Assembly (NCBI GenBank): GCA_023055425.1
Contig: JALGPY010000008.1
Location: 7,326,501-7,390,500 of the forward strand
Direction of reading: 5' to 3'
From: Linanthus parryae
Taxonomy: Eukaryota > Streptophyta > Magnoliopsida > Ericales > Polemoniaceae
Length of the DNA stretch: 64,000 bases
Made by a program: the position numbers and the translations under genes. Positions 1 to 64,000 of this stretch are shown here, one piece after another (positions within the stretch are counted from its first letter, which is position 1; each line of letters begins with the position of its first letter). The notes beneath the pieces are model-generated. The model did no database searches and had not been told where the DNA came from. It saw nothing but the letters and a program-made list of their open reading frames with translations.

Positions 1-1109
1 TAAGGTCTTTTAGCTGTGTGATGGGCGGGGTAGTGTCGGGCTACCTACAAACGCTCTGGGTGAATTGGGATGGACTGTGATATCCCAAGAGGTACCTCTG
101 TGATGATATTATTGCATCGTGACCTCTCTGTGGGCATTCGTTACCCGCTGGGCTCTAATACGCCTCAGCTCAACTAATAATTTAAAATGTGGAATCTCTT
201 CAGTTACATTCTTTTCATTCTTTCAGCCAAAACTCTGTTTTACATATTGTGGTATATTTCTTACTCAGTTTTCACTGACAAATGTTTTGCTGCGTCGGCT
301 TTTGCTATTTTAAAACCGCAGGTTTGAATAAGCTAGCTGGGGTGGAACGCGCACACGAGTTAAAGAGTAGAATTGCCTAGCAAACATCCTTTAGTAATTG
401 TTTCTTTTGGACTTCAAACACTGTTTTATTATTTCTGTACAAAAATGTTGGAGGTTTCCTCCTTTTATTTTAATAAATTATTCTTTGGATTATCGTTAAG
501 TCGAACTAGCAGGAACCGTAGGATCCGGGTTGTTATACCTGAGCTACCGACGCGCCGACCTCGATCGACGTCGGTAGGTCCTTCACGGCTCGGCTTGCCA
601 CGTCGCGGATCAAATCGGTTTCCTTCTGGAGACCCGACCCGAATTCCTGCAGATCGCGACGGTAGGTCTCGATCACCGACTCGGATCTGGTCGCTATCGT
701 CTTCATTAGGCCTCCGAAGCTCCATAAACCTCCGTCTCCGGCGGAATCTCCGGCGGAGTCCTCGTTGTGGTGTGGGTGAAGAAATATGACTATGGTTCTA
801 TGGTGGCAGGTTGTTTTGATGGTTGGAGGAGGTAGGGGTGTTCTATGGAGAAGGTGAGCTGGGCAGAGAATGGTGAAAGAGAAAAGAGGAGGTACTGGTG
901 GCTGTGGTGGTGTTATTGAATTGGGTTTTATTTGGAGAAATGTGTGAAAATAGGTGGTTTGTAGGTACAGGAATGGTGTACAGGTGAAAAACTAGTTTGG
1001 GTTTTAGGGGTTTGAGAAGAATTGGTTAATTGTGGCTAAGGAGGATGAAAGGCAGTGTATGTGAATTCATGTTGCTTTGGTTAGTGGATTGGAGGTTACA
1101 TGTTATCTT

Positions 1110-1111
<2 letters not shown>

Positions 1112-1144
<33 letters not shown>

Positions 1145-1152
1145 GGTGGTGG
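1112..1152. repeat. GTT then GGT trinucleotide microsatellite
   Basis: A run of TTG/GTT units passes directly into GTG/GGT units. Apparent ORFs here (poly-Leu/Val on plus, poly-His/Gln on minus) are products of the repeat, not genes. Confidence 0.9.
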
Positions 1153-1621
1153 CTGGGAAGGTGGTGGCGTTGTTGGCGGCGGTGAAAATCAGTGGTGAAG
1201 AACACCAAAATCACCAAGAACATCAACAAAACAAACACAAAGAGGGGCAAAATGGTAAAAAAAAAGACAAATTGCACCCCCCTACCGACCAACATTAACG
1301 GAAGGGTGGTCTTTGACTAACTGCCGTCCCCTCCGAGGGTGGATTTTGTATATCCCCGAACACGAGGGGTTTTTTTGTATATACCCCATACTCAAGGGGT
1401 GGTTTTTGTCTTTTACCCATATTTTTATTGATGGAATGAGGCAGCCAATTTCCATGTCTCCTGGAGAAGCCCTGTGTTCAAAGAAATCCCATGAACCGAA
1501 TTGAACGGGTTGTAAGAATATTTATTTTAAAAAAGTATGAATCTGATTTTAAAAATTTAAAATGGATAAGCATAAATTCTGGAATCAAAAGGAGAAGTAA
1601 ACATAGTTTGCTAGAAAGATT

Positions 1622-1640
1622 TTGTTGTTGTTGTTGTTGT

Positions 1641-1687
<47 letters not shown>
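1622..1687. repeat. GTT microsatellite plus 46-base poly-T tract
   Basis: Six GTT units are followed by an uninterrupted T run at 1642-1687. On the minus strand it reads as a long poly-A, so it could be the tail of an old retroposon, but I see no target duplication. Confidence 0.85.
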
Positions 1688-1688
<1 letters not shown>

Positions 1689-2102
1689 AGGATAAAAATC
1701 ACTACAATGCGGGCTTAAAAAATATAATTTTCTGAACGGTGTATATAGAGATAAAACATCAATTTTTTCAATCTGAAATTCGAAACGCACTAGCTCGGCT
1801 CTAAGCAATTTTGCTAATTAGGAGATCATGATCAATTAAAGTTAGTTCGAGTTTGCGAAAATCGTACACAAAAGGAGACACTAAACAAGCGGTAGATTTA
1901 ATTCTAGAACTAAGGAGACACAAAACAAGAAACAGAGATATTTATCCAGAAAGATAATGTGGACTATTATTGTTTCAATTTTAAAGTTCAAACCCATACA
2001 TCAAAGCACTAAACAACTTTCATAAATACACCTTGCTTGTTCAAGATCCATAAACTTCACTCAAATTAAAATACCATACCATGAAGGGGGGCTGATTAAC
2101 CC

Positions 2103-4156
<2,054 letters not shown>

Positions 4157-4341
4157 ACAAAACAAGAAACGTATATATTGATCCAGAATGATTAAGTGTA
4201 CTTTTATTCTTTCAATTTCAAAGTTCAAACCCATACATCAAAGCAAACACTAAACAACTTTATTAAATACACCTTGCTTGTTGAAGATCCACAAATTTCA
4301 CTCAAATTAAAATACCAGACCATGCAGGGGCTGATTGACCC

Positions 4342-7300
4342 TCAAATAGACACACTATGGAGGACCACAGTCTCAACAGTAAGCCCAGGCCCAAACCCAA
4401 ACAGCACACCCCATTCAAGCCCCTCACCGTAGGTTTTAAGCCCGTCTTGGGCCGACTTCCTCCTCATCTCGTCCAAAATAAACAGCACGCACGCGCTCGA
4501 CATGTTACCGTACTCGCCCAACACCTCCCGCGTGGCCCTCAGCTTCTTGGGCTCCAGGCCCAGCTTCTGCTCCACTTGGTCCAAAATAGCCGGGCCACCC
4601 GGGTGAGCGATCCAGAAGATGGAGTTCCAGTCAGTGATTCCCAAAGGCTTAAATGCCTCCACCAGGCTCTTCTCAATATTCTTGGAGATCAGCCCAGGAA
4701 CATCCTTCAATAGGTGGAAAGTAAGCCCCACTTCACGGAGATGCCCATCAATAGCCCCCTCGCTGTCTGGGAGGATGGTTTGGGCTGCCGTGACCAACTC
4801 GAACAAGGGCTTCTCGATCTCGGGTACCGGGTCGGACCCGACTATGATAGCGGCCGCCCCGTCACCAAAAAGGGCCTGACCCACGAGACTGTCGAGATGG
4901 GTATCGTTGGGCCCACGGAAAGTGACAGCAGTAATTTCAGAGCAGACGACAAGAACGCGGGCTCCTTTGTTGTTTTCGGCTAGGTCTTTGGCGAGACGGA
5001 GAACCGTGCCGCCGGCGAAGCAACCTTGTTGGTACATCATGAAACGTTTGACGGAAGGGCGGAGCCCGAGGAGCTTGGTGAGCTGGTAGTCGGCGCCGGG
5101 CATGTCGACGCCACTAGTGGTGCAAAAGACCAAATGGGTGATTTTCGACTTGGGCTGGCCCCACTCCTTGATCGCCTTAACCGCGGCTTCTTTACCGAGT
5201 TTAGGTACCTCGACGACGACAATGTCCTGTCTGACGTCGAGCGAAGGTGCCATGTATTCGCACATACTAGGATTCTCTTTCAGGAAATCTTCGGTTAAGT
5301 GCATGTATCGCTTCCTAATCATCGATTTGTCACCTAAAACAGGGAAACATATTTATACGATAAGAATAAAAATGACATCTAATTAACATTGTTATCATCA
5401 ACCCTAATTTTCTGATGATTTTTGATTTGGTGGCTAATTTCAGTTATTATTACATAATTACTTATAAACAAACACCACCAAAGAAGGAGTTGAGCAACTA
5501 TTCCCCAAGTGTATTTTAAATAAAACTTCTCAAAAATAGAAAGTTGTTTGCTAGCACTAAATTATTGATGTTTGGTTATTGAGAGTAAGTAAGATATCTC
5601 ACACTAGCAATACTTTTAATTTAATGATGGGATATTATGTTTTTACAAAGTTGTTCACTCTTTCTAGCAAGTTCTTAAGAGCAAGAAAGGCCCACTATTC
5701 ATCTCATTCAATGCATCATATCAAAATTAAACAATAGTACCATTAGATAATTATTAAATTAAACAAAAGTAGTATCAGAAATATCAAACATTCCGTATAC
5801 AAAGAATTTATGTGTTCTGCTAAATGTACAAGCAAATTTTTATGAATAAAGCGGAGCATTTGGTATTTTCCTTTTTTGTTGAAAAAGAGCATTTTGGGAA
5901 TTTAGTACCATTAGATAATTATTAATAAAACCAATAATACTAGAAGTATTGGTGCAATTTTGAGAAGTCAGGGTAGGACTGCAACTCGGGCGGGCTGGGC
6001 GGGTTGACACCCTTGTCCAAGCCCAAGCCCGGGTTCTGTCAGGGTTGCCCAAGCCCAGCCCAGCCCGAGTTAGTAGCATCGCCAGTCCGCCCAAGCCCAA
6101 ATTCGGATAAACCAATTCGGGTTCGGGTTGAATTTGGGCTAGCCCATTAAACTAAATAAATTAACATAATTATCACATTTAACTCAATTAAAATTATCCT
6201 CTTAAAGTTAAGTTAATAACTTACATATGAAATAGATACCGAATGTAGACATTTCATTTTTTTTATTTAAGGCTAAGAAATGATGACTATATATTCTTAG
6301 AGTGAATTAAAAAATTATCAATTTATACAAGAGAATACGAAATATTTTGTGGGAAAAAATCTATTAGTTAAGAACATAAACATTATTAAAAACTTCACTA
6401 ATAATTAATAGAAAATAATAAATTTTTGATAAATATTTTATATAATACTCCGAATATAACATTTTATAGGTAATAAGTATAAAAATCGGGCAATTCGGGC
6501 TAGCCCAACTTTAAATATTCACACCCAAGCCCGACCCTAATTGCAATTCGGGTTGACAATTATTGCCCGAGCCCGTCCAAGTTACTAAAAACATATGCCC
6601 AAGCCCAACTTTAGTCCGGGTTGGGTTCGGGGTTGGTCGGGTTCAGCCTGTCCAAGTTGCACCCCTAAGTCAGGGTGGACGGGGCGTTCCCTCACGAAGC
6701 TCCCAACCCCCGAACCTAGTCACAAATTCACAGAAACAACCGATACAAGTATTTCTACCCGTTTAGGTAAGCGATAATGATTTCAAATCTCGGGTCGGGT
6801 AAAAATATCAGACAAGTACAATGTATCCCTATTTATCCCTCTCATCAAACTTTTTCTAAATTCTTTTATCATCTCCTAGGCCTTATAAATAAGTATATGA
6901 GCTTCAAAACTTTTTCTAAATTCTTTTATCATCTCCTAGGCGTTATAAATAAGTATATGAGCTTCAAAAATACTACTATGAGTTATAGTTTCTAAAGAAA
7001 ATACTATGAGATATGATAAAGAAATAGACATAATGAACGAACACAAAATTTCACATCGTACTGTATTTTTCATCATCCCAATCCAACATGTACAGTATAT
7101 ATGTCACATCTTATATTTTTAAACAAGTCGCAAAATAATAGCATAGTTAACCGTGTAACATTACAAGAGAAAACAGAAAGGACATATAGATATAGAGATA
7201 TATGATATCAAATGACGAGATGTTTTCAAGGTTAATAAACATACACATGCGCTGAAACTTCTCCTTCAACTCGGTCTTATGCTCGCTGTTGGTGATGCGA

Positions 7301-7422
7301 AAGTAGTAATCAGCGTACGTGCTCTGATCGATACAGTTGGCCGGAGTTGCAGTCCCGATAGCCAAGATGTTGGCCGGACCCTCGGCACGCTGTGCCCTCC
7401 TGACGTCCTCGACGGTCACCAT
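4342..7422 (-). CDS. CHS: Chalcone synthase (type III polyketide synthase), intact two-exon gene
   Basis: Joins exon 1 (7422-7245) and exon 2 (5333-4342) with a GTATGT..TTTTAG intron that splits the Cys60 codon T|GT, the position conserved in plant CHS genes. The product is 389 residues, the usual length. By family numbering the catalytic triad is present: Cys164 (QQGCFAGG), His303 (WIAHP) and Asn336 (YGNMSS). Also present are gatekeepers Phe215 and Phe265, active-site residues Thr132, Met137, Thr197, Gly256 and Ser338, and the GFGPG loop at 372-376. These favour true chalcone synthase over stilbene synthase or divergent CHS-like enzymes. The enzyme condenses p-coumaroyl-CoA with three malonyl-CoA to naringenin chalcone, the entry to flavonoids, in the cytosol/ER metabolon. 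The 1911-bp intron is about twice that of the broken copy and carries an hAT MITE (5974-6667), about 460 bp more of extra sequence at 5504-5965, and a 60-bp tandem duplication. Upstream G-boxes and a MYB-type element fit light/MYB control. Confidence 0.97.
5974..6667. mobile_element. hAT-type MITE in the CHS intron
   Basis: The element begins TAGGACTGCAACT and ends AGTTGCACCCCTA, imperfect inverted ends. It is flanked by the perfect 8-bp duplication agtcaggg (5966-5973 and 6668-6675), the hAT signature. Subterminal regions on both sides are dense in degenerate GGGCTTGGGC / GCCCAAGCCC words, and the middle is AT-rich and non-coding. The homologous intron of the broken CHS copy lacks it, so it inserted after, or was lost from, the other copy. 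Confidence 0.9.
6849..6968. repeat. 60-bp tandem duplication in CHS intron
   Basis: Two adjacent 60-bp units (6849-6908 and 6909-6968) differ at one base (cctt versus cgtt). The broken CHS copy carries a single unit near 3445-3500, so the duplication is specific to this copy. Confidence 0.9.
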
Positions 7423-7522
7423 TCTTCGCCGGAGATAGTTTGCCGGAGATGTGGTGGTAGTTGCTAGAAGAGGGTAGGAGGTGGTAGGCTGTGTATGAAG
7501 TTATGATAAAGAGATGGAGCGG

Positions 7523-7760
7523 TATACATTTATATTGCAAGAGTTGGGCATGAAACGGTAGCTGAGAACCACGTGAATCAACAAACTAATGAAGTATTGA
7601 TGGCACGTGGCGTGTCCTTTACTAGTCGTATGATATTTTTTGTAGCTAGCAATGGTAAGTTTATTAATGGGCGTGGAGAGCTCCACATGGTTTGCTATTT
7701 TCTCGTTACCAAACACTCTTGTACTAACCACCAAATTGGGTTTTGAAGATGGGTAGGTGA
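7523..7760 (-). promoter_or_regulatory. CHS promoter with two G-boxes, MYB element and TATA
   Basis: Reading toward the gene: an ACCTACC MYB/H-box element (complement of 7752-7758), two perfect CACGTG G-boxes (7604-7609 and 7570-7575), a further ACCGTTT motif near 7553-7559, and TATAAAT (complement of 7528-7534) about 110 bp upstream of the ATG. Paired G-box and MYB-recognition elements are the known light-responsive unit of CHS promoters. The assignment to this promoter is inferred from position. Confidence 0.7.
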
Positions 7761-7803
7761 AATGAACGGCCAAGATCGAGCGTAGCAAATGTCGGGAGCA
7801 ATG

Positions 7804-7924
7804 TCGGATGGAGAAAATATTCATTACAATGGTACGTGGTGTACAATGTGTGAATATTGTCGGGGTAGAGTCGGATGGAGAAAGTATTCATTATAACCGG
7901 AGTACTTGGCACAACATATGAATA
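7804..7924. repeat. Diverged tandem duplication upstream of CHS
   Basis: Two copies of a unit of about 53 bp (7804-7856 and 7871-7924) begin tcggatggagaaa and end in tgaata, with several substitutions. It looks like an old local duplication with no recognised function. Confidence 0.7.
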
Positions 7925-8700
7925 ATTTTGTTTACACGTTTGAGATTATGTTCATTCATTAACACGATAAAAGTGATATGATTAATTATAATAAATTAAT
8001 TAGATGCAGTATTTCGTTGTATCACGTTTTTTATGTTGGATGGTTGCCCCAAGTGTGGTCTATCGAGGATCTAACGGCTCAAATCTTTTAAGACGATATG
8101 GGCATAGTTTAGCAAAGTTAGATTAATTGATAGATGAATTATCGAAAATCTAGATTTTGAAACTAATTTTTACGTGAGAAGATCAGGATCTCGGTGGAGG
8201 GCGGCGACATATCACCCTGTGATTTATCGCGAACAAATTAATAATGTTACTAGCCGGATTCAGGTCAAAATTGTCAATATCTTTTGCAGTCATCAAATGT
8301 TCAATAATACTAAATTAATTCCCCGATCCAACGTAGTACCTTACTGGATCCAGCTGACTTAGACGAATCCCCGAATAATATTTTCATCCAAATTGGTCGG
8401 ATTACAATTTAAAATTGCATTAATATTTTAATAATTCATTTCGTCAAACTAAGTTATGGTAAATTTCATAAATATTTAAAATTTCATATATATATATATT
8501 TGCATTGATTAGGGCAAATTTTATTACCCCGTGATTTATGAGGAAACGATACGAGGTGTCAACCAGCGGGTAGGTTAGACTGTGCCCTCAAACATGGAAC
8601 ACTCTTTTTTAAACGTGGAACACCCTTGATTGCTCCATAGATAACCCCTTACTATGAACTTGTAATATTTTTCCTCGAAAAGGAAAAATAATATTTTCTT
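7925..8700. other. AT-rich intergenic DNA, nothing recognised
   Basis: No sustained reading frame, RNA gene or repeat boundary is visible. Two phrases resembling each other (8203-8220 and 8526-8542, around 'cctgtgatttat' and 'cccgtgatttat') hint at decayed repeat sequence. Confidence 0.4.
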
Positions 8701-8702
8701 TT

Positions 8703-9437
8703 GGGGTAAAAGACATTTTCACCCCCTCAGGTTTGACATAAAGATACTTTCACCCATCCCCTACTGGAAATGACACTTTCGGTTTTAGTATGCCAAACTT
8801 CACTTACCCTCTCTAATAGTGTCATTTGATACTCCAATAGGGCAAATTTGTTTCAAAAACCACTATCAGATCATCTCCTATGGTAATAGACAAATTTTAT
8901 GCAAATTATATATACAAAAAAACGTTGAGATTTTTTTTATTTATAGTGAGAACTTAAGTATTCTTCTCAAATGCTAGTTTTTTTTTTTTTTTTTTTTTTT
9001 TTTTGAGGAAACTCCAATGCTAGTTATGCAAGATTTATGATTTTTTTTTGTCTTAATTCTCTCATTGCAAAAAATATTGCACATGTAAGTTGTTTATAAG
9101 AGAGGGATATATATTTTAGACAAATAGTTATAACCATATAGGAAATATAGGAAAAATTATCATAATTTGATGATTAGAATGCATATTTTATACTTACTTT
9201 GCATAAGAGGAAGCATAAGTCATTGGACCACTACTTTTACCCAACTTCTTCATTTTTTTGCCTACAAATGTGTTTGAACCCGAACCTCAAACTAATTGCG
9301 TCACAACTAAGGAGTGTAGGTGTCATGAAGTTCAGTAGGCTGAAAGGGTGAAAGAATTATTTACCAAACTAGATGAGGTGGAAGTGCCTTTAAGGTCAAA
9401 CTTGAGCGGGTGATGAGCAGGTGAAAGTGTAATTTGA
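8703..9437. repeat. Candidate degenerate inverted-repeat element
   Basis: The left end (GTAAAAGACATTTTCACC, then AGGTTTGAC) resembles the reverse complement of the right end (AATTACACTTTCACC, then AAGTTTGACC) over roughly 90 bp with many mismatches. I cannot define a target duplication. It could be an old MITE or coincidental repetition of 'ctttcaccc' words. Confidence 0.3.
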
Positions 9438-12035
9438 GGAACAAGTTATGATATTTGAGAATTACATCGTATAGCAGGGTTAGAACCGAGACCTCATGCA
9501 GGGGCATCAAACACTCTTCTACTGAATTAGCACCAACTTTTACAAGTTATGATATTTTTGGTGGTTAAATGCTATACTATGTTTGCAGATAACTAGTTGT
9601 CGATTACATTAATTATGAGGGTGCTTACATGCTAATTGTTCGTATTAGGTTGATATTAATAATTATAAAATTTGTATTTGGTATACAATTATTACTAGGA
9701 TAATATCAATTTATTAAAGTTTAATAATGGGGGATACAATGGAGCGATTGTTATTAGTAATTAAAGTTGAAAGAGTGCGTGGCTCCATCTCAGCTCTTCC
9801 TCTTTATCCTGACTCTTTGACTCGTATGTGGGTCACTTTGACCGGGAGATTTCGAAAGCAAAATGATGCAATTTTTTGATAATATTTTTGCCGTGTTGTA
9901 TATCAACTTTTGATCTACAACACCATGAAAAAATTATTCAAAAATTGCACATTTTGCTATCCAAATTACCGAGTCAAAATGACTCAGTGAATAATGGTGG
10001 AAGTCAGGATGGAGAGGAAGAGGCGAGACAGAGTGATAGTAAGCAATACCTAACTTTTTTCTGGCTTCATTCCCATTTCCTAACTTTTTTCTGGCTTTAT
10101 TCCCATTTCGTTTTGGTAATTAAGGTTGATTTTTTATTTATTTATTTTTTTTTTTTTTTTTTGAGGAAGTATGGTTGATGGAATTTCAAGTGCATTAATT
10201 CTCCCAAGAGTTACCACTCAAACCGTAATCGAACACACAATATCCTTAGGGTCATGTGTCCCTTGTCATTTGGTCTGAGTGTATGACCACCTTAGATGTT
10301 GGCTTAATTTATGTATTAAAAAAATAGTTGTGAACGCTAGTTTAAGGAAAATACCATGCACTACAAACACTTAATAGAAGCTATAACATAGTAAATGAAA
10401 TTTGTGCTGACTATTCATAATGATGCGCTCTTTTATATGTCTTCGAGACAGGAATCAGTAGTTATTATCATTTAGGTGCGTACAGAATAAATTCCGTTGT
10501 AATGCAATACGGTACTCATAACTCGATACTCTTAGACTTGGCTCTTTCATCAATCTCAATCAAGCATGCTTTGCAAAATGACGGTATAGACAAACAGTTT
10601 GAATAGAACCAAACCTAACATTTGGCCTCTCGGATCACGAATGCCAGACACGATGTTGTAGCCGGGGATAGACAATCTTCAACTACTGAAAAAGAATAAG
10701 AAGCAACAAGAAATAATATATACCATTGAATTATCGGCTCAAGAAAGCAGCAAAATTGAATTTTAAGCACTGTATAATGTCTTCAACATGTGTTATCTTT
10801 AACATTATTTTAAAACAAAGATACGAGCCGGCTGAAGGATTATAAATCCTTTATTTAATTTATTGTCTACGTTAACAATACTACCTTCAATTTAGATACT
10901 CATTAAGGTCTTGTTGCAAGTACAATAATGCTACTATTACATGTGATTAGGTAAATGGTGAGATAGCAGTTTCCAAAGAATGGGTCGATGACTCTAGAGG
11001 AAGTGTAGATTGATGATGTGTACCTATCATCTTATTCACATAAGTTAGACACCACTTGCTTCTTTACATGCGTTTTGAACACTAACTTGGACTTCGTTAA
11101 TCAAAATTCATATTCTTTTGAGAAATGATATTCATATAATATTTCTCTGTTAGAGCTTTAATTAAGACCCGATACCAGACAGAGCATTGGACATACATGT
11201 GGGTTAGTGTTAGAAGTAGTGTTAAGTGTAGTTAGAGTGTTTTATAATATTTGTAAAGATCGGGTTCAGTTGTGCAATTATTAGAAAGTTACTGTGTTTT
11301 AAGGTTTAAAGGTAGTAACACCCTGAAATTTCTATATGGGTTAAATTGTAATAAGTTAAAATTTTGAGTCAGTTGTGTAAAATCTCTTGTTCAGAAGTGT
11401 TTGCTGACTTCTATATATCAGGGAATATCCAGGAGTATGAATTCAAATTGGGGGTAATATACAATTACTGACTAACTGGGGTCTTCAATGTAATTCTTAA
11501 AACTTGTTTTGGTGGCTAAAGTTTGGCCAACTGGAGATTATCGGAAAGTGTGGGATATCTATTAATTACCTTAAAGTTTTGGGGTCACAATTTAATTTTC
11601 AGAAAATCTTAAACTACCTCTAATTGCACATTTTACCCTAACTTTATAGTAACTACAAATTCACCCCTAGTGCCATGTGTCCTCCTCCATTCTTTGTATG
11701 CTTGACGACTCACTATTGAGGTGGCAGCACCCCACCAGCTGAATTAGGAGAGATTCATCTCCATTCTCCACCCTCTTCCACCATCATCATCCCATCCTTC
11801 CTCCACCACCACCACCATAGCAACTCCACCATTACTTCGGCTTTTCCAAACCTGCTACAGCCAGAAATAGCCTTCCACCTGAAGATAAAAACGCCCAAAT
11901 CAATTTTGCGATACATGGCTTATTCGATCGGTAAATCGAGTGAGTGCTTCATGAACCCTAGTTGGGTTGCCTCATATACTCTCACTCAGTTGAAGTTCAT
12001 CACTTCTAACCACTTCTACGTGACAAGTTCAAGGA
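9438..12035. other. Long non-coding stretch with scattered tRNA-like scraps
   Basis: No gene is supported. On the minus strand, 9540-9470 and 10300-10200 each contain a B-box-like word (GGTTCTAACCC and GTTCGATTACG) downstream of weak A-box-like sequence, suggesting decayed tRNA-derived SINEs. Poly-T runs at 8979-9004 and 10143-10162 are compatible with retroposon tails. From 11690 to 11880 the sequence is rich in CCACCATC words with no open frame. Confidence 0.4.
10049..10108. repeat. 30-bp tandem duplication
   Basis: Two adjacent copies (10049-10078 and 10079-10108) of a unit starting cctaacttttttctggc differ at one base. Confidence 0.85.
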
Positions 12036-12039
12036 ATAT

Positions 12040-12140
12040 GAAATTTTGCCCTAACTCGGTGGGAACGCCTTCGCCAGAATCTGGGTTTGGAACCCGTTGT
12101 GGGGGCTTCCAATGCTCTACCACTTGAGCTACCAGGTTTT
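12040..12140 (-). mobile_element. Candidate tRNA-derived SINE fragment
   Basis: On the minus strand a box A (TAGCTCAAGTGG, complement of 12120-12131) is followed about 25 bp later by a box B (GGTTCCAAACCC, complement of 12083-12094). This is the spacing of an internal RNA polymerase III promoter. The region does not fold into a full tRNA cloverleaf and has no anticodon arm I can place, so a SINE head is more likely than a tRNA gene. Tail and target duplication are not clear. Confidence 0.45.
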
Positions 12141-12306
12141 GTTTGTTATTCATAATTTGAGTAGAAAAAGGAAAGAGAAGTAAAATAAACAAAATGAAAT
12201 GAAAAGAAATAAACAAAATTGGTCGGAATGAATTTTATTTAACTATGACTGTTAACCTATTTTGTATGCTACAAGTAAACACATAGAACTATAGAAGTCT
12301 TCGGAC

Positions 12307-12486
12307 TTGGGGAAAATATACATAGAACTGGACTATTATATTGTTAGAGATAGTGTTTTAAGAAAACAAGCTTGCGTTTCTTTTATTTCCAGTCTAGATC
12401 ATGTGGCAGACATTTTCACCAAAACCTTGTTGAATCAACAATTCACTTCATTGGAGAACAAATTGATAGTTCAACTTCAACATACA
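12307..12486 (+). pseudogene. Copia polyprotein C-terminal scrap (RNase H end)
   Basis: The translation contains the end of a copia RNase H and tail: an 'IELDYYIVRD' segment (family form KHI-DYHFIR), then 'HVADIFTKTL' (family form -ADIFTKPL), then a short LxxKL segment. Nothing upstream continues the polyprotein and no LTR is adjacent. It is a stranded fragment that ends just before the MITE at 12523. Confidence 0.75.
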
Positions 12487-12522
12487 CGTTACGTCATCAG
12501 TTTGAGGTTAGATACTTATAAG

Positions 12523-13105
12523 TAGGGATGGCAATATGGTCCGATCCGATCTGTGATCCGAGCGATCCGGGCCGAATGGATCGGATCCGAATCTGATCCA
12601 TTTGAAAATGGATCGGATTAGGATCTGGAAAGCCAGATCCGATCGGATTTGGATCTGGATTTGGATCTAAGGGCAGATCCACCGGGTTCCGACCCGATCC
12701 GATCCGACGTATATGTGTTCTTTAGAAATATATTCATATTACCTCCCCACTTTCACTTCCAAGAAAAATTCAATAATAATTCCAACCTACAAAGCTGTTT
12801 CTGTTGTGTTTTAGGCTTCATAATTTGCGAACATGCCTTAGCGCATGAAATAGTGTTTATTTCTTATGTTATTTTTTGTATTTTATTACAAACCCAAGTC
12901 GGATCCAAACCGAATCCGATCCAACCACGTATTATATGGATCTACGGATCGGATTTGGATCAGCTAGATGAAACTCGATCCGATCTGATCTGAATCCGGT
13001 GATGATCCGAACGGATCTGGATCGGATCTGGATCCCACTTCTTCTAGTCGGATCTGGATCGAATCTAGCCTGATCCGATCCGGATCCGACCCGTTTCCAT
13101 CCCTA
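12523..13105. mobile_element. hAT-type MITE with GATCCG sub-repeats
   Basis: Ends TAGGGATGGCAATATGG and CCGTTTCCATCCCTA with the perfect 8-bp duplication cttataag (12515-12522, 13106-13113). Both subterminal regions consist of degenerate GGATCGGATC/GATCCGATCC words, around a non-repetitive AT-rich core at about 12715-12895. Confidence 0.92.
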
Positions 13106-13501
13106 CTTATAAGTGAAGAGTGAAGCTGTTAAAGGATAAAAAAGAAATACTATACAAAGCTGAATGACCAAAAGGAAGCTTTTGAAATAAAAGGATCTAT
13201 TTGATGTATGACCAAAACTTATGTGCTCTATCTTAAGCATTTGGACGTAACTATTTTGTTTGATGGAAGATCTAAAGCAAAATATCGCTAAACAATTACC
13301 AAAAAGTTAACAAAAAATAATTAACCACCAAACAAAGGGAGCCTAACTAAATTATGACAAATTGATTATGCAAACAATTATTCATATGCGGCGTCCAGTA
13401 GAAAGGCGACAACAAAAGCAATAACATACTAACGTTGACCAACATAAAGTTATTATTTGGAAGAAGAAGAAAATAAAATTGCAATAATCTATCTCTACTC
13501 T
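13106..13501. other. AT-rich spacer, nothing recognised
   Basis: No open frame or repeat end is visible between the MITE and the 3' end of the F-box pseudogene. Confidence 0.4.
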
Positions 13502-15003
13502 TCATAATGCTCGAACACAAATGCGGAGTGCTTCATTGAAACATGCTCGAATCTCTACCTCCCCTAGTGCAGACGCCCTAGGAAGTCCCACAATCTTATT
13601 AGCGACAGCAGTTGTATCATAAACATATTGCAGTACAACCTTCATCTTCTTCATCGACGGAGTCAGGGTAAGTAGACGCTCTATAAGAAAAAACTCGTCA
13701 TTGCCACCATCCCGTATCTGCACATTCATAGTCTCGAGTTTTTGCTCCAATAGGCTAGTTAAACGACTCAATATTTTACATATTATGTATTCCACTCAAT
13801 AAAAGTAGCTAGCTAGAATGTAAGTAGTTAAATATTTTGTGTCTATCTCTTTCCTACTTTAATTTAATAAATATTTTATTTATACTTCAATACCCACAAA
13901 TTTATGTAAAATACATAACACCATTGGAGCAAACAATAAGAAGTCATGTTAACTTGACTTCATACTAGTTAAAATTTAGCTAATTTGTAATTTTATTGTT
14001 GGAGATGCTTTAGGCTTAACTTCTAACTGCATTCCACTAGCATCTCGAAACTACTATATTTCAAGCCCACTATAATAGAGTAATTAGCACTTCAATTTCT
14101 AACGAATCATTTAATGTCCATCATGTAAAAGAAAATTGTTTGTAACTAAGCCAAAGATTTAACATTAACTATTTGCACATTGACTAGTTTATGAAAACGG
14201 ATGTTGCAATCATCCTATTTTAGAACTGAAAGTTGCAAATGCGATAGTTTTGACATAATATACAGCTCGTAATTAAACCTTAAGGTTATAAATAAATTGA
14301 TGACTAATATCTTACCGCAACATCAAGAACCTGGAGATTCGGAGCAATTTGGACCAATCTTACGAACCATGTGATCTCATTGACATTGTCAAAGTACATG
14401 CAATGAAAATGGAGGACCTTCAAGCAACTTAACAGTCACGGGCCACAAGGTCCACAAATTGTCCGTCGTCTTGTATGCGATAATAAAGCGTCTGCAAATT
14501 AGGAGCACTAATGTCAATCATGGACTCAGAATTTACCGAGATCTCCAAGTGTTTCAGTCTCGTCGAACATATATAAAATTTGTCTAGACTGTACCAATTT
14601 AACATAGTCAACGACTCGATTAATGGGCACCCAGAGAACAAGAGTGCAAAAGAGCCCTTGGAAAAAATTACTGATTCAAAATGGAGAGATACGAGGCTAG
14701 GAAAGCCCATGAAATCCGGTGGTGGGATGATCACGCATTTTTCCATTCTGAGATGAGTCAATTTTGGACAGTAATAGACCGAGTTTATATAATCATCTTC
14801 TTCATACGCCTCCAGCGGCCATTCATAGTAGATCGTCAACTGTTTGACATCTTTCAATGACACTTTAAAGAGAATGAAACCCAATGCTGATTGATCTTCA
14901 CTATCCAAATCGGGTACGTAAATAGTGAAGCTGTCAAGGTTTCCGTCATGATGATTTTCAAGAAGATCGTCGATTATCTCGAAGTAAATGTTGTAACAGA
15001 ACT
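13502..15003 (-). pseudogene. F-box/FBD-LRR pseudogene, N-terminus missing
   Basis: Reads minus as exon 1 remainder (about 15003-14316, ending GCG|gtaag) and a last exon (about 13770-13502). Product similarity is to the plant F-box/RNI/FBD-like family. Leucine-rich segments (KVSLKDVKQLTIYY, FPSLVSL, STRLKHLEI, APNLQTLYY) are followed by an FBD-like end (FLIERLLTLTPSMKKM, then LGEVEIRAC). The F-box itself is absent: similarity to the divergent paralogue at 17013 stops near 15003, just before an LTR fragment. A frameshift near 14430 (GACTGTTAAG) separates the LRR from the conserved exon end. Such proteins act as SCF ubiquitin-ligase adaptors; this one should not function. Confidence 0.85.
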
Positions 15004-15029
15004 CCTGTTTCAGAGTTCTGTTACCAATT

Positions 15030-15600
15030 TGTTGGGACCTGAGGGTATTCGAGCAAGAACGACGAAAGCAAAACAAGAACGAGACAGATATTTAACGTGG
15101 TTCACTAACGAATTCGCAACGAACCCGGTAGCTACCTCCACGAACAGAACCCGGTATTTTATTGATAAGAGAACCCGATTACAATGCACGTCGTGGCCAC
15201 AACGGCCACGTCGGCGACCCAAAACACCCACCCGAAGACACACACTAGGCTCTCAAATTCGTCCCTGTGTGTTGTGCATAAAACAAGAGAACAGTGCCTA
15301 TATATACTACATGATGAGGCGGTGGAATTGCCAGAAAACCACACTGCCTCACATGTTTCCTAAACCAAATACTTTGACTTTTCGTACTTGCCTTGCACAA
15401 AAAGTACTACCAATTTGATTCAAGTCAAACCCCCAACAAATCTCCACCTTGACTTGGATCATCTCAGCTACCCGAAACCTGAACCTGATGCTTCTCTTCT
15501 CCAACCTGAACCGGATGCGTCTCCCAGAACCTGAAACGAGCACGCCTCCACCTTTACTTACCTCGACCGTGTCTTAAAAACATTAAAACACACGGTCGTG
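15030..15600 (-). mobile_element. Copia-type LTR fragment with polypurine tract
   Basis: 15030-15438 begins TGTTGGG and ends CCCAACA, as an LTR should. On the minus strand the sequence entering it reads AAGTCAAGGTGGAGATT, a typical copia polypurine tract, so this is the 3' LTR of a minus-oriented element. About 160 bp of internal sequence follow, including a small hairpin CGACCGTGT..ACACGGTCG near 15565-15600. No coding region or second LTR is present. Its insertion, or the rearrangement that left it, coincides with the 5' truncation of the neighbouring F-box pseudogene. Confidence 0.7.
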
Positions 15601-15849
15601 GTAAGTTGACAATTAAGGAAAACTACGACATCCAGAGCAAGTTCTTGAAAAAAAAATGGAAAAGTTTGAAAATATTATAATTGGAGACCTACCATCGGTG
15701 CTATAACATTAATACATAACACATCTCTCTCTAGACAATATTATAATGGGATAAACATGAAAATTGCATGGATGACGATGCCGGACTTATCACTTTATTT
15801 TTGTCGTCAACCGGGTCTCAAAGAGTAACGCATTGTCGTGCCCCAAATT

Positions 15850-16255
15850 GTATCAAATAAATTCATCTTTCGCACACATTACTCTCTACTTGTATCGCCT
15901 TGAAGCAAGCCAAAGTAAAGGAGTAAAGGAGAATCCTTCTCCCCATTTCTAATGGTTTCACCAAATCGATAGAATCGTGCTCGGCCTCGCCAAATTTTGC
16001 GCCGCGTGAAGGATTGCTCACCCCCTTATCCCAGGTACCCTCTCTTTCTTTTTTACCTGTACCAAAACGCATATACCTAATGGCCCATCCAGAGAGAGCT
16101 GGATCTGTTTTTGATTAGATATGATTATCCAAATTGGGACATGTTATATATGTCCTATCAATCCTTACAAGACCCGCACGTCTACTATTACGAGAAAAAA
16201 TCGACGGTATAATTTAGAATTAGATCTTGTTGTTAAATCATTGACATTGGAATTC
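15850..16255. repeat. Copy 1 of a dispersed ~400-bp repeat, upstream of F-box pseudogene
   Basis: Aligns by eye with 29740-30175 through landmarks such as CGCCTTGAAGCAAGCCAAA, CCAAATTTTGCGCCGC and ATGATTATCC. Both copies contain CAG|GTAC, which could be a splice donor. It may be the promoter and 5' leader exon of the F-box family, the second copy being an orphan; it could equally be an unnamed repeat. Confidence 0.6.
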
Positions 16256-17012
16256 ACTCCTAATGCTTGATTTGGAAGGGACTGAGAGCAGTGCAATAGA
16301 GTTTTTGACAGAAAAAAGGGGATGGCAAAGAGCCAAGGAGCATGTAGCTCACTGTTCGGCTGCAAACAAGCCAAGCTTGAATATGCGGGTCTTCAGCTCC
16401 TAAACTCTAACATCGGGTCGTTGAATAATTGATTACATAATTATTTATGTAGATTATTTTAAAATATATCTTTTTTAGAAATTAGTGCATTGATATTTTA
16501 CTATAGTAAAAATTACACTCAACATTTAATATAATATTTTATTGTGATATTTTAGAGCTCTTGAACCTAATGAGCTTGAAAGCTCTGAGTTCAAGCTCTA
16601 AAGTTAACAAGTCTGAATTAGGCTCGAGCTGAATTCGATCGGGCGAATTTCTTGCTAGAGCCGATTTTGAGCTTGACATGTGAAGCCCAAAACGAACTCT
16701 GGGCCAGATTTTTCTCTAACAAGTTGAGCGCGAGCTAGGTAGTTTCGACTTAGCTAGGGTGTGACACCCTTATAGCTAAGTATAAACTAGAATATAAGTA
16801 TGGCTAAATTGAAAATTATGTACTTGTAATGGGGGAAATTTTGATTTATGCGATTCGGTATTACTCATTCTATATACGTGTATGCTCTTTTACGCCTGGA
16901 ATTTATAGCTCTTGTGTCTCTTTTTATACCGTTTAGTTTGTTAATGCACCTATGAGTGTTCACAATTTAATATGTACCTAACACAACTTCATTTTGCAAA
17001 AGGCCGGAGAAA
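16256..17012. other. Upstream region of F-box pseudogene, nothing recognised
   Basis: AT-rich with no repeat boundary visible. The segment 16540-16760 is rich in AGCTCTTGAGC/GAGCTTGA-type words, probably decayed repeat. Confidence 0.35.
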
Positions 17013-18292
17013 ATGACGCAAAGAGACATGATTAGTGTCTTGCCCAAGGATATCACAGATCATATCTTGGAACGGATACCTATACAAGATGCGGTCAGGA
17101 CGAGTGTCTTGTGTAGGAATTGGAAGTACAAATGGACTTCGATTCGGAATCTGACATTTGATGAACAGTTCTTCATCTATCTCGTACATAAAAAATATGT
17201 GCCCCCTCAACTTTATCTCGGGATAATCAACGATCTTCTTGCAAATTATCATGACGGAAATGTTGACAGCTTTACTCTTTACGTACCCGATTCAAATAAT
17301 AAAGTAATTTCAGATCTGATTTCCATTCTCTTTAAAGTGTCACTAAAAGATGTCAAACAATTGACAATCTACTATAAATGGCGGTTTGTGGGGTATGAAG
17401 CAAATGATTCAATGGGAGTAAACACGGTATCAATCTATTACTGTTCGAAACTGACTCATCAGAATGAAAAATGTGAGATCATCCCACCACCGATGTCTGT
17501 GGGCTTTCCTAGCCTCGTCTCTCTCCAATGTCAATCGGTAACTTTTTTCCGCGGCTCCTTCACACACATGTTCTCCAAATGCCCATTAATCGAGTCATTG
17601 GCTCTGTGAGATTGGTACAACCGAGACAAAATTGATATATGTTCTACGAGGCTGAAACACTTGAAGGTCGCGGCAGATTCTGAGTCCGTGATTGACATTA
17701 GTGCTCCAAATTTGGAGACACTTTACTATGGCATACGAGGATACCTACTCGGTTGTGGTCCGGTTATAAGCATTATGACACCCCTAAATTCCTTGAAAGT
17801 CCTATATTTCCATGGCATGTACCTCGGCAGTGCAAACGAGATCAAATTGTTCGTAAAATTGGTACAAGCTGCTTCGAATCTCCAAGTTCTTGATGTCACG
17901 GTAAGATAGCATCAAAAAATTATTTATAGCATTATTAATTTATGTTATTATATTTTTTTTCTTATTACACGACTATTTATTCAGGTCAAGTTTCCCATTG
18001 TTTTTTTTCTAGACCACTTCTGGGTTACATATGGAAGAAGCCATACGTACGTTGAAATCGATGGACCAGAAGTCGGAAAAACTCGAGACTATGAATGTGC
18101 ACTTATGGGGGTGGTGGAGATGACGGGATTTTTCTTATAGAGCGTTTGCTTTCCCTGACTCCGTCTATGAAGAAGATGAAGATTGTGCTGCATTTTTTTG
18201 TTGACATAGCTGCTATCGCCGATAAGATTATGAGATTTCCTAGGGCCTCTCAGCTGGGGGAGGTAGAGATCCAAGCATGTGTCCGAGTCTGA
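17013..18292 (+). pseudogene. F-box/FBD-LRR pseudogene with nonsense codon and frameshift
   Basis: Exon 1 (17013-17900, ending before gtaag) opens with an N-terminal F-box (ISVLPKDITDHILERIP, then a VLCRNWKYKW segment, residues about 6-45). LRR-like segments follow that match the divergent paralogue at 15003-13502. An in-frame TGA at 17607-17609 replaces the residue before DWYNRDK. The last exon probably starts after TTCTAG at 18013. It continues the FBD-like region (EEAIRTLKSMD, LETMNVHL), but a one-base shift inside the GGGGGTGGTGG tract near 18108 is needed to reach FLIERLLSLTPSMKKM and the end at 18292. Truncated SCF adaptor; likely non-functional, though the F-box part alone remains open for about 200 residues. 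Confidence 0.85.
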
Positions 18293-18476
18293 GTATCCTG
18301 AAATGCATATATAGAGTTAATGAGATTTCCTATAGCAGCGACCACTTTGCAAAACGACACCATTCCACTAAGGGATTTGCCTAAATAGAATTATTCTATC
18401 TGATAAAGCAAAACCTAGCTACTCTTGTTTTATTACAGAAAAGACCCCAAATATCGACTTTGTTTCAATACCCCCT

Positions 18477-19908
18477 TGTAGGGTTTTGATTCATGGATGC
18501 GCAACGGAAACACAAACAATCATAAAACCATGCAAAACCCTCCAAGGATCACAAGTCAAGAGACATAACGATGGTAAGGGTAAGAAATCAATAGCACACC
18601 TTAGGGTTCTCCTTTGATGACTTCAAACGCGAATTGTGTCACGTTCTCTATGGTTGATCCACGCCTAGAGTTGATCCTAGAATCTCCCAAGTACTTGGTG
18701 CTAGCCCGGAAGAGGAAGAGGAAGAAGAATCACGCAAAACGAGACCCAAAAGGAGGGCTCTCGGCCTCCTTGTGGCCGACGGGACGGGCGGCGGGCAAAG
18801 GGGCGGTCGGCTCCTTTGCTTGTTGCTCTCTCTCCTTCTTTTGTTCTCTCCCACTCTTGTTATGTTCAATAATGAGCATAAGTCATGTTGGAAGGAAGGA
18901 AGGAAGGTTCTTTATATAGTCCAACAACTACTTGCCAACTACCTAAAGGACTTATTCTAGTCCTACTAGAATTCAACTTAGTCCCTTCCTTGCAAATAGT
19001 CCCTACTAAGTTTGCAAGGTTTTGCAAAGTGATCCTTCTAATTAATTAATCCAATTAATTAATTCCCAAATCTAGTTCAACTCTATGTAGCGTGTGACCC
19101 CATTGGTTCTATCTAGTTGGTAGCAACTATTTGCTAATATGGAGCAGTTTCTAGCAAAACATCCATTCTAGCCAACTAATAGAATAGTCATCTTGACAAC
19201 CTTTGTACAAGTAATTGTCTCATCCCTTTGTCTCTATATCCGGATTGGACACGAGACATACAAGTCACACTCGTATATCCAATCCACAGTTTCTCGATCC
19301 ATGGTAATAGCCTTATTCGTGCAAATAACATCAATATCCCATATTGATTTATTTGAGTCTGGCCAGATATTCTATAAGCACTATCCCTCGAGTGGCCTAG
19401 GATATTCGCTCCCGTTATGTGGGAGGGACAAATTCTATCTACGTCCACTACGATATCTAATCTTGCTTCTTATTGTATCCAGTACACGCCTTTATAACTA
19501 CCTAGTTACGGTGTAGCGTTTAACGCTACCAAAATCACAATAATCCACAACTAGAATATCTAGTGACTTCAAGTCTAAGGATGACAATACCATTGCACCG
19601 CGAGAAGCGCTTGTGACTCAACATAAAGTGTATGTAGCCTTCTCGGAGATGGGTCAATCCAGGGCAACATTCCCTAATGCACACCTATGTGTTGGATCGT
19701 GATATCTCCATATCAATCCAACCCCATACTAGTCTATAGATGATTGTCCTATTAATCATTATACTGGACTAGGGATATTTAAGATAAACAACACAATTGT
19801 AAATCTAAGGACTTCATTATATTAAATATCCAATAAATAATAAATGAATTTCTATCCTCAAATAAATTCATACTAAACTAGATTGCCTCTAGGGCATCTA
19901 TTCCAACA
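18477..19908 (-). repeat. Copia 3' LTR
   Basis: 1432 bp, TG..CA ends, nearly the same length and sequence as 27092-28524. Apparent small ORFs on both strands are shared by both LTRs and are not genes. Confidence 0.95.
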
Positions 19909-19920
19909 GTCTCCCACTTG
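19909..19920 (-). other. Copia polypurine tract
   Basis: On the minus strand CAAGTGGGAGAC directly precedes the 3' LTR; it would prime plus-strand DNA synthesis. Confidence 0.85.
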
Positions 19921-19922
19921 CA

Positions 19923-22900
19923 CTAGAGCCAATCTGGCGCATCTCGTATGCCCATACTCCTAGTGTGCCCTTCATGTTTCCACTGCGTGAGAGGCTTTGT
20001 AAGCGGGTCTGACAGATTATCATCTGTAGGAATCTTGCATATCCGAACGTCTCCTCTATCGATAATATCTCGAATCAGATGAAACTTCCTGAGCACGTGC
20101 TTGGATTTCTGATGCGATCTTGGTTTCTTTGATTGCGCGATCGCCCCAGTGTTGTCACAGAACAACTCGACTGGATCCGCAATGCTAGGGACCACACCAA
20201 GTTCAGAAACAAATTTTCTGATCCAAACAGCTTCCTTTGCTACGCCATTTGCAGCAATGTACTCAGCCTCTGTTGTAGAATCAGCTACCGTCTCTTGCTT
20301 GGAACTCTTCCAGCTCACCGCTGCTCCATTCAGGCAAAACACATATCCCAACTGTGATCTAAAGTCATCTCTGTCGGTTTGGAAGCTTGCATCAGTGTAA
20401 CCCCTTACACGCAACTCTTCCTCACCGCTAAATATCAAGAAAGCATCCTTAGTTCTTCTCAAGTACTTTAGGATGTTCTTGACTGCAATCCAGTGACTCT
20501 CACCCGGATTGGATTGGTATCTGCTTGTCATACTCAAGGCATATGACACATCTGGTCTAGTACATAACATGGCGTACATGATAGATCCTATGGCCGAGGC
20601 ATAGGGAATTCTACTCATGCGTTCCTTCTCAATCTCATTGGAAGGACAACCACTCTTCGAAAGAATCCCTTCTTGGAATCTTGCATGTTGAACCGTTTCA
20701 ACACCTTGTCAATATATGTACTTTGACTTAGGCCTAGCAACCTCTTAGATCTATCTCTATAGATCTTTATACCAAGTATATAGGCTGCCTCCCCTAAGTA
20801 CTCCATTGAGAAACACTTTCCAAGCCAATCTTTAACAGATTGAAGCATGGGAACGTCGTTTCCAATGAGTAGTATGTTATCCACATACAAGACCATAAAA
20901 GCTACAGAGCTCCCACTAACCTTCTTGTAGACACAAGACTCATCTTCGTTTCTGATGAAGTCAAACTCTTTGACAACTTCATCAAAACGTCGATTCCAAC
21001 TCCTAGAAGCTTGCTTCAATCCATAAATGGGTCGTTGCAGTTTACAGACTTTGTTGGCTTGTTATGGATCCTCAAAACCCTCCGGCTGTATCATATACAC
21101 GTCCTCGAGGAGATTCCCATAAAGGAATGCTGTTTTGACATCCATCTGCCAAATCTCATAGTCATGGTATGCTGCAATTGCAAGTAGGATTCGGATGGAT
21201 TTGGTCATAGCGACTGGTGAAAAGGTTTCATCATAGTCAACACCATGAATCTGTCTGAATCCTTTAGCCACCAATCGGCCCTTATAGGTAATCACATTAC
21301 CATCCATGTCGATCTTCTTCTTGAAGACCCACTTGCACCCTATGGGCCGCGCCCCATCGGGTGGTTCCACCAAAGTCCATACTTTGTTGGTATACATGGA
21401 TTCCATCTCGTATCTCATGGCTTCTAGCCACTTCTGAGAGTCTGGGCCATTCATGGCCTCCTCATAGGTAGTAGGCTCATCATCTATGAGCATCGTGTCA
21501 CCGGAATCGGTTACGAGAAGTCCATACCTCTCGGGTTCCTGGCGCACTCTACTATACCTACGAAGCTCTTGTGTTACCTGAACAGGTTGCTCCACAACTG
21601 CTTGTGGTTCCTGATCACGTTCCATAATCGGTTCAGCGATTTGTGGTTCTTGAACCTCTTCAAGTTCTACATTTCTCCCACTTGCTTCTTTAGAGACAAA
21701 CTCTTTTTCTAGAAACACGCCGGTCCGAGCAACAAACACTCTGTTCTCGGTTGGATTGTAGAAGTAGTATCCCTTAGTTTCCTTAGGGTACCCCACAAAT
21801 TTACACTTATCCGATTTCAGCCCTAGCTTGTCTGATTGTAAACGTTTTACATAGACATCGCAGTCCCAAATCCTCATGAACGACAGTGTGGGACGCCTCC
21901 CACTCCACATCTCATATGGTGTCTTCATGACTGATTTAGATGGAACACGGCTAATGGTGAAAGCTGCACTTAATAGAGCGTAGCCCCAAAATGATAATGG
22001 AAGATCGGTTTGACACATCATAGATCGAACCATATCCAATAGGGTTCGATTCCTCCTCTCGGACACGCCATTCCATTGTGGCGTTCCGGGTGGAGTGAGT
22101 TGGGATACGATCCCACACTCTCTAAGATAGTCGTCAAACTCTTGGCTCAAGTATTCTCCTCCACGATCCGATCGTAGAGCTTTGATACTTTTGCCAAGTT
22201 GCTTCTCTACTTCATTCTTGAATTCTTTGAACACTTCAAAGGATTCGGATTTTGCCCTCATGAGGTACACAAATCCATATCTACTGTAATCATCAGTAAA
22301 TGTAATGAAGTAGTCATAACCACCCCTGGCAGGCGTGGCAAATGGCCCACACACATCGGTATGTATGAGCGCCAATTGCTCACTAGTCCTCTCACCTTTC
22401 TTATTGAAAGGGGACTTTGTCATTTTTCCCAATATACAAGCCTCACATGTCTCATATGATTCAAAATCAAATGAGTCTAGTAATCCATCCTTATGGAGTC
22501 TAGATACACGTTTCTCATTTATATGGCCTAAACGACAGTGCCATAAATAAGCAGGATTTAAATCATTTATTTTAATCCGCGTGGTATTAATGTTGTAGAC
22601 AGGATTGCTTAGATCAAGGACATAAAGTCCATTAAATAATTGCACACTAAAATAGTGAATATTATTTAAATAAAAAGAACAACAATTGTTCTTTATTGAA
22701 ATAATAAAACCATCCTTGTCCAAACAAGAAATAGAAATAATATTTCTGCTCATAGCAGGCACAAAATAGCAATTATTTAATTCTAAAATTAATCCTGAAG
22801 GCAGAGATAGCTCGCACACGCCTATGGCCAACGCAGCAACCTTTGTTTTATTCCCAACGCGCAGATCTACCTCTCCTTTAGCCAATCTTCTACTTCTCTT

Positions 22901-25415
22901 TAGATCCTGCATATTTCGACAAATATGAGATCCACATCCTGTATCCAATACCCATGATGTAGAGACAGTTAAATTGACATCTACAACAAAAATACCAGGT
23001 GGTGGTGGAATCACTATTCCAAGCCTCTTGTCCTCCAGATATTTTGGGCAGTTCCTCCTCCAGTGTCCAGGCTGACTGCAGTAGTGACACTCACCTTTAG
23101 TCACACCTTTGGCAATGCCACCAACAGGCTTAAGGGCAGGTTCCTTGGACTTGGCAACTGACTTGCCTTTGCCCTTGGAGGATGAGGCAAACCTTTTGCC
23201 CTTTCCTTTCTGTACCATCATAATGGCCTTGCCCTTACCCTTGTTGATGCTCTGTTCAGCTGTCCTCAACATATTGAGTAAATCTGGCAGTGGTTTCATG
23301 ATCTCGTTCATGTTATAGTTCATGATGAACTGTCCATAACTCTCGCGCAACGATTGCAACACGAGATCGGTTGCCATCTCTTGGCCAACCGGGAACCCTG
23401 GTCTGGCGAGATTCTCCAAGTACCCGATCATACGGAGTACATGGGGTCCCACCGGGTTCCCTTCTGCCAGATGACACTTGAACAGTTCCTTAGAGACCTC
23501 ATACCTCTCTACCCTTGCCTGCTCTTGAAAGAGCTGCTTCAGATGTTAGATCATATCGACAACATTCATGTTTTCGTGTTGCTTCTGAAGCTCAGAAGTC
23601 ATGGTGCATAGCATAAGGCAGGCCGCATCATGTAGGGTTTTGATTCATGGATTGCACAACGGAAGCATAATCAAACATAAAACCATGCAAAACCCTCCAA
23701 GGATCACAAGTCAAGAGACATAACGATGGTAAGGGTTAGAAATCATAAACACACCTTTGGGTTCTCCTTGATGACTTCAAACGCGAATAGTGTCACGTCT
23801 CTACGGTTGATCCACGCCTAGAGGTGAGATCTAGATCCTCCAAATCCATGTGCTAGCTTGGAAGAATGGAGGAGGAAGAAGAAATCGCCAACAATGGAGT
23901 GCCAAAGGTGGGGCGGCACCCTTTGGGCCGACGGGTAGGGGGCGGCGGTCCTAAGGGAGGTTCGGCCCTTGCTTGGGACTTGCTCTTTCTCCTTGCTTTT
24001 TTTTTCTCTTTTATTCTATCATATAGATGTGTGGTGTGTAGAGAGAAAAATAAGCTAGGAGTGTTCTTTATATAGTCCAACAACTCCTTGTCCTACTACA
24101 TAAAGAACCCCTCATAATCCTACTCAAGTTCGGATTAGTCCCTTTTGCAAAATAGTCCTTATCATGTCAATACATGGATTAGTTCTATTTGCAAATTAAT
24201 CCTAATCATGTCTATACATGAATTAGGCCACCTTGGCAAATCCTAATCATGTCTATACATGGATTAGTCCAACTTGCATATTAGTCCTACTAAGTTAGCA
24301 AGTTGTTGCGATTTGATCCTTCTAATTAATCATATTAATTAATTATTTCCCATGTCTAGTTCACCCCTATATGGCGTGTGACCCCATAGGTTCTATTTGG
24401 TTGGTAGTAACAATTTACTAATATGGAGCGGCCTCTAGCAAGACATCCATTCTAGCCAACAAATAGAATAGTCATCATGACAAACCTTGTGCAAGTAATT
24501 GTCTCATCCCTTTGTCCCAATATCCGGATTGGACACGAGACATACAAGTCACACTCGTATATCCAATCCATAGTTTCTCGATCCTGGGAATAACCTTATT
24601 CGTGCAAATAACATCAATATCCCATATTGATTTATTTGAGTCTGGCCAGACATTTTATAAGCACTATCCCTCGAGTGGCCTAGGATATTTGCTCCCGTTA
24701 TGTGGGAGGGACAAATCCTATCTACGTCCACTACGATCTCTAAGCTTGCTTCTTATTGTATCCAGTACACGCCTTTATAACTACCCAGTTACGGTGTAGC
24801 GTTTAACGCTACCAAGATCACAATAATCCACAACTAGAATATCTAGTGACTTCAAGTCTAAGGATGACAATACCATTGCACCGCGAGAAGCGCTTGTGAC
24901 TTAACATAACATGTATGTAGCCTTCTCGGAGATGGGTCAATCCAGTATGCCATTACTCCTAATGCATACCCATGTGTTGGATCATGATATCTCCATATCA
25001 ATCCAACCCCATACTAGTCTATAGATGACTGTCCCATTAATCATTATAATTGACTAGGGATATTTTAAGAATATAACACTTATATTCTAAGGACTTCATT
25101 CATGTTAACATATCTCTATATCGATAACATAATGAATCGTAAATCCACAAATGTCACAATTAATTGATTGCCTCTAGGGCACAATTCCAACACATCATTA
25201 GCGTCATCTACACGCTTTTGATACGCCTTTAGGGCAGCAGGTGTTTGGTTCCCTGGACCTTCTGGAACATGCTCCTCTATTGCGTACAGTTTCTTCTCTT
25301 GCTTGAGAACAATTCTCAAGTTTCTGTTCCAATCAAGAAAGTTGGTTCCAGAGAGCTTGTCCTTCTCAATGACAGATCGTAGGTAATGTTGTGAACTCGA
25401 TGAGTTGTTTGCCAT
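19923..25415 (-). pseudogene. Copia gag-pol polyprotein, multiply disrupted
   Basis: Order on the minus strand: gag from ATG 25415 (MANNSSSSQHY); solo LTR in gag; rest of gag; CCHC knuckle (CHYCSQPGHWRRNC, ~23090); protease (WVLDTGCGSHIC, ~22950); integrase with the HHCC zinc site (HCRLGH..CEACILGK) and DDE core (HTDVCGPF, RSDRGGEY, ~22560-21900); reverse transcriptase (KWVFKKK, ~21330 onward); RNase H (STTEAEYIA, KHVLRKFHL, ending 19923). Defects seen: a stop in gag near 23545 (ATG ATC TAA), a stop TAA near 21062 just inside RT (after GFEDP), a frameshift near 20650, and the RT active site YVDD changed to YVDN near 20890. The element cannot be autonomous. Confidence 0.93.
23631..25192 (-). 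mobile_element. Solo LTR of a related copia family inside gag
   Basis: 1562 bp, ends TG..CA, flanked by catca on both sides (23626-23630 and 25193-25197). The gag reading frame resumes across it after one copy of the duplication is discounted (..DDAND / AACLMLC..). It is clearly related to the element's own LTRs but longer and more diverged in its U3-like part, so it comes from a sister subfamily that inserted and then lost its internal region by LTR-LTR recombination. Confidence 0.93.
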
Positions 25416-27076
25416 TTGGAATTCTACAACAAGGAAAATACGCAAGTTTTAGTATTTGTGAATTTTTGACTATATTCAATAATGGCTAGTTTATCAAATA
25501 TAGCTCCCACTATTTTACTACGGATTAATAACCCTCAAGATATTAATGCGGAAAATATCCTTATATTTTCAAGTGGGCCAAGATCCATGTTTCACCTCCT
25601 TATGAGCTTGCTTTGGCAAGTCACCCATAATTTAGCTACTTTAGGTAGGAACAATTCCAATTGCATCTCATATGCAACTCTTGGTTCAATTGGGCAAATA
25701 ACTCCTTATTTATCCATCCATATAGATAATCCCAATTGATTGCCTCTAGTTTTATTATTAATAGCCTAGTTGTGTTCAACCTCTTATCTAAACAATTGCA
25801 CATTGTTACGTGCCATCGCATTCCATCATTATGAACCAAGTCGCCATGCTTTGGCACGCACGAACTTGATAAATAATGATGATAATGAGTGTTTAAATAA
25901 CGAGAAGGCAAGAACACAATATTTGAATTTTGAGGGATTTTAAATTCAATTTTAATTGTTTTGTTGATCAATATCAACTAATCTATCTATTTGAGTTTGG
26001 GCACAACTCCAAATAATAGATCCGGGTTGTCTAATTATCTTATTATCCTAATTGCATGCATCATCCATACACCAACTACACAATAATAAGACAATAAAAT
26101 AAACAACCACAAAACAGAAATTAAACGTGATGTGGATATGGCCTTTTCTAGACTAAGATAACTCCAAGCTAATGGAATTATCTATGAACCCTAAAACAAA
26201 CACATCTCCATGCGTCTTGATCTTTTGGTCCATCCTTCATAGTCATGTGGAATGCTCCATGCTCCATGCTCCATCTTTTGTGGCTTCTTTGGCTTTGGGC
26301 TTCTTTTCTTCAATCTTGGCTAACAATCTACTTTATCTAGCGCTAGCTAACTTCTATACTAAATAAAATAAATCTCACAAGTTGAGAGAAAAAAATGGCA
26401 CGCAGGCCATAAAACCCTATTTAATTATTACAATTAATTGAGCAGCTCGCAGGCCGTAAAACCAAACCACAAAATTAAACATCCACATCAAACCACATCC
26501 TAAGGCCATATCCAATCACCATGCGATTTGCACATAAACAGTTGAAATCCAATTTTAACGCGCTTGGTCAATTTTGATTGATTTTAGGATTTCTAGGGTT
26601 AAAACGGTCAATGGGCCCAACAATCAAATTGCCCGGGCCCAATAAGATGAACCACAAGGCCCTAGGGCCGGCCCGGCCCAAAACCCACAAGCCTAGGCCA
26701 CGGGTTAGGGCCGCGCGGCCCCTAGGGCGGCCAAGCTTGGGCGGCAAGCAAGGGGGCAGTCCCTAGGGGGGCCGAACCTCCTTGAAGGAGTTGTTTCCAA
26801 AACAACTCCCTTGCTTGGTGCCCAAGTTTGGTTGTTTCCTTATTTTGGGAGAACTCCTTCTTCCCCAAGGATGCCCAAACCCTAGATCTAAGATCCTAAA
26901 ATTTCTCAAACTCACCAATTCATGCATCCAATGCAAAAATTAGATCTTGTTATGATTAATTATTGAAAAATTGCATCCCATGCTTGATTTGTCTTGTTTT
27001 ACACGATAAACAATCAAATTAAGGTGTAAAACAACTAAAACGTAACACATAAACCACGTTTATGCTCTACGACCTG
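25416..27076 (-). other. Copia 5' leader between PBS and gag
   Basis: About 1.66 kb without a sustained frame. It contains GC-rich GGCC-type words at 26630-26780. Untranslated leader by position. Confidence 0.7.
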
Positions 27077-27090
27077 TGGCTCTGATACCA
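27077..27090 (-). other. Copia primer-binding site (initiator Met tRNA)
   Basis: Minus strand TGGTATCAGAGCCA, one base inside the 5' LTR, complementary to the 3' end of plant initiator tRNA-Met as in most plant copia elements. Confidence 0.93.
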
Positions 27091-27091
27091 C

Positions 27092-28524
27092 TGTAGGGTT
27101 TTGATTCATGGATGCGCAACGGAAACACAAACAATCATAAAACCATGCAAAACCCTCCAAGGATCACAAGTCAAGAGACATAACGATGGTAAGGGTAAGA
27201 AATCAATAACAAACCTTAGGGTTCTCCTTTGATGACTTCAAACGCGAATTGTGTCACGTTCTCTATGGTTGATCCACGCCTAGAGTTGATCCTAGAATCT
27301 CCCAAGTCCTTGGTGCTAGCCCGGAAGAGGAAGAGGAAGAAGAATCACGCAAAACGAGACCCAAAAGGAGGGCTCTCGGCCTCCTTGTGGCCGACGGGAC
27401 GGGCGGCGGGCAAAGGGGTGGTCGGCTCCTTTGCTTGTTGCTCTCTCTTCTTCTTTTGTTCTCTCCCACTCTTGTTATGTTCAATAATGAGCATAAGTTA
27501 TGTTGGAAGGAAGGAAGGAAGGTCCTTTATATAGTCCAACAACTCCTTGCCAACTACCTAAAGGACTTATTCTAGTCCTACTAGAATTCAATTTAGTCCC
27601 TTCCTTGCAAATTAGTCCCTACTAAGTTTGCAAGGTTTTGCAAAGTGATCCTTCTAATTAATTAATCCAATTAATTAATTTCCAAATCTAGTTCAACTCT
27701 ATGTAGCGTGTGACCCCATAGGTTCTATCTAGTTGGTAGCAACTATTTGCTAATATGGAGCGGTTTCTAGCAAAACATCCATTCTAGCCAACTAATAGAA
27801 TAGTCATCTTGACAACCTTTGTACAAGTAATTGTCTCATCCCTTTGTCTCTATATCCGGATTGGACACGAGACATACAAGTCACACTCGTATATCCAATC
27901 CACAGTTTCTCGATCCATGGAAATAGCCTTATTCGTGCAAATAACATCAATATCCCATATTGATTTATTTGAGTCTGGCCAGACATTCTATAAGCACTAT
28001 CCCTCGAGTGGCCTAGGATATTTTCTCCCGTTATGTGGGAGGGACAAATTCTATCTACGTCCACTACGATCGCTAATTTTGCTTCTTATTGTATCCAGTA
28101 CACGCCTTTATAACTACCCAGTTACGGTGTAGCGTTTAACGCTACCAAAATCACAATAATCCACAACTAGAATATCTAGTGACTTCAAGTCTAAGGATGA
28201 CAATACCATTGCACCGCGAGAAGCGCTTGTGACTCAACATAACGTGTATGTAGCCTTCTCGGAGATGGGTCAATCCAGTGCAACATTCCCTAATGCACAC
28301 TTATGTGTTGGATCGTGATATCTCCATATCAATCCAACCCCATACTAGTCTATAGATGATTGTCCCATTAATCATTATACTGGACTAGGGATATTTAAGA
28401 TAAACAACACAATTGTAAATCTAAGGACTTCATTATAATAAATATCCAATAAATAATAAATGAATTTCTAGCCACAAATAAATTCATACTAAACTAGATT
28501 GCCTCTAGGGCATCTATTCCAACA
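27092..28524 (-). repeat. Copia 5' LTR
   Basis: 1433 bp, TG..CA ends, matches the 3' LTR closely; the flanking cccct copy follows at 28525. Confidence 0.95.
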
Positions 28525-28534
28525 CCCCTTAACC

Positions 28535-29447
28535 TAGGGATCGCCAAAATGGGTATCGACACGAAAACCCGACACGCACACGACACAAAGTTAGAGGGTT
28601 GGGGTTTAGTCATATGGGTTTGGTTCATAAACGGGTTGACACGATTAAACACGACCCTTAACAAGTTAGATATGGGTTGACTCTCGAAACCCATTTATGA
28701 CCCGTGTAACCCGCGTTATTCAATAAATCCGTTTAACATCTAAACCCAACACGACATGTTTTAACCCGTAATTCAAATCTTATAATATAGAATATATTTT
28801 ATCTATTTGAGCCCAAGCCACTAAAATATTGTCGTAGTTTGTTCGTATTAAAAGTCGGTCGCATGGTCATCACCTCATCATTCTTTAAAATTTTCCTTAG
28901 TTTCTCGTTCCATCTTTGATGAGTGGCACGTTGCTGAGTCAGAGCCCTAATATGCGGATTGTGGTGAAGCTATTATTAATAATTCAACTTAGTTTTTAGT
29001 CCATTATATCTCAAAAAATTTGATTAGTTAGAACTTAGATGGAACAATGAAGTTAATATATATATATATATGTATATATCTATATTGTTCTCAAATTTTA
29101 TGCTTAATTCTAAATGTACGAACTTTTATATTTTGCAAAAATCAAAATATATTTGATATTCAACGTTTGATTAGTCCTAAAGCTTATTTTCGAGCGCTTA
29201 CATTAGATTTTATGAGATTTAATTTGTGTGCTCGTAATATATATACATGTAGATATTATTTCGTAGTTGTCTAAAATAAACGGGTTACACAAAATGTAAC
29301 ATGTTTATTATATAGGTCGGGATAGGGTCCTGGTACTAGACACGTTTAATATATGGGTCGGGTTCGGGTTCGGGTTCACCCTATATAGTTCTTGACACGA
29401 ATATGACCCGACACGAACACGAGTCGTGACACGAATTGCCACCCCTA
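28535..29447. mobile_element. hAT-type MITE with GACACGA sub-repeats
   Basis: Begins TAGGGATCGCC and ends GCCACCCCTA, with the perfect 8-bp duplication ccttaacc (28527-28534 and 29448-29455). Subterminal regions are rich in GACACGA / TCGTGTC and GGGTTCGGG words; the core (about 28790-29280) is AT-rich and includes a TA microsatellite near 29057-29075. Its left duplication overlaps the copia element's right duplication, so the two insertions lie ten bases apart. Confidence 0.92.
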
Positions 29448-29471
29448 CCTTAACCTAAATAAATAAAATTG

Positions 29472-29752
29472 GGAATTTAAAAATGTTAGAATTAGGATAA
29501 GGAAGAAAATTGGCGGGATGTCGATGCCCAGCTCTCAATACATTCAATTCAATGGATATTAGCAGAGTAGAACGTCCAAAATAGGCATTAAATAAGTTTT
29601 TTTAAGTTCGGTAAAAATAAAGTGGGAAAATAAAAATGTTGAATTAGGATAAGCACGAAAGTTGATTGGATGTCGATGGACCGCTTTTCATAAATTCAAT
29701 GAATATTTGCAGAGTAGCACGTCCAAAACGCGTATTAAATAAGTCCGTCCTC
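29472..29752. repeat. Diverged ~150-bp tandem duplication
   Basis: Two units (about 29472-29612 and 29620-29752) share landmarks such as GAATTAGGATAAG, GGATGTCGATG, GCAGAGTAG and CACGTCCAAAA, with substitutions and small gaps. Function unknown. Confidence 0.65.
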
Positions 29753-30175
29753 TGCACACATTAGCAGCGCGCACAAACGCTCTACTTATAACGCCTTGAA
29801 GCAAGCCAAATGAGCAAAGATAACTATCTTCCTCGTTTATGATGGTTTCACTAAATTGGTAGAATCTTGATCCGCATATCATATTGAAGTTGCTATAAAA
29901 TTCGTCCACGCCAAATTTTGCGCCGCCTAAACGATCGCCCAACCCTCCATCGCAGGTACTCCATCTGTCTTCTTTTTAAATGTACCAAAATTCGTAAACC
30001 TAATGGCTCAGCCAAAGAGAGGTGAATCTATTGCACCTAGTATGATTATCCGAATCGAGAATTGTTACGTATGTCCTATGAACCCTTCCAATACTCATGT
30101 CTTCTTTTACAAGAAAAGTTCCATGTTTTAACACATAATCTGAAATCAGATCTTCTTATTAAATAATTGACATGT
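29740..30175. repeat. Copy 2 of the dispersed repeat also found at 15850-16255
   Basis: Same landmarks in the same order as copy 1. No F-box coding sequence follows, so if the repeat is an F-box family promoter/leader, this copy is an orphan. Confidence 0.6.
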
Positions 30176-31080
30176 TTTAACCCGAATTTAAAATCTCAAG
30201 TCTGTCCTCGTTGGATCAATAAATTGGGGTTGAAATGCCAACCCCGTATTACTTGACCGGACACGTGTGCATACGCATTAAGAAATCGCATCAATTCTCA
30301 CATGGTTCCTTATGTATAATGCTTGTTCTTTCAGTCAATTTTAAACTCTACCCTTAGTACTCGCCAATAGCTGATCCTATTAGCAATGCTACATCATCTA
30401 TGATTAGATGAAGGGGGTGCCTCTAATATGGATACAAAGTGTTAGGGATTTAAATTTAATATCTTCCAAACCCTCGTTGAGCTTCCATTTTTTCATCTTA
30501 ACCACTGGAATACGATGTGGTGAGGGAGAGAGTAATGGTTCTAGATCTATATCTTTTCATCTTAACCACTTGAATTTTTTGAATGGTTAGGATTTGAGGG
30601 CTGGATGGGCTGGACCAAAATGAGGCTGGAGATGATCTATTCCCAACAAAAGAACCCAATTCACTTTCTAATATGGAATTAATAATGAATGTCGGCCATT
30701 TTATATTAAGTTTAGTCATAGGTTGAAATGTGTGTTTTTTATTTCCTGATCAAGTAATTTATATATATTTTTTAAAGTACATATGTTTTAGTCACACACG
30801 TGTATTTATTTTCTCCCCGAAACATAAAACACGTGTATTTTATCTGTATACTTAGAAAAATAATCATTATTCTTATTGAGACTTACATGATTGTCGTCAA
30901 CCTCATGCAAATGTTTTTAAACGCTCTACCACTTCAGCTAACAACTATTTTTCAGAAAAATAATCATCATTAGAAACAACTACTGCTCTGTCATGCCTCT
31001 ATCTCCCCATGAAAGAAGGGCACAAGAATTAAGAAAATGATGTTTTGGACAAATATACCCCCACAAGGAGAGAAGAAATA
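30176..31080. other. Unassigned spacer
   Basis: No gene seen. A weak tRNA-like box A (TTAGCTGAAGTGG, minus, near 30928-30940) is the only landmark. Confidence 0.4.
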
Positions 31081-31083
31081 TAA

Positions 31084-32878
31084 GAGCATCTCTCACAGTG
31101 CACCAAATCCTTTATTTGATAGTAAAATTTGGTGTTTTCGGCCTCCCACAACAAATCACCAAATCACCAAATCACCAAAAAAAATGGTGATTTTTTTGTA
31201 GGCCTCCCACAGTCGTTGACCAAAAAAACACCAAATCACCAAATCCTATATTTGGTGTTGCTTTTGTGAAATGGTGAAGTGCATCTCCCACAGTACTCTC
31301 AAATCATATCCTATATCACCAAATCCTATTTTTACCATCAAATATGATGGCACAAATATGATTCGGTGTAATCTACACCAAATTTTTAATTAGTGTTTAA
31401 GGCATGTTTTCACATTACTTTCATGGTAATAATATGCTCTAATGTAATAGTGTAGCATTTCGTCTTTACAGTATATACGCCATCCGTTTTTCTTCTCCCA
31501 CTTTGTATAATATGCTTTTGAGCCATAGCGTGTTACATAATATTTTCAGCATAATGCTGCGGGATGATAAAATGAAATAACTAATGTAGTTGCAACATGT
31601 TTGGCCGAACATAATACACTGATGTTAAACTTCAAGAACTTCAGTAACCTTCTTGTACATATTTCAATTTAGTATGGTATGCAAATATGTAAAATTAGAA
31701 AGAAAATTTGAACCTAACCCCCCCCCCCCCCAAATAAGATTGAAGTGGGAACAAATTCAGAGAAAGACTTACCTGAACTATTAAGTGTGTACAGACAATT
31801 GATGAGTGTTAAAAATATTTTTAACTTCTCATATAATTAATTTTAGTGATAAAAAATAAAATATAAACAAAAATGACGACAAGAATAATGCATTATTATA
31901 AACTCAGAAAAATGCAGAAGATGTTGCTAAATTGTTACAAGTTGCAGAGCTTCGTGGTTTTCCTGTAATGTTAGGGAGTCTAGATTGCATGCATTAGGAA
32001 TGGAAGAACTGTCCAATGGGTGATGCGGGAGAAAAGGGTTTGACCTCACACAGTTATCCTAACTGGTCGTCTTTAGTACAACCAATCCGTAGACCAAAAA
32101 ATGCCCAAGAACAATATTTCACACAGAAACATGAAGCTTATCGCAAGGACGTTGAGCGGGCATTTGGAGTTCTCCAAGCCCAATTTGCAATTGTTAGAGG
32201 AGCCGCTCGATTTTGGAAGAAAAATGACATTCACGAGATCATGTTAGCCTGCATTATCATGCACAATATGATAGTCGAAGAGGAACTTAGCGAGTATCTC
32301 AACACCTACACTTTTGATGCTTCTCACATTCCCATAAATCTTGATTATGAAAGTTCACCATCTGTATTGCATGCTGAGGTTGCAAGGGAAATCACTAATT
32401 CAACATTTATCCAATTTCTAGGTCGACATCGAGACTTGATAAACCAAGGAGCTCATAACGAACTATGAAGAAGACTCATTGCACACTTATGGGATAATCA
32501 TGGTCAAATAGATTAGACTGGTTAATTTTAGATTTTTTGAAGTGTTATTTAATCATTTTACAATTTCGTGTAATATTGTTTTGGTAATATATATATATAT
32601 ATATATCTTATTCTGATAGTTATGAAATTCATGATTTGGTGATAAATTTGATGATTTGCAGTGGGAGGCTAAAAATACCATTCTCTAAATTTGATGAAAT
32701 GGTGAAATGGCTATTTGATGTAAAATTTGTTGAAAACTGTGGGAGATCAAAAGTGCTATTTTTCAACTAAAAATGGTTAAATGGTGCTTTTGAGGGTTAA
32801 CTGTGGAAGGTCAAACCATTTTTCTCCACCAAATATAGGATTTGGTGTAAAATTTGGTATCAACTGTGGGTGATGCTC
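31084..32878 (+). mobile_element. PIF/Harbinger element with remnant transposase
   Basis: Terminal inverted repeats start GAGCATCTCTCACAGT and end ACTGTGGGTGATGCTC. They are flanked by TAA (31081-31083 and 32879-32881), the 3-bp duplication of the Harbinger/Tourist group. Both subterminal regions repeat CACCAAAT/ATTTGGTG words. A second TIR-like copy (GTGCATCTCCCACAGT) lies inside the left end near 31280, suggesting a nested or duplicated terminus. The interior carries a decayed transposase. A C-homopolymer lies at 31717-31731. Confidence 0.92.
31923..32468 (+). pseudogene. Harbinger-type transposase remnant (DDE_Tnp_4 family)
   Basis: The frame starts with AELRGFPVMLGSLDCMH, the region of the first catalytic Asp in HARBI1-like nucleases. 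A TAG follows at 31995 in place of the conserved Trp of MHWEWKNCP. The text then jumps to SYPNWSSLV..RRPKNAQEQYF and the conserved C-terminal part (RKDVERAFGVLQAQFAIV, HEIMLACIIMHNMIVEEE) to a stop at 32468. The central part, with the second catalytic Asp, is missing. Not functional. Confidence 0.88.
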
Positions 32879-32952
32879 TAATAATTGCCAACTCTCACAT
32901 CAACAATAAAGTGACTCTTTTTTAAGAATAACTCGGTCATTTCAAGTATTTA

Positions 32953-33438
32953 CACTATGTTTGGATTATATGATTTGGTGAGAAAGGAAAAAAATTGATG
33001 AGAGAAGTTTTTCTCATTCGTGTTTGGATTACCTTTTAGGTGAAATCCATGAGAATTCGTGAGAAAGCATGAGAAAAGAAATCTCACATAATCCAATTTT
33101 TCTTTCTCACCAAAAGTGATGAGATTTGGTGAGAAAAGAAGCTAGACGAGTGTCAATATTTTCATTGTGACAGAATTAGCCATGAAAAAATAAAACATTG
33201 CCTTATCATAATATTAATGAAGGTTATTTTGGTAATATCTTTATAATAATTTCGTTTCCTTTCTATTAATATGCTAACCAAACAAGGGAGGTGAGAAAGT
33301 ATAACATTTTCTTATCATTTCTCAGCTAAGTAATCCAAACAAGTATGTGAGAAATCTAAATCATTTCTTATCATTTCTTTTCTTACATAAATTAAAATTT
33401 CTCATATTTCTTTTCTCACCTGATTCCCAAACATTGTG
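32953..33438. mobile_element. Tourist-like MITE
   Basis: Starts CACTATGTTTGGATTA and ends CCCAAACATTGTG, inverted over about 35 bp with mismatches and rich in GGTGAGAAAGGAAA-type words. Flanked by TTA on both sides (32950-32952 and 33439-33441). Non-coding, 486 bp. Confidence 0.82.
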
Positions 33439-33647
33439 TTAAGGTTACAAAATAAATAATTGAGGTGGAAGATGTGAGACGTACCAAAAAATGAAATTGG
33501 AGAGTTAAGAAATGAGACAGACTGGTAATTTGTTTCCTGAAAAATATAGTTTACTGTATCTAATTTGACTTTTGCCATTCCAATAATCAATATCAGTCGA
33601 GGCTCCGTAGGTTTCGGAGGTGAAAGCGCGAAGCAAAAACCCTAGCA

Positions 33648-35117
33648 ATGGCGAAGACGGCAGAGGCGGCCTTTGAATCGCTGAAACTCACAGAGAAAGA
33701 ACAACAGGTGATCGAGTTCGATGAGGAGTTCTGCACGAAGGCCGAAGAAGGGTTTGAATGGTGTTTGATAGGTCGATTCCTTACAGGTGGGGAGATCGAT
33801 CCCAGAGCAATGAAAACCTTTTTCCGCCGAGTGTGGAACAAGGGAGATCAGGTAAACTTTTACAACGTGAGCAGAAATACTTTCTTGTTTCAATTCCCAA
33901 ACAAAGGATTGCGAGATCGAATCACGTCGGGAGGCCCATGGGTGTTTGACGGGGCAATTCTTATGCTAAAGGAGTGGAGTTTGGGAGACTAAACCAACCA
34001 ACCATCCTTTGTCACTATGGATGTGTGGGTTCAGGTGTTAAATCTCCCAATCCATCTCACAACTGAAGCAACGGGTAGGAAAGCGGTCCAAAATATTGGC
34101 ACGATTCTCGAGTCTGATGCACGAGTTGATAGTGAAGGACTGGATAACTACGTTAGGGTTAGGGTTCGGATGCCAATCTTCGAATCTCTCCCAAGAGGAA
34201 CATATGTCAGTATCAAAGGAAGGAAAACGTGGCTTGACTTCAGGTATGAGAGAATCCCAAACCTATGCAAATGGTGTGGCTTTCTAGATCATGACAGTAA
34301 AAACTGCGACCAGATTATCGAAGAGGAGGAGGGGGTCAATGAGGAAGGGTATGGAGAATGGTTGCTATACCATCCACCAAAGAAGGGTAAAGTGAGAGGG
34401 GTTGAGAGGAAACAGAGCCCACCACAGCGAGTTCCGCCGAAGGGTACGAAAGATAAGGGGGAAGAAACACATGGGTTTTTCGATCTTAACAAGGGCGTGG
34501 AGGAACAAGAAGCGGGAAGGAACAGTGCCGCTAATGCTGTTCCCCCGGACGTCCAGATGTTTGATAACCCACAGTTTGAGACCGGAAACTCGAGGGGCAA
34601 CGAAAGAGAGATACGTACAGAGATGCACGGAGATCATGGAGGTATTACCAGAGAGCACAACATGAATAGGGAAACGGGAAGTAGCCACAAAACAACTCCC
34701 AACCCTGCCAGCAGTACTGTGGAAGCGGGAGAAGAACCCCCAAACAACATGAGGAGTGCAGCGAAAGCCCCGTCAAACAGCAAAGGCACTATCGGAAACA
34801 AGGAAGGTCCGAACCTAGATAAGGATGAGATGCAGGCTGCCAACAAGCCGGGAGATCATATTCCTAGAGAGACTGTCCGACCGGCATCTCCAAAGAGGAA
34901 ATTAGCCCCGATACATAGTCCGTCTTCGGCGGTGGTCCACGACAATACGAAGAAGAATAAACAGTTAGAGTCGGAAAGGAGGTATTTGGGAGCAATTGGA
35001 GTGAGGAAAGACGGGAAAGAAGCTAGCAAGGAGAACGGAAGTAAGGCGGGGAGTGCCACAAAAACTCTAAGTGCGAAATTGGCGGAGGCTGCTAAGCAGC
35101 CCCGCCAAGCACAATGA
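33648..35117 (+). pseudogene. LINE ORF1, gag-like protein, one nonsense codon
   Basis: Starts at ATG 33648. The N-terminal DUF4283-type domain (FRRVWNKGDQVNFYNV, GGPWVFDGAILML) is interrupted by TAA at 33990-33992. The same frame continues with MDVWVQVLNLPIHL and a CCHC-type knuckle (CKWCGFLDHDSKNC, near residue 210), then a long polar, Pro/Lys-rich tail. RNA-binding chaperone of the element. Its stop codon overlaps the ORF2 start as ATGA at 35114-35117. Confidence 0.9.
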
Positions 35118-38100
35118 GTCTCGTAAGTTGGAACGTGCGGGGGTTGGGGAACCCCTGCACGGTCCTAACGCTTTGCGACCTAGTAAAGCGTCATAATCCC
35201 CAAATGGTTTTCCTCATGGAAACCAAGGTGAATGCGAAAGAGATGGAGAAAATTTGTTCTAGTGCCGGTTATGCAAGGGGTTTTTTCGTCAATCCTGTGG
35301 GTAGCAAAGGTGGATTGGGACACATGTGGAAGGAGCAGGTTAACATCACAGTGCACCATTCCACAACCCATCACATAACTGCTTCAGTAGACGAAGAGAA
35401 CGGGGACAGATGGAGTTTTACGGGCTTCTATGGGAGCCCAACAAGAGAAAACAGGAGACATTCATGGGAATTATTGCGAAGAATCAAACCGCAGCCAAGT
35501 CATGCATGGCTTGTGATTGGTGATTTCAACGCAATTTCATCGGGGAGTGAAAAGGAAGGAGGAAGAGAGGTTACATATAGTCAGATTGCGGATTTCAAGG
35601 AAGTACTCAGTGAACTTGAACTCCAAGATTTGGGGTTCCATGGAGGACGCTTCACGTGGAATAATAATAGAGAAGAGGACAACATAAGGGAGAGACTGGA
35701 TAGGGCGGTTGCTAACCCTAGATGGAGGGATGGCCACCGAGGAGCGCGAGTTACAAACTTGGTCTGGCCAAACTCAGACCACAACCCAGTTTTGATCCAA
35801 TGGGGTGAGAAAGGAACAACTCCCCGAGGAAGGAGATTCCAGTATGAACAGATGTGGCAAAGGCACGGGGATTTTGAGGACTTTATTCGAGAGACATGGA
35901 CAACGATAGGAGGCGAAGAACTTGCTGCTCGGCTTCATATTCTGGGCAGTGAGTGTCAAGCGTGGGACAAAAACATCTTTGGGTCAGTCCGGAAACAAAA
36001 GGAGGCTTGTAGGAAGGAATTGGAACTGATTGACCAGCAGAGGTTCTCGTCGCATAACCTAAGAAGAAAGAAAGAGGTGGAGAAGAGATATAACAGTCTC
36101 CTAACGAGTGAGGAGATTTTGTGGCGGCAAAGATCGAGAGTGGACTGGCTAAGGTACGGAGATAGGAACACACGCTTCTTCCATCAACGAGCAACTATCA
36201 GGAGATCTAAGAATGTGATTGGGGGTATTGTGGACTCAACAGGACACTGGGTTACGGACGAAAAGGAGGTGACTGAGGTCCTCGAGAACCATTTCTCGAG
36301 TATCTTCAAATCAATTAAACCTACGGCTGGGGAGATGGAATCAGCTTTGGAAGATGTGGAAGCCAGTATCTCTTTCGAAGAACGCAAGTGGATGGAAGAG
36401 GTCTACACAGCGGAGGAGGTGAAGACTGCTCTATTCATGATGGCTCCGGATAAAGCCCCCGGTATCGACGGCTTCAACGCGGGCTTCTTCTAAAAGTTCT
36501 GGAAAATTGTGGGTGAGGAGGTTACATCAACATGCCTAGGGGTGCTAAACCTAGGTAGAAGTTTAGAAGATTATAACGAAACGCTCCTCGCCCTTATCCC
36601 TAAGGTCAAACAGCCACGGTCTCCAGGTGACTTTCGTCCTATTAGTCTATGTACAATTATTTATAAAATAGTTGCAAAAGCTATGGCAAATAGACTAAAG
36701 AAAATTCTCCCAAATATTATCAGTGAGAACCAAAGCGCTTTCGTCCCCGGACGTTTGATTTCTGACAATATCCTAAAGGCTTTTGAGATGATTCACTCCC
36801 TCAAAACGCGTAAGAAGGGGAAGGTAGGGTATTTGGCCCTAAAGGTCGATATGAGTAAAGCCTACGATCGGGTTGAGTGGTGTTTTATTAGAGACACACT
36901 AACCAAACTAGGTTTCGGTCCTAAGTTCATCAATCAAGTCATGAATTGTATGACGTCGGTGAAGTTCAGATTCATTCGCAACGGAGAAATCACGGGATGT
37001 GTTAACCCGGAGAGAGGGTTGAGGCAGGGGTGTCCTCTTTCCCCGTACCTCTTCCTAATTTGTAGCGAAGTTTTGTCAAGAAGTGTTACTGCTGCAGTTA
37101 GTAGGGGGGAACTGTCAGCAGTCACAACCTCTAGAGGGGGACCGGAGGTGTCCCACCTCTTTTTTGCTGACGATAGCTTGTTTTTTGTGCAGGCCAATAC
37201 AGAAGACCTAGCTAAACTATTACAGATCATACAAATATATTGCCTAGGCTCTGGACAACAAATAAATACGGAAAAATCAGCTATTGTCTTCTCTTCGAAT
37301 TCCACGGCGTCAACGAAGAAGGAGATTCTGGACATGTGCGGTATGATAGAAGTCTCCAAATACGACAGCTACTTGGGGTTACCTACCACAATGGGCAGAA
37401 ATAAGTCGGTTTCCTTCAACAAATTGCTAGAAAAACTTAGTTCAATACTAAAAGGGTGGAAGGAACGTACTCTCACTCCTGGAGGAAAAGAGATCCTGAT
37501 ACGGACTATAGCCGAGGCCATCCCAACGTATGCCATGTCGTGTTTCAAGTTGCCAGATGGCATCTGCGATAGAATGGAGAAAATCATAAGGCAGTTTTGG
37601 TGGAGTAAAACGGATCAAAACATAGGTATTGCGTGGATAGATTGGAATCAAATAATAAAGCATAAGAAGGAAGGGGGCTTAGCTTTCAGGAATTTCAAGA
37701 CTTTCAACAAAGCTATGCTTGCCAAGCAAATTTGGAGAATTATCCAAAAACTAGACTCACTTCTTAGCAGAATACTCCGAGCCAAGTATTTCATCAATAA
37801 ACCGTTCCTTGAGGCCGAGTTGGGACACAATCCTTCATATGCCTGGCGCAGCATATTGGAGGGTAGGAAGCTGCTGAATTATGAACTCAGATGGAAGGTC
37901 GGGGATGGCACCAAGGAAAAAATCCACGACAGGTGGATTCCAAACGCAACATCATTCTCCCTTATTACGAAGACCCCTGAAACGGAGCAGATGTTCGTTA
38001 GTGAGCTTATTGACAGAGAAGGAGGTAGGTGGAATGTGAACAAAGTAAATCAATTGATTAAACCATGGGATGCAGTAGATATTCTAGAGATGCAATTACC

Positions 38101-39220
38101 AGACGAAAAAAGAAGAGATCGACTAGTATGGCATTTCGAAAATGACGGGATCTATAGGGTCAAATCTGGTTACAGAGTTGCAAGAGAGAAGGAGAACATA
38201 CCGTTAAGGGCAGCATCAGAGAAGAAGACAAACCCAATTGAAAATATCTGGAAACTTCGCATCCCCTCGAAGATAAAACACCTTATTTGGAGAGCAAGCT
38301 TTGACAGTCTAGCCACTTCCAGGAATCTGCAAAAAATGGGAATCAATGTTAGAAGGCTCTGTCATCTGTGCAACAAACAGGAGGAGACGAGCAAACATAT
38401 TTTCCAGACCTGTAAAGCAGTTAGACCAATCTGGGAGAGCTTATTTGGGGTGGAATTCATCAATCAAGGGAACCACGGCAAGCTACAATAGTGGATCAAA
38501 GAACAGTTTGAGAAATACCCAATTAAACACCAGGTACTCTTCTGTCTCACAATCTGGTCGATTTGGATCTGCAGAAATAAGAGAATTTTTCAAGGGGAAA
38601 GAATAGATCTCAAGAAGCTCCCATAAGAGATTATAACCAGATTTGAAGAATTAGAGGAAATCCATGCCTTGGGGAAGAAAGATGTACCTGAGAAAGGGCC
38701 GGACAGGGGGGCCAAGTGGAAGAAACCGGCAGAAGGGTGGTTGAAAATCAACTACGATGGGTCATGGTGTCAAAACAGTGGTCAAGCCACAGCAGGTTTT
38801 GTGATTAGAGATGAGAATGGCCGTTTTATTCTTGCAGGAGCTCAAGATCTACAGAGATGTGAAGCTCCGAATGAGGCGGAGATGAAGGCTGCGCGGCTTG
38901 GCATAACTCAAGCCTATGCAAGAGGTTTCCGGCGAATCATTCTAGAGGGAGACTCTACCGGAGTCACCAAGAGTATAGAGAAAGCCATTAGACGAGAAAG
39001 AGAAGAAGACCTCTCAAATGCAGGGGAGGTTCTCGAAACAATGGAGACGCTGCTCCGGGAAATGGAAGTCAAAACTCGTGCTGTCCCACGCGTAATCAAC
39101 CACGCGGCAGACCACGTGGCAAAGCATGCGCCAAACACGGGAGCCTTATCACTTTGGGAATCGGAACCAGTGTGGCTGAAGCATTTACTAGATACAGATA
39201 ATGGGACTCCTGTCCCTTAA
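35114..39220 (+). pseudogene. LINE ORF2: endonuclease, reverse transcriptase, RNase H; three stops
   Basis: One frame from ATG 35114 to the stop at 39220 (1369 codons counting stops). An apurinic-type endonuclease (SWNVRGLG, METKV, IGDFNA, SDHNPV) occupies about 35114-35800. Reverse transcriptase follows (FRPISLCTIIYKIVAK, GLRQGCPLSPYLF, and active site FADDS near 37165), then a zinc-binding reverse-transcriptase segment (CHLCNKQEETSKHIF). A plant-type RNase H (KINYDGSW, ILEGDS, NHAADHVAKHA) ends it. Stops at 36491 (TAA, in GFF-KFW), 38489 (TAG) and 38624 (TAA). The catalytic residues I can see are intact. Confidence 0.92.
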
Positions 39221-39389
39221 TTTCCTTGTTTGTTTTCTTTATTTTACCATTCCTCAAAAAAAAAAAAAAAAAAAAAATATATAGTTTACTCGAGGGGTCA
39301 AAGTGAAATGCAGACGACACTTCAAGGGCAAGGAGTAATTTGATAAAAGTAATCGACGACGACGACTCGGGGAATTTTGGTAAAAAACC

Positions 39390-39456
39390 AATATGCACCT
39401 TTGTGGGTGCATATTAACCATAAGTTCAAAAAGTTGGTGGGAAGTACCCACCAACT
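39390..39456. other. Two adjacent perfect hairpins at the MULE left end
   Basis: Hairpin 1 pairs AATATGCACC (39390-39399) with GGTGCATATT (39406-39415). Hairpin 2 pairs AGTTGGTGGG (39432-39441) with CCCACCAACT (39447-39456) around a 5-base loop. Both have 10-bp perfect stems and lie within 90 bp of the terminus, a plausible transposase-recognition region by position. Confidence 0.75.
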
Positions 39457-40153
39457 AATAATCATAAGTTAACTTTTGGTTTGTTATAGTTAGTGGGTCC
39501 CATTTGATTTTTTTAACATTTTCTCCATGGTGGGTCTCTCTTTGTTTTTTTAAGGTTTTCCATGTGGCAAGAGGGGGTCCTACCCAAATATTTATTTGCT
39601 GAATTTTTTCTCCAAATTTGCATGCATGCACTACTCTCTCTCTCTCTCTCTCTCTTCATTCAACAACAACAACAACAATAACATCTCCCTCACCCTAGAA
39701 AATTAAATTCACTCAACAACCTTGTTCAACTAGAAAATTAAATTCAACTACCTAAGATGTAAAACCTTAAAATGTACCTCAGTTCATCAATTTTGACACC
39801 CAAAAGTTGTTGTTTCTCTCTCTAGTCTATTCCAAAACCTCCATTGTTGGGTTTCAAAACAAAAACAAAGTTCGTTCGTTTGAAGACTTCGAATCCGTCG
39901 GAAACAAGAGTAAGTTTATCAACCTTAGTATCCCTTCGTTTTATCTTTTCATTTCAAAAGTAGTATTTTGAAAAAATTCGTATATTCATTTTTTAACATT
40001 TTCGGAGATGTTCTGAAAATAGTATGAGATTCACCTTGAGGATATTGCGAAGGTCTTTGGAAGCCCTACAAAAAGCCCCAATACGATCGATTTAAGTTCC
40101 ATTTTGAGCTTGGGCATATAGAGGGCGTCCGGAACCAAGTCTAATTTTCACCC
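39457..40153 (+). promoter_or_regulatory. Putative transposase promoter, 5' UTR exon and splice donor
   Basis: Between the left hairpins and the Athila insertion lie a CT microsatellite (39632-39655), a CAA repeat (39663-39677) and CT-rich leader-like sequence, ending at a strong donor GTAAGT (39910-39915). An acceptor TTATCTGCAG ends at 51650, three bases before the transposase ATG. I infer a 5' UTR intron that would contain palindrome array A and now the Athila element too. No transcript evidence is available here. Confidence 0.45.
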
Positions 40154-42731
40154 TGATGCGCAATTTAGCGTGCTATTCGCAAGTATACGAATCAAGTAAT
40201 ATAGAGAGTATTTTCGACTCGGATTATCGATCCCACAGGGACTTTGCAGGTTTTTCTAGTAATCAGTTTTAACGAACAGAGTGTAAAAAGGAGGAATATT
40301 TTGAGAGTTTGTAACTACGAACTAAGTACTGAACGTAAATAACTGAAACGTAAATATTTTTGTGGAAGTTTTCTGAATAATCTTAAGTTTGTAAAACTAG
40401 GGTTTGAGATACTAGGTCCCGGGATCCCCTAGGGTTCTTCAGATTTTCGTTCTATGTTTGACATGAAAACACACAGCAGTCTCGTTATCCGTGCCACGTA
40501 CCAATTGTGCAGTATCTTTTCTTTTCCTGCACGTTATCACAATCCTGCAGACTGTCGGATTCCTGTTAAGCTGCCTAAGTCTGCAGTCTCGTTCTAAGGC
40601 TGCTAGGGTTTCTAACCTGTCCTGATGGCCCGGGTCAGATTCTCTAACAGTTGGTCTCAACGATTTCAGGCTAGTCCTAACTCCCCTTCGCTATTCGGCC
40701 CATCGGGGTAAGGTGCTAAATTCTGTCTTCTCTTCCTAACCCTAACCGGACGTTTTCACCTACCGGCTCGGGTCTGTAGCGATTCTGGTTAGCTACTCCG
40801 ATCATGCATAAACAGTAAAATTCAAAGACAGAATAACGAATAAAGCTGCTGATATTAAGATAGTACGATCATGAATTCATAGTCAAAACGTAGAACTAAT
40901 CTCTGAAAACGAAACCCTAGGTTCACCGAGAACCTAGGTAAAAGTTTAGCTACTGAAATTCATAACGTAAAATAGCACAGTTTTTGAATAAGAGAAAAGA
41001 AAAGCAAACAGGTCTTCGAATCTGGAATTGCGCTTTCGTGCTCTCCCGGGATGCTCGGTCTTCTCCTTCGGTTGTGCTGTCTTGTGTTGATGTTCTGGAC
41101 GAGTCTTTATATAGTGCTGGAGACGTTTCTGGAAACTGCAGAAATTACGAAACTGCCACTGGGCCGAAACCGCCTCGGGAAACGGGTCGTCTGCCACCGC
41201 CTCGGGAAACGGGCCAACTGCGCAAGATAGCTGCGTAGCTACCTGCGTAGTTGGCTGCGTAGGTAGCTACGTAGCTACCTCCGTAGTTAGGAGCGTAGCT
41301 AACTGCGTAGTTGCTGCGTAGCTAACTGCGTAGCTAGCTGCGTAGCTAACTGCGTAGGTAGCTGCGTAGCTACCTGCGTAGTTAGCAGCGTAGCTAACTG
41401 CGTAGGTAGCTGCGTAGCTACCTGCGTAGTTAGGAGCGTAGCTAACTGCGTAGTTGCTGCGTAGCTACCTGCGTAGCTAGCTGCGTAGCTAACTGCGTAG
41501 TTAGCTGCGTAGCTACCTGCGTAGTTAGCAGCGTAGCTAACTGCGTAGGTAGCTGTGTAGCTACCTGCGTAGTTAGCAGCGTAGCTAACTGCGTAGGTAG
41601 CTGCGTAGCTACCTGCGTAGTTAGCAGCGTAGCTAACTCCGTAGGTAGCTGCCTCCTCAGTTTGCGCGCCAAACTCCTCGGGATGCCTCGGGATGACTGC
41701 TGATCTTCTCGGAGTGTGTTTCGTCCGTCTCGGGATGCGTGACAAACTGCTCGGGATGCCTCGGGATGCGTGACAGGCTCCTCGGGCTGCGTGCCAATCT
41801 TCCTCGGGAAACGTGCCAATCTTCTCGACTTGCATGCTCGGCTTCTCAGCCTCCTTGGATCCTTCACCCGCATGCCTGCTTCATTTCCGGCTCCGTGAAT
41901 TCCCGTCTTGCGTTTTGACCCGAAACTTGTCAAAATTACCAAAATACCCCTGGGTCAAAACCGCTCCAAATTCTGTCCAATTCTGACTCTGGCCATAGGT
42001 AAACTGCTGACTGAATTTGGAAGACAAAATCTGAACTTGACTCCGGAAACCCGGGCCCGGTGCCAAAATGACCAAAATACCCCTAGGCCAAAACTGTCCC
42101 GGAAATCGTCACGAACATGAAATAGTTGCTCCTGACTCCGGACACCGGAAACCGAGACTCCTTACTCGGGCGTGGCCTGACTGGGACCCACACTTGACGG
42201 GAGTCGGTTTTTTCGGCCGGACTCCGTTTCAGCATTATAACCTGTTTTCGGAAAGCCCTTGACGTCTCCGTTCTTTTGCCCCTGGTTTCACTTCAAAATT
42301 CCAAGTAAAGCTCAAGATATTGTCAACCGAGCGCATCTCGGTGATTCTCGGTTTTGGCGTTTTCAGCTTCCTCGGTCGGTTTTCTCTGCTCGTTTTTCCT
42401 CTAGTCTTTCCGTTTTCCATTCCGCTCTCCCTTGTACCAGTCTCGGTCAAATCCTGCTCCGAGCGTTTTCTGCACGTTTCTCGAAGCGAACCTGGTTCTG
42501 TCTCAACACGCATCCCAATGCACTTTCCGAACCTATTCCTGTAAAAACATGACAAAACCCGCGATCATATCCAATAAAAGTACGAAACATGCAGAAATTC
42601 ACGAAGAGCAAATAAACGTCTCGTTCCTAAAACCGAGGCTTTCCGAGGGTGAATTCTGGCTAAAACGCGGTTTTCCATCACACATACACATCTTTTCAGG
42701 CTATAAAATAACCCCTATTTGGGCGTTATCA
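40154..42731 (-). repeat. Athila-like 3' LTR
   Basis: Starts TGATGCGCAATTTAGCG and ends GGGCGTTATCA. Contains the 12-bp-unit array at 41226-41656. Small ORFs inside recur in the other LTR and are not genes. Confidence 0.96.
41226..41656. repeat. 12-bp unit array with 48-bp higher-order period in the LTR
   Basis: About 36 units of the form GCGTAGNTANCN. Four variants tend to follow one another (GCGTAGCTACCT, GCGTAGTTAGCA, GCGTAGCTAACT, GCGTAGGTAGCT), making a 48-bp higher-order repeat. Many units contain the palindromes TAGCTA or TACGTA. The minus strand is open throughout and would encode Tyr-Ala-rich or Thr-Gln-rich repeats; I regard that as a by-product of a period divisible by three. The identical array recurs in the other LTR at 49403-49833. 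Confidence 0.9.
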
Positions 42732-42750
42732 AATACCCCCACACTAAACT
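42732..42750 (-). other. Athila-like polypurine tract
   Basis: On the minus strand TTTAGTGTGGGGGTATT immediately precedes the 3' LTR. Confidence 0.85.
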
Positions 42751-43398
42751 TTGCTCGTCCCGAGCAGACTCCAGCAATATACTACCAATGCATACTATCC
42801 CGAATCAATCCAGAGCGGTGTACCTGCAATTATTTTTTTTTAAAAAACAGTATTAATATTATAAAAACAGTTTATATTTTTTTTTTTGGTGAGACTGGGC
42901 AATCTCTTCAACTCAAACTGAACATCATCAAGTTCTCATATTCCCCTAAATTTCAGAAACTGCGGTGATCGGAAGAACTCGCGGCCAGCCTAGGTTAGGA
43001 ACAAGCACGAACACCACTTACTTCCGCTTTTGCACGCAAACCGAGCGTATCCCTAACGCACACCTTCCGTGCTTTTACTCCGGGTGTGATGTAAATCTGC
43101 CGGCTTTGGGACGGTAGGATAAGCCATTTAGAAGCGATGTCCTAAACGTCACAGCACACTCACACATACCCCAATCTCACACTCCCTCACCAAGATGACA
43201 GAAACTGACCCAAATCACCTAAGATTCTAGACACTCAATTTCCCCAGTCCCGGTGTAACTGCCGTTCTCGCGGCCACAACTGTGAACGAATGTGAAACTG
43301 TGATAAAAATAGCCGGCCTGGCGTTTTGAAATAAAATCAATCAAGCACCCTGAATTTTCTGCCTTTGATACTTTTTTTTTCTTCGTTTTTTTTCTTCA

Positions 43399-43429
<31 letters not shown>

Positions 43430-45520
43430 GTTTTTTTTTTTTTTGTTTTTTTTTAACGAGGCTACACAATAAACAATATAAACCAGGCCAACTCTATGAT
43501 AAACCAAAAAACGTGGGGTGGCTGAAAAATACTGAAATAATCTGTAATGACCACCCCCACACTAATTCTGAACCATGTAGTCAATCTGTAAAATATTCGC
43601 GCTTTTCCAACCGATCCTCCTCACTCCAAGGATGTCTAAATAGCACAGCGCGTCCTCCAGTAACCCTGTCAACCCAAAGTCCCCCATGTCGTGCGGAAAA
43701 TTTACGCACTACGGCTCTCCTCCTGTGCTCACGGTGTAATGTCGTGAGTCACCGCCACACCGAAGTGTGCTGCCGTCTCTATCTCACCCTTACACACCCT
43801 CAAATATAAAAATAAAGCTCATCCACTATCAAATATGACAATTCTGCTCTACCCCAGAAAATCCCCCTCAACTCAACTCCCTCGTGCCATGACGCGTAGG
43901 AAAGGTAAAAATACTAACAATGATGCGAGTATCAAAAAACGGCTTCCTAGGTCAAACGGTTACGAAGAAAAGGATTAATGGATCAACGGGGCTCACTAGT
44001 GGACCTAAGGCGCGAGACAGGACGTGAGGTCCCCTATGGCCTATCACTCCACCAAATGATGTGGTGACCGTGATGGCGGGTTGACGACTACCTGGTGACG
44101 GTGGTCTGGCAGCTAGTCGGATACATTGCTCGGGAGACAGCTTCTTGCGTTTTCTGAAGTGTATTGGCTCTATTAACTCCCCTAGACAGATTCTCGCAGC
44201 TCTTCCTCACCTAAGTTCGTCCACTTCGGGAAATTTTATATCATTAAGCTCTCTCCAGTTTTAAGCTAAATCCTTCACCCAGTCTCAAAATTTTCAATTT
44301 TTTTTTTTTAATATTTTTTTTTTTTTTATTTTTTTAATAAAACGTAATGCAGTTACAACGCCACCACCCCCACACTGGATGGTGCCATGCCCTCATGGTA
44401 CTAATCATTAGGCATACAATCTGGATTGGATGAGCTGGCTTGCCTCATCGAATGGGAACAACTGGTAGCATATGCAGAAAAATAAAGCGAGAGACAGAAA
44501 TTGAACCTGTGCACCCGGAGTCAGTTCTTACAGGTGCGGAATTTCTCGCAGATTCCGGTGGAGCAGGACCGTTGACCGGTCGCCAGAAAATTTCTCGACG
44601 GAAGCTGTCAACCTTTCGGGCTCTATGTGCGCTCTTCAAACGTGCAATCCTCGAGCACCATTGTGTTTGACAATGTGCTCCCATATGGTCGAGTATACTT
44701 CCGTACACCGGGGTCGATTGCTCGGTTCTGCAGAAAAACTGTTCCTGAAAAATCCCCAACTCGTACGAGTCCCTGTGACGGTCGAGTGTGCCAGAACACA
44801 CCGGGGTCGATTCTTCAAGATTTTGAAAATCTGCCTTTCCTTCTACGAAATTTTCTGAATTCGCTTCAAACTCCACGGATCTGTGTATGGAGGTAGAGAG
44901 AGAAAAATGGGGCAAAAACGTGCTGCTGTCCGAAAAAAAATATTTTTTTTCTTCTTCTGCCTGTGTATATACGCAGTACTGCGTATATACGCAAACATGG
45001 AGCAATTTGAAAAGTCTTTTTTTTTTTTTTTTTTTTTTTTGAAAAAAATTCCATATTTTCACTGCTGGCTGCGTATATACGCAACCCTGCGTTGTACGCA
45101 GTCAGCAACAAAAATAAATTTTTTTTTCAATTTTTTTTTTTTTTTTTTTTCAAAATCCTGAAATTTTCGCTGCTGACTGCGTATATACGCAGGTCTGCGT
45201 ATATACGCAAGCAGCAGGTAAAAAAAAATGTTTTTTTTTTTTTCAAAATTCTGAAATTTTACTGCAGGCTGCGTATATACGCAGCAGCCTGCGTATAAAC
45301 ATAATTTTTTTCTCTCTACTCCTTTTTGTTCTCGTTTTCTGCTCTGCTGTATCTGCACATGCTCAATTCAAAGTCAATACCCACTCATCTTACCTCTCTC
45401 AAAATTCAAAACTGAAAATAAAACTTGAAATAATTTAAACTAACTTACTACGTTGGGTTGCCTCCCAACCAGCGCTTGTAATTTACGGTCGACGGCCCGA
45501 CCCAGTTACCTCATGTTTGC
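42751..45520 (-). other. Athila-like 3' internal non-coding region
   Basis: About 2.8 kb between the gag-protease stop and the polypurine tract, where Athila elements may carry an env-like frame. I see no sustained frame. It is T-rich (long T tracts at 43371-43455 and 44290-44335 on plus) and contains the palindrome cluster at 44958-45300. Confidence 0.7.
44958..45300. repeat. Cluster of TGCGTATATACGCA palindromes between poly-T tracts
   Basis: The 14-bp perfect palindrome TGCGTATATACGCA occurs five times (near 44983, 45070, 45177, 45194 and 45270). Close variants sit near 44964, 45085 and 45287. Pairs of palindromes alternate with 15- to 30-base T-rich blocks. Confidence 0.88.
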
Positions 45521-48193
45521 TCAAGGGACGTCAAAATCGCCAGGCCTTACGTCCGCTTCTGGGCCGAGATATGGCTTGACCCGGTTTCCGCTCACTCTGC
45601 AAGTTGTACTGTCATGCTGATTCTCCAATTCAACTGCCTCCCATGAAAGTACCACTTTGATGATAAACGGTCCTGACCACTGAGATCTCAATTTTCCCGG
45701 GAAAAACTGCTTCCGAGAATCGCAGAGACGTAATTTCTGACCTACTTGAAACTGCTTTGGCTGTGCTGAAGTTTGATGGCTCGGGAGCGGTCTAACCTCT
45801 CGGGTCGGTGGCTCCTTGAGTGACGGGACCAGGGCCAATTTCTGTCCACCTTTTTCGTCCAGCTGTAAAGTGGTCCGGTTTTCGGCTTGCATGGCCTGCT
45901 CCTCCTGGAATCTCTCCTCGTTCTCTCTGTCCACTCTATCAATCTCTTCCCATAGCTCATCCATCTCTTCATTTTCCCAGCCTTCTTCGACTACCTCCAC
46001 TACGAAGATGTCTTCATGCTCGTAATAATTCGGTAGTTGCAGATTTTTGAAAACGTTGAACTTCACCTTGTCTTCATTGATCTGCATGGTCAGTTCTCCG
46101 CTCTTGCAGTTTATCATGGCTTCTCCGGTAGCCAAAAACGGTCTGCCCAGAATGAGTGGCACGTCTCCTGCCTCCATGTCTAGAATTACAAAATCTGCCG
46201 GAAAAATCAATTCTCCGACTTTCACCAGAATATCTTCAATAACTCCGTAAGCCTGCTTCACGGATCTGTCCGCCATCTGCAGGTTGATTCTGGTGGGCCT
46301 GAGTTCACCGATTTTTAAAGTTTTGAAAATCGACAAAGGCATCAGATTGATACTGGCCCCTAGGTCACACAGAGCCTTTCCTGTGTAAGCATTACCTAGG
46401 GTCACCGGGATGACAAAACTGCCAGGGTCCTTCCTCTTCCTCGGTAGCCCATTCTTCACACAGTTGCTCACTTCTGCCGTCAGATTTATTGTCTCGAAAT
46501 CGCTCATACGTTTCCGTCCATACAAAATATCTTTGAGGAACTTGGCATAAGTGGGCATCTTTGCCAACGCCTCCGCAAAGGATATGTTGATCTTCAGCTG
46601 TTTGAAAATCTCGATAAATCTGGCGTAGTCCTTGCTATCATCCCTCTTTCGTGTCTTCAAAGGATACGACACCTCCTTGGAGACAGGTACCGTTTCTGCT
46701 TCCTTCTCCTTCTGCACTACATCCTGCTCAACCGAGCCCTTCGGCTGGGGGCGGTCGGCTGAGCTGTTATCCTTGCCAAGTACTTCACGCTCGATTTCCT
46801 TTGATTTTTCTGCACGTGCATGGCTAGGATACGGCGGATCCTGTAGTGCTAATCCACTCCGAGTGGTGATGGCATTGACCTGAGCACGTGGATTATTCAC
46901 TGTATTCGAGGGCAAGTTTCCTGGCTCTCTCTCCGTTAGCTGCTGTGCTAACTGTCCAACTTGTACCTCCAAAGCGCGCAGTGACGTTTTGGTCATCTGC
47001 ACGTCGGCTGTCAGGGCGTCCATGTGCTCGAACCGGGACTCCATGGTCTGGAACATGGACTTGATCTCCTTCATCTGAGCGTCGTACTGCTGTGCAGATG
47101 GGCCCGACTGAGCCTGCTGCGTCGATGCAGCCTGCTGGGCTGGTGGCCTGTGCTGGAACCCCGGTGCATAAACCGCTGCGTTCGGGTTTCCGTACCGGAA
47201 CCCGGGATGGTCTCTCGTACTCGGTCTGTACCGGCTCGGATCCCACTGCTGCTGTACGTAATTGGAATCTTCGTTTCCGAGCCCCTCGATGGCTGTGTCC
47301 AAATCTGTTTTTCCTACTGCATCAGTTGAGTAAACTTTCTTGACCAAATCTTGAACGATCTTGGCCAGATTGTCTATCCGGTCGTCTTCCACTGGCTCGG
47401 CTCGGGCCGTGATCCTGCGATCGTCAAACAGGCGAGTGTCCTGTTTGGCTAATTGCTTCATCAGCTCATAGGCACCGTCCTTGTCCACATGGTACAGGAA
47501 GTTTCCTCCGACTTCTCTATCAATCCTGTCAGCACTCTCCCTGTCTAAGGCATGGTAGAATACCTGCAGGATCTTCGGGTCTCCAAAACCGTGGTTTGGA
47601 CACTTTTTCATCAATCTCATCAATCTGTCCCATGCGTCTACCACCGTCTCCCCTGTCTTCTGCTTGAATGACAGAATCTCGCTTTGTAATTGAATGACCC
47701 GGGAGGCGGGGTAAAATTTGGCCAGAAAATCGGTGACACACCCCTTCCATGTTGTGATGGACCTGGGTGGACGGGATTCGAGCCAGTCGTTGGCTACTCC
47801 GTACAGGCAGTATGGAAAGAGTATTAGCATGAGCGCCTCGGCTCCAACTCCCTTATACCGGACTTTGTTGCAATAGTCCTCAAACTTCCCGATGAAGTCA
47901 TTTGGATCTTCGTCAGCTTTGCCATGGAATGGGCAGAGGGTCTGAACAGTCTGGATGGTGGATGGTTTTATGTCGAAGTGTTCTGCGGTGATCTCGGGCA
48001 CCACAATAGCTCGTTCATGCCCCCCCGTGGGGACTTCGAAATTCTCCACCAACGCCTTCCCAGACCGGTTGTACGTCCTCTGGTTGCTCCGGGCAGCCAG
48101 ACCCGCTGTGATCAGATCTTCGATGTACCGAGCCATCTCGGCTGGAGTACGTGTCTCGGGCAGTTCTGGCGTTTTCTCGGTATTGTCGCCCAT
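45521..48193 (-). CDS. Retrotransposon gag-protease polyprotein with integrase tail
   Basis: 890 residues, uninterrupted. A Retrotrans_gag domain lies at about 75-270 (FHGKADEDPNDFIGKFEDYC, FYPASRVIQLQSEI), then a Gln-rich linker and coiled-coil-like part (about 365-415). An aspartic protease lies at about 600-720 (ALCDLGASINLMPLSIF; then VPLILGRPFLATGEAMI). The last ~75 residues (KQFQVGQKLRLCDS, FFPGKLRSQWSGPFII, NRVKPYLGP) match the C-terminal tail that follows the integrase in Athila-type polyproteins. Reverse transcriptase, RNase H and the integrase core have been deleted cleanly in frame. I see no CCHC knuckle. The protein could build particles and process gag; packaging of RNA and replication would need enzymes from elsewhere. 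Confidence 0.93.
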   Translation of the reverse strand: MGDNTEKTPELPETRTPAEMARYIEDLITAGLAARSNQRTYNRSGKALVENFEVPTGGHERAIVVPEITAEHFDIKPSTIQTVQTLCPFHGKADEDPNDFIGKFEDYCNKVRYKGVGAEALMLILFPYCLYGVANDWLESRPPRSITTWKGCVTDFLAKFYPASRVIQLQSEILSFKQKTGETVVDAWDRLMRLMKKCPNHGFGDPKILQVFYHALDRESADRIDREVGGNFLYHVDKDGAYELMKQLAKQDTRLFDDRRITARAEPVEDDRIDNLAKIVQDLVKKVYSTDAVGKTDLDTAIEGLGNEDSNYVQQQWDPSRYRPSTRDHPGFRYGNPNAAVYAPGFQHRPPAQQAASTQQAQSGPSAQQYDAQMKEIKSMFQTMESRFEHMDALTADVQMTKTSLRALEVQVGQLAQQLTEREPGNLPSNTVNNPRAQVNAITTRSGLALQDPPYPSHARAEKSKEIEREVLGKDNSSADRPQPKGSVEQDVVQKEKEAETVPVSKEVSYPLKTRKRDDSKDYARFIEIFKQLKINISFAEALAKMPTYAKFLKDILYGRKRMSDFETINLTAEVSNCVKNGLPRKRKDPGSFVIPVTLGNAYTGKALCDLGASINLMPLSIFKTLKIGELRPTRINLQMADRSVKQAYGVIEDILVKVGELIFPADFVILDMEAGDVPLILGRPFLATGEAMINCKSGELTMQINEDKVKFNVFKNLQLPNYYEHEDIFVVEVVEEGWENEEMDELWEEIDRVDRENEERFQEEQAMQAENRTTLQLDEKGGQKLALVPSLKEPPTREVRPLPSHQTSAQPKQFQVGQKLRLCDSRKQFFPGKLRSQWSGPFIIKVVLSWEAVELENQHDSTTCRVSGNRVKPYLGPEADVRPGDFDVP

Positions 48194-48306
48194 CCTGAAA
48201 AAGTAGAGATCTCAAGAGCAGTGAGATAACAGAAAAAATAAAATAAAATAAAATAAAAATAAAAACTCTGAAAATTAATTCGGACTACTAAATAAACCCT
48301 AAAAAG

Positions 48307-48324
48307 TCCCCGGCAACGGCGCCA
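48307..48324 (-). other. Athila-like primer-binding site (tRNA-Asp)
   Basis: The plus strand tccccggcaacggcgcca equals the 3' end of plant tRNA-Asp(GTC) including CCA; the minus strand is its complement, six bases inside the 5' LTR. Confidence 0.88.
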
Positions 48325-48330
48325 AAAACT

Positions 48331-50908
48331 TGATGCGCAATTTAGCGTGCTATTCGCAAGTATACGAATCAAGTAATATAGAGAGTATTTTCGACTCGGA
48401 TTATCGATCCCACAGGGACTTTGCAGGTTTTTCTAGTAATCAGTTTTAACGAACAGAGTGTAAAAAGGAGGAATATTTTGAGAGTTTGTAACTACGAACT
48501 AAGTACTGAACGTAAATAACTGAAACGTAAATATTTTTGTGGAAGTTTTCTGAATAATCTTAAGTTTGTAAAACTAGGGTTTGAGATACTAGGTCCCGGG
48601 ATCCCCTAGGGTTCTTCAGATTTTCGTTCTATGTTTGACATGAAAACACACAGCAGTCTCGTTATCCGTGCCACGTACCAATTGTGCAGTATCTTTTCTT
48701 TTCCTGCACGTTATCACAATCCTGCAGACTGTCGGATTCCTGTTAAGCTGCCTAAGTCTGCAGTCTCGTTCTAAGGCTGCTAGGGTTTCTAACCTGTCCT
48801 GATGGCCCGGGTCAGATTCTCTAACAGTTGGTCTCAACGATTTCAGGCTAGTCCTAACTCCCCTTCGCTATTCGGCCCATCGGGGTAAGGTGCTAAATTC
48901 TGTCTTCTCTTCCTAACCCTAACCGGACGTTTTCACCTACCGGCTCGGGTCTGTAGCGATTCTGGTTAGCTACTCCGATCATGCATAAACAGTAAAATTC
49001 AAAGACAGAATAACGAATAAAGCTGCTGATATTAAGATAGTACGATCATGAATTCATAGTCAAAACGTAGAACTAATCTCTGAAAACGAAACCCTAGGTT
49101 CACCGAGAACCTAGGTAAAAGTTTAGCTACTGAAATTCATAACGTAAAATAGCACAGTTTTTGAATAAGAGAGAAGAAAAGCAAACAGGTCTTCGAATCT
49201 GGAATTGCGCTTTCGTGCTCTCCCGGGATGCTCGGTCTTCTCCTTCGGTTGTGCTGTCTTGTGTTGATGTTCTGGACGAGTCTTTATATAGTGCTGGAGA
49301 CGTTTCTGGAAACTGCAGAAATTACGAAACTGCCACTGGGCCGAAACCGCCTCGGGAAACGGGTCGTCTGCCACCGCCTCGGGAAACGGGCCAACTGCGC
49401 AAGATAGCTGCGTAGCTACCTGCGTAGTTGGCTGCGTAGGTAGCTACGTAGCTACCTCCGTAGTTAGGAGCGTAGCTAACTGCGTAGTTGCTGCGTAGCT
49501 AACTGCGTAGCTAGCTGCGTAGCTAACTGCGTAGGTAGCTGCGTAGCTACCTGCGTAGTTAGCAGCGTAGCTAACTGCGTAGGTAGCTGCGTAGCTACCT
49601 GCGTAGTTAGGAGCGTAGCTAACTGCGTAGTTGCTGCGTAGCTACCTGCGTAGCTAGCTGCGTAGCTAACTGCGTAGTTAGCTGCGTAGCTACCTGCGTA
49701 GTTAGCAGCGTAGCTAACTGCGTAGGTAGCTGTGTAGCTACCTGCGTAGTTAGCAGCGTAGCTAACTGCGTAGGTAGCTGCGTAGCTACCTGCGTAGTTA
49801 GCAGCGTAGCTAACTCCGTAGGTAGCTGCCTCCTCAGTTTGCGCGCCAAACTCCTCGGGATGCCTCGGGATGACTGCTGATCTTCTCGGAGTGTGTTTCG
49901 TCCGTCTCGGGATGCGTGACAAACTGCTCGGGATGCCTCGGGATGCGTGACAGGCTCCTCGGGCTGCGTGCCAATCTTCCTCGGGAAACGTGCCAATCTT
50001 CTCGACTTGCATGCTCGGCTTCTCAGCCTCCTTGGATCCTTCACCCGCATGCCTGCTTCATTTCCGGCTCCGTGAATTCCCGTCTTGCGTTTTGACCCGA
50101 AACTTGTCAAAATTACCAAAATACCCCTGGGTCAAAACCGCTCCAAATTCTGTCCAATTCTGACTCTGGCCATAGGTAAACTGCTGACTGAATTTGGAAG
50201 ACAAAATCTGAACTTGACTCCGGAAACCCGGGCCCGGTGCCAAAATGACCAAAATACCCCTAGGCCAAAACTGTCCCGGAAATCGTCACGAACATGAAAT
50301 AGTTGCTCCTGACTCCGGACACCGGAAACCGAGACTCCTTACTCGGGCGTGGCCTGACTGGGACCCACACTTGACGGGAGTCGGTTTTTTCGGCCGGACT
50401 CCGTTTCAGCATTATAACCTGTTTTCGGAAAGCCCTTGACGTCTCCGTTCTTTTGCCCCTGGTTTCACTTCAAAATTCCAAGTAAAGCTCAAGATATTGT
50501 CAACCGAGCGCATCTCGGTGATTCTCGGTTTTGGCGTTTTCAGCTTCCTCGGTCGGTTTTCTCTGCTCGTTTTTCCTCTAGTCTTTCCGTTTTCCATTCC
50601 GCTCTCCCTTGTACCAGTCTCGGTCAAATCCTGCTCCGAGCGTTTTCTGCACGTTTCTCGAAGCGAACCTGGTTCTGTCTCAACACGCATCCCAATGCAC
50701 TTTCCGAACCTATTCCTGTAAAAACATGACAAAACCCGCGATCATATCCAATAAAAGTACGAAACATGCAGAAATTCACGAAGAGCAAATAAACGTCTCG
50801 TTCCTAAAACCGAGGCTTTCCGAGGGTGAATTCTGGCTAAAACGCGGTTTTCCATCACACATACACATCTTTTCAGGCTATAAAATAACCCCTATTTGGG
50901 CGTTATCA
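48331..50908 (-). repeat. Athila-like 5' LTR
   Basis: 2578 bp, essentially identical to 40154-42731, including the 12-bp array (here 49403-49833). Confidence 0.96.
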
Positions 50909-50910
50909 CA

Positions 50911-51443
50911 CCCAGAAGCCCAGGGGCGCATACAGGGGCTTCTAGGAACTGCCTAGGCACCCCTGTATGCGCCCCTGGGCTTCTGGGTGAAAAATTTTTC
51001 AACCAGAAGCCCAGGGGCGCATACAGGGGTGCCTAGGCAAATCCTAGAAGCCCCTGTATGCGCCCCTGGGCTTCTGGGTGAAAAATTTTTCAACCAGAAG
51101 CCCAGGGGCGTATACAGGGGCTTCTAGGAACTGCCTAGGCACCCCTGTATGCGCCCCTAGGCTTCTGGGTGGAAAATTTTTCAACCAGAAGCCCAGGGGC
51201 GTATACAGGGGCTTCTAGGAACTGCCTAGGCACCCCTGTATGCGCCCCTGGGCTTCTGGGTGAAAAAATTTTCACCTAGAAGCCCAGGGGCGCATACAGG
51301 GGCTTCTAGGAACCGCCTAGGCACCCCTGTATGCGCCCCTGGGCTTCTGGGTGAAAACCAGAAGCCCAGGGGCGTATACAGGGGCTTCTAGGAACTGCCT
51401 AGGCACCCCTGTATGCGCCCCTGGGCTTCTGGGTGAAAAATTT
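50911..51443. repeat. MULE palindrome array A (six units)
   Basis: Six units of about 90 bp, each an inverted repeat. In unit 1 the 28-base arms 50911-50938 and 50960-50987 are perfectly complementary around a 21-base loop. The arm core is GGGGCGCATACAGGGG / CCCCTGTATGCGCCCC. Units are joined by the palindromic spacer TGAAAAATTTTTCA or close variants. Loops read TTCTAGGAACTGCCTAGGC in five units and the reverse complement type in unit 2. The first unit continues leftward to 40143-40153 across the Athila insertion, extending its arm. No open frame. Confidence 0.93.
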
Positions 51444-51445
51444 GC

Positions 51446-51650
51446 CTTGCTTCCCAGCTGGGGGGCGCCTCTATACCCTAATTCGGGCATACACTAAGGC
51501 GCCCTGGGGGGTGATGTATACGCCCGTGTATTGTTTCAGACGCCCTGGGCATACACTTAGGCGCCCTGGGGGGGTTATTGACTTTTCGGTGTTGACTTGT
51601 GACTTCTTAGTTGACCGTTGTGACATTATTGACTTTTCGGTTATCTGCAG
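51446..51650 (+). other. Inner flank of array A and splice acceptor before transposase
   Basis: The 42 bases 51446-51487 are perfectly inverted at 54638-54679 beyond the transposase gene. Between 51487 and 51580 further gcgccctggg words recur. TTATCTGCAG at 51641-51650 is a good splice acceptor, three bases before the ATG. Confidence 0.7.
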
Positions 51651-51653
51651 GAA

Positions 51654-54350
51654 ATGGGGAAAATCACTGTGCAACTCATGTGGAATGGAGTTTGGGAGCT
51701 CGTCAATGGAAAATTTTTCTACGCACGCGGGGTGAACTACAAATCGAAGACGATGGTGCTGAAACAGGAGGAAATTCCCACACTCCATAGTCTGAAGGAA
51801 CGAGTTGCTTCGAGAATGGGATTGGACAAGCACCTAGCTCCATTCATAGAGTTAAGTTACATGCGACAAGGGATGGAGCAGTATGAGCCATCAGAAATCA
51901 CCGACGAAGACGATGTTTTGTTAATATTTGAGACATATGAACCAAAGGAGATCGTTCCCATGTTTGCCAAGTACGACAATGACGACTCGGTTGCAGCTGG
52001 GGGACAGTATTTGCAGAAGATGAATCCTCGCAGGGGAAATTCGGAGCTTCGTGCGTTACTTACTGATGATAGTCAGGAACATGAAGGCCCAACCTGGGAG
52101 GCCGGTTTTAACGAAACAGCGGTCTTGGTGGCGAACAACACATTTCAGGATGCAGCAGCGTTGGAAGGACCGCTTGACACGAATGTCGGGGTTTGGGAAC
52201 ATGAATGCCCAACCTGGGAGGCCGGTTTTAACGAAACAGCGGTCTTGGTGGCGAACAACACATGTCAGGATGCAACAGCATTGGAAAGATTGTTTGACAC
52301 TAATGTCGGTGGTCCTAGTTACGAGGGTGGAAGTTTGTCGGAGAATCCCGACTTGAACGAAGATCCGAACGCTGACCCGCACGGGCCATCAAGTGGAGAT
52401 GACACAACGGACGACGATGTACCGGTTAACAGGGGTCCTTGGGCCACAGGTTTACAGCATCATCCCACACTTGCGATTGAAGCCGACGCCGTTGCCAGTA
52501 ACAGCAGGCCCGATGGATCTACGTTAAAGCTTGATGATTTGTTTGAATCAGCAAAGGAAATCAAGAATATCCTACGGGGTCCTGCAACTCAACAAGGGTG
52601 GCAATGGACAAGTGTAAAGACAGAGAGCACAAGGGTCGTTCTCAAATGTCGCGATCCTCATTGTCAGTGGTACATGGCTGCTTATAAACGGAAACAAGAG
52701 AGATTTTACACGGTTAAGCGATACGAAAACATCCACACTTGTTCCGCGATCACCACAAATTTCAAGCATGCGAACGTGAATGTCGATGACATCGCCTATG
52801 GAATGATTGATCGATATCGGAACGGGCAGCCTCGCCCTAGCAGACATGACATCGTCGCGTACGTGCAACTTGCCTTCAAGTGCTCCGTCACTAAATGGAT
52901 ATGCTACCAGTCTAGGCAGAGGGTGTTCCAGATCATTCACGGTAGCCGAGAAGAACAATACCAACAACTCCCTGCATTCTTCTACATGTTGGAGTCTTTG
53001 AACCCTGGGTCCTACACGAAGATAGAGCGCGACGAAGAAAGCAGATTCAAGTACTGTTTCATGGGTATAAAAGCTCAGCTGGATGGAATCAACTTCATGC
53101 GACCACTAGTGGTCATCGATGCCGGTCACATGAAGAACGAGCCATTGCAGGTCGTAGTTGCGACAATGGTCGATGGACGGAGGCAGTGTTATCCAATTGC
53201 ATGGGGCATAATTGACACCGAGTGCAATGAGGCCTGGGGGTGGTTCCTTCAGCAGCTGAGGCTTTTCGTCCCGAACGACAAGTATCTCACATTTCTTTCC
53301 GACAGGCATCAGGCCATTAAACACGCAGTCGCGACAGAGTACCCAAATGCACAACATGTGCACTGCTGGTGGCACATCAAATCGAACTTGATAAAGCTGT
53401 ATGGCCCCGGAAAGTGGGTGAATCTCTTCTGGAATGCTGCGGAGGCCGACACTATAGATAAATGTCGCAGTTTTCTTCACACATTAGCAGTGGAGCACCC
53501 TGCGAAACGTAATTTCCCAAATAATGAGAGTTTGTCAATCGCAGAATACCTGATGGAAAAATGTCCTCCCGAGAAATGGAGTCGGGCGTTCGCGGTCAAC
53601 ACTAGATTTGACATGTTCTCTTCCAATCACGCAGAATCTATGAACTCAATGTTAAAGGATGCGAGATATCATTGCGTGCTCTCGTACTGTTCGTTTGCGC
53701 TCAGACAAATGTCTCAGTGGTTTTACGATAGGCGGACCGAAACTGGCACTTGGAACACAAAGTTGACCCCAGAGCGCGAGAAAATCATGCAGAAGAATCT
53801 TAACGACGCAAAAATGCTACACGTCACACAGCTGGATGCACTTGAATTCCGTGTAACAGGTAGGAACCATGGCACTGCCAAAGTGTACTTCTCGGAGGGG
53901 TACTGGGTTTGCGATTGCGGCAAGTTCCAGTTGGACTGGCAACCGTGTGTCCACGCTTGTGCGTGCGCTCCAATACTTAGAAAACAAAATCCTCATATGG
54001 GGATGGAAGAAGGGTTGCCTCCTTCAGACGGGCTTGTCATGTACAATTTCACGAGCAACACCTACAGTGCGGACTTCTACAAGAGAGCTTACGCCGGGAA
54101 AATTGAGGTTATTCCTGATCGTATAGACTGGGATACACGTCGGATCCCACCGGAGATAAGCAACATTGTCACTCTTCCACCAGTGAAGGTAGTGAAACGT
54201 GGAGCACCACAGACAACCAGGATACCGTCTGAAGGAGAAAAACGTAGGTATGGTACTAGGAAGCACAAGTGCTCTCGATGTGATAAGGAAGGCCATAACG
54301 TGAAGACATGCCCCACGAGGGAGGATGACCGGCTAATTACACATGATTGA
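51654..54350 (+). CDS. MuDR-type (mudrA) MULE transposase
   Basis: 898 residues in one frame. A PB1-like N-terminal domain (about 1-95) is followed by an acidic linker with a 40-residue tandem duplication (GPTWEAGFNETAVLVANN, about 142-221). The MuDR N-terminal zinc-type domain lies at about 297-364 (KCRDPHCQWYMAAY, IHTCS). The MULE DDE transposase domain has catalytic acids in VVIDAGHMKN (~488), LSDRHQAIKHAV (~548) and NHAESMNSML (~663), with the usual HCWWHIK motif between. A SWIM zinc finger (CDCGKFQLDWQPCVHAC, ~753-770) and a C-terminal CCHC knuckle (CSRCDKEGHNVKTC, ~873-886) complete it. It cuts and rejoins DNA at the element ends. No inactivating change is visible. The start at 51654 sits just after a probable acceptor. 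Confidence 0.95.
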   Translation: MGKITVQLMWNGVWELVNGKFFYARGVNYKSKTMVLKQEEIPTLHSLKERVASRMGLDKHLAPFIELSYMRQGMEQYEPSEITDEDDVLLIFETYEPKEIVPMFAKYDNDDSVAAGGQYLQKMNPRRGNSELRALLTDDSQEHEGPTWEAGFNETAVLVANNTFQDAAALEGPLDTNVGVWEHECPTWEAGFNETAVLVANNTCQDATALERLFDTNVGGPSYEGGSLSENPDLNEDPNADPHGPSSGDDTTDDDVPVNRGPWATGLQHHPTLAIEADAVASNSRPDGSTLKLDDLFESAKEIKNILRGPATQQGWQWTSVKTESTRVVLKCRDPHCQWYMAAYKRKQERFYTVKRYENIHTCSAITTNFKHANVNVDDIAYGMIDRYRNGQPRPSRHDIVAYVQLAFKCSVTKWICYQSRQRVFQIIHGSREEQYQQLPAFFYMLESLNPGSYTKIERDEESRFKYCFMGIKAQLDGINFMRPLVVIDAGHMKNEPLQVVVATMVDGRRQCYPIAWGIIDTECNEAWGWFLQQLRLFVPNDKYLTFLSDRHQAIKHAVATEYPNAQHVHCWWHIKSNLIKLYGPGKWVNLFWNAAEADTIDKCRSFLHTLAVEHPAKRNFPNNESLSIAEYLMEKCPPEKWSRAFAVNTRFDMFSSNHAESMNSMLKDARYHCVLSYCSFALRQMSQWFYDRRTETGTWNTKLTPEREKIMQKNLNDAKMLHVTQLDALEFRVTGRNHGTAKVYFSEGYWVCDCGKFQLDWQPCVHACACAPILRKQNPHMGMEEGLPPSDGLVMYNFTSNTYSADFYKRAYAGKIEVIPDRIDWDTRRIPPEISNIVTLPPVKVVKRGAPQTTRIPSEGEKRRYGTRKHKCSRCDKEGHNVKTCPTREDDRLITHD

Positions 54351-54589
54351 AACTTGTTGCTTATTGATTAATGCAAGTTTAGTAGTTGCGGGTGTAATAT
54401 TTAAGTCTTTTGAAGTTGGTTTGGTGGTTGTAATCTTATCTAGTTTAATGTAGTCCACTAAAAAAGTAAACGGTCGGTGTTGTGGTCAAACTATAGTCAA
54501 GTATTCAGTGCATCCTAAGTCATGCCACTTGTTTCGGCAATTTAATGTCAAAATAGAACCAAAAAGTCAAACAAATTGAATATGGAGCC

Positions 54590-55080
54590 ATAGGGGCGTA
54601 TATCCTTATTCGGGCGCCCTAGTAAGGACACAGGGCGCCCGAATTAGGGTATAGAGGCGCCCCCCAGCTGGGAAGCAAGCCCAGGGGCGCATACAGGGGT
54701 GCCTAGGCGGTTCCTAGAAGCCCCTGTATGCGCCCCTGGGCTTCTAGGTGAAAAATTTTTCACCCAGAAGCCCAGGGGCGCATACAGGGGTGCCTAGGCA
54801 GTTCCTAGAAGCCCCTGTATGCGCCCCTGGGCTTCTAGGTGAAAAATTTTCCACCCAGAAGCCCAGGGGCGCATACAGGGGTGCCTAGGCAGTTCCTAGA
54901 AGCCCCTGTATGCGCCCCTGGGCTTCTAGGTGAAAAATTTTCCACCCAGAAGCCCAGGGGCGCATACAGGGGTGCCTAGGCAGTTCCTAGAAGCCCCTGT
55001 ATGCGCCCCTGGGCTTCTAGGTGAAAAATTTTCCACCCAGAAGCCCAGGGGAGCATACAGGGGTGCCTAGGCAGTTCCTA
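54590..55080. repeat. MULE palindrome array B, between the convergent 3' ends
   Basis: Begins with a hairpin whose 13-base arms ATTCGGGCGCCCT / AGGGCGCCCGAAT lie near 54608-54643. Then comes the 42-base inverted copy of 51446-51487 (54638-54679), then four and a half units of the same ~90-bp palindrome as array A, with loops in the opposite orientation (TGCCTAGGCAGTTCCTAGAA). Units 2-4 are almost identical, so homogenisation is recent. The last unit stops in mid-loop at 55080. It lies 240 bp after the transposase stop and 180 bp after the peptidase stop, so both transcripts read toward it. Confidence 0.92.
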
Positions 55081-55259
55081 AGCATGAGGTTTTAGTGAAG
55101 TTTTTTTAGGCAATGCTTGTAATATTTGTTTTAATAATTTGTTTCATTGCTCGAATCGGTTGTTTCATTGATCACAAAAAAGCAAATAAACCATAATGAC
55201 AAAAAATTTTCATTGATCACGTCAATTACAAAATATGGAATAATCAGTCATGAATACAA

Positions 55260-58200
55260 CTACACGTAAGGATACCAAATTGGTTCTCCTGGCGGGTCTA
55301 TTCTATTGCCATATGTGTCTACAGTGATGAATCTAAACATAGTCTTCCATATTGCCACCGCATATTCTTTCCTTATAAGCTTCTGGTCCCCTTGGTATGA
55401 TTGAAACTCTCCTCTAATTGTGGGATCCTCGATGACCTTCTCGATCATGCGCAACATATACAACGCACTGCAACTTGAGAGATCACATCGGTGTCTCGGC
55501 TCCTTATTCTTCGGCAATTTGAATACCTTAAGGACCTTCGGGCAAAACTTGGCCCGGTTAGCAACTTGCTCTTCCCCAAACTCCTGCAGCAATCTCGGAA
55601 AATTTGTGCATAGTCGAGCCAAGTCCCAATTATTACGCCCCGAAAACTTCATTGGATCGTACACCTTCACACAAATTCGTTCCTTCTCGAACACGTCTAT
55701 GTAAACGAGAATCCAATGTTGAAATCCCTTCACTGGCCGCTTAGTCCTCCAAGGCATGAACCACCTCCTCGCAAGCGATCCCTTGGAACCCCTCATAGGC
55801 TTGTTACCTCTAAAGTATTCAGAAGTCTTCTTCTTTAGGGTTTCAAAATCATCATCTACTTGAAAAGCTTTGAACCAATCCTCATCCGTAATAACCGTGT
55901 CCGTCCTTGGAGCGCCAAACTTTTTTGAGTAATTAAGCCTCTGGGTATACGTGCATTCGTCTACATGTTCCCACCCGAAAAGTTTTCCTACTCCCATTAT
56001 GTAACGGAAGAATGGCCGAGATCTTTGCTTTATCCCACAATCTAAATATGGGAAAAGTGTATGTTCGTCATTAAGCCAGATGTCAAAACACCGATGCAAC
56101 TTGGGGTCTTGCTTACGCATGTCGGCCACGGAGAATCCAGGCTTCATATGGTTCGCAAAGATATCGATAGACGGGTTATATAATTTGGCGTACGGCGTCT
56201 TCTCCCAAGGGATCCTTGCACGGTTTCGAAGCAGATATCGACCGCCTTCCATTGGTTGCAGGTAGTCCAATTCATGCACGGGCACCATTTCAGTGTACAT
56301 AGAGAGAGGGGTCCAGCACTCTTCTTTTTCCTTGTGCTCGCCTACTTCAAAAAATGGATTATGCCCGTCCGCAGTGAAAGGGGTTAAAACATGTAGCCTA
56401 TCCCAGCGAGACTGCTCTTCTGGTTCATCCGTCACCCCTTCATCCAACTCTTCATCCGAGATCTCATCTTGGGCCAACTCTGTTTCCTCGTTTATCCCAT
56501 CGATGTCGCCGTGAAACTCTATTTCCTCGTTTCCTGATCCATCCTGAAGAATTAAGAAAATTTGTACAGTCGAAAATATAACATCACGAAATTAGAGAAA
56601 GCAATGATTCACCGCCAATAGTACCTGTGACATGGAGGGCCCTACTTCCTTGATGCAGGGAACATCGTGATAAACACTTAACAACCTTTCTTGAACTTTA
56701 GCAGTTTTTTTGTATGTGTGTACCTCGTTGGTGACGGCATCCAAGCACGAGTTTAACTCGTGAGTCCCAATAAAGTGTGCCACCCAGATTCTAAGGTACC
56801 ACCCGTTCACTTCGTATTTCACAGAGAAGTTCGGAACGAGTGTTCTGAGGTGCTTCATGAAGAAACACACATAGAATCCACAGTCATGCCTACAACAAAA
56901 ATAATTCACAAATAGATAAGAAAATAATGTAAAAAAATGAATTGCAACTAAAATTAAGTGTAGTTCACAAACCCGTTCTTCTGGTGCGGAATCTCGGACC
57001 ACACATATTTTGGTTTCCATGTCATTATGTCCTCCTTGTAAGCGACTTTATAAATGGCGCAAAGGCTATCGTGAATTAACTTCACTTTATGTTCCACCCG
57101 CCTCTCAATATACTCATCGGATGAGTCAAATACGAAAACACCCTTGTGTTCTAAGCTCACCACAAGCAGATAGTAGTGATTATCCCGGATGCCTATTGGG
57201 AGTGCAATCTGAAAAGCAACATAAAATACGAAGTATTAGAATATGATTACAATACGAACTAAAATATGAAGTTATTAGAATATGATTACCATGGAGAGCT
57301 CAGATATAGAAGCAGGAAGATATTTTTCGTCTAGGTAAAATGGTAACTCTTGATCATATACTCCGAAAATATTTATTGGTGCATAACAAATTTTCCGATC
57401 ATGTTTCCTCTCTTCAGCCGTCAGAATGGCCGTCATGCACATCATCGTCTGCAAGCATTTACAACTTAGAAAATTGTCGACAAATTACAAAAAAATGCAA
57501 GTTAAATAAAAACTTACCGAGTCTGTCATCCACTCATCGCGTGAATACTCGTACGCGTGTGAGCACGTTATCTTGTCGCCACCACTGATGTTAACCAATA
57601 CCTTTCTGTAAACAAAAATGAAGTTAAATTACACAAATGATACGATACTAATAAGAGCTAAATAAAAGGAAAATTGTAAAATATTGATCTCTTACTGGCT
57701 AAAAATAGAAAGCCGTTTGGCCTTTTCTTTTTCGGTGGCGGTAGCAGGCTCGACCATGCTCTTAGTGACCCGAGTGAAGTAGGAATGCCACCAGCACTGG
57801 TCGATGCTTGGTTCATCAGGAAATGAAACACTGATCGGTGCAACTGGTAGATCGGGACATTCACTAACAGGTTGTGCCTCGGCATTAGGCAATTCTGCGC
57901 GTTGTTCCTCGACATGTGAGACTAATGGTGAAGTCTGACCAACGGGTTGTGCCCCTTCTTCCTCGACAGTTTGGACCAATGGTGAATCGCGAGCATCGTT
58001 AGAATCTTCTGTGCCCATCTGTCTAGCACCACTGGTTTTGTCTGTCAACCCATCTAGCCTCTCCGTCAACCCATCTAGCCTCGCCGTCACATCATCCAGC
58101 TTCCTCATACACGCATCGATATTCACCTTCTGCTCATTCTTCATTCTCTGAAAAGCCATCTCCATGTTTGTCATTCGGGATTTCATCGTTGTCATACCCA

Positions 58201-61005
58201 AATCCATTCTTGTCATTTGGGACTTCATCGAAGTCAGCATACTGATGATAAGATCCATCCCATCTACCATTTCCTCAGTCCGGGCTCTCTTTCTTGGTTG
58301 TGCCTCCTCAGTTTCCTCGGACACTTCATCAGTCTCCCTTTCGCGATCCTGACGCTTCTTCGACCTTTGCTCGGCACCTACTTCCCCACTGGGTGAGGAC
58401 AGGGGTGCGTTAATCATTCGATCAAAATCCTCCCTAACGCGCTCTTCAGTCATGACATCATGTGGAGCTGCAGCAGGTGGGCTTGGCAATGGCGTTGGAG
58501 CTGCAGCAGGTGGGCTTGGCAATGGCGTTGGAGCTGCAGCAGGTTGCTGACTCTTTTTCTGAGTTTGCCTTTTTCCCTTGGTTGTCGCCGGCCTTGGCAC
58601 ATCGGCCTCCCCTTCACTTGGCGGTGGCGTTCCACTTGTTCGCTTACTCTTTTTCTGAGTCTGCTTTTTTCCCTGCTTTTCACCTGTTTTCTTACTCGCA
58701 CCCAAATTCCTCGTCGTCTTAGTCCCCGACATCTGAAACGGTTGCATCTGAATAGCTGCACCGGAGTAGACAACGCAACGGCCACCCAACCTACTCGTCA
58801 GGTCCGGAAACAATGGAAGATACGGATTAGCTTCCATATGAGCCAAGTACTGAAGCCAGTACCAACTCTGCTCCTCCGCAGGAGTGGGGTGAAGTGTCGG
58901 GCGAACATATGTGATTGACGCCACAAGCCTGGTCACTGATTCATCATCAGCCCTGACCTGTAGAGGATAGTACGCCGCCACTCTGGGAAGTACCCCTTCG
59001 TCCCTGCTAGCCAAGAGGGGTACCATCTGTGGGATTGCTTCGTAGGCCCAAGCCTGCGCGGAGAGACAATCGCAGTAAGCATATAATATTTTAGATTTAA
59101 CTAACAATAAAAAATGCATAACTAACACAATTACCGCAGCAACGAAAGGGAAGGCAGTGAGCGAGTAAGTTGGTTTGGTAAAGTCGCAATGTTTCATCCC
59201 TTCGAGTAATTTTTCAAAGCATTCCATACCCCAATCGTAGGCGTTACAGAACTCGAAGTCATTGCACTTCTGTATCACTGCGGCGGGCAACACATCATGG
59301 CCGCCGGTGTTGTGCCATAACCTACCGATTATTGCAGCCACTAATAACTTCACAAATCTTTCCAACGTAGCCGAGTCCATTTGCTTATCAGGATCTTCGG
59401 AGTACGGGTGTTCGCTATCGATGCCTTCCAGATAATTTTCCATTGTAGTTCCATTCACTTTCCCGTACACACTCTTGAAAGTGGGGCCAAACACGGTCTG
59501 AATAAGGGCATAATCTGCCATCCTCTCGTCCAGCTGCTCATCGTTATGAGACTTAAAGACGTTAAGTCCACTGCAGAGAACAAACTCTTGTAGGGAGAAT
59601 CGCAGCGGGAAGGTCCCAAAGTTGAACCATATTTCACGGTCATGAGGGTTAGTGTTAATCCGACGCTGGATAAGTAAGTCGAGGAGCGTCTTCGAGAACA
59701 CTTGGTCAAATCGATAGGTCAAAAGCCATGCCAAGTTAGGGAGCCGCTGTCGCACTAAAGTCCTAACGTCTTCCCGTCCGGTCAGCCTTGTAAACACTAT
59801 CCATGACCTCTTCCGCGAACGAAACGTCAACTTATACCTCCTTAATTCGGCTCGATTAGCGGCAGCAGGTAAACGACCAAGTTGGTCCAAGGAGATCAAA
59901 TCCTGTCAAATAAACCAATAAGTAGTCAATTATCAATAAGTATTAAGAAAATTAGTCATAACTTTATGAACTTATCATTTACGGGCACATACTCAAAAAA
60001 CTAATCACAATTAATGACAATTTTCTCAAGTTCCCAGCACGGGCGCATACATGCTGAAAACTTGGAAAAAAAAACAATGAGTAAGCCAAGGGGGCATACA
60101 GGGGCGTCCTGTAAGCCCCCTTGGCTTACTCAGTCAAAAAATATTCTCAATATCCCAGTAGGGCGCATACAGCATGTTCTGGATGCCCCCAACAATTGAG
60201 GTATGCGCCCTAGGCTGTGAAACAAGGAAAAAATTTGACCCCGAAGCCCTGGGGCGCATACAAGGGCGTCTGGTATCTGCCCAGGCGCCCCAGTATGCGC
60301 CCCAGGGCTTCTGGGGTCAAAATTTTGACCCAGAAGCCCTGGGGCGCATACAAGGGCGCCTGGGCAGATACCAGGCGCCCTTGTATGCGCCCCAGGGCTT
60401 CTGGGTCAAAATTTTGACCCCAGAAGCCCTGGGGCGCATACTGGGGCGCCTAGGCAGATACCAGACGCCCCTGTATGCGCCCCTGGGCAACTGGGTCAAA
60501 TATTTTCCTTGTTTCACATCTAGGGCGCATACAACATCTTCTGTATGCCCCAACACACAAAAGTATGCGCCCCAAGGCGCCCTTCATGATTTTCAGTCAA
60601 AATTTATGAAATTGTATACGCCCTATGTGATTAATCAGTCAAAATTGATGTTCTTGTACGCCCAGTGGTTCATCAACATGATTTTTACATGAACGTAGTC
60701 GTGAAATTTACAGAACAGTTTGATTTCATGAACCAATTTTGCACCAAAAAAGCAACACAATATCAATTTTATCTAACCCTAGAACATGAGTTTGATGAAT
60801 AAAACTTGAAGAGGTGAAAGAAACTCACCTCTTGGGCCACATTGGCCGGTGCAGAGGGAGGAGGCGGTGCCGGAAGAGCCGCCGCCGCAGCCACTACACC
60901 CGTCGGCGCCGGAGAAGAGGACGGGGAAGACACCCCTTGGCCGCCGGAGTTGAGATCTCCAAGCACTTGGTTCACCGTGTGTGTGGGAGAGGGTTGGGAG
61001 TCCAT
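55260..61005 (-). CDS. DUF1985 / Ulp1-type cysteine peptidase carried by the MULE, eight exons
   Basis: Exons: 61005-60829, 59902-59135, 59053-57696, 57605-57518, 57448-57290, 57208-56973, 56889-56625, 56543-55260. All junctions are GT..AG and phases agree, giving 4335 nt and 1444 residues. Exon 1 encodes a Pro/Ala/Ser-rich start. Exons 2-3 hold a DUF1985 domain (WFNFGTFPLRFSLQEFVLCS), a Lys- and Pro-rich linker with repeats, and a Met-rich coiled coil (KSQMTRMDLGMTTMKSRMTN). Exons 6-7 form a C48 peptidase core: His in RDNHYYLLVV, Asp in FVFDSSDE, Cys in HDCGFYVCFFMKHL. The last exon holds a second C48-like unit (QHWILVYIDVF, VKVYDP, DLSSCSALYML). Family members cleave SUMO-type isopeptides; substrate here unknown. 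Intron 1 contains palindrome array C. The 81-bp intron 59134-59054 is free of stops and a multiple of three. Convergent with the transposase. Confidence 0.88.
60041..60575. repeat. MULE palindrome array C, inside intron 1 of the peptidase gene
   Basis: Three central units (about 60235-60320, 60317-60417, 60410-60500) plus diverged palindromes on both sides. The central unit has perfect 47-base arms (60317-60363 and 60371-60417) around a 7-base loop. The arm core GGGGCGCATACAAGGGCG is a variant of that in arrays A and B. Spacers are the palindrome TCAAAATTTTGA. The whole array is an inverted repeat at larger scale: GTGAAACAAGGAAAA near 60217 is mirrored by TTTTCCTTGTTTCAC near 60503. Confidence 0.92.
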
Positions 61006-61331
61006 GAGAGCGAGAGAGAGAGAGGAGTGTTGGTGGTCGCCGGAGAGTATGGAGGTGGAGGAAGAAAGTGAAGAGAGTGTTGATGAAGAAGAAAGTGAAG
61101 AGAAACCGTTGGGTTTCTTTGTTTTAATCGGGAGAGAAGAGAGAGAGGGGAGAGAGGTGAGAGTAAAAGTAACTTTTTGAATTTTTATTGTTTTTTAATA
61201 TGAACTGATTTTATTAGTCTAATTAGGTTATTACTTTTTAATTATTTTCTCAAATAAAGGTCAAAATAGAAGACAAAAAGTCTATGGTTGGTTTGCACAT
61301 AAATGGTTTTTTTCCCAATTTCCGACGACTC

Positions 61332-61472
61332 ATCACAAATCAGCTGTCGGTCGGTTTCTTTCTCCTTCTTCTCGCCATATCCCTCCCATCTCCGGCAACG
61401 GCGATCTCATCGTCGACGTATATCTTCTCTCCGGCGTTGAATCAATCTGACCGACCACGCTGATTCTTCAAG
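61332..61472 (+). promoter_or_regulatory. COQ6 5' UTR / proximal promoter
   Basis: Pyrimidine-rich, CTCC-rich sequence typical of a plant 5' leader fills the 141 bp between the MULE target duplication and the COQ6 ATG. No TATA box is clear. The original upstream promoter has been displaced by the MULE, whose peptidase gene starts 468 bp away in the opposite direction. Confidence 0.5.
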
Positions 61473-63745
61473 ATGAACAGGTTTTGCTCTTAACTTTGAT
61501 CGATGAATTCAATTTCGTCACAGTTCGTTGTCGTTTCCGGCGAGCTTCGTTCTCGAAGCTAGTATGAGATTTCTGTGGTATCCACTACTCTAGTTTCGTC
61601 GTTCTGAGATGGCTGTTGTTTTTTGCACCTGTAATTTTTCAAATTTGAGCTTTATGTGTATATTTAGGGTTTATTGATCGTATTCCTTGTGAAATTTATG
61701 TTTCTTCAGTGTGTAGAACCTGCTACTAATTCTCAAATTCATGTGTTGTGTTTATGGTAACTTTTGCTGCCTACTTTTCAAGCTTAATGGATTCCATAAA
61801 CGATTTTCTCATACAATATAACAATCTATGAACACCTAGGATGGACATTTTTGTTTCGGCTGCGGTGTAGTAAGAAGCTAAGTGGAAATGATTCATAATC
61901 AACTAGTTCGATAGAGGGATTTCGTTTGATGTAAACAAATAAGTACAATTCATAGCCATCTGTCTACGAAGCATTTGAGTAGGTAGAGGCGCAAAGAAGT
62001 ACGCTCAAACCTTTAAGAACGATATTTGTAATGTCAAAAAGGAATTGTTATATGGAAACACTCACACACACACCTTTTGTCTCATATAAGCCTGTTCCAA
62101 GCTTCCCGCTTAGCTGTGCCACAGGTCATACTCAATACGAATCGAGTACAAAGGGAAGTTAGCGGGTTGATTTTAGAAGAAACGGATGCAAATTTGAATA
62201 AACTATATCAATTCTGTTAAGTGTAACAGTCCTTTGTCCTGCAAAATTAACTGTGCATATCGATAAATTTAGTACATTCTGTTAACTGTTCATAGGTAGA
62301 TGCTTATGAACGGCAGTTCCTTTTGATTTCCATCAGTTTGTGAAGGAGTTACTTTTCCTCGTGGATGTAATGAAAGTTAGAGTTTCGGCCATTATATACT
62401 TTCTAATTGCTTGTTCTTTCTATCAATCTATCAGCATTTTTCCTTCTATACATAGACTACATAAGCTAATTTTTGTTGATTCAGGCTTAGGGCTCTCCAC
62501 TTTTCACGTCAGCCCATATACTGTAAGAGAAAACTTGAGTACACATCTAATGATATCTGTAGTTTTCCAGAAGATGTGGTTTTCCCTGGCAAGGGGTTTA
62601 TGCTACTTGACAAGTTTGGTTTTATGCCACACAGTTTTATAACATCTAGTCAATGCTTGTGTATTCATAACAGAGTGATTGCTAGAAGAATTGCTTCAAA
62701 TGTTTATGGTTCGAAAGCTGCAAGGATGGGGTTTTGCAATGATGCAACTGCAGAAGTATCTGGACGGCAATCCAGCAATGTAATTCTTCTAACCCTTTAT
62801 ACACCGTGATATAGTTTTGTACCATCTATTTGTGGGTGTAAGCAATGCCTCAAAATTTTTTACTTCCAATTTGCGTTCCTGTTTGAGTTAGATTCTGGCC
62901 ATCGGTTGACTTAAAGTTAGAACTCAACTCTTTGCCGCTATAAGGAAATATCCCATTTTAGTTTTACTTTTACCAGATGAAAGCTGCAGTCTTTGTTTAT
63001 TCCTGTGAGTGGTTATGGACTCCTTGGCTAACAAGAGAAGTAGGTCCTGAGCTCTTCTTGTCAATGAATGAGTCCATAACCATCTAACATGCCCTGAGCG
63101 AGACTTTCCAATTGTACACTTGAGTTTTGCAGACAAAGTATTGGCAAAACAGTATTTTATCCTAACATCATGTGTTTGACATGGAGATTCTTTAAGAGTT
63201 CCCTCCCTAACTATATCATGTCTAAGAAGGTTTACTCAGTGCTCACTTTGTATCACCATATCGTTTCCATCGTTGACAAAATGGCAACCCGCTGACTAGC
63301 ATTGCTAGATGATTGAAAAGTGTTTCCCCTCCTATAAAGTTATCAGGCACCCATAGATCTTTTATGACTCGATGAATTTTACGGACTTTGTTCTCGGAAA
63401 CCATTTCTCTTCCTCTCTAATTTTGTAACTGTTAAATGCTAATCAGATCATTATACTCCCCACCTAAGTGCTGTTTTCCAGTTAGATTTATTGTTGATAC
63501 TTCCAAGTTCAAGAACTGTATCCTCTAGTTACCATATGCTAGCATGCGCCATAGCTTTAGTAACATCTTTAGTTATGTGAATTACATACATTCAGTCACC
63601 GCCTTCAATTTTATTTCATGTTCTTGATAATATCAATGATCTCAGGAGTTGAGAGGAAAATGTGGCCCAAGTAATGATGTTCCTCAATATGATGTTGCCA
63701 TTGTTGGTGGTGGCATGGTTGGCATTGCTCTAGCTTCCTCCCTAG
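61473..63745 (+). CDS. COQ6: Ubiquinone biosynthesis monooxygenase COQ6, 5' part (runs on past the window)
   Basis: Exons 61473-61480 (ATGAACAG), 62674-62779 and 63646-63745, with donors gttttg, gtaatt and gtaatt and AG acceptors. Phases agree, giving the first 71 codons plus one base. The N-terminus (MNRVIARRIASNVYGSKAAR) is Arg-rich and amphipathic, as a mitochondrial targeting peptide should be. The third exon reads VPQYDVAIVGGGMVGIALAS, the FAD-binding GxGxxG fold of UbiH/COQ6 flavoprotein hydroxylases. COQ6 hydroxylates the ring of the polyprenyl ubiquinone precursor at the mitochondrial inner membrane. An 8-bp first coding exon is unusual but the spliced product is coherent. Introns 61481-62673 and 62780-63645 show no other gene. 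Confidence 0.85.
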
Positions 63746-64000
63746 GTAATTTAATACACTTTGTATATCCTCATGCAACAATGTACCCAGAGAAATTTAG
63801 TAACGCCATTGTTAACATGGATTTCATTACTCGTATTTCATGTTTTGCGGAGTTACCATTTTATAAGTCTCATGCATGCTTAAATATGTTGCTTTTGTCA
63901 TTTCCATGAGGCGTAGGAACAACATACTTGTTTTATAGAGAGCTTTGTGGGGTAGAATCAGGAGATCTTCATACATTATTTCTCCATTCTAGAATATTTA
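63746..64000 (+). other. Start of COQ6 intron 3
   Basis: AT-rich sequence after the gtaatt donor; the next exon is outside the window. Confidence 0.6.

What the first reader, a model, noticed from the sequence alone, without database searches (positions are those of the whole stretch)
39369..61322. MULE whose genes are punctuated by three arrays of long palindromes
Seen: arrays A, B and C consist of ~90-bp inverted repeats with arms of 28-47 bp, shared core GGGGCGCATAC, and palindromic spacers. A lies ahead of the transposase, B lies between the convergent 3' ends, C lies in intron 1 of the peptidase gene. Known: MULEs usually have one long terminal inverted repeat or none; I recall no MULE with internal hairpin satellites next to every transcription unit. 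Inference: the arrays may be transposase- or peptidase-binding platforms, bidirectional transcription stops, or sources of double-stranded RNA that control the element.
Basis: partly seen in the sequence, partly recalled or inferred. Interest (0 to 1): 0.88.

Follow-up and report, generated by a model that had tools for sequence, protein, structure and literature searches.

The report
Jumping gene with palindromic anti-silencing targets
A plant jumping gene, and most relatives checked in the same genome, carry their own palindrome-built DNA arrays beside their genes; these are probably the addresses that an element-encoded protein uses to stop the plant from silencing the element, and they are replaced quickly over evolution.

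Summary
39369-61322 is a non-TIR Mutator-like element (9-bp target duplication) with an open transposase and a convergent, apparently intact gene for a DUF1985 + Ulp1-type protein, split by a young LTR retrotransposon. Arrays A, B and C are palindromes of about 90 bp around the word GGGCGYATAC: 37 copies (<=1 mismatch) in the window, all in this element's non-coding DNA.

Of the 100 genome hits of the 11-mer that were listed, 95 lie in copies of this family. In introns of 10 other copies the word is better conserved than its surroundings. Of 19 copies checked at A and B, 9 carry this array at both places; 2 carry it at B and an older, different palindromic array at A; 8 older copies have the older array at A and none at B. 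Seven of 8 other DUF1985 loci carry palindromic tandem arrays, with different words in different families (controls 0 of 10; one unrelated retroelement also positive).

This matches the VANC anti-silencing system of Arabidopsis VANDALs. Best explanation: target arrays of a VANC/Kaonashi-type system (0.8). Binding and demethylation are untested; the palindromic build appears new.

The parts
39369..61322 (.). Whole MULE, interrupted by an LTR retrotransposon; 11,194 bp without it
   Evidence: TSD and ends; length
39360..39368 (.). Left target-site duplication CGACGACTC
61323..61331 (.). Right target-site duplication CGACGACTC
40154..50908 (.). Nested LTR retrotransposon (LTRs 40154-42731, 48331-50908; 1 mismatch; TSD CACCC), not part of the system
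50909..51443 (.). Array A: 6 palindromic units, 12 motif copies; in predicted 5'UTR intron of the transposase gene
51444..51570 (.). Right flank of A: GGGCATACA/GGCGCCC words like those of the older array type found at position A in other copies; read as its relic; one GGGCGTATAC at 51516
   Evidence: relic reading is inference
51654..54350 (+). Transposase CDS (MULE, DBD_Tnp_Mut), no internal stop
54594..54603 (+). Motif with 1 mismatch left of array B
54677..55080 (.). Array B: 4.4 palindromic units between convergent 3' ends, inverted copy of A
55260..61005 (-). Gene 2, 8 predicted exons (61005-60829, 59902-59135, 59053-57696, 57605-57518, 57448-57290, 57208-56973, 56889-56625, 56543-55260), 1444 aa, DUF1985 + Peptidase_C48
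59903..60828 (-). Predicted intron 1 of gene 2: array C plus 8 motif copies outside it (<=1 mismatch)
60229..60506 (.). Array C: 3 palindromic units, 6 motif copies
60075..60137 (.). Separate palindrome with other arms around a 1-mismatch motif

Best explanation
The element is a VANC/Kaonashi-type (DUF1985 + Ulp1) MULE. Its palindromic arrays and scattered GGGCGYATAC copies are the DNA targets of its second-gene protein, which binds them around both gene starts and in the 3' gap and lifts DNA methylation so that the genes stay on. Host silencing makes targets turn over fast: here the array type of gene-2 intron 1 appears to have spread to B and then replaced an older palindromic array at A, and the copies carrying it form the young, expanding subfamily. 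Shown: element, genes, motif, confinement, conservation of the word, different arrays at fixed places, and analogous arrays in other DUF1985 loci. Inferred: binding, demethylation, order of spread, and what the palindrome does.
For: Window: 37 of 37 motif copies (<=1 mismatch; 33 exact) are in this MULE's non-coding DNA; shuffles give mean 2.8, at most 7. GGGCGCATAC is the commonest 10-mer in 1350 bp of MULE non-coding DNA outside arrays (5; 0 in 7032 bp CDS). CpGs: 12 of 13 (A) and 8 of 9 (B) lie in the motif. Genome: 1181 hits of GGGGCGCATAC against 57 of its reversed control; of the 100 places listed, 95 are in 10 copies of this family and 5 are isolated. Motif positions in the intron flanks match the window at 98.8% against 89.2% outside on one side and 94.7% against 90.0% on the other (10 copies). 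Array states 9 / 2 / 8 in 19 copies; older A arrays are different long palindromes. Seven of 8 other DUF1985 loci have palindromic tandem arrays, with unlike words in different families; 6 of 8 have one 0.2-1.2 kb before the DUF1985 frame. Published: VANC has DUF1985, binds a 9-bp motif in non-coding regions; motifs build tandem repeats in VANC and VANB introns and upstream of VANA and turn over fast; a review says Ulp1-carrying VANC genes act likewise.
Against: No binding, methylation or expression data. In this element DUF1985 is only 0.2 bits over the cut-off. Eight of 19 copies lack the GGGCGYATAC array at A and B, and B has no palindromic array of note in them, so the word is not strictly needed there. 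Array units are copies of each other, so CpG counts are few independent events; C keeps 7 CpGs outside the motif, and other non-coding parts of the MULE are also CpG-poor (0.47-0.65). A second word, GGCGCCC, is commoner among 7-mers (9). At two mismatches the GGGCGCATAC form also occurs in the transposase CDS (3), retroelement (2) and window flanks (12) at low density. One of 8 DUF1985 loci (L055) has no such array, and the unrelated nested retroelement does have palindromic tandem arrays. Published VANC motifs are not described as palindromic.
Confidence: 0.8

Rival explanations
1. The arrays are hairpin-RNA sources that feed small RNAs and so regulate or silence the element.
For: Units fold at -77 to -85 kcal/mol, 0 of 200 shuffles as good; long palindromes recur in other families; published RdDM targets the same non-coding regions.
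Against: Six of the 10 motif copies outside arrays were folded: 60090 lies in a strong hairpin, 60041 in a modest one, and the 60161/60201 and 60523/60563 pairs fold weakly (z -3.3); four were not folded. dsRNA needs no conserved 10-bp word. Could be a side effect.
Confidence: 0.09
2. The arrays are transposase-binding sites, like subterminal sites of Spm TnpA.
For: Without the retroelement A lies 780-1314 bp from the left end and C 816-1093 bp from the right end; TnpA and MURA are reported to cause hypomethylation.
Against: B is central; the ends hold no motif at <=1 mismatch; A and B change type among copies whose transposases are 91-100% identical; in VANDAL, VANC carries this specificity.
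Confidence: 0.06
3. Functionless amplification of palindromes that recombine easily.
For: Loops are flipped in 1 of 6 A units and 1 of 3 C units, and B is an inverted copy of A; arrays turn over; the nested retroelement also bears palindromic arrays.
Against: The word is conserved above its surroundings in intron flanks; arrays recur beside DUF1985 genes and not in 10 control stretches.
Confidence: 0.04
4. Bidirectional terminators or insulators.
For: B lies between convergent 3' ends.
Against: A and C lie in predicted first introns; 8 of 19 copies have no such array at B.
Confidence: 0.01

Closest known systems
VANDAL21/Hiun and VANDAL6 with VANC anti-silencing (Arabidopsis)
   Same: MULE transposase, degenerate ends, DUF1985 protein, short motifs as fast-changing tandem repeats in introns and before the transposase, C/T motif variants
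   Different: Motif GGGCGYATAC instead of YAGTATTAY or AGTTGTCC/AGTTGTAC; inverted motif pairs in about 90-bp palindromes; Ulp1 domain; no third gene recognised
Kaonashi (KI-MULE / KIU) Ulp1-carrying MULEs
   Same: Non-TIR MULE with Ulp1 domain antisense to mudrA
   Different: Described with three genes, two seen here; palindromic arrays not mentioned in the passages read
Spm/En with TnpA
   Same: Element protein with anti-silencing effect; repeated short sites in both orientations (recalled)
   Different: Arrays internal, one central; no CACTA ends (ends read)

Membership tests
Mutator-like element (MULE) | MULE-type transposase | tested here: met
   PF10551 60 bits (cut-off 27.6), PF03108 29.5 (25)
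Mutator-like element (MULE) | About 9-bp target-site duplication | tested here: met
   CGACGACTC both sides
VANDAL / non-TIR MULE | Absent or degenerate terminal inverted repeats | tested here: met
   Ends compared by eye: short imperfect likeness only
VANDAL / non-TIR MULE | Transposase groups with the VANDAL clade in a tree | not testable with these tools
VANC anti-silencing system | DUF1985-bearing second protein | tested here: met
   PF09331 35.3 bits, cut-off 35.1: marginal
VANC anti-silencing system | Short motif, often tandemly repeated, in the element's non-coding regions | tested here: met
   37 of 37 copies in the window; 95 of 100 listed genome hits in the family
VANC anti-silencing system | Target repeats change fast among related copies and families while genes are conserved | tested here: met
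   9/2/8 array states in 19 copies; unlike words in other DUF1985 families
VANC anti-silencing system | Protein binds the motif | not testable with these tools
   needs EMSA or ChIP
VANC anti-silencing system | Expression causes hypomethylation of target copies | not testable with these tools
   needs bisulfite data
Kaonashi (KI-MULE) | Ulp1 C48 domain antisense to mudrA with catalytic residues | tested here: met
   Peptidase_C48 43.2 bits; H, D, Q, C positions aligned to Ulp1 and SENP2 at E about 0.001
Kaonashi (KI-MULE) | Three coding genes | tested here: inconclusive
   Two genes recognised among frames of 120 aa or more

The most novel reading that the evidence does not exclude
Palindromy itself is part of the address: across the DUF1985 MULE families of this genome, each anti-silencing protein recognises inverted motif pairs or their extruded form, and arms and loops are kept symmetrical by arm-to-arm conversion, so that a new target can spread between sites of one element and start a new transposon burst.
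Probability: 0.3. Interest if true: 0.8.

Novelty: new variant of a known kind. Interest (0 to 1): 0.68.

Why it matters
How transposon proteins steer demethylation to their own copies is an open and useful question. Here one genome offers several DUF1985 families with unlike palindromic arrays, plus a family caught in three stages of array replacement, which makes the arms race between targets and silencing directly testable and gives concrete protein-motif pairs.

Tried and rejected
Single-sequence structure predictions of two gene-2 exons gave mean pLDDT 37 and 36 and were not used. The C-terminal 427 aa match no Pfam family at E<=10 and no solved structure at a meaningful E-value. Viral contigs held no match to the transposase patterns.

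Helical phasing: deduplicated spacings (49, 71, 40, 51, 51, 41, 50) peak at a 10.1-bp period (score 0.90, P 0.003, period scanned), but score only 0.30 at 10.5 bp; all 12 spacings give 0.70, P 0.003. Suggestive only. In 11 copies, 86 of 102 neighbour spacings in intron 1 are 39-42, 48-52 or 89-92 bp (my tally; L007 and L008 have the same series).

TpG+CpA is not clearly raised in the arrays (0.98-1.14), so low CpG is not proof of methylation decay.

Sasaki et al. 2022 (EMBO J; reference 61 of PMC13317346) is not held. From recall only: it says VANC systems diversified in eudicots through DUF1985, DUF287 and Ulp1 and that motif sequence, density and helical periodicity set specificity. Whether it describes palindromic targets I could not check.

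I also dropped an unsupported remark that the plant is not Arabidopsis.
Full report
WHAT IS THERE. The window is plant DNA (chalcone/stilbene synthase, F-box/LRR, LINE, Copia, Plant_tran and MULE sequences) from a 1.51-Gb assembly of unnamed species. The finding's coordinates are exactly the ends of a Mutator-like element with the 9-bp duplication CGACGACTC. Its ends have only a short imperfect likeness. A separate LTR retrotransposon (40154-50908, one LTR mismatch in 2578, TSD CACCC) sits at the left edge of array A; without it the MULE is 11,194 bp.

GENES. The transposase frame is open from 51654 to 54350. The convergent gene 2 splices, at consensus sites I chose by eye, into 8 exons and an uninterrupted 1444-aa protein with DUF1985 (35.3 bits, cut-off 35.1, marginal) and Peptidase_C48 (43.2, cut-off 20.7). 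The protein was scanned in three pieces. Its middle has short tandem repeats, as described for VANC variable regions.

ARRAYS AND MOTIF IN THE WINDOW. The three arrays are near-perfect palindromes. In the 13 units compared, 356 of 403 arm cells are Watson-Crick pairs. GGGCGYATAC with at most one mismatch has 37 copies, 33 exact; 27 are in arrays and 10 outside; all are in this MULE's introns or the 3' gap. With no motif preset, GGGCGCATAC is also the commonest 10-mer in the 1350 bp of non-coding DNA examined outside arrays; among 7-mers GGCGCCC is commoner. In A and B, 20 of 22 CpGs are in the motif; in C 6 of 13.

GENOME-WIDE. GGGGCGCATAC has 1181 hits against 57 for the reversed word. The answer listed the first 100 places, all on one contig, in 15 sites. 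I fetched all 15: 95 hits fall in 10 copies of this family (three spanning arrays A, B and C; seven fetched around array C), and 5 are isolated hits without the MULE. The transposase has 52 matches, a lower bound (51 of 2700 candidates scored). By my tally of that table, 24 of 32 full-length matches at 98% or more have no stop, against 1 of 11 at 96% or less. So the family has a young, largely open subfamily and an older, mostly broken one.

CONSERVATION OF THE WORD. In predicted intron 1 of gene 2 from 10 other copies there are 6-14 exact motifs (12 in the window). Outside the array, motif positions match the window at 98.8% against 89.2% elsewhere on one side, and 94.7% against 90.0% on the other. 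Array C itself drifts to 72-77% identity in several copies (L007-L009, L011, L012 among others) while their neighbouring gene-2 exons stay at 91% or more. Three of 5 diverged copies also have the motif at C (11, 13, 11 copies); in the other two that region is disrupted or missing.

ARRAY TURNOVER AT A AND B. I examined 19 copies (window, 15 and three; chosen to span the identity range, not random). Nine carry GGGCGYATAC arrays at both A and B. Two (C101:12698481, C112:29423201) carry them at B (8 and 6 motifs) while A holds an older array (1 and 0 motifs). Eight carry the older array at A and no such array at B; their transposases are 91-96% identical to the window's. The older A array is itself a long palindrome (arms of 54, 65 and 56 bp at 93, 86 and 98% in the three copies examined) built of other words (GGGCATACA, GGGCATCTAGGGGCGCC). 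Remains of those words lie beside array A in the window. I infer that the C-type array spread to B and then replaced the older array at A. In conserved flank DNA, copies with both arrays are 98.8% alike on average, the older ones 96.0%.

OTHER DUF1985 LOCI. PF09331 gave 150 matches over the cut-off (150 of 686 candidates scored; 0 of 14 control genomes). I fetched 8 loci chosen for different frame lengths. By one fixed rule (tandem array overlapping an inverted repeat), 7 of 8 hold palindromic tandem arrays, L055 does not, and 0 of 10 control stretches do (five isolated-hit loci, four stretches of the window's left part and its 2.7-kb right flank); the nested retroelement is positive too. In six the array is 0.2-1.2 kb before the DUF1985 frame (L054, L056-L060). 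The words differ: CCGGATCGTCTG (L054, L060), CGATCTTGC (L056), TCTACCATTTTGGTAGA (L057), CCTTGAAAC (L058), GAGACGAG (L059). L054/L060 and L056/L061 are same-family pairs, so by family it is 5 of 6. L054, L058 and L059 share about 1 kb of alignable DNA yet have unlike arrays. L056 mirrors the window element: DUF1985 and C48 frames convergent with a MULE transposase and arrays before both genes; L054 has an array before the DUF1985 frame and a non-palindromic 20-bp tandem array between the convergent genes. MULE domains were found in 4 of the 8 fetched stretches (L054, L056, L060, L061).

INTERPRETATION. VANC proteins carry DUF1985, bind short motifs in non-coding regions and cause loss of methylation; their targets form tandem repeats in introns and upstream of VANA and turn over fast. 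A 2026 review says Ulp1-carrying VANC genes (Kaonashi, KIU) do the same. The anatomy, the conserved word, the fixed places with changing sequence and the recurrence beside other DUF1985 genes all fit. What is not shown is binding and demethylation.

PAPERS. Hosaka 2017 (PMC5735166): outline with abstract, passages, sections 4, 7, 9. PMC10398659, PMC6446971, PMC2528002, PMC6117577: passages. PMC13317346: passages and two parts of its reference list. 'palindrom' has 0 occurrences in PMC5735166, PMC10398659 and PMC13317346, and in PMC6446971 only a software name. Two searches that included the word (20 of 481 papers listed, 15 of 34 listed) showed no title on palindromic MULE arrays. Sasaki 2022 was not readable, so I call it a new variant, not more.

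Noticed in passing
40154-50908: Very young LTR retrotransposon with a gag/protease frame on the minus strand; no YxDD or FxDD motif found, probably gag-only and non-autonomous.
   Followed up: partly
41228-41652, 49405-49829, 44933-45297: That retrotransposon bears its own palindromic tandem arrays (TAGCTGCGTAGC in each LTR; TGCGTATATACGCA inside), unrelated to the MULE word.
   Followed up: partly
L010 3068-6303, L011, L016: Family copies with internal deletions or rearranged ends still keep the motif array in gene-2 intron 1 (12, 14, 7 exact motifs); non-autonomous copies may retain the target.
   Followed up: partly
2470-3201 and 4345-5352: Chalcone/stilbene synthase copies; 1919-3269 and 4156-5512 are 91% identical, one frame holds only the N-terminal domain.
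   Followed up: partly
55260-56543: C-terminal 427 aa of gene 2 match no Pfam family; an HW...D...C pattern might be a second, decayed peptidase-like domain (impression only).
   Followed up: partly
18477-19908, 23631-25192, 27092-28524: Three related repeats of about 1.4 kb (98% and 79-90% identical) with a Copia frame at 21065-23545 between the first two.
   Followed up: no
33624-39280: LINE with poly-A tail ending about 90 bp before the MULE; its frames are interrupted by stops.
   Followed up: no
52076-52309: 120-bp tandem duplication inside the transposase coding sequence, frame kept.
   Followed up: no
L024 278-1300: In the C1:192328939 copy, gene-2 intron 1 leaves the family sequence after 54 bp, apparently at another insertion.
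   Followed up: no
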